This document shows, one piece after another, positions 1 to 64,000 of a DNA stretch of 64,000 bases. Location: assembly GCA_029204225.1 (NCBI GenBank), contig CM055092.1, positions 25,462,288 through 25,526,287 on the forward strand, given 5' to 3'. The stretch's first letter is position 1. Every line of letters begins with the position of its first letter. This stretch comes from Diphasiastrum complanatum (Eukaryota > Streptophyta > Lycopodiopsida > Lycopodiales > Lycopodiaceae). The position numbers and the translations under genes are program-made. Under the pieces are notes generated by a model. The model had not been told where the DNA came from. It worked only from the letters and a program-made list of their open reading frames with translations, and searched no databases.

Positions 1-301
1 TGTTACTAGATTCATAGATTGATTTTAAAGACTCCCAAGCCTCTTTAGCACTAGAACATGCTGATACTTCTCTCAACAAATCATTGCTCACATTCATCTT
101 CACACAATGAAGTGCAAGTCTAGATCTCTTCTTGTATCTAGCTAACTCTTGTGCACCTAGAGGTTCATCTTCATCTTCAATCAAGAACTCATGAAGGTCT
201 TGGAGCACCAAGAGTGACTCCATGCTAACCTTCCAACTAGCATAATTTGTAGAATTCAATCTCTCACTATCTTCTAGAAGGTATGCTCTAGCAGATCCCA
301 T
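1..301 (-). CDS. Copia gag, N-terminal part (element A), cut by window edge
   Basis: Read on the minus strand from the ATG at 301-299, the frame is open for 100 codons to the window edge. It shows a Copia gag start: a short leader, then NSTNYASWKVSMESLL, a long helix-rich stretch, the conserved KMNVSNDLLREV block and AKEAWESLKSIYES. This is the DUF4219/UBN2 region of Ty1/Copia capsid proteins. It is clearly related to the gag at 61864-63090 (NYSTWKVRMES, KMNVTNELLMEV, LEAWEALKKLYES) but is not the same copy. No stop is seen in this part. The protein would package element RNA in cytoplasmic virus-like particles. The remainder of the element lies to the left of the window. Confidence 0.85.
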   Translation of the reverse strand, partial: MGSARAYLLEDSERLNSTNYASWKVSMESLLVLQDLHEFLIEDEDEPLGAQELARYKKRSRLALHCVKMNVSNDLLREVSACSSAKEAWESLKSIYESSN

Positions 302-345
302 CTTACTAGTGACTTCTACAAACAAGAAATAAATTTGATTGACTT

Positions 346-665
346 GAAACTCACAAAGGTCTCACACTTGCAATCACTCAAATTTGATTTCTAATCCAGC
401 AAATGGACTTATAATCACAGTCTCACTCTCTCACACAGCTGGAATGAAGATAAGATGAAGTGAAAACTACTTTCAAACAAATCTTGCCAAGAAATGGATT
501 TGATTGTCTCTAGAAACTCACTAAGGTCTCTCTCTTGTAGTTTTTCACTCAAATTAGATTTCTAATCCAACAAATGGACTTATAATCTCAGATCTAGCAC
601 TCCCTCACAAAGTTAGAATGAAGATAAGATGATGTGAAATCAACTTACAATCAAATCTTGCCAAT
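346..665 (-). repeat. Two-copy tandem duplication in the leader of element A
   Basis: Between the primer site and gag, a block of about 167 bases is present twice (about 346-512 and 513-665). Both copies share GAAACTCAC.AAGGTCTC, GATTTCTAATCCA.CAAATGG, GAATGAAGATAAGATGA and AAATCTTGCCAA. The rest of 302-1087 is AT-rich leader without a convincing ORF. Confidence 0.8.
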
Positions 666-1087
666 TTTGGCTATTTTTGGACAAAAAAATGACTTAATCT
701 CTTTCTTCCTTCTTGGTGTACTTTCAAGACCCGTTTTTAACCCTAATAGGATTTGAACTCAGCCTAGATTAATTAGATTCCATGAAACAAATTCAAATCT
801 AATCAATGGCAAATGATCTTGGTAGATTATCCTAGGATCTCCACCAAAAATTACACCAACAGCTCACAAATTTAATTTTATTTCGGTCAAATGAATACCA
901 TGCATTAAATGCAGGTTCAGAGGTGCACACACATGTGGACAGTATGGATTTGGACCCCTACCAAGTTTGGGATCAAATCTCCTCACCAAAATCAAGATTC
1001 TAGCTTGCCCTCTCAATACTAGTTTTTAGCACCAGAACTTGCAAAAAATGGATTTGCATTAGATCAATGGCTTATGCTCTTGTACTT

Positions 1088-1100
1088 GGCTCTGATACCA
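1088..1100 (-). other. Primer binding site of element A
   Basis: The minus strand reads TGGTATCAGAGCC directly after the LTR end. This is the classic plant Copia primer site complementary to the 3' end of initiator methionine tRNA, with no mismatch to the usual form. Confidence 0.92.
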
Positions 1101-1799
1101 TGTGAAAGTACTGTACTTTAGGACCATAAATGGATCTACAAAAGATCTACAAGAGTGATTGGATGCTTGCTTAACAATCTATCAAAAAACTAGACACAAA
1201 AAAGTTGATCTAGATTGGCAATTTGACAAACAACAAGCATTCACAATCAAAAGCATTGATCAACATTGAAATCCGAGCCCACACATGTGTAATATAGGTT
1301 GTAGTACGGCCTTCAACCTGAGAAACAAGTAGAAATTGATTTGGTTTCATCTGGATCACAAAAACTCAATGTACATAATGAACTAGCTTGAGATTGCCAA
1401 TGAGCTCCAAAATTTTTCTATCTTCTCACTATGGGAGCTTGGAATACATAGCAGATCGACTTCCTTTCTGAAATTAGGTGGATTTCCAGCATGTAATAAG
1501 GAAGTTAACTCACCCTCCTTGCCCTTAAATGAAACCCTAGCTAGATCCTAGATTTATGCTTGGTAGGTAACTAGTTGGTCAAATTTTCACCTTAAACTTA
1601 GGTGTAGGTCCTATAAAGTAGGGACGACCACCAAATAGACATGACCAACTCTCTTGACTTGACCTAACCTACATTAGGATGGGTTTCCCATGTGGCATCA
1701 TGGCCTCATATGTGCGGGACCCACTTGTGTACACAATTTACACTATTCTACATGGTTTTTGATCAAGCTAGATTTGCCAATTTTTGGCAATTCTTCACA
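1101..1799 (-). mobile_element. 5' LTR of Copia element A
   Basis: The minus strand starts TGTGAAGAATTG at 1799 and ends ACTTTCACA at 1101, next to the primer site. This gives a 699-bp LTR with a 6-bp terminal inversion (TGTGAA/TTCACA). The outer boundary is set by the point where flanking sequence stops matching the leader of the related element at 61.7 kb. The next five bases on the right (1800-1804) are the likely target duplication; the partner lies outside the window. Confidence 0.8.
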
Positions 1800-2245
1800 A
1801 AATCTTGATCAACCTATGATCTATCCTCAATCTAATGATTCTTTCCACTTACTAAGATTAAAACACAATCAAATAAAGTTTAGTAACCTCACAAACTAGA
1901 GATCCTATCAAAATTAATGTTTTGACAAAATCACAAAAAATTGAATATCTCAAATTCTACATGCAATTTCTAAAAACTTGATATATATTCTTGTAGCCTC
2001 CAATGAGACCTTCCTAATGCACCAAAAATCATATAATTTATGTAAACCAAGTGTGAAATCATAATTGACCAATTATATGAACTTATATTGAGTTTTGGCC
2101 TACAAAAGATCAATTCTACATATGCAAAAATGCAAATTTTTTAGTAGAAATCAATCTAGCATGCTCTAGCAATGGTAACTCCTCCCAATCTTTGATAAAG
2201 ATGGTGGATAATTTTATAACCTGAAACACAAGAGCTCTGATACCA
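1800..2245 (-). mobile_element. Leader and primer site of Copia element B, interrupted by element A
   Basis: On the minus strand, 2245-2232 reads TGGTATCAGAGCTC, a Copia primer site. The sequence that follows matches the leader of the element at 61345-61790 almost continuously (AGCATGCTAGATTGAT, TTCAATTTTTTGTGATTTTG, AGATTGAGGATAGATCATAGG). The match stops at 1800, where the LTR of element A begins. Element A therefore inserted into the leader of element B, and the B gag is not in this window. Confidence 0.85.
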
Positions 2246-2871
2246 TGTGAAGGATTTTAGATCATTCAAGATCCAATCCATGTCCCTGATCCTTGGTTAC
2301 AAAAAGGAGCAAACCAACAATCCTGCCAATGCAGGAAAATCAGCATCTACATACAAAATGAGATGCAAACTCTAAGAGATACTGATCAAACATGAACCAA
2401 AACATAAATTATAGTTTTTTTTTCCATACAATTATAGTACCCTACTATATTTCACATGTGTGGAACTGAAAATAGCAAAATATGAGCATTTTAGACACAA
2501 GATTGCAAGATATCATCAAGAGAGTGCGCCAATGAGTAGTAGAACCCAAAGAGAACCATGTATAATGATGAAATGAGAGAGAGAAGAGAGAAGATATGTC
2601 TCTCCATGAGTTACATCCTTTATAACAGGTCCAAAGCCTATTTGGCCACTTGGCTTTCCCTCCAAAATTTAAACCCTACTATTTTTGGGTCTAGACATTT
2701 GAATCTCTCTCAAACTTGACTAACAACTTTTCCACACTTTCAAAAAGTTTTTATTGAATGTATTTTAAACTAATATAACTTCAAAAAGTTTATCTCTATA
2801 TCTAAAATGAGTTTTGGCCTCATATTGACAATTTACCAAAATAACTACTAAACTTGTTGAAATCTCTCACA
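2246..2871 (-). mobile_element. 5' LTR of Copia element B
   Basis: On the minus strand the LTR runs from TGTGAGAGATTTCAAC (2871) to AAATCCTTCACA (2246), 626 bp. It matches the 655-bp LTR at 60676-61330 along its length, including the TATAAA.GATGTAACTC promoter-like part and the TTTCATTTCATCAT region, but with many substitutions and small gaps. It is an older copy of the same family. Confidence 0.88.
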
Positions 2872-3143
2872 TATCTTACAGAATAATTTGTACAAAACCA
2901 AATGAATTTACTTAGTACATGTACAGTCAAAACTTGCTTGCAATACAAAATACATTACAAGATAGAAAATATTTTAATTATCTTTACCCAAATAAAGATG
3001 TACCACTTGTGTTAAGGTTTAATAAAAACAACGTTGTAGCCAAACGAGAAGTCTTCACTCCATTCAGGCTTAGACAAAGAATCATAGAGATTTTTGGACA
3101 TATGTACAGTATGCAACATTTTTTTTTTCATTTCCAAACTGTG
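2872..3143. other. No feature recognised
   Basis: This is AT-rich sequence between LTR B and the first minus-strand ORF. A short plus-strand frame (2919-3269) runs through it into the minisatellite and has no recognisable motif. Confidence 0.5.
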
Positions 3144-3461
3144 CTAAAATGCGTCCAAGTCTTGTTCTTTTATCAAAGGAGTAGAGGACGTGGAGGGATC
3201 AATGGGAGGAGTAGAGGACGCGGAAGGACCAATGGAAGGAGTAGAGGATGTGGAAGGATGTTGAAGTAGTGTGGTGGAGTGAATAGAATCAACGTGAGGT
3301 GTATAGTGACTAGTGACATCATGGATATTTTCGTCATCAACTAGGGCATCATCTAACGCCAAAGAAGATCCAAAATCAATGTCCCTATTTTTCTTTGTAA
3401 GATCATCAATTATGCAGTGTGACACCAAACAACATCTCTGCAAAAGTGAAAAACTACACAA
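3144..3461 (-). CDS. Hypothetical Ser/Thr/Pro-repeat protein fragment
   Basis: This is an open minus-strand frame of 105 codons. Its first half has acidic segments (DIDFGSSLALDDALVDDENIHD). Its second half is a threefold repeat of a ten-residue unit, PS(T/A)SSTP(S/P/L)I(G/D), encoded by a 30-bp minisatellite at about 3173-3262. The start is arbitrary, because an intron boundary could lie upstream. I do not recognise the family. Low-complexity linkers like this occur in transposon-encoded DNA-binding proteins, but nothing here proves that. The opposite strand is also open through the minisatellite, as expected for a 3n repeat, so coding status is uncertain. Confidence 0.35.
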   Translation of the reverse strand: MCSFSLLQRCCLVSHCIIDDLTKKNRDIDFGSSLALDDALVDDENIHDVTSHYTPHVDSIHSTTLLQHPSTSSTPSIGPSASSTPPIDPSTSSTPLIKEQDLDAF

Positions 3462-4636
3462 ATGTTAGATGTCTTTTTCATCAAAAATCAATTTGTCTAA
3501 TAATTATCAATACTAAACCATTAAATTGCTACAAGAAAGAAAACTTAATATACCTCTGCAACTGCAGACTATTCCTCCACATGTTCTCCATACTCCAAAA
3601 TATGTTTTGTTACTATTTGTCTCGTTCGAATTTTTAATCCTTTACATTGTTTGCATTTACAATATGTCTTCTTGTCATACTCTCTTTGATACTATTGCAA
3701 TGACAAAATGATAACAAATGATTAAATTTATGTTACAATCTCATGTACATGAAAATCAATGAATTTACATTTCAATATGTGCAAACTACAAATACATCGT
3801 ACCTTCGCTGGATCCCACGTAACTTGAGTGCCTGAACTTGACGATGAAGATTCTTTGAACAATCTATCAAATTGTGCCATTTTTCGTCGGTTCTTGCTTT
3901 TGTGATAACTTATGATCCTCTGTTCCTTTTTGCTATCTCATGGAGGTGTATCAATTCTTCGACTAAAAATTAGAAATAAAGAAAATAAGAATGTACTCAA
4001 TATTTCTCAACTTAAAGATATTGCAAAAGGAAAAAATCATATATAAATGAAGAACTAAAGGAGCAAAATTTGATTACCTTATGAAACTATAATTGAGAGT
4101 CCTAACTGTGAAAAATAGGATAGTTCTAAAACATGAGCATTAGGTGCCCAAAAAGACAAAGCCCCATGTATGGCATGATGCTATGATCCTAGAATATAAT
4201 GCATTGATTGAAAATCATATATGAATCTTGGTAAATTTTCCACTTTCAATCTTAAAATCTATAGTCTATATCCTACATCCAAAAACCCTACATCCTATAC
4301 CCTAAAAGCCGAATTCTGTAACTTGAATCCTACATCCAAAAACCCTACATCCCAAACGCACGACCTTGAATCCATTCTACATATGGAATTAGATCAGTTG
4401 GTAAAGGTATGATTCCAAGTGTTTGCAAAAAAGAAGCAACCATATTACTGCAGCACTTCAAATTGAAAGGTCTGCAATTGTATCGAGGCAAAACACACCT
4501 TTCAACATATATGTTTGTCGTCGTTTTTATCCCAAGAGGATAACAACGCTCATATTTCTCAGTTTGGCTATGGACTTCTTTAGAAAATCAGATTCAGTTG
4601 AATCCAACTGTGCCAAACGTCTTGGTGCAGACACAT
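3462..4636. other. Mostly unassigned; one possible short exon at 3804-3880 (-)
   Basis: The minus strand at 3880 opens with ATG and reads a short peptide with MAQFDRLFKESSSSSSG and TWDPAK, followed at once by GTACGA, which could be a splice donor. A Ser-rich start followed by a W.PAK motif recalls the N-terminus of plant Myb/SANT-like proteins of Harbinger elements, but no following exon was found. A duplicated phrase (CCTACATCCAAAAACCCTACATCC) occurs at about 4270 and 4330. Nothing else is recognisable. Confidence 0.3.
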
Positions 4637-5278
4637 CTACAATATTTTCAAGCACCTCTTATTTGAAATTTTTTTTTTTGGTTGGTCACTCATTTTTCCT
4701 CTCGAAATAGTAGCTTTTTTATTGTTTTCCCAAAGTTCATGTTTGGTTGTCTTATTTTTTTCAGCTAAGATAGCCAAATCTTTCTTATTCATTGCAGCAC
4801 GAACATTTTTTAATCCATCTCTGATATCGCTATGAGATAATGTCGAAATGCCACAATCTAAACTCCATCCCAAAGTCGCACATGATGGTTTAGATTGATC
4901 TTCTATGAGATTCATCAAGTTCATATTGTATGAACATACTAGCCCGTAATTATCCATGATGATGTTTTTTGATGATACCACAAGAAGTTTCAATAATGCA
5001 CTTCCTTTCTCATCAATTGCCTCACTTAGGTCCAAAATAATACCCACTGTTCTAATCTTCCCTTTAGCAATATCACAAACTAACAAACAAAGCTCATACT
5101 CCATTTTACCAGACAATAATTCCATTTCCATACACCACTGAAATTTCTTAGTGACAACAAACTTTTGATTAACTATTACAGTGGTTGGACGCAAAGATTG
5201 TTCAGCTCCAGTTTCTAACATGATATTGGCAATATCTTCAATAGTATTTGCTCCTGTACATTTTGAAAAAATAAGCAT
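4637..5278 (-). CDS. Hypothetical protein (exon-like), family unknown
   Basis: This is the longest non-transposon-like ORF of the left part: 213 codons on the minus strand. A splice acceptor-like TGTACAG precedes codon GCA of GANTIEDIANIM at about 5254, so the first eight codons may be intron. The composition is that of a globular protein: hydrophobic blocks (ELCLLVCDIAKGKIRTVGI, ALLKLLVVSS), a conserved-looking SLDCGISTLSHSDIRDGL, and a basic Lys-rich tail. No membrane segment is obvious. I do not recognise the domain and assign no function. The long open frame without simple repeats favours a captured or decayed host gene exon or an accessory transposon ORF. Confidence 0.45.
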   Translation of the reverse strand: MLIFSKCTGANTIEDIANIMLETGAEQSLRPTTVIVNQKFVVTKKFQWCMEMELLSGKMEYELCLLVCDIAKGKIRTVGIILDLSEAIDEKGSALLKLLVVSSKNIIMDNYGLVCSYNMNLMNLIEDQSKPSCATLGWSLDCGISTLSHSDIRDGLKNVRAAMNKKDLAILAEKNKTTKHELWENNKKATISRGKMSDQPKKKISNKRCLKIL

Positions 5279-5900
5279 ATATTATAAATATTACTCAAAT
5301 TCATATTTCAATGAATGTATAAATAATACAAATTATCTACAAAATGAATTTCAATATTACAATCAACTCACAATAACCTAAAAAAACAATAGTACTAATA
5401 ACTTGTAAATAATAAAAACTATTCATCAAATAATTCAATCAACAAAAACTAATTTCTCACCAAATCACATGTTAGTCATCAAGAGGAAAAAAATATTATC
5501 TAGCAATTGTCAAAATCGAGTATACTATTTACAAAAATAGGACAATAGCACATGTGCACAACATCATATCGTAGACCATCTCAAAAGACATTAGTTAAAT
5601 ATTTTATAGCGTAGTTGTTCTAAATCCTTGCTATCTACTTTGTTCCTACACTATCTATATGTTTTGGTAAAAATTATTTGTGAAACTCAAAAAACTCATC
5701 AACACGAACCAAGTTTAAGTTGAGAATCATGTTAAAAAATACTCAACAAATATGCAATGAAGCATACCGAACTCAATCAAATCCTTGACAGGTGTACTAT
5801 GCCATGAAACAACTCACTGAAAATTATATTGAACACGACTCAAACTTCATTAACTTGAATTATCTAGATATTCTAAATCATTCACAAGTGTACTATGCCA
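5279..5900. other. No gene recognised
   Basis: This is AT-rich sequence without a usable ORF. From about 5700 it grades into the degenerate tandem array to the right (GTACTATGCCATGAA phrases at 5797 and 5889). Confidence 0.5.
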
Positions 5901-8430
5901 TGAAGCTTATGTACACCTATTTGGGTAGACTTCAATCAACCTCAACTCGAGCCTAGTTAGTATTTCTATCTTCAATAAATTTTTGAACTCGAGAAGCCTA
6001 GACTAACTGAGAATGTATCCGCAACTCAATTCAAACCTCATTGAGGAGTCATAAATTAGCCTAGACTTTAAATCGATTTAATGTATTGTTCAAGTTATTA
6101 CTGTTGTAGGTTGAGCCTGACCTCGAACCAAGTTCGAGCTGAGAAATCTCACCTTCAACATAATTTGATGATAGTCAACATGAACCAATCGAATTCTAAA
6201 ATAAGTTTTGTAATCATATTAGGTCTAAGTTTAGATATCTCAACTCGAACATGGTTCGAGATGAGGCCCTTCAAATAAGCTCAAATTATGTGAGTGCACT
6301 TAGAAATTGAAGAGCCTCAACTCGAATTGATAAATCTTCAATTTGACCTTAATTTACTGGCAAATATCATATCTCTATAAATTAACTCGTTTACATGTGT
6401 AGTATGCAATAAAGCATACTATGCAACAAGCTTTGAGTCATTAAATCATGTCTATATGATGAAGCATACACAACAACTATGCAATGAAGCATACTGAACT
6501 CAAACTCAACATGAACCTGGTTCGAGTTGAGAGTCTTCAAACGACTCATTAATAGGTGTACTATTATGCAATGAAGCATGATCACTTATAATTGTCATGA
6601 ACACAACTAGAACTTTGTTATCTAGAATTATCTATTTGATATGTATACTTATTGATGAGACTTAATGGACTTGGTTCATAGTTAAAGACCAATCCCATTC
6701 ACTGCTATAGCTTGAACTTCTCTCAAGATATAACTCGAATTCAAGGTACATTCAAGATTGTTTATACATCATCAAATTCATTGAATGCTCAGCTTCAACT
6801 CAAACTAGGTTCGAGTAGACAAGTCTCATTTCAACTCCATCAAAGACCCAACTATAGACACCTTTCCACAAAAACTCACTACCATGAATCACTTATCAAC
6901 TAACCTAAACCTGAAAAAGTAACCTAACATCAAACTTTATTGCATATGAATAAAATTGAACCAATCTGTTTCCAATATAATATTTGTAGTCAAATTAGGA
7001 CAAAGTGTAGATATCTCAACTCGAACTTGGATTGAGTTGAGACTCTAATTATGTGAGTGCAGTTTGAAATTGAAGAGCCTTAAGTCTAACAAGATTCAAG
7101 TTGAGAATAGTTCACTTTGGCCTTTATTTATTGCAAATATCATATCTTTATAAATTTAACATGTTTACATGTGTATTGTGCAATAAAGCATACTCAGTTG
7201 TACTCAAACTTGTTCTCGAGCTCACCTCAACTCGAACCTGGTTCGTGTTCTTGTCTCCAATAAACTCAACATGACAAGACTTGAGTGACTCAACAAAACT
7301 ACCTCTCAAACTAGGACTCGTAGTCAAACTTGATCTCCACTTGAACAAGATTAGAGTCCTCAACTTGAGATTGTTATGAGTTCTTGTCTTTCTTCACACA
7401 CAACTGGAGCTTGCTGGCTCGAGTTGGCAAGACTTCAGTTGGCAAGGAGTCAAACTCAACTCACCTCAACTCCACCTTGATTTGAGTTCAATAAAGTAGA
7501 TCCTACAGGACTAAATTGAACGAGAATCTATCATCAACTAAACTCAAACCTTGTTCATCAATCAACCTAGACTTTTATCCCATTTAATCTATAGCTCAAA
7601 TATTGTGGGGTGAGATTGAACTCGAACCAGGTTCAAGCTGAGAAATCTCAACTTCAATCTAATTTCATGATATCTTGATCATGATCTTGAATTGGAATTG
7701 GACTCTAAACTAAATCTAAACTTCACCCTGAAGAAGAAACTTCACATGAAATTTTACTGAATATGAATCAACCTGAACCAATCTATTTCTAATATAATCT
7801 TTGTAGTAAAATTAGGTAAATGTAGATTGCTATCAGTTTCTGTCTTTCTTCACACACAACTCGAGTCTAGCTTGAGTTGGCAAGACTTCAGCTGGCAAGA
7901 ACTCGAACTCAACTCAACTCATCTCACCTCATCTCCACTCAACCTTAATTCGAGATCAATAAAGTAAACCTTACAAGACTAAACTAAACAAGAATCTATC
8001 ATCAACCCAACTCGAACCTTGTTCATCAATCAACCTAGACTCGAACCAGGTTCGAGTTGAAAAATGTCAACTTCAATCTAATTTTATGATATATCTTGAT
8101 CATGAACTTGAATTGGAATTGGACTTCAAACTAAATCTAAACTTCACCTAAAATTTTACTGAATTTGAATCAATCTGAGCCAATCTATTTCTGATATACT
8201 CTCTGTCATCAAATTGGGTAAGTGTAGATATCTCAATTCGAAAGTGGTTTCTAAACAAACAAGCTCAAAATATGTAGGTGCAGTTTGAAATTGAAAAGCC
8301 TCAACTTGAACCAGGTTCGAGTTGAGAAACTTTCACTTCACAATTTAATTTACTGAAAAAAATTATATCTATATAAATTTAAGTCGTTAACATGTGTACT
8401 ATGTACTAAAACATACTCAGCTCAACTACA
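5900..8430. repeat. Degenerate long-period tandem array
   Basis: Long blocks recur in the same order. The block starting near TCAAATTAGG...GTAGATATCTCAA and running through GAAATTGAAGAGCCTCAACT to ACATGTGTA.TATGCAATAAAGCATAC is found at about 6207-6420, 6984-7195 and 8206-8415. The block from TCTTCACACACAACT through CAAGACTTCAG.TGGCAAG to GAATTGGAATTGGACT is found at about 7380-7715 and 7845-8130, with an older trace at 5985-6200. There is no coding potential beyond chance. The units have diverged by many substitutions and gaps. Confidence 0.8.
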
Positions 8431-10690
8431 CAAACACAACACTAAGCTCCCAAGCTAAACTATGAACTTCAATAGCCCAAGTGTGCTACTTCCAATTCAA
8501 ATTTCGAAGCCCACCCATATTCCAAGTTGAACTGATCAATAGCCCATATGTTGTACCTCGAATTCAAATTTAGAACCGCACCCATAACCAAGGCAGCTCT
8601 CTTGGAGAAGTCGCTTCATATGTATTGTGTAGGCAATTAATCGATATTTGTAGACATTTTTTTTTGAACCATATTAGATTGTAGTCCTTATCTCTATATT
8701 CCCAATTTCTAATTCAGATTTGGCTTGTGCACCAAAAGTATTTATTTTAGCCAAAGTCTTGGGTTATTTCATTTTAAGCTATTTCTCTGAAACCATATAT
8801 GAAGGTAAGCAAGCCATATCTCTATCAGCTTTTGGAGTACTTGATTTTGCTACAATCATCATAGCTTCATGAGATTATGGAGTACTTGATGTTGCTATGG
8901 TCGATTCCATTCTATTTTCCTTTGAGATCTTCTGATTTAGAAACATGAATGAAAACACTTATCATTAAAAAAGACCTGATAGTACTACTTAGTGAATCAA
9001 TAAACCGTCAAAAGAAGAAATATATAGGAAACTTATATAGCATATATTCTTTGACATTGATCATTTGATTTGTTTCAAATGTATGTTTTTTATAACTTTA
9101 TATTTGTATAATAACAAGAACTTAACTTGGGAATAAACACTTAATACTTTTGGTTTCAATATCTATTAAAATATTAAAAAAATATAGTTTGTGTATTTTA
9201 GATTACTTTGTTTCTGTAGATCCTATTCTTTAAAGTCTCATAAGGAGTTATGTTGAAACCTCACATTTAGTAATCAGATCTTCAGTATATAAAGGAAAAT
9301 GTAAAATTTCCATGAATGTGTAATTCCATTCAATTTCTAGTTGAAGTTCAAATCCTGATTGAATGAATGTATGACAAACATACATACCATGAATCTAGTT
9401 CAATGTAAAAGACTACACCTCTTAGGAGAAAAGCTTTGTCATGTCTTCTTCAAGCTGTGAATCCATCTTGTTAGCATTGCTAGAAAAAAATGATTCTTCT
9501 AACTTGAACCAGGTTTGAGTTTGAAGTATCTACATGACAGCAAGAAGTTCTTGGCTCCATCAGAATAGTGTCCCTACGACTGAAACCTAGTTGAACTTGT
9601 GTTGCTGTTTTTAAAAACTATCTATATATTTATTACATCAAACATTGGATACAATAGTGTGCCTTTAACTTGAACCTAGTTCGAGTTGTGAATCAAAACA
9701 TGCTAGTATTGCTAAAAAAACACTGTAACACCAACTAAAAATATTATTTTCAGATTATTGGAAGGATATGAATTTACTATATCCCATATTTTGAGGTGCT
9801 TAGGTGGTTCAGCAGTTCAAGATTCCTGATTTGGATCGAGGAATGAACAAGAGAATTTGATTTCTCCTAACTTGAAATAGACTAGAGTTGTGAGTGTTCA
9901 TGTGGCATTCAAAGTTCTTTCTCACAAACATGACTAAATGATTATGTAAATTGAACATTTTTTTATTGATTTTAGTCTGTGTGTGGATTTTATTCTTTAA
10001 GGTCCATACAAATTTATATTGAAATCTCACATTATTATTTTTTTCTATCAACCCCCCCTCTTTAATATATCAAACATAATGTACAATTACCATGAATGAG
10101 TGGAGTATTCTTTAAAGTCCCATAAGGAGTTGTAGTGAAACCTCACATTTGGTAATCAAATCTTTAGTATATAAAGGAAAATGTACAATTTCCATGAATA
10201 TGTAATTCCATTCAATTCCTAGTTGAAGTTCAAATCCTGGTTGAATGAATGTATGACAAAAATACATACCTTGAATCTAGTTCAATGTAAAAGACTACAC
10301 CTCTTAGGAGAATAGCTTTGTCAATAAGACATGGTTTAAGACTTCTTCAAGCTGTGAATCCATCTTCTTAGCATTGCTATAAAAACATGATACTTCTAAC
10401 TCAAAACAGGTTCGAGTTTGAAGTATCTACATGACATCCATAAGTTCTTGGCTTGAACATAATAATTCTAACTCAAAACCAGGTTCAAGTTTGAAGTATC
10501 TACATGACATCCAGAAGTTTTTGGCTTGAACATAACTGGTGTTTGGAGTGATTGGAATATTGTCTCTGCAAATCAATCCTAGTTGAACTTGTGTTGCTAT
10601 TTTTAAATACTATTTGTAGATTTATTACATTGAACATTGGATACAATAGTGTGCCTTTAACTCGAACTTGGTTTGAGTTGTGAATCAAAA
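6120..10690. repeat. Dispersed palindromic motif, type 1 (AACTCGAAC-N3-GTTCGAGTT)
   Basis: At least sixteen recognisable copies of a palindrome with 7-9-bp arms CTCGAAC/GTTCGAG and a 3-nt spacer lie in this interval. Good copies are at 6242-6262 (spacer ATG), 8039-8057 (spacer CAG) and about 8302-8323. Others lie near 6121, 6510, 6795, 7020, 7226, 7620, 9500, 9667, 10396, 10470 and 10660. They occur in both the 5.9-8.4 kb array and the 9.2-10.7 kb duplication, often followed by TTGAG or TTGTGAA. Function is unknown. Confidence 0.75.
8431..9220. other. No feature recognised
   Basis: This is AT-rich spacer between the two arrays. A short repeated phrase (GAGTACTTGATTTTGCTA / GAGTACTTGATGTTGCTA at about 8837 and 8880) is the only structure seen. 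Confidence 0.5.
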
Positions 10691-10700
10691 CATGCTAATA
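9228..10700. repeat. Direct duplication, unit about 870 bp
   Basis: The sequence from ATTCTTTAAAGTC.CATAAGGAGTT through TTCAGTATATAAAGGAAAATGTA, GAATGTATGACAAA.ATACATACC and GACTACACCTCTTAGGAGAA to GAACATTGGATACAATAGTGTGCCTTTAACT is present at about 9228-9720 and again at about 10104-10690. The second copy has an internal 65-bp duplication around 10395-10530 (CATGACATCCA.AAGTT.TTGGCTTGAACATAA twice). A partial third trace lies at about 9980-10090. No ORF is convincing. Confidence 0.82.
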
Positions 10701-10894
10701 TTACTAAAACAAAATGTAGTATCAAAAGTGTGGTTCAAATGTTTCTTTTGGATGATAAGGTCCACAAGAGAGCCCAAATGCCGCAGGGAGGGAGCATGTG
10801 GTGACACTCTGGAATAGGATATAATTGTACAGTTCGGGAGTTTTGATTAGCACTCTATTATGTTCTCTTTTTGTTTTCTCTTCCTGTGTGTTTA

Positions 10895-10911
10895 AGGTTT
10901 AGGGTTTAGGG
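10895..10911 (+). repeat. Telomere-like TTTAGGG run at the palindrome end
   Basis: Two to three TTTAGGG-type units occur here (GGTTTAGGGTTTAGGG), followed by a GT-rich stretch. The reverse complement (CCCTAAACCCTAAACC) is at about 21407-21422, and a further copy is at about 21888-21905. It is far too short for a telomere tract. It could be a telo-box or a chance relic inside the repeat. Confidence 0.6.
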
Positions 10912-11430
10912 TGTGGGTGTGTGTGTGTGCATGTGCATGTAAGTATGATGCCATTTGTTTATGTTTCATGGGTACTAGTTCATGCTATCCTAGTTCATAG
11001 TATCCTGATTTATGTTTTATGCTTACTAGTTCATGCTACTCTAATTTGTAGGATCTTGATTTATTCATGCTACTTTAATTTGTAGGATCTTGATTTATGT
11101 GTTATGTATAAGTTATGCTTCATTGTTAGGCTTTTTCCTCACCATGGGATCAACATAGGGAATAACTTAACAGGGTGCAACACTTCCAATATCATGCTAC
11201 TACGAGAATGGCTATACATGTCTCAAACTCTATTCTAACTAGCGATCCCAGACACGTTTTATCAACCAAACCGTACCTTCACAGTTAATAGAGGGTCTCC
11301 TATCCTCTAGAGACATAACTTATGAAGGGGTATACAATCACTCTCAATCACATTTCTATCTCATTTGCCTATGGAACTCATTAACTACTCACCAATCATA
11401 CTCGTCGAAGTTCTCTCTCTCTGAGCCATC

Positions 11431-11661
11431 TCAAGAATTTGTACTACTAGCCGAACCAATTGATTGTAATGGAATCTCTAGAGAAGGTTGTGTCACTTCT
11501 ATATAGCGAGTACATAAAGCATCAATAAGGCGCCAGAATCTATCAACAGTGAGCTCATGGCCTTCAAAGTAACTACAATCTCCACATTGCTGTAATCTGA
11601 TCAAGATATCAATAGGATATTGGTAAGGATATATCTCAGAAGAATAGACATAGTGGCTCAT
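11431..11661 (-). CDS. Conserved small ORF in left palindrome arm, function unknown
   Basis: This 76-codon frame reads MSHY.YSSEIYPY and continues with DILIRLQQCGDCSYFEGHEL and CTRYIEVTQPSLEIPLQS. The right-arm counterpart at 20628-20921 (plus) is open for 97 codons and shares most residues, with differences at scattered positions. Shared reading frames in two diverged copies give modest support for former coding sequence. The family is not recognised and a transposon origin is likely. Confidence 0.35.
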   Translation of the reverse strand: MSHYVYSSEIYPYQYPIDILIRLQQCGDCSYFEGHELTVDRFWRLIDALCTRYIEVTQPSLEIPLQSIGSASSTNS

Positions 11662-11813
11662 AGTTCCCTCTCAGATCACTTGACATACATCACCAAAAGA
11701 CGGTGTGAAGTCAAGGTCTGTCATATAGACGTCTAACCTACTTTTAGTAGTGAATTGTAATAGTGACTGAGACTCTCTTTAGCTGGTATGGTACTGAATT
11801 GTCTACGTTTCTC

Positions 11814-12059
11814 TTAAGATTCTATCCTCCAGAATAGGATCAGAATTATGACATCTCTTGTTCTCCTCGGATCTATGATGGGTAAAATAAAAGGCTCAGT
11901 TGATTCCATTATCTTCTCGAGCTCACTACTATAATAATATATCTCAATGAGGATAATCTCCAAGCTTTTATAGGAGATGGGGAGGGCTTTGCCACCTTCG
12001 AATGATGCCAAAGTGGTGGTTATATCATAATCATACCATAAATTTTTTTTGCTCACCAC
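11814..12059 (-). CDS. Conserved small ORF in left palindrome arm (LWYDYDITTTLASF)
   Basis: This 81-codon frame begins MVSKKNLWYDYDITTTLASF and has GGKALPISYKSLEI and EPFILPIID. Two further copies exist in the right arm (19537-19791 and 20293-20523, plus), both open with mostly conservative changes. A TATAAAAGCTT string overlaps its middle, so the frame may instead be a promoter-bearing leader of a retroelement. Function is unknown. Confidence 0.35.
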   Translation of the reverse strand: MVSKKNLWYDYDITTTLASFEGGKALPISYKSLEIILIEIYYYSSELEKIMESTEPFILPIIDPRRTRDVIILILFWRIES

Positions 12060-13160
12060 CCATGTGCTTTTGTCATTTATCTTTTACTCCCATTTAAGTG
12101 TGCATCGAGTCCTTGCATCTTATTGGACCATGTTTAGACTTTGCAATTGTGGAAGGTGGGGAAGGGTTGACTTGCCCATTTTGTCATTTTCTATTTTCTC
12201 ATTGCAAGGTAAGACCCACTGACCAAAGTCAAGAGTCTTTAAGATTGTGGTCTCCTCTCGTCTCTTATACAAGGAAGGGGAGACTCTTCTTTTTCTTTTC
12301 TTTTCTCTTTTTATTTTGTCAAGTTGAAATGTCCCATAGCAGTTGCGGTGGGTCACACCCGTTTAGGACCGTCCTTGTCTTTGGAGGGTTGCACCTTGTA
12401 TGTCAAGGATCTAACCTTTGCTCCCAATATCAAGTTGAGTGCCTGAACTGTTATTGCTTCTCTTAGATCAGCTTTGTTGGCTTCTTGGTGATTTGCATAG
12501 GAATCTTTGCTGATGCTCTGATGTCGATTCTCTTCAACTCTTTGGTCTCAGATTTCTTTTTGGGTTTCAAGGAAAAGGACGTCCTGCAAAATCTCAGATA
12601 TCTTTTTATATTGATAAAAATCCGAGGTTACATAGATGAAATCAGGCGTACATTAGCCGAAATAAAACTTGATAGCCAATTCTAAGGCTATTTTTAAAAA
12701 ACCCTGTAGTTCTTTTATTTGTCAAACTGGGACTCCTTCGGCATAGGCTATACTGTCACACTTTGATTTAATCAACTTCTCTTAGTAACCATACAAGTTA
12801 TTGCATAAAACTTTGAAAATTAGCTCGATTTTGTGTGCTAAAAAATCGGCTAACACTTTGGCGACTTTCACTGGGGATGAGGCCACTCCCCACATAATGG
12901 ACCTAGCAAAATTTTTCTTATAAGGATCTACGGAGGCTCAGTACACTCCATTGTGTAACTCTTTGTGAACTTCATAGTAACGTAGTTTAGAACCACTGGT
13001 TCATAATTTTCTTATCCATTGGGCATGGAGTCTGGTTCTCAGCAACAATATCCAAGGCTAGTGATGAGCCCTAGAATCAAGTAGTGACAGATCTTCATGA
13101 TACCTACATTACATCCACCTATGTTGGCTTATGATCCCACTCTTATCTGACTTTCTATAT
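12060..13160. other. Left-arm sequence without an assignable gene
   Basis: Short frames (12098-12466 plus, 12120-12356 minus) overlap each other on opposite strands and are rich in Phe/Arg/Lys from a T/C-rich tract, so neither is trusted. The stretch is conserved in the right arm. A part of it (TTAGCCGATTTTTT, TATAGCC.A..G.GTCCCAGT) also resembles 55290-55450, which suggests an LTR-type origin. Confidence 0.4.
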
Positions 13161-13530
13161 GTTACCTCCATGAATGCGTGATATCAAGAAGAAAAGCAAA
13201 AAAATAATTAGCTTAATAGAAAAGAAGACAATGAACTTTATACTCGAAGCCTACTACTTGACGTAAGTCAAAAATAGTGTCACTAATAGATAAATTAGTT
13301 GCTCCTGCAAATTGAGCTTGTCAAATATTTGAAAGTGTTTGAAAATGTTACAATGCAATATAAATACATCGATGCTAGAAAGATACAATGGTGGATGTGA
13401 TGTAACATTTTGTCCCTACCATTTTACAACAAGCTTTGCAAATAAGGACAAAAATTATTATATTATTTATGAGACAACCATATGTTTTTAAAGCAAAGGG
13501 GATTAAGTTTTTACCAAACGCATGGTCATT

Positions 13531-13716
13531 CTAATCTTGCGCCTTCTCTTGAGCTTTGTGAGATGCAATAGCCCCTTGTGTGATTGAAGAACAATGAATG
13601 AGGTATTGTCGAGAGGGATCACCAATAGCAACATCACACAGAGTACAAAGGTTAATGACAAACAAGTCATAGGAGAGTTGCAAGAGTGGAAGAATTGGAC
13701 ATGCAACCAACGACAA
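13531..13716 (-). pseudogene. Captured gene fragment 1 in repeat X (GDPSRQYL motif)
   Basis: The minus frame shows DVAIGDPSRQYLIHCSSITQ followed by GAIASHKAQEKAQD. The same peptide, with few changes, is readable in copy 2 (27053-27352, minus) and in part at 17870-17960 (plus, right arm) and 48530-48640. Retention of one frame across copies, with changes that are mostly conservative, supports former coding sequence. I do not recognise the parent protein. Confidence 0.4.
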
Positions 13717-14122
13717 GCTGAGTGAAGGAATAAGTTTGCTATGTGAGAGTATTTTGAAAAAGTAATTGTTGATTTTCCACCAAAGGTTTTAAAAGGAATC
13801 ATAAAAGGCTACACTAGTGGAAGTAGCCATCTAAGAGTGGGAAGATCATGTTGAAAAGCTAAATTGTAGATATCCACATGAGCCACAGAATAAAGAAGAA
13901 GAAACGATTCCAATATGTGGCTTTTCAACGGACTTCAATTGTTGCAAAAAGGTAATGTAATTGTTATTGTTGAACTGAATTTCGCACCACGTTGAACCCA
14001 CGAAGCAATATCAACGTGGCAAACCTTTTGAATTGACAAAATCTTTAAAATTCAAAAGTTCCCGGTTCTTTGCTTTTACTTTTAGGGTTGCGGGGACTGA
14101 ATTCAACAACTACCTGCACAAG

Positions 14123-14239
<117 letters not shown>

Positions 14240-14337
14240 AACTGACGCAGACTTTTCTAAGCGTTCTTTGTCACGTGATACAAGATATGCATTGTGTAGC
14301 AATTTTGTGCAGCAAAATTCATCTGTTTCCCCACGAA

Positions 14338-14830
14338 ATGGAAAATTATCGCTCGAATATCCAGGAAATAGCAAACTCCACGCCTGCTAAGGGTGATGGA
14401 TCACGCCAGATAAGTCATGAAAAGTTTCCAGGACAAGCTCCCAATTTAGGTGACCATGAAGTTGATTCAATTATGCACTCTTTAGGATGGATGCCCTGGG
14501 ATACATACCAGGGTTATAGGGAATATGTAAGGTTTCCCTCTTCTGGAAATATGAGCAATGTAAATATTGTAAAGGTCAAGTATCTCTTACGATTTCAAAA
14601 TCCATAAAAGATGAAAACCTTTTTGACTTTGATGGTGAGAAACTTCGAAGCTGATTCAGGTATAAAGTTGTTCTTTCGCTTTTAATGTTTCTAATGCTAT
14701 TTTTGAGCTTTATAATTATAAAACGCAGGTTGTATGGACCACTATTTCTTGAAAATATAATCGTCTGCAGGTGTCAATGGAATACGTGTTTGGCAGCTGA
14801 ACAAAGATGGGAAATGGCTCCAGAGCTCCG
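14338..14830 (+). pseudogene. Captured gene fragment 2, copy 1 (stop codon and 18-bp deletion)
   Basis: The ATG at 14338 starts a frame with MENYRSN, ISHEKFPGQAP and LGWMPWDTYQGYREY. It ends at 14605-14607, where copy 2 has GAA and this copy has TAA. About 18 bases that copy 2 has just after this point (LPEMQQ) are missing. The donor (CAG|GTATAAAG, intron from 14660) and acceptor (CTGCAG|GTGTC at 14770) are preserved, and exon 2 reads GVNGIRVWQLNKDGKWLQ. Compare the intact frame at 27820-28329. Confidence 0.7.
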
Positions 14831-15510
14831 GTAGATAATAGATCTACAATGTTACGTAGAATCAGTTAAAAATTCTATTTCCCTTCAAAAATATAGAATT
14901 TGTTTGTTCTCCAATGTCTTAGTCTGTGTTGTTCCACTTTTCATTTTGGAACAATAAGTGCTTAGCTTCTAGAATTTCTCACTCAGTTATGCATGGATCT
15001 GGAATCGCTATGCATGTTTATTCCTTCAATAATGAGCACCTCTCTCTCTCTGTCTCTCTCCTTCTCTCTGCATTTCTACGTCTTCAGCAAGTACGCTAGA
15101 ATGATGCTTAATCATTTGCAGAGTTTTGTCTTATAAGCGGAATTGGGTATTACCGAAAATATGGTGATGCGTCAGACTTCACTATGTTAGTCATGAAAGG
15201 ACAGTTTCTTTATTCTCTTTAACTAACGCGCGTTCAATATTCACATACAAACATTCAAAGAGGGATAACTGGGTTGATGATCTGTCATGTAGCAAAATGC
15301 CGGAAGCATAGCCGTCTAGGGCAGATTACGCTCATGTGATGGAGAGTCTGGCCGCTTCATCATATATTGTCTACTTCTTCAAAATTATTTCAAATATTGG
15401 CATACTAACGTTTCTAAAGCATTAGCTAAGATATTCCAGGCGTTCTTAGAAAATATCATCCCATGAGAACTTTGAAATAAAAGGCAGAATTAGTATTAGT
15501 TTGAACTGTA

Positions 15511-15654
15511 AGTTGCATCAAAGTTGCTGGTTGACGGTAAGTTGACTCTCGGCTGCTGTAGAGTATGGAATATTAAAACCTGAGTTGCATCAAAGTTGCT
15601 GGTTGACGGTAAGTTGACTCTCGGCTGCTGTAGAGTATGGAATATTAAAACCTG
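15511..15654 (+). repeat. 72-bp tandem duplication
   Basis: AGTTGCATCAAAGTTGCTGG through GGAATATTAAAACCTG occurs twice (15511-15582 and 15583-15654). The right arm (17180-17255) and X copy 3 (50830-50900) have it once, so the duplication happened in this copy. The frame across it on the minus strand is an artefact. Confidence 0.9.
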
Positions 15655-16029
15655 GTGCCCCAAACTTGATTTGGTGTCACCCATAATTGTCCCCACGTAG
15701 CCTCTGAATCAACTCTAGAGTCAGTGTTCCAGTCTCATTTTGACACTAGGCTAAAGGGCAAATATGAGTTACATGCGATACCACCTGTGAACGTAGCGCT
15801 CGATATTGATAAAGGCACATTGACGGAGAGCGAGGCCTGAGAAACTCGCTAGGAGGATGAATTCAGCTTAGAGGTGTTTTGGGTTGGGAGAAGAGAGGCT
15901 ACTTAGAGCTTTAGCGCCCATGTATAATAAATGATAGGAGTACATGGCTCGGTTTGCTTGCTTTTAAAAACAATTATCCATTCTTGGCTTTTATAACATT
16001 GGCCTTATAATGGATGTACAATGCTAAAT

Positions 16030-16815
16030 CAATCTACTCCTTTTATTGTGTTCAATATTACGTCAGAATATATGCATCTCTGTGATTGTTTTGTAACTTC
16101 ATAAGAAGTACGGGACATCCTGAGCTTAATATCTGGTGTGAGTGACGTAACTTCTAAGTTCATCTAAAAAAAAATGTTCACTCTCAAGTTGTTCAATGGT
16201 ATTCACTTCAGAATCACGTTAACTAATTTAAGAATCTCTTGTAACAGATGGTTACAAGATGGTCGCTGTCAGATCAGTCATTGACGATCAAGACGCAATT
16301 ATGACATTGCTTTCAAGCTTGCCCTCTACATATGAGAACTGCGTGATGATCATATCGATGCACTCAAATTTAACTCTTACTACAGTTATCACCATGTTGC
16401 TAAAAGAAGACAGTCTTCTTCGACTGTCTTCTTTTAGCAACATGGTGATGACTCTAGTAAGAGTTAAATTTGAGTGTGTCGATATGATCATCACGCAGTT
16501 CTCATATGTAGAGGGCAAGCTTGAAAGCAGTGTCATAATTGCGTCTTGATCGTCAATGACTGATCTGACAGCGACCATCTTTTGACCATCTGTTACAAGA
16601 GATTCTTAAATGGGTTAACGTGATTCTGAAGTGAAGACCATTGAACAACTTCAGAGTGAACATTTTTTTTTAGATGAACTTAGAAGTTACGTCACTCACA
16701 CCAGATATTAAGCTTAGGATGTACCGTACTTCTTATGAAGTTACAAAACAATCACAGAGATGCATACATTCTGACGTAATATTGAACAAAATAAAAGGAG
16801 TAGATTGATTTAGCA
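16030..16815. pseudogene. Inverted pair of Copia gag/LTR fragments at the palindrome centre
   Basis: Both arms encode the same gag peptide reading outward-to-centre: VRSVIDDQDAIMTLLSSLPS, then TYENCVMIIS.HSNLTLT and VITMLLKED (16259-16420 plus; 16578-16417 minus). This is the UBN2 part of Copia gag. Farther out, both arms switch abruptly to sequence matching the LTR at about 47320-47385 (ATGCATACATTCT.A.GTAAT). The fragment is therefore an internally deleted piece of the Copia lineage at 45-48 kb. About six differences were counted in the 165 bases nearest the loop. Confidence 0.85.
16396..16441. repeat. Perfect 20-bp stem with 6-nt loop: palindrome centre
   Basis: Arm 16396-16415 (GTTGCTAAAAGAAGACAGTC) is exactly repeated as its reverse complement at 16422-16441, separated by TTCTTC. 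The match continues outward as the giant palindrome. Confidence 0.97.
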
Positions 16816-17451
16816 TTGTACATCCATTACAAGGCCAATGTTATAAAAGCCAAGGATGGATAATTCTTCATAAAAGCAAGCAACCGAACCATGAACTCCC
16901 ATCCTTTATTATACATGGGCGCTAAAGCTCTAAGTAGCCTCTCTTATCCCAACCCAAAACACCTCTAAGCTGAATTCATCCTCCTAGCGAGTTTCTCGGG
17001 CCTCGCTCTCCGTCAATGTGCCTTTATCAATATCGAGCGCTACGTTCACAGGTGGTATCGCATATAACTCATATTTGCCCTTTAGCCTAGTGCAAAATGA
17101 GACTGGAACACTGACTCTAAATCTGATTCAGAGGCTACGTGGGGACAATTATGGGTGACACCAGATGAAGTTTGGGGCACCAGGTTTTAATATTCCATAC
17201 TCTACAGCAGCCGAGAGTCAACTTACCGTCAACCAGCAACTTTGATGCAACTTAGAGTTCAAACTAATACTAATTCTGCCTTTTATTCCAAAGTTCTCAT
17301 GGGATGATATTTTCTAAGAACGCTTGGAATATCTTAGCTAATGCTTTAGAAATGTTAGTATGCCAATATTTGAAATAATTTTGAAGAAGTAAAAAATATA
17401 TGATGAACCGGCCAGACTCTCCATCACATGAGCGTAATCTGCCCTAGACGG

Positions 17452-17655
17452 CTATTCTTCTGGCATTTTGCTACATGACAGATCATCAATAGTTATCCCT
17501 CTTTGAATGTTTGTATGTGAAAATTGATCGCGCGTTAGAAAAAGAGAATAAAGAAACTGTCCTTTCATAGCTAACATAGTGAAGTCTGATGCATCACCAT
17601 ATTTTCGGTAATACCCAATTCCTCTTTTAACCAATAAGACAAAACTCTGCAACAT
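17452..17655 (-). pseudogene. Downstream exon-like part of captured gene 2 (right arm)
   Basis: The minus frame reads QSFVLLVKRGIGYYRKYGD, ASDFTMLAMKGQFLYSLFL and ITIDDLSCSKMPEE, 67 codons. The copies at 15120-15310 and 50410-50610 read the same peptide with stops or shifts (for example, Lys-Arg-stop in copy 3). A stretch just upstream on the + strand (17400-17455), reading downstream on the - strand, encodes ADYAHVMESLAASS in all copies. The family is not recognised. Confidence 0.4.
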
Positions 17656-17695
17656 GATTAAGCATCATTCTAGCGCAGTTGCTGAAGACGTAGAA

Positions 17696-17700
<5 letters not shown>

Positions 17701-17739
<39 letters not shown>
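17701..17739. repeat. GA microsatellite (about 20 units)
   Basis: This is the same site as the short interrupted CT tract at 15040-15070 and the long CT tract at 49652-49772 in the other X copies. Confidence 0.95.
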
Positions 17740-17741
<2 letters not shown>

Positions 17742-18494
17742 GCTCACTATTGAAGGAATAAACATGCATAGCGATTCCAGATCCATGCATAATTGAGTGA
17801 GAAATTCCAGAAGTTAAGCGTGTTGGTTTTGGTTTAGGTTTACTACTCTAGGTGATGTTGCTATTGGTGATCCCTCTCGACAATACCTCCTTCATTGTTC
17901 TTCCATCACACAAGGGGCTATTGCATCGCACAAAGCTCAAGAGAAGGAGAAAGATTAGAATGACCATGCGTTTGGTAAAAAATTAATCCCCTTTGCTTTA
18001 AAAACATATGGTTGCTTCATAGATAATATAATAATTTTTGTCCTTATTTGCAGAGCTTGTTGTAAAATGGTAGGGACAAATTGTTACATCACATCCACCA
18101 TTGTATCTATGTATTTATATTGCATTGCAACATTTTCAAACACTTTCAAATCTTTGACAAGCTCAATTTGCAAGAGCAACTGCTTTATCTATTAGTGACA
18201 CTATAATGACTTACGTCAAGTAGTAGGCTTCGAGTATAAAGTTTATTGTCTTCTTTTTTATTAAGCTAATTATTTTTTTGCTTTTCTTCTTGATATCACA
18301 CATTCATGGAGGTAACGTATAGAAAATCAGATGAGAGTGGGATCATAAGCCAACATAGGTGCATGGGGTGGATGTAATGCAGGTACCATGAAGATCTGTC
18401 ACTATTTGATTCTGGGGCTCATCACTAGCCTTGGATATTGTTGCTGAGAACCAGACTCCATGCCCAATGGATAAGAAAATTATGAACCAGTGCC

Positions 18495-18738
18495 TCTAAA
18501 CTACGTTACTATGAAGTTCACAACGAGTTACACAATGGAGTGTACTGAGCCTGCATAGATCCTTATAAGAAGAATTTTGCTGGGTCAATTGTGTGGGGAG
18601 TGGCCACATCCCCAGTTCTAAACTACGTTACTATGAAGTTCACAAAGAGTTACACAATGGAGTGTACTGAGCCTGCGTAGATCCTTATAAGAAAAATTTT
18701 GCTGGGTCCATTATGTGGGGAGTGGCCACATCCCCAGT
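18495..18738. repeat. 122-bp tandem duplication in right arm
   Basis: TCTAAACTACGTTACTATGA through TGGCCACATCCCCAGT occurs at 18495-18616 and 18617-18738. The left arm has a single copy (about 12880-12990). Confidence 0.92.
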
Positions 18739-18962
18739 GAAAGTCGCCAAAGTGTTAGCCGATTTTTTAGCACACAAAATCGAGCTAATTTTCAAAGTTT
18801 TATGCAATAACTTGTATGGTGTCTAAGAGAAGTTGATTAAATCAAAGTGTGACAATATAGCCCATGCCGAAGGAGTCCCAGTTTGACTAATAAAAGAACT
18901 ACAGAGTTTTTTAACAATAGCCTTAGAATTGGCTATCAAGTTTTATTTTGGCTGATGTACGT

Positions 18963-20630
18963 CTGATTTCGTCTATGTAACCTCGGATTTTTATCAATAT
19001 AAAAAGATATCTGAGATTTTGCAAGACGTCCTTTTCCTTGAAACCCAAAAAGAAATCTGAGACAAAAGAGTTAAAGAGAATCGACATCAGAGCATCAGCA
19101 AATCACTAAGAAGCCAACAAAGCTGGTCTAAGAGAAGCAATAACATTTCAAGCACTCAACTTGATATTGGGAACAAAGGTTAGAACCTTGACAGACAAGG
19201 TGCAATCCTCCAGAGACAAGGACGGTCCTAAATGGGTGTGACCCACCGCAAGTGCTATGGGACATTTCAACTTGACAAAATAAAAAGAGAAAAAAGAAAA
19301 GAAAAAGAAGAATCTCCCCTTCCTTGTATAAGAGACGAGAGGAGACCACAATCTTAAAGACTCTTGACTCTGGTCGATGGGTTTTACCTTGCAATGAGAA
19401 AATAGAAAATGGCAAAATGTGCAAGTCAACCCTTCCCCACCTTCCAAAATCGCAAAATCTAAACATGGTCTAATGAGATGCAAGGCCTCCATGCACACTT
19501 AAATGGGAGTAAAAGATAAATGACAAAAGCACATGGGTGGCGAGCAAAAAATCTTTATGGTATGATTATGAGATAACCACCACTTTGGCTTCATTTCAAG
19601 GTGGCAAAGCCCTCCCCATCTCCTATAAAAGCTTAGAGATTTTCCTCATTGAGATATATTATTATAGTAGCGAGCTCGAGGAGATGATGGAATCAACCAA
19701 GCCTTTTATTTTACCCATCATATTTGAGGAGAACAAGAGATGTCATAATTCTGATCATATTCTAGAGGATAGAGTCTTGAGAGAAACGTAGACATTTTAG
19801 TACCATACCAGCTAAAGAGAATCTCAGTCAGTACTACAATTCACTACTGAAAGTAGGTTAGATGTCTATATGAGGGACCTCAACTTCGCCTGATTTCATT
19901 TATGTAACCTCAGATTTTTATCAATATAAAAAGATATTTGAGATTTTGCAGGATGGTCCTTGACATACAAGGTGCAACCCTTTAGAGACAAGGATGGTCC
20001 TAAACGGGTGTGACCCACAACAAGTGCTATGGGACATTTCAACTTGATAAAATAAAAAGAAGAAGAGTCTCCCCTTCCTTGTATAAGAGAACGAGAGGAG
20101 ACCACAATCTTAAAGACTCTTGACTTTGGTCAATGGGTCTTACCTTTCAATGAGAAAATAGAAAATGACAAAATGGTCAAGTCAACCCTTCCCCACCTTC
20201 CAAAATTGCAAAGTCTAAACACGGTCCAATGAGATGCAAGGACTCGATGCACACTTAAATGAGAGTAAAAGATAAATGATAAAAGCACATGGGTGGTGAG
20301 CAAAAAATCTTTATGGTATGATTATGATATAACCACCACTTTGGATTCATTCCAAGTTGGCAAAGCCCTCCCCATCTCCTATAAAAGCTTGGAGATTGTC
20401 CTCATTGAGATATATTATTATAGTAGCAAACTCGAGGAGATAATGAAAGCAACCGAGCCTTTTATTTTACCCATCATAGATCTGAGGAGAACAAGAGATG
20501 TCATAATTCTAATCCTATTCTAGAGGATAGAATCTTAAGAGAAATGTAGACATTTCAGTACCATACCAGCTAAAGAGAGTCTCAGTCACTACTACAATTC
20601 ACTACTGAAAGTAGATTAGACATCTAGATG
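18963..20630. repeat. Tandem block duplication in right arm (offset about 927 bp)
   Basis: The block from CTGATTTC.T.TATGTAACCTC through the small ORF starting MASKKSLWYDY to AGTA.GTTAGATGTCTA begins at 18963 and again at 19890. The second copy lacks about 190 bases near its start. The left arm has the block once. Confidence 0.88.
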
Positions 20631-20921
20631 ACAGACCTCGACTTCGCACCGTCTTTTGGTGATGTATGTCAAGTGATCCGAGAGGGAACTATGAGCCACT
20701 ATTTCTATTCTTCTGAGATATATCCTTACCTATATCCAAGTGATATCTTGATCAGATTACAACAATGTGAAGATTGTAGTTACTTTGAAGGCCATGAGCT
20801 CACTATTGATAGATTCTGGCACCTTATTCATGCTTTATGTACTCGCTATATAGAAGTGACACAACCTTCTCTAGAGATTCCATTACAATCAACGGGTTCG
20901 GCCAGTAGTACAAATGCTTGA
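20628..20921 (+). CDS. Conserved small ORF, right-arm copy
   Basis: This is the counterpart of 11431-11661 on the other arm, open for 97 codons because an in-frame ATG lies farther upstream (MTDLDFAPSFGDVCQVIREG). The left arm has the same upstream codons but with a stop before MSHY (CAAGTGATCTGAGAGGG against CAAGTGATCCGAGAGGG). Function is unknown. Confidence 0.35.
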   Translation: MTDLDFAPSFGDVCQVIREGTMSHYFYSSEIYPYLYPSDILIRLQQCEDCSYFEGHELTIDRFWHLIHALCTRYIEVTQPSLEIPLQSTGSASSTNA

Positions 20922-21226
20922 GATAGCTCAGAGAGAGAGAACTTCAACGAGTATGATTGGTGAGTAGTTAATGAGTTCCATAGGCAAATGAGATAGAAAT
21001 GCGATTGAGAGTGATTGTATACCCCTTCATAAGTTATGTCCCTAGAGGATTGGAAATCCTTTATTAACTGTGAAGGTACGGTTTGGTTGATAAAACGTGC
21101 CTGGGAGCGCTAGTTAGAATAGAGTTTGAGACATGTATAGCCATTCTCGTAGTAGCATGATATTGGAAGTGTTACACCCTGTTAAGTTATTCCCTATGTT
21201 GATCCCATGGTGAGGAAAAAGCCTAA

Positions 21227-22110
21227 CAATGAAACATAACTTATACATAACACGTAAATCAAGATCCTACAAATTAGAGTAGCATGAACTAGTAAGCATA
21301 AAACATAAATCAGGATACTACGAACTAGGATAGCATGAACTAGTAACCATAAAACATAAACAAATGGCATCATACTTACATGCACATGCACACACACACA
21401 CCCACACCCTAAACCCTAAACCTTAAACACACGGGAAGAGAAAACAAAAAGAGAACATAGCAGAGTGCTAATCAAAACTCCCGAACCGTACAATTATATC
21501 CTATTCCATAATGTCACCACATGCTCCCTTCCTATGGTGTTTGGGCTTTCTTGTGGACCTTATCATCCAACAAGAAACATTTCAACCACACTTTTAACGG
21601 AAGAAAACAAGGGCTACACACCTACCTAGAATTGGGAGTGTTGGTTACCTTTATTCTTTCATGAGCTCTCTCTGTCTCTGTCCCTCCCTCTCTATCTCTA
21701 AGCATGAAACATAACTAATACATAACACATAAATTAAGATCCTACAAATTAAAGTAGCACGAAAGATCCTACAAATTAGAGTAGCATAAAACATCAATCG
21801 AGATACTACGAATTAGGGTAGCATGAACTAGTAAGCATGAAACATAAACAAATGGTATCATACTTACACGCACACGCACACCCACACCCTAAACCTTAAA
21901 CCCTAAACACACATGAAGAGAAAAAAAAAAAAGAACATAGTAAAGTGCTAATCAAAACTCTTGAACCGTATGATAATATCATGTTCTAGAATGTCACCAC
22001 ATGCTCCCTCCTTGCAACGTTTGGGCTTTCTTGTGAAACTTATCGTCCAACATGAAACATTTGAACCACACATTTAACGAAAGAAAACAAGGGGTACACA
22101 CCTTCCTAGA
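21227..22110. repeat. Duplicated palindrome terminus (offset about 474 bp)
   Basis: The right-arm end is present twice: 21227-21640 and about 21701-22110. Both have CATGAAACATAACT.ATACATAACAC, the CCCACACCCTAAACC block, GTGCTAATCAAAACTC and GAACATAG. The left arm has it once. A CT-rich tract separates the copies. Confidence 0.88.
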
Positions 22111-22610
22111 ATTCGGAGTGTTGGTTACCTTTAACTCTCTCTCTCTCTCTTTTATTCCTGCAATCGATTGAACTGTTTGCCATTCAATAAAATTTGATGT
22201 ATACAAATCTGCAAAACCAACAAAAGTATCACAAGAAAAATTTAATTTAAAGAAAATTCTAACACTAAAGAAATTAAATTTGAAAACTTACAATTGCATT
22301 TTCTTCTATCATTTGGATTCAAATCATGAATATTGAGCTCTTTGTGAAGATAAGCATGTTGAACTGAAACCTCCCTGATAGATTGACCGTCATGTGATAC
22401 TTTGAAATCCATTATCCTACCTTTCCAAGAGCTTCTATATATGTTATCGGATCTTTTTCTATTCCGGAATGAGCCTTTTGCAGAGGGCTGTATCAAGATC
22501 CATTGATATTTTTGATATATTCTTGGTATCCATTGATCTTTTGCATTTTCTTCATTGCAAATACTGATTGCCTCAATGGTTCCTCTTGGTCTCTGATTAT
22601 GTGTAGCCAT
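21994..22610 (-). CDS. Two-exon ORF of unknown family, possibly a captured gene start
   Basis: Exon 1 is 22610-22292 (ATG, MATHNQRPRGTIEAISICNE), with WIPRIYQKYQWILIQPSAKG and HDLNPNDRRKCN. A strong donor (GTAAGTTTTC) starts at 22291 and an acceptor (TTTTGCAG) ends at 22209, giving an 83-bp intron. The reading frame continues across the junction into exon 2 as YLYTSNFIEWQTVQSIAG before running into a GA tract and the palindrome terminus (stop at 21994). A phase-consistent intron and 120 codons without simple repeats argue for a genuine coding fragment truncated where the palindrome begins. The family is not recognised, and there is no support for an intact gene. Confidence 0.45.
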
Positions 22611-23039
22611 TAGTCCAAAATATGTGAATGCAAGCTGAGAATTGAGAGAATGAAGAGAATGAGAGGTATACCTAAGAATGACAAGAAGTTCCTAAACTAC
22701 ATGGATTAGTTAACTATAGGTTATGACTATTGACGCCAAATCAACCTTGAGTGTACAAAGACGGGCATCAAAAGAGTATTTGGGTAGTAACTATAGTTCA
22801 ATCACAATTGTTTGTTCTGCCTGGCAAAATATATTTGAAAATCACGAACATTTGGCCGAGAAAGTTAAAAACAATTTTCGTTTGTCAACCACTATTATTG
22901 TTCGTCACAAATGGACACGATTCATTGGGACACATAAGTTGTGAAAGCGTGCAAAGTCAAAAATGACATCTTGACAAAGGGCCCATTTTGAGTTCTAATA
23001 TCCCCTAATGTTACATAAATATATATTTTGTCATAGTTT
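22611..23039. other. Unassigned spacer
   Basis: Two overlapping short plus-strand frames (22723-22966) have no recognisable motif. Nothing else is seen. Confidence 0.4.
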
Positions 23040-24019
23040 GCTCAGAAAAATGAACAAGATCATGATGACGGATTCGCTGACACATTTTCAGAGGATGATC
23101 ATGTGCAAGCTTCACAAGCTAATGATGATGTTGGGTGTGATGCATCATCATCGGATGGATCGATGACACATGACACACCTTTTCGATCTCACTCATTGTC
23201 ACAGTCGCCATTAGCTTTTGAAGATCAGCTTATTAATGATGATGCTATATGAGATATTTGGGTAGAATTAGAGATAGACTCATTTGGTTTGGCGGATTTG
23301 TTGCATGATGATGCGGCAAATGATAACAATGAACCACCAAATGAATAAGTGAGACATTATGATGTATTTTAACTCATTGTAACATTAATCATATTGCTCA
23401 CATATGCAATTACACTTTATTAATTGACTAGCTGAAATCGAACAAGAAGTCGATGCTTGTGAGTACACAATTTGTGACCATCATTTTATTGTGATAAACT
23501 TCTTTATTCACTTGTGCATATGGCAACCAATGTTGATAGAAAATGGAATTCAATGTGTTGATAGGTAACAGATTCCAAAAGTGAGATCCATTTACATTTT
23601 GTTTTATATGGTTTATAGAGAGAGGCCTTTTTTTTCATCAGTCTTGATATTACCCTCGGTTAGCAGAGTGTCCTGGAATGCCTCTGGCCACCTGGACCCT
23701 CTTTATAACCGTCTCTATCAATGTCTCAAAAACAACTCCAAATTTGATAGGCTTATACCAATGTCACCCTCGGTTAACCGCTCAAATTAGCTTCAGTATT
23801 CCGATATATGTTACAAGGCCCTTAGTGAATTTATAACCTTCTCTATATCATGCTCTATAAATGTGTCAAAAAAAAGTTCAAATTTGATAGGCATATGCTG
23901 AGGCCAAACACCAGACATGTGGCTCGAGCAGTCCACCCCCCCCCGTGATTCATTTTAAAAACTATCTTTCAAAGAAACGCTCAAAAAAAGCCTTGGTAAT
24001 CACCCGTCCTCTTGTAGTG
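23040..24019 (+). mobile_element. 3' end of a CACTA transposon with transposase tail
   Basis: 23045-23252 reads the acidic C-terminal tail found also at 33679-33915 (EQDHDDG.F.DTFSEDDH, ANDDVG, LAFEDQLIN). After a 3' flank with repeated CCCTCGGTTA phrases (23652, 23766), the element ends in TCTTGTAGTG at 24010-24019, whose reverse complement starts CACTACAAGA, the typical CACTA terminus. The 5' end and catalytic region are absent. Confidence 0.7.
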
Positions 24020-25015
24020 GGCCCTGGCAAAATGTGTGTTTGCTTTCGAACAATTTGAAAATCACTATCTTGTGAAATAGACGATCTCTAGCTTAGGGGC
24101 ACCACATAAGAATATCAATAGCTAGGAAAAATCCAGCACACGACCAGATGAGTGTCTATAGCAAAGTTGAATGTGTAAATGCCTGCCACATCATATTCAA
24201 GTTGCCATTTATGAGGTAGTTGTGGTGCGCCCATCTATAATAAATGATGGGAGTTCATGGTTTGGTTTGTTTGCTTTTAAGAAGAATTATCCATCCTTGT
24301 CTTTTGTAACATTGGCCTTCTAATGAATGTACAATGTATAAAAAGTAATGCTTGTAAGAAAGGCATGTTGTGCTGAAACTACAAATCAGATGATATAAAA
24401 CTTTGAAAAAAAACATAGTATCTCTAAGAATTCATTCATAGTTGTTGGTTTTGTGCTTGTTATTTTTAAATTATAAGAAGCTAGAACATGTTGTAGGGTT
24501 TGTAAGCCTACGAGAAAGTATTCATGGATGTGCTTAGTGGTGTATATAGCTACTACATAGCAATTGTGTTTGAAACTCTTATTTGAGAACGTGATATATC
24601 AATGTATTAGTAGCATGGCCTTTGTGCTGGTTGTTTTGTAATAAGGGTTGTTACATTGGGCATTGGCAATGCTGGGTATGGTTGTTTTTGTAAAAATTTA
24701 AGATTCAAAGAATAGTTGCATAAAAAATCACTTCCTTTTTCAAAATGAAATAGAACCAAAACCTAATCAACACCTACTTGAGTCTCCCAATAATGAACAC
24801 ATGTTTAGATTTGATCCCAAACCTCTATAAACATGTCATACTATAGTGAAAAGCATTTAATGCATCATCAATATAGACATCTACGAAAGGTAACCAAAAC
24901 ATGAAGATTGTATTACTCCAAAATCTTTCACAAATTGAAACCTAGCATCATGGTAGGGGATGTCGTGCCCCTAGAGACGATTGGCTTCCTTTAGAGAGTG
25001 CCCCTTGAAGCAATA
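24020..25015 (+). repeat. Repeat block R, copy 1
   Basis: The unit AAAACCTAATCAACACCTACTTGAG.CTCCCAA.AATGAAC through GACATCTAC.AAAG and CCAAAATCTTTCACAAATTGAA to GTGCCCCTAGAGAC recurs at 32829-33400 (inverted), 44700-44865 (inverted, end only) and 51150-52140. The first 120 bases (24030-24145) also match 48685-48810 inside X copy 3. No protein is encoded. Block R flanks the TnpA-like ORF in two loci and probably belongs to the CACTA element. Confidence 0.8.
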
Positions 25016-25040
25016 TCTTAGACTACACTAAATTCCAGCC

Positions 25041-25187
25041 ATGACTAGCGAATTTGTCAGATTAGCTTCATTTCAGATGTTTCCTAATGAGACAGTTCAA
25101 CAATACACCAGACAATTGTGCAAACTGGTGAAAGACAACAATCTATTGAGCCTAGAGACCACAATAACCCAAATTCAAGTAATTTGA
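25041..25187 (+). CDS. Possible retroelement gag fragment (48 aa)
   Basis: The ATG at 25041 begins a 48-codon frame reading MTSEFVRLASFQMFP, then NETVQQYTRQLCKLVKDN. The pattern F..Q..NE(S/T)V..Y...L..L resembles the retrotransposon-gag domain of plant LTR elements. It is too short for a firm call. 25188-25540 holds nothing recognisable. Confidence 0.25.
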   Translation: MTSEFVRLASFQMFPNETVQQYTRQLCKLVKDNNLLSLETTITQIQVI

Positions 25188-25553
25188 GACTATTCATGTT
25201 CTCAACCATGGAATTTCAAGAGGTGTAGTGTTTGATATTCGCAACTAAAAAGCAAAATTGGAAGTCAATTTTTTAGGGATGGTTAGAATAAAGATCATTT
25301 AGGTCAATGTATGAATAGTATATTGTATAAAAAATATGATTTTAAGCCAAATCTTTTACTTATGAAATATAGCATACGGGTAATAACTTAAAATTTAACT
25401 GTAAATTATAACAATAAGATTATTTTCTTGTCATAAATAATAAGATCCCACTAATACTTGTTGAGATTTTAGTGAATCAATATAATTATAAAAACAAGTA
25501 AATTAATAAATTTATTTGAGTTGGTATGTTTTGGATTCGTATGCCAAGAGTCA

Positions 25554-26688
25554 CTAACCCATCAACCTATAAGTTTTATCTGAAGTAAAGTAGCTGATGA
25601 AAATAAACGTAATACTATGGAAGTCGAGCTTCTTCGTGAGATCATGTAGAATTTGCAAATAATGAGAGATATATCCAAAAACTCGTAAGTCTGATAAAGA
25701 AGGTTTGGAGACTGTCCAAACTTCATACGGTGTTTTGTCTAAGAGACCTTTAGTAGAACATCTATTTTGAATATGAGCTGCAGTGGAAACAGCTTCAGCC
25801 CGAAAGGACTTCAGAAGTGTCGCATGTGCTAGCATGCACTTTGTCAATTCGACTAAGGTTCTATTCTTTCTCTCAGCAAGACCATTTGACTGAGGCAAAT
25901 AGGAAATAATGTATTTTTGCTCAATGTCGTTGTTAAGGCAATACTCCTTGAATTCGGTAGAGATGTATTCTCCCCCGTTGTCAGACCTTAGTGCTTTGAT
26001 TATTTTACCAATTTGATTTTCTGTATGCTCTTTGAATTGTCGAAATATTTAGAAAGCCTCCGATTTATGCTTGATGAAATAAGCAGCTGTTGTTCTCGAA
26101 TATTCGTCAATGAATGTAATAAAATATTTTGCACCAAGCAATGACGAAGTTTGCATTGGACCACATATATCTGAGTGAACAACATCGAACAATCTTTTGT
26201 TGCATGCCTATAATTCAATCTGAAGGGAATCCTAGTCTACTTTCCAAAGATGTAGCTATGACAGACATGGAGGTCGACTTTGTCGGATGGATAGTCAAGA
26301 TCAAGTGCTAGGGGTTGTTTAGACATGTATGAAACGGATGTATGATTCAAGTGTCCTAATCGATGATGCCATATTAATGCTTTATTGACAACAACATAGG
26401 TTTTCAGGGCTTGACTATTATCATTATAGCAATGTGTCAATCTATATAAGTATCTATGCCTCTTACCGAGTGCAAGGACCTTACATCGATAATTCGGCAT
26501 TGATCATACTCAAACTCTACCTGATGACCAAACTCAGTGATTCTACTTACTGATAACAAATTCGTATAGAGCCTAGGTACATACAAAACATATAATAGTA
26601 GTTTGAATTGATCATGCTGGAATTTCAAGAAGATGAAAATGGCAACCAAGTGAGATAAAGGAGAGTATGGAGCATATTTGACCTCCAT
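25554..26688 (-). pseudogene. Copia pre-integrase and integrase remnant
   Basis: In element order on the minus strand: YVPRLYTNLLSVSRITEFGH (26600-26530), the pre-integrase HHCC part WHHRLGHLNHTSVSYMSKQP with CHSYIFGK (26380-26240), integrase core pieces with ALRSDNGGEY near 25990, and PQSNGLAERKNRTLVELTKC through TPYEVWTVSKPSLSDLRVFG (25898-25690). The frame is broken by shifts and stops, and gag and reverse transcriptase are missing. It is the same lineage as 45136-45910, where the same residues recur (VLALGKRH.YLYRL, LALDLDYP.DKVDL). Confidence 0.88.
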
Positions 26689-27052
26689 AAATGTGTCATA
26701 TCAAGAAGAAAAGCAAAAAAATAATTAGCTTAATAAGAAAGAAGACAATAAAATTTTTACTCGAAGCCTACTACTTGACGTAAGTCATTAACAAGAATAG
26801 TGTCACTAATAGGTAAATCAATCGCTCCTGCAAATTGAGCTTGTCAAGATTTGAAAGTTTTTGAAAATGTTGCAATGCAATATAAATACATCGATGCTAG
26901 AAAGATACAATGGTGGATGTGCTGTAACATTTTGTCCCTACCATTTTACAACAAGCGCTGCAAATAAGGACAAAAATTATTATAATATTTATGAAGCAAC
27001 CATATGTTTTTAAAGCAAAGGGGATTAATTTTTTAGGAAACGCATGGTCATT

Positions 27053-27352
27053 CTAATCTTGCGCCTTCTCTTGAGCTTCGTGAGATGCAATAGCCCCTTG
27101 TGTGATGGAAGAACAATGAAGGAGGTATTGTCGAGAGGGATCACCAATAGCAACATCACCCAGAGTACAAAGGGTAATGACAAACAAGTCAGAGGAGAGT
27201 TGCAAGAGTGGAAGAATTGGACATGCAAGCAAAGATAAGCTGAGTGAAGGAATAAGTTTGCTATGTGAGAGTATATTGAAAAAGTAATTGCTGATTTTCC
27301 ACCAAAGATTTTCAAAGGAATCATAAAAGGCTACACTAGTGGAAGTAGACAT
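27053..27352 (-). pseudogene. Captured gene fragment 1, copy 2
   Basis: This is a 99-codon frame with LLACPILPLLQLSSDLFVIT and CTLGDVAIGDPSRQYLLHCS, then SITQGAIASHEAQEKAQD. It matches 13531-13716 with scattered changes. It reads away from the TATA box of fragment 2, so the two fragments are head-to-head. Family unknown. Confidence 0.4.
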
Positions 27353-27643
27353 CTAAGAGTGGGAAGATCTATTGGAAAGCTAAATTGTAGATTTCCACAT
27401 GAGCCACAGAATAAAGAAGAAGAAAGGATTCCAATATGTGGCTTTTCAATGCACTTCAATTGTTGCAAAAAGGAAATGTAATTGTTATTTTTGAACTGAA
27501 TTATGCACCACATTCAACCCACAAAGCAAGATCAACGTGGCAAACCTTTTGAATCGACAAAATCTTTAAAATTCAAAAGTTCCCGGTTCTTTGCGTTTAC
27601 TTTTAGGGTTGCGGGGACTGAATTCAACAACCACCCGCACAAG

Positions 27644-27651
27644 TATAAATA
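27644..27651 (+). promoter_or_regulatory. TATA box of captured gene 2 (copy 2)
   Basis: TATAAATA sits 169 bases before the ATG at 27820. The upstream 100 bases (TTTTAGGGTTGCGGGGACTG) are shared with copy 1. Confidence 0.5.
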
Positions 27652-27819
27652 AGATAAATATGATTGTCTGTGTGTGTGTGGATAGAGAGAGAGAAAGTCC
27701 AACTGACGCAGACTTTTCTGGGCGTTCTTTGTCATGTGATAAAAGATACGCGTTCTGTAGCAATTTTGTGCAGCAAAATTCATCTGTTTCCCAACAAAAT
27801 TCATCTGTTTCCCCACGAA

Positions 27820-28329
27820 ATGGAAAATTATCGCTCGAATAACCATGAAATATCAAACTCCACGCCTGCTAAGGGTGATGGATCACGCCAGATAAGTCAT
27901 GAAAAGTTTCCAGGACAAGCGCCCAATTTAGGTGACCATGAAGTTGATTCAATTATGTGCTCTTTAGGATGGATGCCCTGGGATCCATACCAGGGTTATA
28001 GGGAATATGTAATGTTTCCCTCTTCTGGAAATATGAGCAATGTAAATATTGTAAAGGTCAAGTATCCCGTACGATTTCAAAATCCAGAAAAGATGAAAAC
28101 CTTTTTGCCTGAGATGCAACAATTGACTTTGATGGTGAGAAACTTCGAAGCTGATTCAGGTATAAAGTTCTTCTTTCGCTTTTAATGTTTCTCATGCTAT
28201 TTTTGAGCTTTATAACTATAAAACGCAGGTTGTATGGACCACCATTTCTTGAAAATATAATCATGTGCAGGTGTCAATGGAATACGTGTTTGGCAGCTGA
28301 ACAAAGATGGAAACTGGCTTCAGAGATAA
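27820..28329 (+). CDS. Captured gene 2: intact two-exon ORF of 132 aa, family unknown
   Basis: Exon 1 (27820-28159) starts MENYRSNNHEISNSTP and carries GDGSRQISHEKFPGQAP, DSIMCSLGWMPWDPYQGYRE, NVNIVKVKYPVRFQNPEKM and FLPEMQQLTLMVRNFEADS. The intron 28160-28270 (111 bp) has GTATAAAG and TGTGCAG borders. Exon 2 (28271-28329) adds GVNGIRVWQLNKDGNWLQR and a stop. A TATA box lies upstream. Copies 1 and 3 have stops or deletions, so this is the only open one. The soluble, non-repetitive sequence looks like a real protein, but the parent family is not recognised. The short C-terminus suggests that only the first exons were captured. Whether it is expressed cannot be judged. Confidence 0.5.
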
Positions 28330-29457
28330 TAGATCTACAATGTATGCATGTGTAGAGTTATCAATAGCAATTCTATGAATAGTTGGTCCATGTTTAGGAC
28401 TCTATTCTAGGTGAATCTATGTATAGGAAACTTAGGGCTATGCATGGCTATGTGCCCAGAATGCTTTTGGCTCTAAATATTGGGTCTAAACTCGCCCTAC
28501 TCCTCATTACGGTTGTGAATTCATTGTCAGGCTCTCACTCTACATTCATGCTTCTTGTTCCTTGGCTTGGGGGTGAGGCTTCTAGAGATTGATTGGATGC
28601 TTCTACTTGGTTAGGCGATTTCTCCATAGTGTGTTATCATTGTGTTTGTGATTTGTAAGCAGGATCTAAGGAGCTTCCCTTATAGTTAGGGTTACCTTGG
28701 GATCCACAAACCATCCAACGGTATCCCCAACCAAAATTGGTGGCTCTGGTTCTGCTCGTGTCGTACCTTGATGAGATGGTACTACACCTTCTCCATGAAT
28801 TCCAAGCGTTCCGTATTGAAGTCATGTTTGTGAGAAGAAAAACACTTATATGCGCCCAATTTAGGTGACCATGAAGTTGATTCAATTATGTGCTCTTTAG
28901 GATGGATGCCCTGGGATCCATACCAGGGTTATAGGGAATATGTAATGTTTCCCTCTTCTGGAAATATGAGCAATGTAAATATTGTAAAGGTCAAGTATCC
29001 CGTACGATTTCAAAATCCAGAAAAGATGAAAACCTTTTTGCCTGAGATGCAACAATTGACTTTGATGGTGAGAAACTTCGAAGCTGATTCAGGTATAAAG
29101 TTCTTCTTTCGCTTTTAATGTTTCTCATGCTATTTTTGAGCTTTATAACTATAAAACGCAGGTTGTATGGACCACCATTTCTTGAAAATATAATCATGTG
29201 CAGGTGTCAATGGAATACGTGTTTGGCAGCTGAACAAAGATGGAAACTGGCTTCAGAGATAATAGATCTACAATGTATGCATGTGTAGAGTTATCAATAG
29301 CAATTCTATGAATAGTTGGTCCATGCTTAGGACTCTATTCTAGGTGAATCTATGTATAGGAAACTTAGGGATATGCATGGCTATGTGCCCAGAATGCTTT
29401 TGGCTCTAAATATTGGGTCTAAACTCGCCCTACTCCTCATTACGGTTGTGAATTCAT
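27919..29457 (+). repeat. 606-bp direct repeat, near-identical copies
   Basis: 27919-28524 is repeated at 28852-29457 with a constant offset of 933. Only a few differences were noticed (for example CCATGTTTAGG/CCATGCTTAGG and AGGGCTATG/AGGGATATG). The repeat begins inside exon 1 of captured gene 2 (GCGCCCAATTTAGG) and ends at GTGAATTCAT. The 327 bases between have no recognised gene. The second copy therefore holds a headless duplicate of the exons. Confidence 0.95.
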
Positions 29458-29490
29458 GAAACTTGACATATGCATGGATATATTAGGCTA

Positions 29491-29770
29491 GCTCTGATAC
29501 CATGTTGAATTTCACACATGTGGGATTGCCAAAAAGTGTGCTATTAACCTCCTAAGATTTGTGATTGCTCATAAATCACAATAGATTGAAAACCGAGATC
29601 TATTCCATCATTAAGGCAATAGCACTTTTCTACATGCATAAATCAACCTGAACTTTGTGAAAGGTCAATGAAGAACATGTGAACTGTCCAAATTTGACTT
29701 CTGCACCTCAAGCAACCTACCTACGGAATGAGCTGGCAAAATCTTGCACATCTCGCACACCTTGCAAATC
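29491..29770 (-). mobile_element. Copia primer site and LTR remnant
   Basis: The minus strand at 29502-29491 reads TGGTATCAGAGC, preceded by an LTR end (GAAATTCAACA, starting at 29503). The rest of the LTR continues to about 29770, where the GA tract cuts it off. No matching TGTTGAA start is seen, so the LTR is truncated. Confidence 0.7.
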
Positions 29771-29771
29771 A

Positions 29772-29975
<204 letters not shown>

Positions 29976-29984
29976 CTCACATGT

Positions 29985-31035
29985 CTCGTATCTCCAATAT
30001 CTCACCTAATGACACTCGATAAGGGGCAAGAAAAATACCTGTCCCTAATGACACTTCATTTGGGGCAGGAAGAAAGCCGCCTCTAAATTACGTCGTTAAA
30101 ATTTTAAATTGACAAGGTGTGTGTGTGTGTATTTTTGTATGTGTAGTACATATAGTATAGTCACCCCATGAATTAATCCTATATGTATATGGTACACATG
30201 TTAAATGGAATTTTCATTGCATGTATTTTAGGGGCGACGGGCCCCCAATGACACTTTATAAGGGGCAAGAACCTCCCCCGGCCCCCCAATGACACTTGAT
30301 AAGGGGCAAAGAAAAAAGCCGCCCCTAAATTACATCTTTAAACTTTTAAATTCACAAGGTGTGCGTGTGTGTGTATTTTTGTATGTATGTATGTATAGTA
30401 CATATAGTATAGTGACCTCATGCATTAGTCCTACATGTATACGGCACACATGTTAAATCGAATTTTCATTGCATGTATTTTAGGGGCAGGAAAAAACCTG
30501 GCCCCAAAATTACATCTTTAAAATTTTAAATTCACAAAGTGTGTCTGTATTTTTGTATGTATGTATGTATAGTATATATAGTATAGTGACCCCATGCATT
30601 AATCCTATATCTATATGGTACACATGTTAAATGGAATTTTCATTGCATGGGACAGGAAAAAACCTGGCCCCAAAATTACATCTTTAAAATTGCATGGGAC
30701 AGGAAAAAACCCGCCCCTAAATTACATCTTTAAAATTATAAATTCACAAGGTGTGTGTATTTTTGTATGTATGTATGTATATTACACATATAGTATAGTG
30801 ACTCCATGCATTAATCTTATATGTATATGGTACACATGTTAAATGGAATTTTCATTACATGTATTTTATAAGCAGGAAAAAACCTGCCCCTAATGACACT
30901 TGATAAGGGGCAAGAAACAACCCGCCTCTAATGACACTTGATAAGGGGCAAGAAAAAACCTGCTCCTAATGATACTTCATTAGGGGCAGGAAAAAACCCG
31001 CCCCTAAATTACATTTTTAAAATTTTAAGTTTACA

Positions 31036-31070
<35 letters not shown>

Positions 31071-32826
31071 GTACATATAGTATAGTGACCCCATGCATTA
31101 ATCATATATGTATATGGTACACATGTTAAATGAAATTTTTAATGCATGTATTTTAGGGGTGGGAAAAACCCCGCCCCTGATGACACTTCATAAGGGCGGG
31201 AAAAACCTGCCCCTAAATTACATCTTTAAAATTTTAAATTCACAAGGTGTGAGTGTATTTTTGTATGTATGTATGTATAGTATATATAGTATAGTGACCC
31301 CATGCATTAATCCTATATCTATGTGGTACACATGTTAAATGAAATTTCATTGCATGTATTTTAGGGGCGGGAAAAAACCTGTCCCTAATGACATTTCATA
31401 AGGGGCAGGAAAAAAGCTGCCCCTAATGACACTTCATAAGGGGCAAAGAAAAAACCCGCCCCTAAATTACATCTTTAAAATTTTAAATTCACAAGGTGTG
31501 TATATTTTTGTATGTATGTATGTATATTATACATATAGTGACCCCATGCATTAATCCTATATGTATATGGTACACATGTTAAATGGAATTTTCATTACAT
31601 GTATTTTAGGGGCAAGAAAAAACCCGTCCCTAAAGACACTTCATAAGGGGCAGGAAAAAAACTGCCCCTAATCACACTTGATAAGGTGCAAGAAAAAACC
31701 CGTCCCTAATGACACTTCATTAGGGGCTGAAAAAAACCCGCCCCTAAAATACATTTTTAAGATTTTAAATTTACAAGCTGTGTGTGTGTGTGTGTGTGTG
31801 TTTGTATGTTTGCATATATAGTACATCTAGTATAGTGTCCCCATGCATTAATCATATATGTATATGGTACACATGTTAAATGAAATTTTCATTGCATGTA
31901 TTTTAGGGGCTAGAAAAACCCCGCTCCTAATGACACTTCATGAGGGGCAGGAGAAAACCCGCCCCTAATGACACTTCGTTAGGGACTGGAAAAAAAATTA
32001 CATCTTTAAAATTTTAAATTCACAAGGTGTGTGTATTTTTGTATGTATGTATGAATGTATATTATACATATAGTATAGTGATCCCATGCATTAATCGTAT
32101 ATGTATATGGATATCACATGTTAAATGAATTTTTCATTCAAAATTTTTTAGGGGCCGGAAAAAACCCGCCCCTAATGACACTTCATAAGGGGCAGGAAAA
32201 AAATCCGCCTAATGACACTTGATAAGGGGCAAGAAAAAACCCGCCCCTACTGACACTTCATTAGGGGCAGGAGAAAACCCGCCCCTAAATTACATTTTTA
32301 AAATTTGAAATTCAAAAGGTGTGTGTGTGTGCGTGTGTGTTTTTGTACGTTTGTATGTATCGTACATATAGTATATTGACCCTACGCATTAATCATATAT
32401 GTATATGGTACACATGTTAAATGGTATACCCCGTATTGTGTGTGTGTGTGTGTGTGTGTGCTCAATATGTAAATAATGTTAAAATGTATTTGTGTAGTAG
32501 TACATATATAAATTAAATGTATGCGCTTAAGATTGGGTTTGAGCTATTTCAATGAAACCCATATCACACATGCATGTATACACATATGCTCATAAACTCT
32601 AGCATAAAAATGAAGGGGCACAATACAAATCTTGCCCCTGATAGCTGCATCTAATGCACAAAAAGGGGCACATATAATATCCGGCCCCTTCTAGCCACCC
32701 TTGATGCATAAATAAGGGGCACATTTTAAATCCCGCCCCTACTTGTTGCCATTTATGTAAAAATAAGGGGCACTTTAAATATCCCGCCCCTTATGGCTGC
32801 TCCTAATGGCATGTTTTCTTGTAGTG
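29985..32826 (+). mobile_element. CACTA terminus with about ten tandem subterminal units
   Basis: The end at 32813-32826 reads GTTTTCTTGTAGTG, reverse complement CACTACAAGAAAAC, a standard CACTA terminus. Inward lie short GGGGCAC...CCCGCCCC units (32615-32800). Then come about ten units of 175-300 bp, each with a GGGGCGGG-A5-CCCGCCCC-type hairpin, CACTTCATAAGGGGC, a GT/GTAT tract and GGTACACATGTTAAAT (near 30193, 30441, 30616, 30828, 31117, 31324, 31567, 31865, 32107, 32405). No transposase is present. The plus-strand frames (30615-31338) are made by the repeat. The 5' terminus was not found, so the element is incomplete or lost its left end at the GA tract. Confidence 0.85.
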
Positions 32827-32828
32827 AA

Positions 32829-33400
32829 AATTTTGGTTACCTTTCGTAGATGTCTATATTGATGATGCATTAAATGCTTTTCACTATAGTATGACATGTT
32901 TATAGAGGTTTGGGATCAAATCTAAACATGTGTTCATTATTGGGAGACTCAAGTAGGTGTTGATTAGGTTTTGATTTTATTTCATTTTGAAAAAGTGTAG
33001 AAATTGCCTAACATAAAAGGAAGTGATTTTTTATGCAACTATTCTTTGAATCTTAAATTTTTACAAAAACAACCATACCCAACATTGCCAATGGCCAATT
33101 TAGCAACCCTTACTACAAAAACAACAAGCGCAATGGTCATGCTACTAATACACTAATATATCACATCCTCAAATAAGAGTTCCAAACATAGTTGCTATGT
33201 AGTAGCTATATACACCACTAAGCATATCCATGAAGACTTTCTCGTAGGCTTACAAACCCTACAACATGATCTAGCTTCTTATAATTTTAAAAAAACATGC
33301 ACAAAAACAACAACTATCAATAAATACTATATTTTATTTCAAAGTTTTATATCATCTAATTTGTAGCTTCAACACAACATGCCACTAAAATCTTGTCTAA
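32829..33400 (-). repeat. Repeat block R, copy 2 (inverted)
   Basis: Read on the minus strand it matches 24300-24905, ending CATCTACGAAAGGTAACCAAAA exactly where the CACTA terminus of 29985-32826 begins. The CACTA element therefore appears to have inserted into block R. Confidence 0.85.
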
Positions 33401-33589
33401 TGTAGAGACTCTCATAATCTTTTAGGAAATTTATGTATCACAAAAAAATGATAATCACAAACTGTGTACTCACATGCATCGACTTCTTGTTCGATGTCAA
33501 CTAGTCAATTAATAAAGTGTAACTGCATCTGTGAGCAATATGATTAATATTACAGTGAGTTGAAATACATCATACTGCCTCAATTATTT

Positions 33590-36540
33590 ATTAGGTGGTT
33601 CATCGTTGTCATTTGCCACATATCATATGACAAATCCGCCAAACCAAATGAGTCTATCTCTAATTCTACCCAAATATCTTATATAGCTTCATTATTAATA
33701 AGCTGATCTTCAAAAGCTAATGGCGACGGTGACAACGAGTGAGATCGAGAAGGTGTATTATGTGTCATCGATCCATCCGATGATGATGCATCATGCCCAA
33801 CATCATCATTAGCTTGTGAAGCTTCCACATGATCATCCTCTGAAAATGTGTCATCGAATCCATCATCATGATCTTGTTCATGAGGTGCATCAGCTGGGTG
33901 CACCATGTCCTCCATGACATCTCTATCTTCAAAACTTCTTTTACTTCGAAGAACGACTTAACGATCGGGGTACCACCATATGGGATCTGAATGATTGGGG
34001 TGAAAGACCACCTATAATTAATCAATGTTACCATAAACATTGACTTGTAGTTAGTATCCATAGCTATGTTACAATTGCTTGAATATTAGTATACACAATA
34101 TACATTTTTGCAGTATAATGAAAATCGATTGATTGACAACAAAAGAGCATCACAACTACACATATATGCATTTTGCCACGTGACGATGCCACGCGAACCC
34201 AATACTTAGCCAAAATTTTGACATTTTTTTTTGCGTGGCACTGCCACATCCATGCCAAATCTTTTCCGGGGACCTTGCCAGTGAAATCTAGGCTAGAGGT
34301 GGGGTTCGACAACAAATTTTTAATTTTTTTAAACTCAAAATTCGGAATATGAGTGCCAAACTATGTCGGCGTGTCACAACCACACGTGGAAGTGCTACGT
34401 ACGACTGTTATTGAACCACTTGTCGTGTGATATGTACCTTTGGAGATTTGTCACGCGTGGCAAATCTCCAAAGAAAATTTGGAGGAGATGACTCTTTTTA
34501 TTGCCACGCATGGAAAAATTTGCCACGCGTGGCAATATCAAAACACAATACTTAAAGAGATTTGGCTTTGGAAATTTGCCACTCGTGGCAGAATTAGTTT
34601 GTTGTAATTTTTTTTTTAACTATTATGAATAACAACAACTTTATGATTAATGAAATGTGAACTAAAAATCAAATGATTATTATGTCAAATTATTATGCTC
34701 TGACGAATTAAAGCTATTAACGGTTGAATATAACATGCTATCCTAAACATTTATGGACATTATGATGTGTTTCTATATAGAGAAAATACCAGAATCAAAA
34801 TTTGACATTAATCTCAATATGGTATTAATGGGTAAAACTATAAGTGTGAGCTAAATTTGCACTTAAAAGGATGCTAAGTACCTTGCAATTGAGAGCCATG
34901 TGGTAGCTTGTTAAGCTAATTTGTTGATAAAAAAGTTGCAATGTTATACAGGTTTGTGTGTTTGCAAAGATGAATGAATACTCAAACATTGTGGCAAAGT
35001 GTAATATTATCTCGAAGAAGATGTTTTTTAATTATTATAGATAAATGATCAACGTTTTACATTTTCTAATTGTTCTCTTAATTAGTTCACGCATCTATTA
35101 ATATTGATAAGCTTTTTCAATTCTAAGTAAATGCAACATCATAGAAAAATGTAATAATTTTAATTTAAAAACAATATATATTGACCACAATGTATCATTC
35201 TATGAAATAATTATTGCTTGAAGAGGGTTGGTGTTGATTCTAACTTCTTGTCTTGTGCTTGTCTTTGGTAAAGAGAGCTTTACCAACAATGTTTAGGATT
35301 TAATATTAGTTATGATCATATTTTAATTCACAATAAATAGAAGTAATGAAAAAGTAATGTAGATGATTAATATAACATTGATCACAATTGACAAAAAGAA
35401 AAAATGTGAAATTCATGCACACCTGTTCACAATGAGGAGGCAACACCAATGTGTCTGAAAAGTCCATGCTTAATGTCTTGGTTGAATCGATAGCAAAAAA
35501 TCCACTACCATCTTTTTTTATAGTTGCATTTGATCCTCTATATTGATTTTGAGCCATTTCACGTCAAACAACAAATACTTACCCATTTCACGAAAACACA
35601 CCTCATATATGGCTTGTATGGTTGCTACATACTCAAGCTTTCCAGAAATTGGACTTCTATCTCGAGCACTACTCCGACTTTCTTGATGGAACGATGTCAT
35701 CACACCACAATCATAGGTTCAGCGGTTCATATCAATTGATACAATGCGATGATGATGACCATATGCCCACATTGCACTATACTTTCGACATTGTCACATG
35801 TTGATTATAATTAAAACAATAATCAATTATCGTACAAATTAAAATTGTTCACTGTAAAAAAATAGAGTTATAGACAAACCTTCCAATCACATGCTCATGC
35901 AAATTTCCATTATGTGTCAGATATGAATTGTCCCTTTGATCTTGCTTGTTGGAGTGTATCAACCATCCAGTCTATGGTGCAAACATCCACCTACAGAAAA
36001 ATTTTAACACATTAATGAGAGCATCCTGTTATCAATTTAAAAGAATCACACTACATTTATTGAAACCACTAAAATCAAAATCATGTGTACTATACCTTGA
36101 GTGCACAAGACTAACAATGCCAACTTCTTGGACCGATTCTTCTCTCAATTTTTTTTCCTCGGCACTAATAAATAATTCACTATCATCCATGTTTAGTGCG
36201 TGCTTCCACGTCATCATGCTCGTAGACGTTATTTATCAAGTTTTTCATGATTTCAACTTCATCTTGAATGCAAAAATCATTTTCAGCACTTGATTTTGAT
36301 TTTGAAGAAGAAGAAGAAGAAGATCGAGGCTGATTTGTTTTGGCATGTTGTTGTTCATCTATTTTCATCATGGCTCTCAATCCCATATGCTCACGACATG
36401 ATAGTTGATTTATGTGTGGCCCATCGTATGCCAATCTTGTTTCGGAGATGGAGTGACTGTTGTCATCTACACTAGAGCTAGATGACGATTCATAGTCCTT
36501 CAAACATGGGAAACAAATTAGCATACTCATCAATTAACAT
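33590..36540 (-). pseudogene. CACTA TNP2 transposase, C-terminal (DUF4216) remnant
   Basis: Exon-like pieces on the minus strand, in order: a Ser-rich part (36533-36183, CLKDYESSSSSSVDDNSHS), TGWLIHS...DNSYLTHNG (about 35960-35890), the DUF4216 core SPISGKLEYVATIQAIYEVC with YLLFDVKWLK (35650-35530), and KDGSGFFAIDSTKTL with LVLPPHCEQV (35520-35420). Then follow WSFTPIIQIPYGGTPIVKSF (34010-33960) and the acidic tail EQDHDDGFDDTFSEDDH (33885-33680). This order is that of CACTA proteins (compare 59121-59701). Stops, shifts and a foreign-looking insert at 34.1-35.3 kb make it non-functional. The N-terminal transposase part is missing. Confidence 0.72.
34155..34600. repeat. Cluster of TGCCACGCGTGGCA-type palindromes
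   Basis: A perfect 14-bp palindrome TGCCACGCGTGGCA lies at 34521-34534. Variants (GTCACGCGTGGCAAAT, GCCACTCGTGGCA, TGCCACGTG, GTGGCACTGCCAC) fill the interval, along with an inverted pair around GAGATTTGTCACG.../AAATCTCCAAAG. A smaller cluster lies at 42724-42772. Such clustered short inverted motifs resemble subterminal repeats of CACTA or other DNA elements. 34600-35300 is otherwise unassigned. Confidence 0.65.
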
Positions 36541-36762
36541 CTAAGATTGTCATTCGTAAAAAATAAAACTAAAATTAAAACATGCAAATCAAACATCATA
36601 TCTTAAATTAAGACATGCAATATGAAATATATAAAAAACAATTAATTGACATTCACAAAGAAGAAGAAGGAAGATTGCAGCCAACTTAACACATGTTTTT
36701 TTATTTTTAAGAAAACGTTCCCACCCAGTACGTTGTGACCCAAAAGGGTCGGAACGGGTTTC

Positions 36763-36912
36763 TAAAAGACACATATATAACAAATTAATTAATACTTTAT
36801 AAACTAAATAATGTTCACAACTTATATGCGACATTAAACCACATATTTACATTTGTCAGTTTTTACAAATCACAAATTTTTTTTAAACACATGGTCATTT
36901 TGTACCAACCAT
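36763..36912 (+). repeat. 150-bp repeat shared with 42268-42412
   Basis: GACACATATATA.CAAATTAATTAATACTTTA through CTTATATGCGACAT and CACATGGTCATTTT.TACCAACCATAT occurs in both places in the same orientation. It probably marks the spacer of related CACTA elements. 36913-38200 has no recognised feature except a 14-base C run at 37229-37242. Confidence 0.85.
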
Positions 36913-39164
36913 ATAAAAAAGATATGCTTAGCCAAGGAGGTAATATGTCTTGAATCTTTAGAACCAAATTTGTTAGAAATCTTTTTGATAGGGGATGGTG
37001 TTGCCAAAAATGCCCTATCAAGGTAAGGGCCCTCACTGCCCCTACGTGAGAACATGGATCACAATCCTGAGGTCCTCTCTATACTCCTTGATTTCTTAAA
37101 ACTCCCAAAAGTATAGCTACAAGAAGAATCATATCAATATCTAATGGTGTCAATCTCAAGGCTTTCTATGTTCATTAAAAAAAAAATTGTTTATTCTTGG
37201 TACAAGCATATTGTACGAGTATGTACAACCCCCCCCCCCCCCAAAGGGGTTGTACATGAAGATATATTTTCTCTAACCCAATGTACTTGTCTAACTATCT
37301 CAAGGGCTAAATCTGATGTGCGAATATTCTCATGTGTGGTGTCGAAGATCATGAATTCAATGACTAGCCATCTTTAAATCAATAGTACTTGGCAATAATA
37401 AAAGGCGGACGACATTCTTTGGACATGTCTAGCTTAATTGTGGTTAAATTGATATTATCGATAAACAAATAAGGCGGTTTAGTTGGATGCAAACATGGTC
37501 ACAATGTCAAATATTGTTATTTCGTTTAGTATATTTTAATTTAACTACTTTCATTCATCCCATAAATCATTTTCTTTTCCACATACTTGTTAATTAACAC
37601 AGTATAAGCCCCTAAACTTCATGCCTATCTCATTTAGAAGCTTATTCATTGAATGAAATCACTCTCATGCTAGATTGGTTGGTGCCTTTGAATAGTTCCA
37701 ATTCTTACTAGTTGCACTCTCTATCTATTCTCTTGATGATATCATGTGTACTTCTTCTCAGATAGTGGATTTGGTTTGCTAGACGACATTTTAGCATATC
37801 TAGTGGAGGTGGCATTAGTCAAATGCCATGACTCATCAATCATAAACTCATATACCTCAAGGAAGTCAATGTCATCGTCATGTTACACTCTACATAATAT
37901 ATCATCACTTGGTAGATTATGGTGAAACTCCAGGACATGGAAATGATAATGGGATATTCCCCTCTGGATCAATTGGAAAATGTCACTAGGGAGGGACAAG
38001 AATTTAAAGTTAAACTATGTCATATGAATATCAAGGTAGTTATATCATTAACAATGTTCTATCAATGGGGTAGATATAGAATCATTTTTTATGGATACAA
38101 GCGTTAGTTTAGATGATTGTACAGATTTTGATCATGCTTGAACTAGGGCTTTGTTTATAGGTCCCAGAACTATCAGTATGCTTTTTTCAGCCAATTAAAC
38201 CCTAATCATGTTGACTATTTACAATATAGATAATAATTCTTTTTTTGACATTATCGGACATATCGGATCATTTTTATTTCAAAGAGGCCGAGGGTCTTTG
38301 CATTTTGAGTAAGGAGCTTCATGAATTTTCTGATATAACTGATTATAATGTTCATGATCTTCTCCCCGGTGTTGACGATATAAATAAGGATGAGTTTATG
38401 ATTTGAAATTTAGTACATACAAAGTGAAGCACAATACTACTTATTTCTAGTAATGTTTTGCTTCTCTTATCCTTAGCAAATCTTGTGTATTTCTTTTTAG
38501 ATTTTTAAGTAGGTTCTTGTTCGCAAATCCAAAATGATAGAAGTTTTTGGATACAATAGCTTTCATTCACTAGAGAAAGAAATCAGTTCTGTGGTAAAGT
38601 TCTAATGATCTTTTGGATACTTTTTCTTTGCCAATCTTCATATGTGATTGGATAAAAAAGTTTGCAGTGCACTCTTCACAAGAGAAGTGGTATTCAATAA
38701 TTAATAAACATTCAAAAACTGATTTTCTACAAGAAGAAATCCAAATGAACTTTGAAAAGGTGCCTTTCCAGCTTCAAGAAAGCAGGTACATACATGTCTT
38801 GCTTCAATTATCTGATTTGAATAATACCAATATCTTTCGAACTTTTGTATGGCTTTTTGTAGGATAATGTCGAATGACAACAGTGTCTTCATACCAAGAT
38901 AGATCATATATGAATACGTCTATATAATCTATACAAGGGCTAAACAACATGCTTAATTTTACTAAAACTCAAATGAAGTTTGAATAGCATGTATGCACTA
39001 TGATGTCATTACTGCTCAAAAAAAGTTTCAGATTTGTTTTGTTCTTGTTATATGAACATTCTTTTCTTTAATATAATATCACATTTCCAATTTTTAAACT
39101 ATATTTGTTAAGAAATCATTCTCTTTAATATAATATCACATTTCCAATGAGACCTTTAACTTGA

Positions 39165-40320
39165 AAACCTCTCGAGTTGAGTGCATTTTATATTGCTTTA
39201 CTAATCTGCCATGAAGACCTCATTTTCTATCAAAAAAAAATTATGTGCATATTGCAAGTTAATCTTTCTAACTCAAGAACTTCATTAAGGAAACTGCATA
39301 AAAAACATAAAGCTTTATAAGTATGACAATCGAACTCGAGAACTTTTCGAGTTAAAAGTCATGTCAGTTCATGACACAAATTTACATGTTAGTTTCTATA
39401 AAAATTTCATACGTACACTACTTGAGGTAAAGTGCAACTTTAGAACTTTTCAATATTAAGTTATTGCATAATTATTTGCATGATTATTCTATATTAATTT
39501 CTTTGGAAATGCATGATGTCGTGTAATATCTAACTCCTCTTTTAATATATTATAATTCAACTTTTATGAGCTTTTGTTAAAGTGAATGATTGCATGTGAG
39601 GCACCTAGCTTCAAAACTGTGAGTTGAAGTACATACTCACTTCATTACCAATAATAAAAAATTTGGAATTCTATAATTGCTCTATTCAAGCTCAAACTCG
39701 AGAATTTCTCAAGTTAATATAATGTCACACTTATTTATTAATATTTAAGTATTTTGTTTTATATTAGAGTTTTTAGACCCTGCAACGGGATCATGAAACC
39801 TAAAAAGATTTGGACTTCAGATCGGCATACTTCTTGGTTACTATTAAAAAATGTTGTTTTGTTTCTTCTGCTCAAAAAAAAAAAAAAAATCCAAAAGCAA
39901 AATCCAACTAGGACACTAACTCGAGAAATTCTCGAGTTGAAATGAGTGAACTTTTTGAATTTTACTCCCAAAATTTTGATAAATAGTTACAAAGCTTGCC
40001 TTCAACGCGGAAAGTTCTCGAGTTGATGTCATGTTTTGGATTTTCCTTTCAAACTTTTTGTTGGCAAAGACATGACTTCAACTCGAGAAGCTCTCGAGTT
40101 GAAGTCATGTCTTTTATGTCTTGGAAACATGGTGTACTTCTAATGTTTTGGTTGACTTGAGATTGAGAAAAAAAAGATAATTTGTAACTAATTCATATAG
40201 CATCTGGTCTACACATCAAAACTTCTAAATTGTTTTTGCTTTGTCATTCTTTTAGTAATGCAACTTTATGATTCTTGACTTTTCTATGATCCATGCCTTC
40301 AACTTGAGAAATTTTGAGTT
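39165..40320. repeat. Dispersed palindromic motif, type 2 (AACTCGAGA-N3-TCTCGAGTT)
   Basis: About seven copies lie here: near 39171, 39333-39353, 39695-39715, 39918-39938 (perfect 9-bp arms, spacer AAT), 40010-40026, 40071-40109 and 40300. They share the outer AACTCGA/TCGAGTT with the type 1 motif but differ in the two innermost pairs. The surrounding sequence is AT-rich and non-coding. Confidence 0.75.
40071..40109. repeat. Perfect 18-bp inverted repeat with 3-nt spacer
   Basis: Arm 40071-40088 (CATGACTTCAACTCGAGA) is exactly complementary to 40092-40109, with AGC between. It extends the type 2 motif with CATGACTTC on both sides; half-versions with GTCATGT follow other copies (39359, 40030). 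Confidence 0.96.
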
Positions 40321-41089
40321 AGTGGATAAATATGAGAAGTAGTCCTTGTTTGAATAATTTTTGTCTTAAAAAATCAACTCTTTGAAAATGCTATTTAAAT
40401 TAACACTTTTGACTCCAGTTTGTTTTTTACTTGAAACTTTAGTGATGGACATTGATAGTCAAAATCGTTTTCTTTGACCTTGTTATTCCTATTGCTTTTC
40501 ATGCAGCTTCAAAAGGGAGACAAATTAGTTATAAGCTTGGAAGGATGTGATGTCGCTACTAGAACAATTTTTTCCCTTGATCCAAATAATATGTGTCAGG
40601 AATGATTTGGCAAAGGTCGTGCTTTAATTCACGTTGAAAAGGTGGTTACACCAGGAAAAGAACTTCATTTTCCATCAATTGGATAGAAACAATAGACGAG
40701 GCCTTGGGAAGTTTCACAATATGGAGGCTATGTGACATCACAAATGGACAACTCAAGAAAGGACAATAAAAATCGATTGTCGTTTTCCTATTTCTCACTA
40801 CTTGTTGCTAAGGACATATTTGAAGAAATCATAATAAACTTTTTAATGGTTGGACATACTCATGAAGATATTGGTTCGGAAAGCTTTCAGATGATCTACG
40901 AAGATCAAATGTCTACACAGTACCACAATTCTAGCACTGGGATGCAAAGTGCCTCTTCTTTCCACTTTTGTTTGGCTTTGTCTTTCTTCTTTCCTTTAGA
41001 GCTTGATTCTTGATCATCATCACTTTTTCCATGCTTTGGATCTTCTTCTTGGACTTCCACAATGTAGTACATTTAGATTGATTAATTTT

Positions 41090-41900
41090 TATCGCTTAAC
41101 AATGGATTTGACCCCTATCATGAGATATAGCTCAAAATTATTGTCTATCACTTGAGATAAGGCATTGATTGATCAAGTTAAAGTAATTTGGAGTTTATGA
41201 CATTCATGTAACTTTGAATGCAGTACTTACATGTGAGACAACTCAATTTTGGTCCTAATTACTCATTATTGTTCTTTAGTGATCATAATTGCCAACATCA
41301 CATCAGAGAGGTGAATCTTGGTGTCTATCAATGTAAATAGCCCCATTTTGGTGTCTCTATCACTCGAGAAAATCAAAATTTGCTACCTAATATATGATTT
41401 TGTTGCTTATTACTTGACATGGCTATATCAAGTGACTAGACTCAACAAGTAATATATTAAGACAACTCAAGTTCAACCCCTTGTCAAACCCCTATTACAC
41501 GTGATAACTTAAATTTTATGTCTATGTGTGGTTTTGTTGCTTATCACCCGACATGGCTCATCAAGTGATCAGACTCAACCAATCCCAAGTCTAGTATACT
41601 AAGATAGCTCAAGCTTCGCCCATTGTCAACAAAATTGACTCATATCACATGAGATAACTAAAATTTGATGTGTATAATTTGGAATAGCTCACTTTTGGTG
41701 AATATCACTAAAGGTTTCTCATAAAGTAACCAAATTCGTGAAATTGTGTGCTCATGAAATAGATCAAAGTCGATTCCCATCACTTGAGATAATTCAAATC
41801 TAATGTCCAATACAAGATCTTGGTCCTTATCAATTGACATAGAAGATTGAGTGACTGAAGTTGGTCAATCTATGATTTGGAACAATCAATTTTCGCCCCT
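41090..41900. repeat. Degenerate tandem repeat with TCACTTGA/TCAAGTGA motifs
   Basis: The phrases TTGTTGCTTAT.AC..GACATGGCT, ATCAAGTGA.CAGACTCAAC and TATCACTTGAGATAA recur with a period near 130-140 bases (clearest at 41395-41520 and 41525-41650). No ORF is credible. 41900-42267 holds nothing recognised. Confidence 0.6.
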
Positions 41901-42412
41901 GATAGATTGAATCTAGTCCCTGGGCAGGATGATTAGCCTGTTGTTTGGAAGGAGAACAAAGCAATAGTTTTATTTTAAGAAGAGATTATGGTAGCAGAGA
42001 TGTAATATAGGAGCATGAGCACTTCAACAGATGGACATTGGAAATTGTCAATTTTTTCTTTTACGCTCTCAATGATCCTCTAAAATTAAATCTGACTATG
42101 ATACAATCAATTAGTCCTGGCGATCCTCTTAGCATTGCCGGTAGCACCTCTACACAAGACCACAACCAAGGATTTCACAAACAAAGATGTTGATCCATTC
42201 CTCAATGCTAGCAATACATCTAACAACATCCGCCGAGCTGTGGCTAGGAACGAGTTTCTAAGGGACACATATATAGCAAATTAATTAATACTTTAGAAAC
42301 TAAATAATGTCCACAACTTATATGCGACATCAAACACATATTTACATTTGTCATTTTTTATAAACCACAAAATTCTCTTAAACACATGGTCATTTTTTAC
42401 CAACCATATCAA

Positions 42413-42950
42413 ATCATCTACTTGTCTTATATCAAATCAAAATATAATTAGTACTCATTTGTCCTTTTTAAAATATCATCAAAATCTTCAATGAAAACAT
42501 GGTCCTCTTGTACCCAAAATATGTCATACCAATCACATGCCTTTGTCCTTATAATTCATGCTTACAAATATGTCATATCACTCACATGCTTTTGTCCTCA
42601 AAAAAAATTATAAAATAAGAGTCAAATCACTTTTTTAGTTCCATAATTTGTCTTCTTGACAAACCACTTGCTACATGACACCTTCCAAGCCATGGTCACA
42701 TATTTCTAGGCAAAAAAAAAATGGTGTGGCAATGCCACGCGTGCCAAAAATATGCATGGCAGAGCCACGTGACACTTGAAATCTGAAAAGTGTATAAAAA
42801 TGCCCTCATTTAGTATTATTCCACGCTTTCTTGTGGATTTCTTGAGGCTCACTATCACACTCTCACGCCCAAGCTTTCAATCTCTCATTTCTCTCTCTCT
42901 ATCAATCTCTCACACTCTCAATCTTTCATTTCTTTTCACTCTTCTCCACT

Positions 42951-43018
<68 letters not shown>

Positions 43019-43310
43019 ACATGCACACACACACACACACATCTTTCACTCTCCAATCTCTCTTTCTCTCTCTCTCTCACACACATATATCTTTCACTAT
43101 CCAATTTCCAATATCTCTTTCTCTCTCACACACTCTTTCATATCTCCTTTTCATTTTTCACACATTTAACAGTTTGCTTCTATTTCTCACTCTTCACACA
43201 TCTCACACACACACACACATTTTCATTTTTCACATTTGATAGCTTTCCAATTTTTTTCACAACTTCATATCTTTCTCTCAATAGTCATGTCTACGAGCGG
43301 CAGTTGAGCA
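42413..43310. other. Non-coding 5' region of the TnpA-like gene with CT/CA tracts
   Basis: It contains TGCCACGCGTGCC and related palindromes (42724-42772), a TATAAAAAT box at 42793, a pure CT run at about 42957-42993 and a CA run to 43039. Further CT/CA-rich sequence runs to 43225. The long frames through this stretch on both strands are low-complexity artefacts. Confidence 0.55.
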
Positions 43311-43394
43311 TCAAGGGGGAGGCCAAGATCCTCTTTTGGTGGAAGAGGACAAGCCTCAGGATCAGATTTCGATTGACTGCGAGATCTTTATACT

Positions 43395-44449
43395 ATGCTA
43401 TCTCTCAAGGAAAGGCAAAGGATGAAAGCCCTTTTTCTTTCCGAAGGAGAATCCGATCAACAAGATCGTGACTTCGTTTTGATGGAGATGTCGTCGGAAG
43501 AATCCACAAATATTTTCTATGACCTTGATGAGGACGGTTCCAACATCATGGACATTGGGGGTAAGGTCATCATAAATAGATTGCACGACCTTACTCTTAA
43601 ATACTTTGATCACGATTTGTTTAACCCTTGGGAGAAACAAGAACAAGGGGACAAAGGTAGGATACTTGATATATTGTACCATGAGTTTCTACAACCAAAT
43701 CGATTTAAAGACAAATGGGCGAAGACGATTATGTGTATGCATATTTGTCATAAACGCCAATCATTAAGACGACTATGTAGTAAAGGCGAGAAGAGGCCAG
43801 GATGGGCATTTGAAAAAGATTGGAGAAAAGTTGTTAATGAATCCAAGCATCCTAATCCCGAGCGCTTTAAGCAACAAAGAGAGGCAACAAAATCAAGGCT
43901 TAATCTTTTAGGCCAATCTCACCTTGGATCGGGAGGCAAGGCTAATATGCATGCCCAATTTGTAAGCAATTCTCTTTTAGCTTATTGGATTTCATATGTT
44001 TATTGTTTACCAATATTTTTTTGTGTTTTTTCTAATCATCGATCCGTTTTGATGTGGTTGAAGATTATGGGCATAAGTATACAAATGCCGAGTACAATAT
44101 TGGATATCGCCAAGGCTATAGTGCCTTGGTTGATCATCTTGCGGCACAAGGCGTACATCCAAGGGTAAATTTTTATCACATAATTTGTATTTCTCATATT
44201 TTTTATACACGATTTATATTTCATTTCGTTTTTATGACATGTGTTTGGCTAATAATCACTAATTTGTTTTGTGAATGTGTATGTAGAGGGCATCCACTTC
44301 CTTTCTGGAAGACAATATGGGAGAAAACCAAGGAAAAGAAGAGAATGAAGATGAAGGGGACGAAGGCGAAGACAAAGGAAAAAATTAGGCTTCGGACAAC
44401 AATGAGGGAGAAGATAGCGAAGATTAAGAAGCCTAATATTACTTCTTAG
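43395..44449 (+). CDS. CACTA second ORF, TnpA / Transposase_24-like, with introns
   Basis: The open frame from 43395 reads MEMSSEESTNIFYDLDEDGS, GGKVIINRLHDLTLKYFDHD, EKRPGWAFEKDWRKVVNESK and PERFKQQREATKSRLNLLGQ. The pattern of a basic K/R-rich block before QSHLGSGGKANMHAQF resembles the plant Transposase_24 family of En/Spm second ORFs. After a donor (TTTGTAAGCA, 43964) and a T-rich acceptor region, VEDYGHKYTNAEYNIGYRQG and LAAQGVHPR follow (44054-44165). Another GTAAATTT donor and a TGTGTATGTAG acceptor then lead into a Lys/Glu-rich end. It is homologous to the minus ORF at 52440-52865. The true start may be upstream at the ATG at 43287. Splice sites are inferred. Confidence 0.55.
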
Positions 44450-44569
44450 ATTTGTTGTATTTTTAGTATTTGAAAAAGTAGAAAAATAGGTATTAATATC
44501 AAAGCTCTTTTCATGAATTAGATGTGAATATGTACACTTTTTGAATTATGAATATAAATTTTTGTATTT

Positions 44570-44865
44570 GATCATCTCTATGTTGACTCATCCTCAATTG
44601 TCTCTTTTATTTGCACACCATCAAAAATTCTATTCAGAGGATGTGCGACCGGAGGAATTGATGGTATCCTCCATTTGGACCGTGCCCAACAAATTTGAGT
44701 CAAGTTGTTTTTAGAGGAAAAACACTATGAACATTAAAAGAAAAAAGGGGAGGGGAGGGATGAGGCTAGCACTCTCTTGTGGAAGCCAACTGTCTCTAGG
44801 GGCATGCCATCCCCTACCATGATGCTCGGTTTCAATATGTGAAAGATTCTGGAGTAATGGGAATA
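44570..44865 (-). repeat. 3' flank of TnpA-like gene and end of block R, copy 3
   Basis: TGTTGACTCATCC.CAATTGTCTC, TATTTGCACACCATCAAAAA and GAGTCAAGTTGTTTTTA match 52140-52260 in the opposite orientation. The stretch 44700-44865 matches 51960-52140 and 24905-25015, likewise inverted. Confidence 0.8.
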
Positions 44866-45135
44866 GTTGACTTAGGAACTAGTAACTTTGATAATTTGGG
44901 AGAGTTCAATAGTTTGGCTATATGAGCTTTGCCCTTACCTTTGAGGATGATAAACTAATCTTTGATAAAGACGACATTCCGGCTAGTGAATATATTCAAG
45001 TCGACAAGACCATGCAACTTATAAGCTTTATCTGAAGTAGTGTAGTTGATGAAAATAGACTCTGGAAGTCGAGCTTCTTCCTGAGATCATGCAGAATTTC
45101 GACATAAGAGAGACATCCAAAAACTCATAGAACAT

Positions 45136-46845
45136 CTAAGAGACCTTTGGTAGAACATCTAAGAGACCTTTTGTAGAACATCTATTTTGAATATAAGCTG
45201 CAGTGGAAATAGCTTCAACCCATAAGGACTTTGGAAGTGTCGCATGTGCTAGCATGCACTTTGCCAATTCGACTAAGGTTCTATTCTTTCTCTCAGCAAT
45301 ACCATTCGACTGAGGCGAATAGGAAGGTAATGTATTGTTGCTCAATGTCATTGTTAAGGCAATACTCGTTGTTGAAATATTTTGAAAGCCTCTGATTTTT
45401 GCTTAATGAAATAAGCAGTTCTTCTTCTCAAATTTGTAAATGAAGGTCATAAAATACTTTGCATCAAGCAATTGCATTGAACCACATATATCTGAGTGAA
45501 CAACATCTAACAATCTTTTGTTGCATATGACTCGATCTGAAGGGAACCCTAGTCTGCTTTCTAATGATGCAGCTATGACAAACAGGGAGGTCGACTTTGT
45601 CGTATGGATAGTCGAGATCAAGTGCCAGGGATTGTTTAGACATGTATGAAACAAATGTATGATTCAAGTGTCCTAATCGATGATGCCATAGTAATGCTTT
45701 ATTGACAATAACAGAGGTTTTCAAGGCTTGACTATTATCAGAATAACAACATGCCAATCTATATAAGTATCCATGTCTCTTACCGAGCGCAAGGACTTTA
45801 CTTGTCCTATCGATAATTCGGCATTGATCAGACTTGAACTCTATCTCATGACCTAAATCAATGATTCTACTTATTGATAACATATTCGTACAGAGCCTAG
45901 GTACATACAAGCCTCACTTTTGTACCATAACAACATCCCACAACTCTTTCGCGATTAGCAAGATCTTCATCTTAAATTTCCACAAGTAGTAATTGGATCC
46001 ATTAAGCTTGTCTACGATAAGACCGGCTTTACTTTGAGTGACTGCATTTTCCTATTGATCAGCTTGCTTGCTGGTATTCTTTGCTTTTAGTACCCTACAA
46101 TCTTGGATCTCAGGATTAGTGGACTTGAAATACTTACAAAACTTCTTCTTCTTTGACTATGGATTTGAGAATCGTTCTTGACTTTGCGTTGGTTTCTGAT
46201 TTGATGTGGACTGCTTAGAGCTTTTTTGCTCCTGTCATTTTGAGCCTTTCACATGATGATGAAGTCGATGAAGCATCTTGACATTTTCGATTGTCTTCTT
46301 GTAACAACATAGTGATAACTCTAGTAAGAGTTAATCTAAGTGTGTCGATATGATCATCACGTATTTCTCATATGTACAGGGCAAGCTTGAAAGCAATGTC
46401 ATAATTGCATCTTGATCGTCAATGACTGATCTGAGAATGACCATCTGTTGCAAGAGATTCTTAAACTGGTTAACGTGATTCTGAAGTGAACCACCATTTA
46501 ACATCTTGAGAGTGAACAGTTTTTTTTGTAGATGTAACTTAGAAGCTACGTCTCTCACACCATATAGTGATCTCAGGATGTCCTGTACTTCTTGCGAAGT
46601 TTGAGCTTCAGATATGTGGCTAATTTGAGTGTCTAATATATTGAGAATAATAAGTGCGAAAGATTTACCATCCTTCGACTTCCATTTGAGTCAGTTGTGT
46701 AGTTTCCAAGCCTCACTTTTGTACCCGTGACAACATCCCACAACTCTTTGGCGATTAGCAAGGTCTTCATCTTAAATTTCCACAAGTAGTAATTGGATAC
46801 ATTAAGCTTGTCTACGATAAGACTAGCTTTACTTTGAGAATCCAT
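45136..46845 (-). pseudogene. Decayed Copia gag-integrase region
   Basis: In order on the minus strand: gag start MDSQSKASLIVDKLNVSNYY and KFKMKTLLIAKELWDVVTG (46845-46715), UBN2 part LHLQKKLFTLKMLNGGSLQN with VIDDQDAIMTLLSSLPCTYE (46558-46350), and a damaged zinc knuckle CKYFKSTNPEIQDCRVLKAK (46140-46080). A second copy of the gag start follows (45909-46045, duplicated from 46709-46845). The pre-integrase region comes next, with YVPRLCTNMLSISRIIDLGH and WHHRLGHLNHTFVSYMSKQ (45910-45540), then integrase PQSNGIAERKNRTLVELAKC (45310-45150). Reverse transcriptase is absent. Many frameshifts are present. Confidence 0.88.
45909..46845 (-). repeat. 135-bp duplication of the gag start (offset 800)
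   Basis: AAGCCTCACTTTTGTACC through GCTTTACTTTGAG occurs at 45909-46045 and 46709-46845. It is an internal rearrangement of the Copia remnant. Confidence 0.9.
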
Positions 46846-47050
46846 CTGGACCTTTAGTTTGTCGATAAATTGATGACGTTAAGAATGATGCCATGCTCTC
46901 TGCTACAATTGGAAATCAATTATCTGATATTGCAATTTGATACCACAACATGAAGGATATGATGTGATTTGATATCGCGAAAAATAAAAGCATTAGAGAT
47001 TTTGGTTATAACAACATACATTCTGGTATCATGAAGGTATGCTTGTATTA

Positions 47051-47064
47051 GAGCTCTAATACCA
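47051..47064 (-). other. Primer binding site of the 45-48 kb Copia element
   Basis: The minus strand reads TGGTATTAGAGCTC next to the LTR, one base different from the usual TGGTATCAGAGC form. The same variant is found at 61331. Confidence 0.88.
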
Positions 47065-47965
47065 TGTTAGAAAGAGGCAATGCAATAACGACAAGTCAAA
47101 GACTGTGATGGCTTATTGAGCGTAGCGGAATGGAGCCTTCTTTCCTAATGCATATCTATGCCTGTCAATATTGAAAAAGACATAATAACAGAAGTCACAT
47201 TCAACCTTATGGTGACCAGCTTTGAAATCGTTAGCACTACAATGATTTGATAGCTAAACAATGAAGTATTGTATTATCAGACACAACAATAAGAGATTAT
47301 TAGTTACAAAACAATGACAGAGATGCATACATTCTAATGTAATACTGAACGCAATAAAGGGAGTAGATTGATTCATCATGTAACATGTACAAAATCAGAT
47401 GATGATGGGCACAAGATAATTGCGGATAGAAACCGCATACTCTAAGCTATCTTTGAGTAACTGAAAAACTTTGTCTGATTGTGCTTCTGCAGATAAGCAG
47501 TAAGCGTGAGTAACGAAGCTAGAACAAAAGCATAATAGAGAACTTATGAAAATGTTTGATGATCAACTTTTATACTAACGAATTGATGCACATGTAATAG
47601 GACAGTTGTTAGGTCGCAAATCGTAATAGCCAGTTGGCCATAATGAGCTACAATCCATCCATTTAGGACTTCTCGAAATTACTTGCAAATCAGTTAGGGC
47701 AAGTATGTAGCTTCAATTCAAGTGAAACAATAATTGTCTTTCATTCGACATGGCCGAAGTGGCCGAAGTCTTTGACTTTCGTCGGGGACATCGATATGTC
47801 GGATGATGTCCGATAAAGATTGTCGAAGCCAACTGTGAGCGATTTCTGTGAATTTATGCAGACTGTGTAGAAACATGCATGAAACTGTAGAACTGGATAA
47901 TAGAATGGATGAAGATTAAAGATCGATTATTCGGTCAGTGGGAGAATTAGGAGAATAATCTAACA
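47065..47965 (-). mobile_element. 5' LTR of the 45-48 kb Copia element
   Basis: The minus strand starts TGTTAGATTATTCTCC (47965) and ends TCTTTCTAACA (47065), 901 bp, with a 7-bp terminal inversion TGTTAGA/TCTAACA. Part of it (47320-47385) recurs at the palindrome centre. The flanking TACAA (47966-47970) may be the target duplication; the other LTR is not present. Confidence 0.88.
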
Positions 47966-48959
47966 TACAATGTTGTTTTTCAAAAGAAATTTATTTTTAT
48001 ATTAAGTGACTATGTAACTAAACATCTATAAGGTTTCTCATATGAAAAAGCATCCATGCAAATTACATAGCACTATACACATTCTCAATATGATGAAAAT
48101 GGCAACCAAATGAGATAAATGAAGTGTATGGAGCATATTTGACCTCCATCAATGTGTCATATCAAGAAGAAAAAAAAACAAATTATTAGCTTAATAAAAA
48201 AGAAGACAATAAAATTTTTACTCGAAGCCTACTACTTGACGTAAGTCATTAGCAAGAATAGTGTCACTAATAGGTAATGTAGAAAGTTTTAAAGCAGTTG
48301 CTCCTGCAAATTGTGCTTGTCATAGATTTAAAAGTGTTTGAAAATGTTGCAATGCAATATAAATACATCTATGCTAGAAAGATACAATGGTGGATGTGAT
48401 GTAACATTTTGTCCCTACCATTTTACAAGAAGCTCTACAGATAAGGACAAAGAGTCATTACATTATTTATGAAACATCCATATGTTTTTAAAGCAAAGGG
48501 GATTACTTCTTAACCAAACACATTGTCATTGTAATCTTGCTCCTTCTCTTGAGATGCAATAGCCCGTTGTGTGATGGAAGAACAACGAAGGAGGTATTGT
48601 CGAGAGGGATCACCAATAGGAACATAAGCCAGAGTGCCAATCCCCTCACGTGGAGGTCGACACATCGACGAGATGACTACAAAGATGGCCTTGAAAATGT
48701 GTGTTTGCTCTCAAACAATTTGAAAATCACTATCCTATGACAATAGATGATCTCAACCTTAGGGGCACCACATAAGAAGATCAATAGCTAGGAAAAATCC
48801 AGCACATGACTAGATGAACACTTAGAGAGACCATTTAACATTTGATGTGGTAGTCTCAATCTGGTACAAAGGGTAATGACAAACAAGTCTGAGGAGAGTT
48901 GCAAGAGTGGAAGAATTGGACATGCAACCAACACTTATCCCTCAAATATCCAGGAAATA

Positions 48960-49410
48960 TAAAAATCCACGCCTGCTAAGGGTGATGGATCATGCCAGAA
49001 CAAGTGCCCAATTTAGATGATGATGAAATCGATTCAATTTTGCGCTCTTTAGGATGGATGCCCTAGGATCCATACCAGAGTTATAGGGAATATGTAATGT
49101 TTCCCTCGTCTGGAAATACGAGCAATTTAAATATTGTAAAGGTCAAGTATCCCATAAGATTTGAAAATCCAGAAAAGATGAAAAACTTTTTGCCTAAGAT
49201 TCAACAATTAACTTTGATGGTGAGAAACATCAAAGCTAATTCAGGCATAAAGTTCTTCTTTCGCTTTTAATGTTTCTAGTGCTATTTTTGAGCTTTATAA
49301 TTATAAAACACAGGTTGTATGGAGCACTATTTCTTAAAAATATAATCGTGTGCAGGTGTCAATGGAATACGTGTTTGGCAGCTAAACAAAGATGCAAAAT
49401 AACTCTGGAG
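48960..49410 (+). pseudogene. Captured gene fragment 2, copy 3 (no start, damaged)
   Basis: DNA equivalent to exon 1 from the Thr-Pro-Ala-Lys-Gly-Asp part onward is present, with GAT GAT GAA ATC GAT at the DHEVDS site. It reads LRSLGWMP followed by a stop (CCC TAG against CCC TGG). The intron and the exon 2 start (GTGTCAATGGAATACG) are kept, but exon 2 contains AAA TAA. Confidence 0.7.
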
Positions 49411-49648
49411 CTCCGATAGATAATAGATCTACAATGTTATGTAGAACTAGTTAAAAATTTCATTTCCCTTCAAAAATATAGAATTGTTTTGTCCTCCAAT
49501 ATCTTAGTCTGTGTTATTCCACTTTTTATTTCATTCGTTCGTGTGGAAGCTTGTAAATGTTTCATTCTGAAACAATAATGGTTTAACTTCTAGAATTTAT
49601 CACTCAATTATGGAATTGATATGCATATTTATTCCCTCTCTAGTGAGC

Positions 49649-49776
<128 letters not shown>

Positions 49777-49818
49777 TTCTTCGTCTTCAGCAACTGCGCT
49801 ATAATGATGCTTAATCAT

Positions 49819-50406
49819 TGTTGTGGAATGTTTGTTGCAACCCACGCACAAGAAAGTGCCATGGGCTTGAGCGGCTAGTGCAGGCCTTGAGAATTCTTAA
49901 TGTCCCATGAGTAGCTGCTTGCCTTGAACTCTCCCATATATAAGTTGGGGCTTCTCTATATCCTGTATCCCCTAGTACCAGCCCTTTTGGGGGTTAGACG
50001 GATGGCGGGTAGCTAGGCAACTGGGGTTGGAATCCCAATACGCAGCTTGCGTGGGTACGTGTGTGTCCATGGCCCTGAGGCCCGAATTCTTTACATGGTA
50101 TCAGAGCCACGTGGGGGATTCTTTGCCTGTGCTTGCTTGAGCGGGGTGTTGCAGAATGTTTGTTGCAAGCCACGCACAGGAAAGTGATGTGGTCTTGAGC
50201 GCCTAGTGAAGGCCTTGAGAATTCTCAATGTCCCATAAGTAGCTGCTTGTCTTGAATTCTCCCATTTATAATTTGGAGCTTCTCTATATCCTCTATCCCC
50301 TGGTACCAGCCCTTTTCGGGGGTTAAACGGATGGCGGTTGGGATCCCAGTACGCGGCTCGTGTGGGTACGTGTGTGTACGTGGCCCTGAGGCCAAAATTC
50401 TTTACA
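49819..50406 (+). mobile_element. TRIM (miniature Copia-type LTR element), complete
   Basis: Two direct terminal repeats, 49819-50095 (277 bp) and 50147-50406 (260 bp), start TGTTG..GAATGTTTGTTGCA and end TTCTTTACA. Between them lie only 51 bases: the primer site TGGTATCAGAGCC (50096-50108), a short spacer and a purine-rich GAGCGGGG (50139-50146). There is no coding capacity. The flanks ATCAT (49814-49818) and GTCAT (50407-50411) form a near-perfect 5-bp target duplication. The empty site is visible in two sister copies (GATGCTTAATCATTTGCAGAG at 15105, GATTAAGCATCATTC at 17658). The terminal repeats differ by many substitutions and gaps, so insertion was not recent. It was mobilised, if at all, by proteins of other Copia elements. 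Confidence 0.95.
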
Positions 50407-51149
50407 GTCATGTTTCAGAGTTTTGTCTTATTGGTTAAAAGCGGAATTGGGTATTACCGAAAATATGGTGATGCATCAGACTTCAATATGTTAGTAATCA
50501 AAAGGTAGTTTCTTTACTTCTCTTTTGCTAACGCACATTCAATTTTCACATACAAACATTCAAAGAGGGACAACTTGGTTGATGTTGTCTCATGTAGCAA
50601 AATGCTAGAAGCATAGCCATCTAGGGCAGATTACGCTCATGTGATGGAGAATCTGGCCGCTTCATCATATATTGTCTACTTCTTCAAAATCATTTCAAAT
50701 ATTGGCATGCTATTGATCATATTAACGTTTTTAAAGCATTAGCTATGATATTTCAAGTGTTCTTAGAAAATATCATTCCATCAAAACTTTGAAATTAAAG
50801 GGAGAATTAGTATTAGATTGAACTCTAAGTTGCATCAAAGTTGTTGGTTGACTGTAAGTTGACTCTCGGCTGCTGTAGAGTATGGAATATTAAAACCTGG
50901 TGTCCCAAACTTGATTTGGTCACCCATAATTGTCCCCACGTAGCCTCTAAATCAACTCTAGAGTCAGTGTTCCAGTCTCATTTTGACACTAGGGTAAAGA
51001 GCAAATATGAGTTACATGCGATATCACCTGAACATAGCGCTCGATATTGATAAAGGCACATTGACGGAGAGCGAGGCCCGAGAAACTCGCTAGGAGGAAG
51101 AATTCAGCTTAGAGGTGTTTTGGGTTGGGAGAAGAGAGGCTACTTAGAG

Positions 51150-52140
51150 CTTTAGCAGCCATGTATAATAAGTGATGGGAGTACATGGTTCGGTTTGCTT
51201 GCTTTTAAGAAGAATTATCCATCTTTGGCTTATAATGGATGTACAATGTATAAAAAGCAATGCTTGTATATAGTAGCAACTAATGAAACAATACAAAAGG
51301 TGATCAAATAGGATCACAAGAGGCCTGCACCAGACTGCAAAACAAAAATAAGAAAGCCAATAAAAGAAGATCACAAGAGTCTCTACATTAGACAAGATTT
51401 TAGTGGCATGTTGTGCTGAAGCAACAAATCAGATGATATAAAACTTTGAAAAACAATATAGTATCTGTAAGAATTCATTTATAGTTAATGGTTTTGTGCA
51501 TGTTATTTTTAAATTATAAGAAACTAGAACACGTTGTAGGGTTTGTAAGCCTACGAAAAAGTCTTCATGAATGTGCTTAGTGGTGTATATAGTGACTACA
51601 TAGTTGGAACAATTATTTGAGGATGATATATTAGTGTATTAGTAGCATGACCTTTGTGCTTGTTGTTTTGTAATAAGGGTTGCTAAAGCATTGGCAATGT
51701 TTGGTATGGTTGTTTTTGTGAAATTTAAGATTCAAAAAATAGTTGCATCAGAAATCACTTCCTTTTATTAGGCAATTTCTACACTTTTTCAAAATGAAAT
51801 AGAATCAAAACCTAATCAACACCTACTTGAGTCTCCCAACAATGAACACATGTTTAGATTTGATCCCAAACAACATGTCATACTATAGTGAAAAGCATTT
51901 AATGCATCATCAATATAGACATCTACTAAAGATATTAAAAAACATGAAGATAGTATCACTCCAAAATCTTTCACAAATTGAACCTATGATCATCGTAGGG
52001 GATAACGTGCCCCTAGAGACAGTTGGCTTCTGGAAGAGATTGCTAGCCCCATCCCTCCCCTCCTCTTTTTTTCTTACAATGTTCATAGTGTTTTTCTGTT
52101 TTTATCTTCCTCATTTTCCAATGTTGCTTTAAAAACAACT
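51150..52140 (+). repeat. Repeat block R, copy 4
   Basis: Continuous with the end of X copy 3, it matches 24240-25015 and, inverted, 32829-33400 and 44700-44865. It lies directly downstream of the minus-strand TnpA-like ORF. Confidence 0.82.
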
Positions 52141-52439
52141 TGACTCAAATTCTAGTTGTGACATCCTCTAAACATGGTTTTTGATGGTGTGCAAATACAA
52201 GACACAATTGGGGATGAGTCAACTATCCCTAATGTATAGAAAATAATAGATAGACACATAGCATACATATTAAAAATAGACACTTTTACAAATTTGTTGA
52301 TGCCCAATGTGGGCTCTCCTTTATTGGGATAAATAGTTATACATGTTTTTCCAAGAAGCTGCCTCACATTCTCAAATGAATTAAACATGGTAGGAAATCT
52401 ACAATTATATTTATAGCCCGTCCCTAGAAGCTCGTTGTG

Positions 52440-52865
52440 CCATATCACGAAGATGCCTAATCCATAAGCTCATATGCTTATGAATTTCCTTCTCCTCAAA
52501 TTTCTCTTCTTGTTGGATTTTGTCACGAAGGCTACCAATAACATGTTGTTTATCGGCGGCAGGTTGTTTGGACCATTTACAAAATAATCTATCGCCAAAA
52601 TGACATTGGAATAAAGAATGGTGTCGGTCCAAAACCACCCTTCCTTTTCTATTGGCAATTATATTGCCTTGAGGATCCACGTCATAATAAGGATTTGTGG
52701 ATGACTCTTCGGTGGGGGCGGGAGCCGCGGCCTCTTGTGAGGGACCACCCTCATTTTGGCTAAGCATATTTTGCAGTTGTGTTCTTGGCTCGGGAGTTAA
52801 TGATTCATATAAATTTTTTACAAAGTATGTCGAGCTTTCACCACTACCTGACCCCGACGTGATTA
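52440..52865 (-). CDS. CACTA second ORF, TnpA-like, exon
   Basis: After an acceptor (TATGAATGTAG, about 52866) the frame reads ITSGSGSGESSTYFVKNLYE, SLTPEPRTQLQNMLSQNEGG, PYYDVDPQGNIIANRKGRVV, HHSLFQCHFGDRLFCKWSKQ and EEKEIHKHMSLWIRHLRDMA, ending RASRDGL. It aligns by eye with 43500-43780 (EESTNIFYDLDEDG, HDLTLKYFDHDLF, HEFLQPNRFKDKWAKTIMC). The first exon is not identified. It is head-to-head with the TNP2 remnant at 52960, the arrangement expected for a two-gene CACTA element. The role is likely terminal repeat binding. Confidence 0.6.
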
Positions 52866-52959
52866 CTACATTCATAAACATACATACATTACAATAAACC
52901 CTAATATATTGAAATGAAGTAGAAAAGAAATCACCGTGCTTGGAATGGTTCACGACACA

Positions 52960-54475
52960 ATACATGCATGTCCAGAAGTCTGTGTTCTATATAGAGGTGA
53001 GCATTCAGAAAAGCTTCAATGTCCAATGTGTAACGCTTCACGTTTTCGAGATGACATACAAGCGGATAAAGTGCCATGAAAAGTGTCACGAAATTTTCCA
53101 ATTATCCCATGATTGCAACGTTTATTTCGATGTAAAAAAAATCTTTGGCACAACTAATGGATTGGCATGTCAAAAATTGGCCTACGGATGATGTGATGCA
53201 AGTACCATTCGATTCACCTGCATGGAAACATATTGAAGACCAATGGCCCGAGTTTAAAAACAAACCTCGTAATTTGAGATTTGGCCTTGCAACGGATGGC
53301 GTAAATCCTTTTAGCATTCAAGCGTCAACTTGGTCCACATGGCCAGTTGTGCTCATTAATTATAACATACCTCCATGGTTGACTATTAAATGAGACACTT
53401 GTTATTGGCTTTATTGATTCCAAGAAAGTACAAGGCAAGAACATGGATGTGTATCTTGCACCTTTGGTCAATGAACTGTGCATTCTTTGGAATGGTATTC
53501 ACGCTTACGACATCTCGAGACCTTTACAACAACGGAACTTTGTTGTTCGTGGAATTCTCATGTGGACGATGCATGACTACCCCGGTTTAAGCGAATATTC
53601 AGGTATCTATATAATGAATCTAATCCGTTTCAGGGTTTAATGTTTGAGTATATTTAACTAAGCTTGTGTTTAATTTGGTTTATGAACTATGCAGGTCTAA
53701 CCACATTGGGTTACAACGCATGTTATATTTGTGGACCACTTTTGGAGGGTCGACATAGCACAAATATGTTAAAAAAAGTGGTGTACGAAAATCATCACAA
53801 ATACTTGCCGCCTGGTCATCCTTCTCAAAGGTCGAATAGGCAATTTTTTGGAGGGCAAGGAGATAATCCTCTAACTACACCACCACCCCCACGCATGGGA
53901 GTAGCGGAATGGCATGGTGAATGTGAAACAATTGTCTATTTTTCATAAATTATCCTATTGGAGGAATTTATTGATAAACCATCTATTGGATCCTATGCAC
54001 ATATTAAAAAACATCGGTGGATCCTTATGGAACCTCATCATTGGCATAAAAGACAACCGGTAAATTAAGTGGATTGAAATCACATGATTGGCATAAGATG
54101 TTGCAATTCATACTTCCACTTTCTATTCGAGGTCTCTTCAATGATGACGTACAAAATACGCTTTACAATTTGTCATCAATGATTAGGCTTGTCTATTTTT
54201 TTAAGCACTTTTATAAATATGTGTTATTTCAATTTTTTTATGTGTTAAACAATCTAATGTACTATCAATCTTTCAGGTGGATTGCCTCACAAGAAATTAA
54301 AAATAGTGAATTGGATTCATGAAAATCCAAATGATCGAAATGGTACGTTTGTTGGAAAGAGATTTTCCAGCTTCCTTTTTGGATATACAAGTTCATCTTC
54401 TAGTGCATTTCGTCGAAGAAGTATCAACTGCAGCTTCAAAGGACGTCGAATACATTTTACTCACTGGTTTTGACT
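52960..54475 (+). pseudogene. CACTA TNP2 transposase, zinc-finger to DUF4218 start, decayed
   Basis: Readable blocks in order: the Cys-rich CPEVCVLYRGEHSEKLQCPM with CNASRF (52969-53045), LMDWHVKNWPTDDVM and DSPAWKHIEDQWPEFKNKPR (53155-53270), and LRFGLATDGVNPFSIQASTW with STWPVVLINYNIPPW (53275-53380). After a shift, MDVYLAPLVNELCILWNGIH and VVRGILMWTMHDYPGLSEYS follow (53443-53600). An intron-like gap precedes GYNACYICGPLLEGRHS (53700) and LKSHDWHKMLQFILPLSIRG (54072-54130). This is the order of plant TNP2 proteins (Transposase_21, then DUF4218). Stops occur in several places, and the C-terminal half is replaced after about 54475. Confidence 0.85.
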
Positions 54476-54479
54476 TCAT

Positions 54480-55960
54480 GCGTGAAGTGTACTAAGCCCA
54501 GCATATCAGAAGTTCAATATGATTTTCATTTGATAAATTGGCTAGAATTTTCTTTATAGCAATTACACCGTGAGGACTTTCACCTTGTACATGATAGTCA
54601 TGGAGGAGTTGGATGTGTAGATCAAAGTAAAAACTTAGGGACAAAGAGTTGAGAGTCATGTATGAGCAATCCTTTAGCCATGTCACCTTCAAGCCTCACT
54701 TGTTGGCATACAAAAAATTTCAATAGTTTCATGTCTTTTCAAAAAGATAATCCTATTCAGACAATCCAAGATAAGTAAAACATTAGAGTTTTTTCTAGTC
54801 AGTAATATGCTATAAAAAAAATGATTTTGTATATTATTGATGGTCAATATTATACTTTGTAGCAAGGCACTTGTGATGTCTCACAATATTTTTATATAAA
54901 ATGTGTTAGTTCTTATATATTTGACTCCACGTAACTATATAATAATATCATATAGAGAAAACACATATTATTCATGTTGAATACTATCACTTGTATGCAA
55001 AGGACCAACTTTTGCAATATGTTCAATTAAGTGCACTTGTGTGTCTGGGATTGAGGTTGCAAAATCTCTGTTCAACTATATACATGACATTGCAATCATG
55101 TGAATTTGTCTCAATTTCATATTTAATTTACAAATGTTTTTAAAAGGCATCCATTGGCAAAATCAATTCAAGGTCTAACCTATCTACGTTTTTTTTGTAA
55201 AGCTAGTATAAATTTCCAAAATGTTACAATTAGACCCAGGGATTTGCTGTGATGTACCACAAAGTCCTTTTTCATAGTGAGTTTATTCATATATTGTTAG
55301 CCGATTTTTTGACGTGATAAATCGGGCTCTAGGGAGAAAATGAGATATTGTTTTATCGGTTGTGTGTAAATTTGGTACTTACTTAGTGTGACCGGCAAAC
55401 ATTTTGGCTATATAGCCAAAGGGGTCCCAGTCCGCCCGAAATGGACTACCAAGAGATTGGATAAATAAATGAGCCTTAGAAATGGCTGTGTAAATTTTTG
55501 TTTCCATGATTTTATCGAACTTTCAATGGAATGCCACCCAAAATTTATATTGATATAATATGATGTTTGAGACTTTTTTAGGTTCTCTTTTCACCCAACC
55601 CATATGGGAATCAGAGACCGGCCAATATTCGTGAGCACCTGGACATTTGAAAAATATCAAGAATTTTCGACAAAGACCGGCATTCTTCTCCAACAGGCCT
55701 TTTTGGGCCAAAAACATCAATCAAAAGCCGAATGAGAAATACCATCACTAGAAAATTGGGCACCACAGTATCAAATACCACATTAGGACAATGGGCCATG
55801 GGACAAAAATGGGCAAAACCTTCATACTTAAAGAAGTACCTAATGCATAAGGGCCACCCAAAGATCAATGATCATGAAATGCTGACAAAATGTCAAATAC
55901 TGGGCATAAGACCTTGACTCATGTTAACGAATGGGACATTTCTATTGGATGAGAACATTG
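54480..55960. other. Unassigned, with LTR-like part
   Basis: No gene is recognised. 55290-55450 (GTTAGCCGATTTTTT, TATATAGCCAAAGGGGTCCCAGT) resembles 12700-12860 and 18760-18930 in the palindrome arms, so a retroelement LTR remnant is likely. Confidence 0.4.
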
Positions 55961-55968
55961 ACCAACAT

Positions 55969-56603
55969 GGGCCATGTACCTTGGTCATGGGTGCCATGTG
56001 GCCCTATCCACACTCTTCAATGCCATTTAAACGTCCACATGGCACAAAGCTAAAAAGTCTAAATCAACTCTTGGAAATGAAGTATTGAATGGTCAAAGGG
56101 CAAAAGGGAATGAAGAGTTGAAGGGGTGGGCCTTCAACCATTGGAGGATAAGTATACTTGACCAATCATTATCATCATCATTCCCTGACTTTCACGACTT
56201 GATATTGGACGTTTTGGTAATAGAAAGTTTGAGTGTCTACATTGCATGGATACGTGAGATAGAGAATCTCAATTTTTTGCTTTGGTCAAAGGGCCATGTA
56301 CCTTGGTCATGGGTGCCATGTGGCCCTATCCACACTCTTCAATGCCATTTAAGAGTCCACATGGCACAAAGCTAAAAAGTCTAAATCAACTCTTGGAAAT
56401 GAAGTATCGAATGGTCAAAGGGCAAAAGGAAATGAAGAGTTGAAGGGGTGGGCCTTCAACCATTGGAGGATAAGTATACTTGACCAATCATTACTCATCA
56501 TCATTCCATGACTTTCACGACTTGATATTGGACATTTTGGTAATAGAAAGTTTGAGTGTCTACATTGCATGGATACATGAGATAGAGAATCTCGGTTTTT
56601 TGC
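55969..56603 (+). repeat. Two-copy tandem repeat, period 322 bp
   Basis: GGGCCATGTACCTTGGTCAT through CATGGATAC.TGAGATAGAGA occurs at 55969-56282 and 56291-56603 with few differences (for example AAACGTCCAC/AAGAGTCCAC). Frames crossing it (56085-56375, 56480-56683) repeat the same peptide and are not trusted. 56604-57530 holds nothing recognised. Confidence 0.93.
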
Positions 56604-57537
56604 TTTCACTGCATGAGAGAAGAAAGTTGAGATCCTCCTTTATGTGCGTTGATCAGAGAAATCGCTTTGTATGGGGAGCGTAGGTTTATTTTCATACCTC
56701 TGAGATTACATAACTTTTCATGCCTACAATGGAGCTATGCAGGTCTCCAATTGAGAATCCAGTTGTTAGGAGCTTGACCTGAGTGCTACCTATATGAGTT
56801 ATCAATAAAATGTTGTGTGAGTCTTTGCCACTGAGTGAGCATCTCTTCCTAAATATCGTTTGAACTTGAGCAATTGGGTCTAAGTGTCCTTCAAAGTTCC
56901 TAAATAGTGATCCACACTGAATTGCTTACGCCTGAAGTATGATCCTCTATGATGACCTCTTTGAAGAGTCTTCTTCTACATCTATATTTGTTGTAGGCAC
57001 AACTTGAGAAGCATAGTTCAAAGGAGTCTGGCCTAGCCATTGCCCCCATCAACCAACACTATTGATTCCCATCTACTGAGTGAGCCACCTGCATCATCTT
57101 CTCTATGAGTCTTCTACAACCTAAGACTGACCGAGTCACATGAACATAGATTTATCATCATTCTGAGTGCGATGCACATGCGCGCTGCACATAGAGAGCC
57201 ATGTTGAAGTGAGCACTAACAGCTGATTGAATGAGCAACGATTTGGAAGAAAAAAGATTACTTGTCTGGAAAGAGGTCAGCCTTGAGCATTGCTACAAAG
57301 TCTAGAGCTATCAAAAATTATCACTCTAACTCGCGTCTAGTAGCCATCATCTATCTAATCCGTGGTAAAGGATCAGTGAGCAACCTATCTGATTAGCAAC
57401 TGAAGATGCTTTAGACAAATGAAAGTAGCTTTTGATGGTTCTTATGAAGATCGAGCACCTCCTTGTCATCCATCAATAGATGAGATCGAACAATATTGCA
57501 TAGAAAATGAGTCTAGGTCTACAAGATTCAAGGATAA

Positions 57538-57550
57538 TACTACAAGAAAT
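57538..57550 (+). other. Possible degenerate CACTA 5' terminus
   Basis: TACTACAAGAAAT differs from the CACTACAAGAAA terminus at the first and last bases and lies about 110 bases before the second TNP2 remnant. It may be chance. Confidence 0.25.
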
Positions 57551-57655
57551 GTGAAAGAGTGGAAATGATTATCTATATTTTTCAAGTTGCCTTATTAGAA
57601 GGTAAGTAAAGCTCAAAGAGCTTAATTAATATACTTCAATTGTGCAGCTCTCTTA

Positions 57656-59765
57656 TTGCTTCTTATTGTAATACAATCAAAATTGTTTTTTCTATGTTTG
57701 TTTTGTGTAGAAATGATGTCTTCTATTCTCATTTCTTTTTTAATTCTTTCACAATTGTCATTGATTATTTCTTATTTAACTCATGAGCTATTGATTCGAC
57801 ACACATTTGATGTCATGCATGTGGAAAAGGAGATTATTGTTAAGACTATTTTAAAAATGGCAGATAAAGACTCTTTCAAAGTGCGAGAAGATATGAAGGC
57901 ACTACGAATTCGTCCAGATCTATGGCCAAAACATTGTGGTGAAAAAAGTATTTCTACCTTCCTCACCTTATACTTTGAATAAACATGAAAAAACTTAGTT
58001 TTTTGAGTTTGTCAAAAATGTGAAAGTACCAATTGCATATTGTGCACCATTAAAGAGGCATGTAGAGAGTGACAAATTTTATGCAATGAAATCACATGAC
58101 TACCATGTATTTTTACAACAGTTGTTGCCAATAGCACTAAGGCACTCTATTTCTCACAACGTTTGTTCTACCATAGTTCGCCTCAATTTGATATTTCGAA
58201 AGATATGTGCCAAGTTTATCAATCCTGAAGACTTTGACGCTTTGTATTGTGATACTATTCTCGTCTTATGCCAACTAGAAACGTGCTTTCCACCATCATT
58301 TTTTGACCTTACCACACATGTATTGATACATGTAGTTGAGGAAATTAACATATGTGGACCAGTGAGACTAAGATGGATGTATCCTTTTGAAAGGTATATG
58401 AAAAAACTAAAAAAATATGTGAAAAATTTGTCCAGAAGGAAGTATAGCAAATGCCTATGTTATGGAAGAGGCAATTGGATATGTGACTGAATATATGAAT
58501 GAGTTAGAAGGAAATTCCACAAGAGTGTGGGATGAAAAAGAAGATCCTCAAAATATTGCAGAAGAATTATGTGGATATGGATCAAGCATCAAATTAGGAG
58601 ATGTCATGCTACGACAAGCACACATCCGTTTGCTAGACAACTCAGAAATTGTCAATGATTATCGAAGGTATATATATAATAATTTGTTTGTCTCATTTTT
58701 TCAACAGATATATACTATAATGTTATATTATTATTCTCAAGTTATTCAACTATTTTACATTATTGAAACGTCAATAATTTTGTTGATGTAAAAGTATATG
58801 ATGTCTTATATGTTGATTGTGACGTTTTGGTAATCATATGCAGGATGTTTATGGATAGCTTGAGGCAAACAAATGTGAGATAGCTAAGTGCCCAAGGGAT
58901 AGCCTCGAATTATATTCATCATTTTCTGACATGGTTAAAGAGAAAGGTAATGGTACAGTATATTTTTGAATTAACATTGGTCTTAAAAAATGATCCTTAT
59001 ATTGATGTCCCTAAATCATCCTAAATTTTTTTATAACGATTTGACAATGTATTATTATGTTGGCAGGCTATTGACCTTCATGAGATAGAAAGTGATGAAG
59101 ATTCCATGACACTATTATAATTGTCTCAAAGTCCACTCCCCATTGCTCGTTCATATGAAAGCATGTATGTAAATGGATGTCTTTACAAATGTGAATCATC
59201 GGAACATGGAAAAACAACACAAAATTATGGCGTTGCTGCTTATTTTGATTCATTGAGTTGTAGTAGCTCAAAGGACAAGAATCCAAAAGAAGCAAGGCTA
59301 GGATACTTTGTTGTTTTCAAAAATATATTTCGTTTTGATTTTGCTTCATTTTCAATAGTTTTATTCTATTGCAAGTGGTTCAAATCAATTCTAGTTGAAA
59401 GCATGCAACCATGAAGATAGACAAATATGGTTTTCAAATGGTGGACACAACGAAACTATTGAGGTCGAGAAATTTTATTGACCAACCATTTGTCTTGCCT
59501 TCACATATACATCAAGTCTTCTATGTGCCTGATCTTATAGAGCCCAATTGGATTGTAGTGGTTAAGCATATGCCAAGACAAAGGCGAATTGTTGGCACAT
59601 ATGTTGTTGATGTCATCGATTTCTCCTTAGTGCGTGACTTTTCATGCCCGTTCTCATTTCCACAGGAGATCAATGTTGATAAATCGGATGCTGCATGTTA
59701 GGGTGGGGACATAATTGACTTAGATCTTGATGCTCATCATGTTCCTAAAGAGACAAGTGATGTTT
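57656..59765 (+). pseudogene. CACTA TNP2 transposase, second copy, middle to C-terminus
   Basis: Blocks in order: LIRHTFDVMHVEKEIIVKTI (57790-57850, the transposase HNLDVMHIEKN site), then the DUF4218 region PIAYCAPLKRHVESDKFYAM, KSHDYHVFLQQLLPIALRHS, LCQLETCFPPSFFDLTTHVL and GPVRLRWMYPFERYMKKLKK (58026-58420). VMEEAIGYVTEYMNELEGNS follows (58457-58520), then DUF4216 as TTQNYGVAAYFDSL and LGYFVVFKNIF (59214-59330) and GFQMVDTTKLLRSR with FVLPSHIHQVFYVPDLIEPN (59426-59550). Introns interrupt at about 58670-58840 and 58945-59065. A stop, a +1 shift near 57975 and a frameshift near 58440 show decay. It overlaps the first copy in DUF4218, so these are two different elements. Confidence 0.87.
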
Positions 59766-60675
59766 TTTATGATTAATATAAAGTTAGTGGTTGAAATCTA
59801 TTAAAGCACAAGTGTATTTATGACATTATTTGTCAATCATTTTTGGATTTTTACATTTAGATTTATAATATTCTTCAAGTTTCTAAATGAATCAAATCAG
59901 TTATCATGAATCTAATCTATCTTCATCATCTTTATTGACACGGGCCTTAGAACTGCTACATGATCCATCGTATGAATGAAAGAAATGAAATAATTCACAT
60001 ATAGTGTCGATGAAAAAACAATGATTGGTGTAAATTAATAATAAGATCAAATTTCAGTTTAATTAATGTCATCAGTCATATATTATGTTGGTAATGTAAA
60101 TACATTCTAGCCCAAGCTAGTTTTTTTTTCAATTGGATAAATGCCTTTAGTTAAATAGTCAAATCACATTGTATGGGCAAGATGTATAATATGAGGGGGT
60201 CAATGTGCTTGTATACAAATACAATCTAGCCCAAGCTAGTTTTCAACCCATTGGATAAATGCTGATTAAAAAAGTGCATTGTGGATTGGAAATAATTCTC
60301 ATCAAAATGGACAAATCTATTGTTATAAACTTATTTATGTATCACATATATTGTATGCTATCATAAAATGCACATGCATTGTACTATTAGCAAATTACGC
60401 ACACACATGCTTACAAATCAGCGAACAAATTATCTATTAATGGATCCATCAATCAAAACATTTATCGATCTTTCCTTAACTTGTACATAGACAAAGGCTT
60501 GTCTAATCAATGGATAAACATAACACACATAAGTAGAATATAGATAGATCGATTGGCAAATCAATAATATTAATAGATCGATAGGCATATACTTACGTGG
60601 GTATTACTTAGATTCACATGGATCCATCCATAGATCAATAGATTGATGTGTTGAACGGATTCATAGAAAGGTAGG
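59766..60675. other. No gene; AT-rich spacer
   Basis: The only structure noticed is a duplicated phrase, TCTAGCCCAAGCTAGTTTT...TTGGATAAATGC, at about 60106 and 60226. No terminal CTTGTAGTG was found for the CACTA remnant. Confidence 0.5.
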
Positions 60676-61330
60676 TGTGAGAGATTTCAACTAGTTTAGT
60701 CTAGTTTAGTCACATTTTGGTAAATTGTCAATAAGAGGCCAAAACTCATTTTAGACTTAGAGATAAACTTTTTGAAGTTATGTTAGTTTAAAATAAATTC
60801 AATAAACACTTTTTGAAAGTGTGGGAAAGTTGGTAGTCGAGTTTGAGAGAGATTCAAATTTGAACTTTGGGTACATTGAATCTAGACCCAAAAATAGTAG
60901 GGTTTACATTTTGGAGGGAAAGCCAAGTGGCCAAATAGGGTTTGGAAACTCTATAAAAGGATGTAACTCGCGGAGAGACACATCTTCTCTCTTCTTTCTC
61001 TCATTTCGTCATTATACATGGTTCTCTTTGGGTTCTACTACTCATTGGTGCACTATCTTGGTGTTATCTTAAAATTCTATGTGTAGAATGATCATTTATT
61101 GCTATTTTCGGTTCCACACGTGTGAAATACAGTAGGGTACTGTAATTGTAAGGACAGCAAACATATTTTATGTTTTTGGTTCATGTTTGATCAATATCTC
61201 TTAGAGTTTGCATCTCAATTTGTATGTAGATGCTGATTTTTCTACATTGGCAGGATTGTTGGTTTGCTCCTTATTGTAACCAAAGATTAGGGACATGGAT
61301 TGGATCTTGAATGATCTGAAATCCTTCACA
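60676..61330 (+). mobile_element. 5' LTR of young Copia-type element
   Basis: The 655-bp LTR starts TGTGAGAGATTTCAAC and ends AAATCCTTCACA. Over the 236 bases available in the window (63765-64000) the 3' LTR looked identical. A TATAAAAGGATGTAAC promoter-like box lies at about 60951. The five bases before it are GTAGG. Confidence 0.95.
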
Positions 61331-61344
61331 TGGTATTAGAGCTC
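61331..61344 (+). other. Primer binding site of the young element
   Basis: TGGTATTAGAGCTC directly follows the LTR. It differs by one base from the common initiator-Met-tRNA site. Confidence 0.88.
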
Positions 61345-61863
61345 TTGTGTTTCAGGTTATGAAAGGATCAGCCATCTTTAGCAAGGATTTGGAGGAGTTA
61401 CCAATGCTAGAGCATGCTAGATTGATCTCTACTAAAAAATCAGCATTTTTGCATGTGTAGAATTGATCTTTTGTAGGTCAAAACTCAATATAGGATTAGA
61501 TACTTGATCAATTCCGATTTCACACTTGGCTTACTGGAATTAGATGATTTTTGGTGCATTAGGAAGGTCTCATTGGAGTCTACAAGAAGATATACCAAGT
61601 TTCTAGAAATTGCATGTAGAATTTGAGATATTCAATTTTTTGTGATTTTGTCAAAACCCTAATTTTGATTGGATCTCTAGTTTGTGAGGTTATTGAACTT
61701 CATTTGAGTGTGTTTAAATCTTAGAAAGTGACATGAATCATTAGATTGAGGATAGATCATAGGTTGAACAAGATTTCACTATTCTATGTGTTGAGTTTCT
61801 AGTTAGAAGTGCTAGAAGAGATTTGAGAGGTTCCATATCTTTGTGATTTCTTCTTGAGTTCAT

Positions 61864-63090
61864 TTGTTGACATTCAAGAGAGTGCTTTGTGCATTGGAAC
61901 AGGTTAAAAGAAGAAGATCAGGTCACTTCAACATGGCTACAAGTGGAGGCTTTATGTTGGAGAGCAATGATAGGCTTACCTCAATCAACTATTCTACTTG
62001 GAAGGTGAGGATGGAGTCCTCATTGGATATGAATGAGTTGATGGAGATTGCTGCAGGTGTGGAGGAGAGACCTCAAGAACCTCAAAATCAAGTGAGGTAT
62101 GACAAGAGAGCAAAGAAAGCTCTACACATGATTAAGATGAATGTTACCAATGAACTTCTCATGGAAGTTAGTAAGTGCACATCATCTTTGGAGGCTTGGG
62201 AAGCTTTGAAGAAGCTTTATGAATCCAAGTCTACATCAAGAGTGCTTACTCTTAGGAGGCAAACCTTTCAAAGTTTGCAAAAGAAGGAAGAGAGTACTCA
62301 TGCTTTTGTTTTGAGGGTTAAGGCATTCAATGATGAGTTAGCATGTATTGATAAAAGCATTAAGGAGGTAGAGCTTATTCAAGTTATACTTAATGGCTTG
62401 TTGGATGATAATGATAATCTTGTTCAAAGTTTTGCTATTCAAAATACTTGGCCAAGTATTGTGGATTTTCAAGAGATCTTGGTGAATGAGGAGTATAGGC
62501 TTCAATCAAGTGGAGGTGGATCTACATCGACATCTCATTATGAAGAGGATGCTATGTTCATCAAAGGCAAGTTCAAGGGCAAAGACAAAGGCAAGTGGTC
62601 TAAAGGGCAAGATCAAGGTGAGACTTCTTCTTATGGAAAAAAGAAAGATAAGTCTAAGCTGAAATGCTTTTATTGTGGAATCAAAGGGCATTTTGCAAAT
62701 GAATGTTTGAAGAAGCAAAGAGATGAAGGTAGCAAGCAAATCAACTTTACTACTAATGATGAGGATCTAGGTGGTGGTGATTCTCTTTTTATGTGTTCTT
62801 CAAGTCCAATATCAAGTGAAGGTGACAAAGATTCGTGGTGGATTGATAGTGGAGCTAGCTCACACATGACTAGTCACAAGGAGTTCTTTACTTCTTTGGT
62901 CACTTATGATGGAGCCAAGAAAGCAATTCACATGGCCAATGGTGGTGAGTGTGTGATTGAAGGTATTAATTCAATTCCTATTTGTCTCTATACTAATAGG
63001 AAAGCAATACTTTATGGTGTTCTTTACATTCCTTCACTTTCAAAGAATTTGCTAAGTGTTGGTCAAATGATAGAAAAGGATACATGGTAA
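61864..63090 (+). CDS. Copia gag-protease polyprotein, frameshifted at its end
   Basis: The frame is 408 codons long; the second ATG (61933, MATSGGFMLESNDRLTSINY) is the more typical gag start. It contains the UBN2 capsid region (residues about 45-230, LEAWEALKKLYES, ILNGLLDDNDNL), a Lys/Gly-rich stretch, and a CCHC zinc knuckle CFYCGIKGHFANEC from residue 268. The aspartic protease follows, with WWIDSGASSHMTSHKEFF (active Asp at residue 328), and then LYIPSLSKNLLSVGQMIEK. The frame then ends at 63088-63090 because one base seems to be lost: the expected GYMVKFGG continues in another frame at 63084. All catalytic and zinc residues seen are intact. The leader upstream (61345-61863) has no ORF. 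Confidence 0.93.
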   Translation: MLTFKRVLCALEQVKRRRSGHFNMATSGGFMLESNDRLTSINYSTWKVRMESSLDMNELMEIAAGVEERPQEPQNQVRYDKRAKKALHMIKMNVTNELLMEVSKCTSSLEAWEALKKLYESKSTSRVLTLRRQTFQSLQKKEESTHAFVLRVKAFNDELACIDKSIKEVELIQVILNGLLDDNDNLVQSFAIQNTWPSIVDFQEILVNEEYRLQSSGGGSTSTSHYEEDAMFIKGKFKGKDKGKWSKGQDQGETSSYGKKKDKSKLKCFYCGIKGHFANECLKKQRDEGSKQINFTTNDEDLGGGDSLFMCSSSPISSEGDKDSWWIDSGASSHMTSHKEFFTSLVTYDGAKKAIHMANGGECVIEGINSIPICLYTNRKAILYGVLYIPSLSKNLLSVGQMIEKDTW

Positions 63091-63509
63091 AGTTTGGTGG
63101 TGATGCTTGGTTCATTACAAAGGAAGAAATCTTGGTTGCTAGGGGCAATAAACAAGGTAGACTTTTCAAGCTTGATGCTTTTGTTATGGCTAACAAAAAG
63201 GATGGAATGGAAAAGGAGATTGGTCTCAACTTTCCAAAGTTACCTTTTAGCATCAATAAGATTGGTGGATCTTATGCAAAGTCTAACAAGCTTCCTTATG
63301 TTAGATCTGGGTCAAGATCTAATATGCTTCTTGGAGATGTTCATCTTTGTGCTAACTTAGCTAGTCTTGAGGATAATGATGGTGTTTCAATGGTTCTTCA
63401 TGGCAAGTGCAAGCATGCAAAAGGTAAGGAAAGATCTAACTTCATCAATGGAGGTGAAGGTTGGAGGAGACAAGCAAGCAAATGGTCATCACTCGCTGTA
63501 ATTTTTTAG
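63084..63509 (+). CDS. Continuation of gag-pol after a 1-base shift; no integrase or RT
   Basis: MVKFGGDAWFITKEEILVAR and GNKQGRLFKLDAFVM are the usual start of the Copia pre-integrase region, but the HHCC motif, integrase, reverse transcriptase and RNase H do not follow. The reading continues as FPKLPFSINKIGG...GSRSNMLLGDVHLC and stops at 63509. A further overlapping frame (63461-63769) is unlike any pol protein. Only about 260 bases then remain before the polypurine tract. The element is thus a gag-protease-only derivative of about 3.7 kb. Confidence 0.7.
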   Translation: MVKFGGDAWFITKEEILVARGNKQGRLFKLDAFVMANKKDGMEKEIGLNFPKLPFSINKIGGSYAKSNKLPYVRSGSRSNMLLGDVHLCANLASLEDNDGVSMVLHGKCKHAKGKERSNFINGGEGWRRQASKWSSLAVIF

Positions 63510-63754
63510 AGAGTTCAAAGTTTGAAACATGGAAGAATCATTTCATTCACATTCTATTTAGTTCTTTATGTTCTAGTTATATCTTGATGTGTAAAATTGA
63601 TGTAAGAAATAGTGAAGCATCCAATTTGGACACTATTATCTATATCAATTATGAAAGATACTTCATAACCTTAGAAAGGAGATCTATACTTAGGATGGAG
63701 ATCGTTCTAAAGTTGGATCAAAGTTCTATTGTCAAAACTATGCCAAAACTAGTT

Positions 63755-63764
63755 GAAGAGGGAG
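63755..63764 (+). other. Polypurine tract
   Basis: GAAGAGGGAG immediately precedes the 3' LTR start, as expected for the plus-strand primer. Confidence 0.85.
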
Positions 63765-64000
63765 TGTGAGAGATTTCAACTAGTTTAGTCTAGTTTAGTC
63801 ACATTTTGGTAAATTGTCAATAAGAGGCCAAAACTCATTTTAGACTTAGAGATAAACTTTTTGAAGTTATGTTAGTTTAAAATAAATTCAATAAACACTT
63901 TTTGAAAGTGTGGGAAAGTTGGTAGTCGAGTTTGAGAGAGATTCAAATTTGAACTTTGGGTACATTGAATCTAGACCCAAAAATAGTAGGGTTTACATTT
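63765..64000 (+). mobile_element. 3' LTR of young Copia-type element, cut by window edge
   Basis: It begins TGTGAGAGATTTCAAC and matches the first 236 bases of the 5' LTR without a visible difference. If it is the same length, it would end about 419 bases past the window. Confidence 0.95.

Follow-up and report, generated by a model that had tools for sequence, protein, structure and literature searches.

Organization of the locus

The sequence analysed, hereafter the window, is a 64 000-nucleotide stretch of the Diphasiastrum complanatum genome (C1:25462288–25526287, within an assembly of 1.745 Gb). It carries two arrays of a short palindrome, the first upstream of a small open frame that we call gene B and the second followed by the remains of a transposase-like gene. 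Sites were scored over the 14 outer letters of the motif (AACTCGA...TCGAGTT), with at least five letters matched on each side and a threshold of 12/14. The features are listed below in window coordinates.

4640–5281, minus strand: gene B, an open frame of 214 aa from an undescribed family with at least 84 matches in the genome; array 1 lies upstream
6120–10679, no strand: array 1, ACC type, 16 palindromes scoring at least 12/14 in the site scan, starting at 6120, 6242, 6508, 6797, 7018, 7229, 7468, 7619, 7858, 8038, 8303, 9501, 9667, 9869, 10398 and 10659
39158–40100, no strand: array 2, GAA type, six palindromes starting at 39158, 39333, 39695, 39918, 40004 and 40080
39918–39938, no strand: exact palindrome AACTCGAGA-AAT-TCTCGAGTT
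40080–40100, no strand: palindrome AACTCGAGA-AGC-TCTCGAGTT, with both 9-bp arms exact and pairing that continues beyond the site
40501–40757, plus strand: broken start of the transposase-like gene (Transposase_23-like), matching locus L021 at 81.7% over 60 aa and 68.6% over 35 aa
40741–40931, plus strand: DUF7869 fragment of the same transposase-like gene, matching locus L023 at 77% over 44 aa and 63% over 19 aa

The two arrays contain 22 copies at or above the threshold, with one more elsewhere (start 52137); 40 random windows generated from a first-order Markov model gave a mean of 0.175 sites and a maximum of one. The original prediction had placed at least sixteen copies at 5.9–10.7 kb and about seven at 39.2–40.3 kb, and both counts are borne out by the scan, which returned 16 sites in the first region (starts 6120–10659) and, in the second, six (39158–40080) together with a base-deleted copy near 40300. 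Within array 1, the stretch 9229–10638 has an alignment of about 84% to L023, in which the transposase-like gene comes next; array 1 is flanked by B in the window and by the transposase gene, on the opposite side, in this relative. The arrangement of array 2 is repeated in L009, L016, L018, L020 and L021. The arrays contain duplicated units.

The window also holds nested tandem repeats (30005–32427; units of about 38 and 174–245 bases) that carry a G+C-rich inverted motif, AGGGGCGGG...CCCGCCCCT, and pieces of other mobile elements, namely copia-type gag and integrase (61858–63087, 25557–26048) and a DUF4218 piece (57999–58487), which we take to be part of a CACTA-type gene. The DUF4218 piece represents an element separate from the arrays.

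Form of the motif

The motif is an odd palindrome of 21 bp in which two 10-bp half-sites surround one free base. Each half-site consists of AACTCGA followed by a family-specific triplet; four triplets recur (ACC, ACA, GCA and GAA) and pair across the centre as ACC-N-GGT, ACA-N-TGT, GCA-N-TGC and GAA-N-TTC. The motif had been described as 9-bp arms around a 3-nt spacer, but this spacer is really one extra covarying pair and a single central base. The description of the arms was idealized: it holds for two copies of the second array (39918 and 40080), whereas every first-array copy has a mismatch in at least one arm. The two inner pairs said to change together are both complementary, as judged by eye, in 11 of the 16 first-array copies and three of the six second-array copies.

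Across the genome, the exact pattern AACTCGAN7TCGAGTT occurs 1,053 times, compared with 14 for a control in which the pattern is read backwards, and TCGAGCANTGCTCGA is found 462 times versus zero. Exact palindromes number 422 for the AC type, 284 for GC and 18 for GA. The 30 loci examined contain 258 sites, against 7, 10 and 7 when their 185.5 kb of sequence was shuffled three times. Information is high over the half-site and low in the flanks, the outer letters, unlike the inner triplet, having been used in the selection of sites.

Because a perfect palindrome is self-complementary, the sites might form hairpins, in RNA or in DNA, or might give rise to small RNAs or be targeted by them. However, the 10-bp stem would have a loop of one base, too short for an RNA hairpin unless pairs open, and the arms keep their exact letters (AACTCGA) and not mere pairing, with paired complementary deviations numbering 0–9 per outer-arm position among the 258 sites. 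We regard this explanation as highly improbable. The reversed ACC half-site (GGTTCGAGTT) resembles a tRNA B box; identification as a Pol III B box was rejected because this likeness is lacking in the GCA and GAA types.

Covariation and conservation of the sites

In the 258 sites, a set that left out near-identical overlapping loci, complementary bases occupy the three inner pairs in 198, 200 and 191 cases, where independence predicts 119.6, 161.0 and 101.8. When right halves were shuffled within each locus, 185.0, 184.8 and 188.4 remained complementary (s.d. about 3.6); the excess over this shuffle is about 4 s.d. for the first two inner pairs and absent for the third. Because the within-locus shuffle reproduces most of the symmetry, the switch is mainly one between array families, and the covariation is mostly a family-level change rather than site-by-site compensation. 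Even the small within-array excess could be produced by differing decay. Covariation is strong between arrays, with only a slight excess over the shuffle within them.

Each half-site type is common to a related set of elements. Among 274 sites, 139 carry two canonical triplets that are alike and 20 carry two that are unlike. The mixed array of L005 has three GCA and six ACA sites with zero hybrids, and the array of L055 has five ACA sites and two hybrids. The commonest damage is loss of the TCGA CpG on one side only, with half-site positions 5 and 6 deviating 38–57 times per side in the 258 sites.

The claim that the motif is better kept than its surroundings agrees with overlapping, BLAST-chosen and hence non-independent alignments, in which identity is 0.834 in sites versus 0.780 outside (with the site ahead in 476 of the 650 alignments) and CpGs are kept at 1139 of 2013 positions in sites (57%) versus 249 of 994 outside (25%). 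The arrays are otherwise CpG-depleted, with observed/expected ratios of 0.15–0.46 in 11 loci.

These observations bear on whether the symmetry is simply inherited, a few founder palindromes having multiplied through tandem duplication and transposition and serving no function today. The duplicated units within arrays, the large share of the symmetry accounted for by within-locus shuffles and the frequency of single-sided CpG-type decay are what such a history would leave behind, and within arrays the duplication of founders holds in part. It leaves unexplained that the half-site type follows the neighbouring gene, as set out below, and the better preservation of the sites and, far more markedly, of their CpGs, together with the small number of unlike-half sites compared with alike ones, also speaks against it; inheritance alone appears decidedly unlikely. 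The proposal that symmetry is maintained stands to the extent that the symmetry accompanies something functional, a site for a protein dimer being the most likely, but the paired changes are mostly not compensatory.

The transposase-like gene

A single gene family adjoins arrays of different half-site types. Its copies are broken and their pieces, which were read apart, comprise a Transposase_23-like stretch, a middle part and DUF7869. The resemblance of the L021 stretch to Transposase_23 is weak (E 0.0098; 16.2 bits, below the cut-off of 21); the L023 stretch matches DUF7869 (PF25273) at 8.8e-28. Pieces of the gene are present in the window, L006–L010, L016/L018/L020/L021, L023/L024, L027 and L029. 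When the best 150 of 2,953 genomic candidates for DUF7869 were scored, 150 of 150 lay above the cut-off. Comparison of DUF7869 with solved structures gave no meaningful match, and a literature search of limited coverage returned no paper naming DUF7869 and no palindrome array described for it.

An open frame at L023:696–1963 resembles an N6/N4 DNA methyltransferase (PF01555, 1.5e-13). Such matches number at least 173 genome-wide (best 150 of 3,926 candidates scored), and at least 16 methyltransferase–DUF7869 pairs lie within 20 kb, where 0.5 are expected (150 places each, among the matches listed). The pairs listed, some of which are copies, are divergent in ten cases and on the same strand in six, and seven have a gap of 5.1–5.2 kb. 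DUF7869 transposons in the D. complanatum genome may carry a DNA methyltransferase and, because DUF7869 elements tend to adjoin an N6/N4-type gene, these elements may be writers of DNA marks in addition to readers. Another open frame, at L055:453–617, is separated by 0.4 kb from the first palindrome to its right and resembles a host methyltransferase motif (RVLELGSGTAGLVGL, by eye); it is perhaps near the edge of the element. A similar stretch of about 80 codons inside two distant arrays (L029:3890–4162 and L054:725–1072, by eye) is perhaps another inserted repeat.

Gene B and its association with the arrays

The B proteins of the window and of L027 are distant homologues (E in the 1e-5 range, 19% identity). 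A Pfam scan of 18 B members gave no family beyond chance, and comparison of B with solved structures gave no meaningful match. Of two AF2 models of B, one had low confidence (mean pLDDT 51.7); the other (64.2) was usable in the core and contains a five-strand sheet and a long helix, with useful confidence only over residues 41–171. The pI of B ranges from 5.2 to 9.4, a charge unlike that of a typical DNA binder.

A further 24 B loci were fetched, four of which (L042, L044, L047 and L048) were known beforehand to lie near listed palindromes. A site scoring at least 12/14 is present upstream of B in 19 of the 24, and in 15 of the 20 that were chosen without knowledge of the motif. These 20 loci, many of which are related copies, hold 68 such sites in 29.9 kb; the window outside its arrays has one in 57 kb. 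The upstream sites lie 34–653 bp from the opening of the B frame, and within 34–133 bp in five loci. No upstream site at this threshold was found in L032, L036, L045, L049 and L053. Other palindromes were considered at these loci: L032 and L053 have single unrelated ones (that of L053 inside the open frame), a repeated CTCTAGAG word in L053 is a coding duplication, and L036, L045 and L049 have no palindrome upstream of B at the thresholds used.

On contigs 1–3, an exact palindrome among those listed lies within 2 kb of B at six of 15 places, upstream in all six cases; the proportion among random points is 0.05%. AC palindromes were listed as far as C3:71.45 Mb, which leaves the B place at C3:81.1 Mb unscored for AC, and the B of the window counts as a miss in this comparison because its sites are not exact. 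No B was detected in GAA-type loci, the search covering the window and 3 kb at each of the other loci.

In a tree of 25 B proteins, the half-site type changes twice over 18 labelled rows, with ACC in one half and ACA and GCA in the other; seven of the 22 inner branches are well supported. L043 (one weak site) and L046 (two weak sites) were left unlabelled, and L034 falls outside the alignment. The half-site type follows the B tree coherently, but two changes are few events, and it could follow the transposase too.

Linkage and layout of the two genes

At least 14 pairs of a B and a transposase-like gene are separated by no more than 20 kb, where 0.35 are expected (120 B and 127 transposase places, among the matches listed). 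The B places derive from 84 + 141 listed rows and the transposase places from the rows listed for that gene; for both, pieces of one place were merged and weak or short pieces left out. The linked pairs listed comprise eight divergent, six same-strand and no convergent ones; they include copies (C20/C559, two on C7 and probably two on C10), which reduces the number to about 11. Locus L029 has the transposase start (minus strand) first, then the array, then B (plus strand, opening 135 bases past the fetched end). In the GC-type loci L054 and L055 the divergent layout was not confirmed, as the arrays run past the fetched flank and the transposase start was not reached. Scattered CACTA-like words occur in the window and ten loci, with none seen bounding an array, and neither element ends nor target-site duplications were found.

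In En/Spm elements, subterminal repeats are bound by element proteins. The palindromes could likewise be subterminal docking sites for the transposase in cut-and-paste transposition, with B an accessory that has another role. This would suit the position of arrays next to the Transposase_23/DUF7869 gene in the window, the L021 group, L023/L024 and L029, as well as the GAA-type arrays, where the transposase start is present with no detectable B. It fits poorly with sites so close to the B frame in the five loci noted above and with arrays that are several kilobases long and lie mostly between both genes where both are seen, this last being a weak point with the element ends not found. On balance, we consider subterminal docking unlikely.

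Proposed mechanism

The reading that we favour, and consider probable, is that the arrays are the noncoding control region of a two-gene DNA transposon, with the palindromes as putative homodimer docking sites. The two genes would be the transposase-like protein ending in DUF7869 and the small gene B. Each 21-bp palindrome would dock one homodimer, each subunit reading one 10-bp half-site; a change in the specificity of the dimer would be matched on both halves of the site, and duplication would re-homogenize the arrays. The triplets would differ in pairs between families because one dimer reads both halves and the arrays are re-homogenized. An element-encoded homodimer is the most likely binder because 21 bp spans two helical turns, both halves change in concert and the half-site type goes with the gene next to the array. 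We infer from this pattern that a protein binds, that it does so as a dimer and that the binder is B and not the transposase; B is the likelier reader of the sites because the arrays reach within 34–133 bp of its frame in five loci. The bound protein would mark the control region of its own element. By analogy with VANC and TnpA, the likeliest effect would be to switch on the element genes or to protect the element from silencing, and perhaps to guide the transposase. A more far-reaching version, which we offer tentatively and think possible rather than probable, is an independently evolved transposon address system in which B and the half-sites diverge together, such that copies would be recognized lineage by lineage and silencing lifted (or transposition carried out) there only.

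Comparison with known systems

VANDALs are Mutator-like elements, and TnpA of En/Spm has repeated sites near gene starts. Nothing corresponding to the present system emerged from a literature search of limited coverage on the motif, on subterminal palindromes and on methyltransferases of transposons. As described in PMC5735166 and PMC10398659, VANDALs of Arabidopsis encode a transposase and carry a short motif repeated in their noncoding regions; the motif differs between related families together with the anti-silencing partner VANC, which carries DUF1985 and DUF287. The arrays described here similarly occupy noncoding parts of a transposon, and their motif changes with the partner clade, albeit with two changes over 18 labelled B rows and hence few events. 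Unlike VANC, B matches neither DUF1985 nor DUF287 (18 members, Pfam). The VANC motifs are 8–9 bases long (YAGTATTAY, AGTTGTCC/AC) in the part of PMC5735166 that gives them, and 'palindrome' has zero occurrences in its main text, whereas the site here is a 21-bp palindrome. The scanned pieces, from broken genes, gave DUF7869 or nothing and no MULE family. Judged from its sequence, the system would work like VANDAL/VANC but is not a member of it, B having no VANC domains and the transposase pieces being DUF7869.

TnpA, an element-encoded protein, is linked to loss of methylation in PMC10398659. The weak Transposase_23 resemblance of one stretch recalls En/Spm, but the scanned pieces beside the arrays contain no TNP2-type transposase. 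The likeness to a DUF7869 transposon lies in the adjacent gene with this domain (8.8e-28 in L023, and by similarity to L023 for the window fragment).

Transposons that combine a sequence-specific partner with matching motif arrays in noncoding DNA have been described for VANDALs. If the interpretation given here is true, the present elements would be a second instance, in which the proteins are unrelated and the site is cleanly palindromic, and the strategy would have arisen more than once. With a readable half-site, a variable part of three letters and the partner gene alongside, protein–DNA coevolution would be directly testable in this system.
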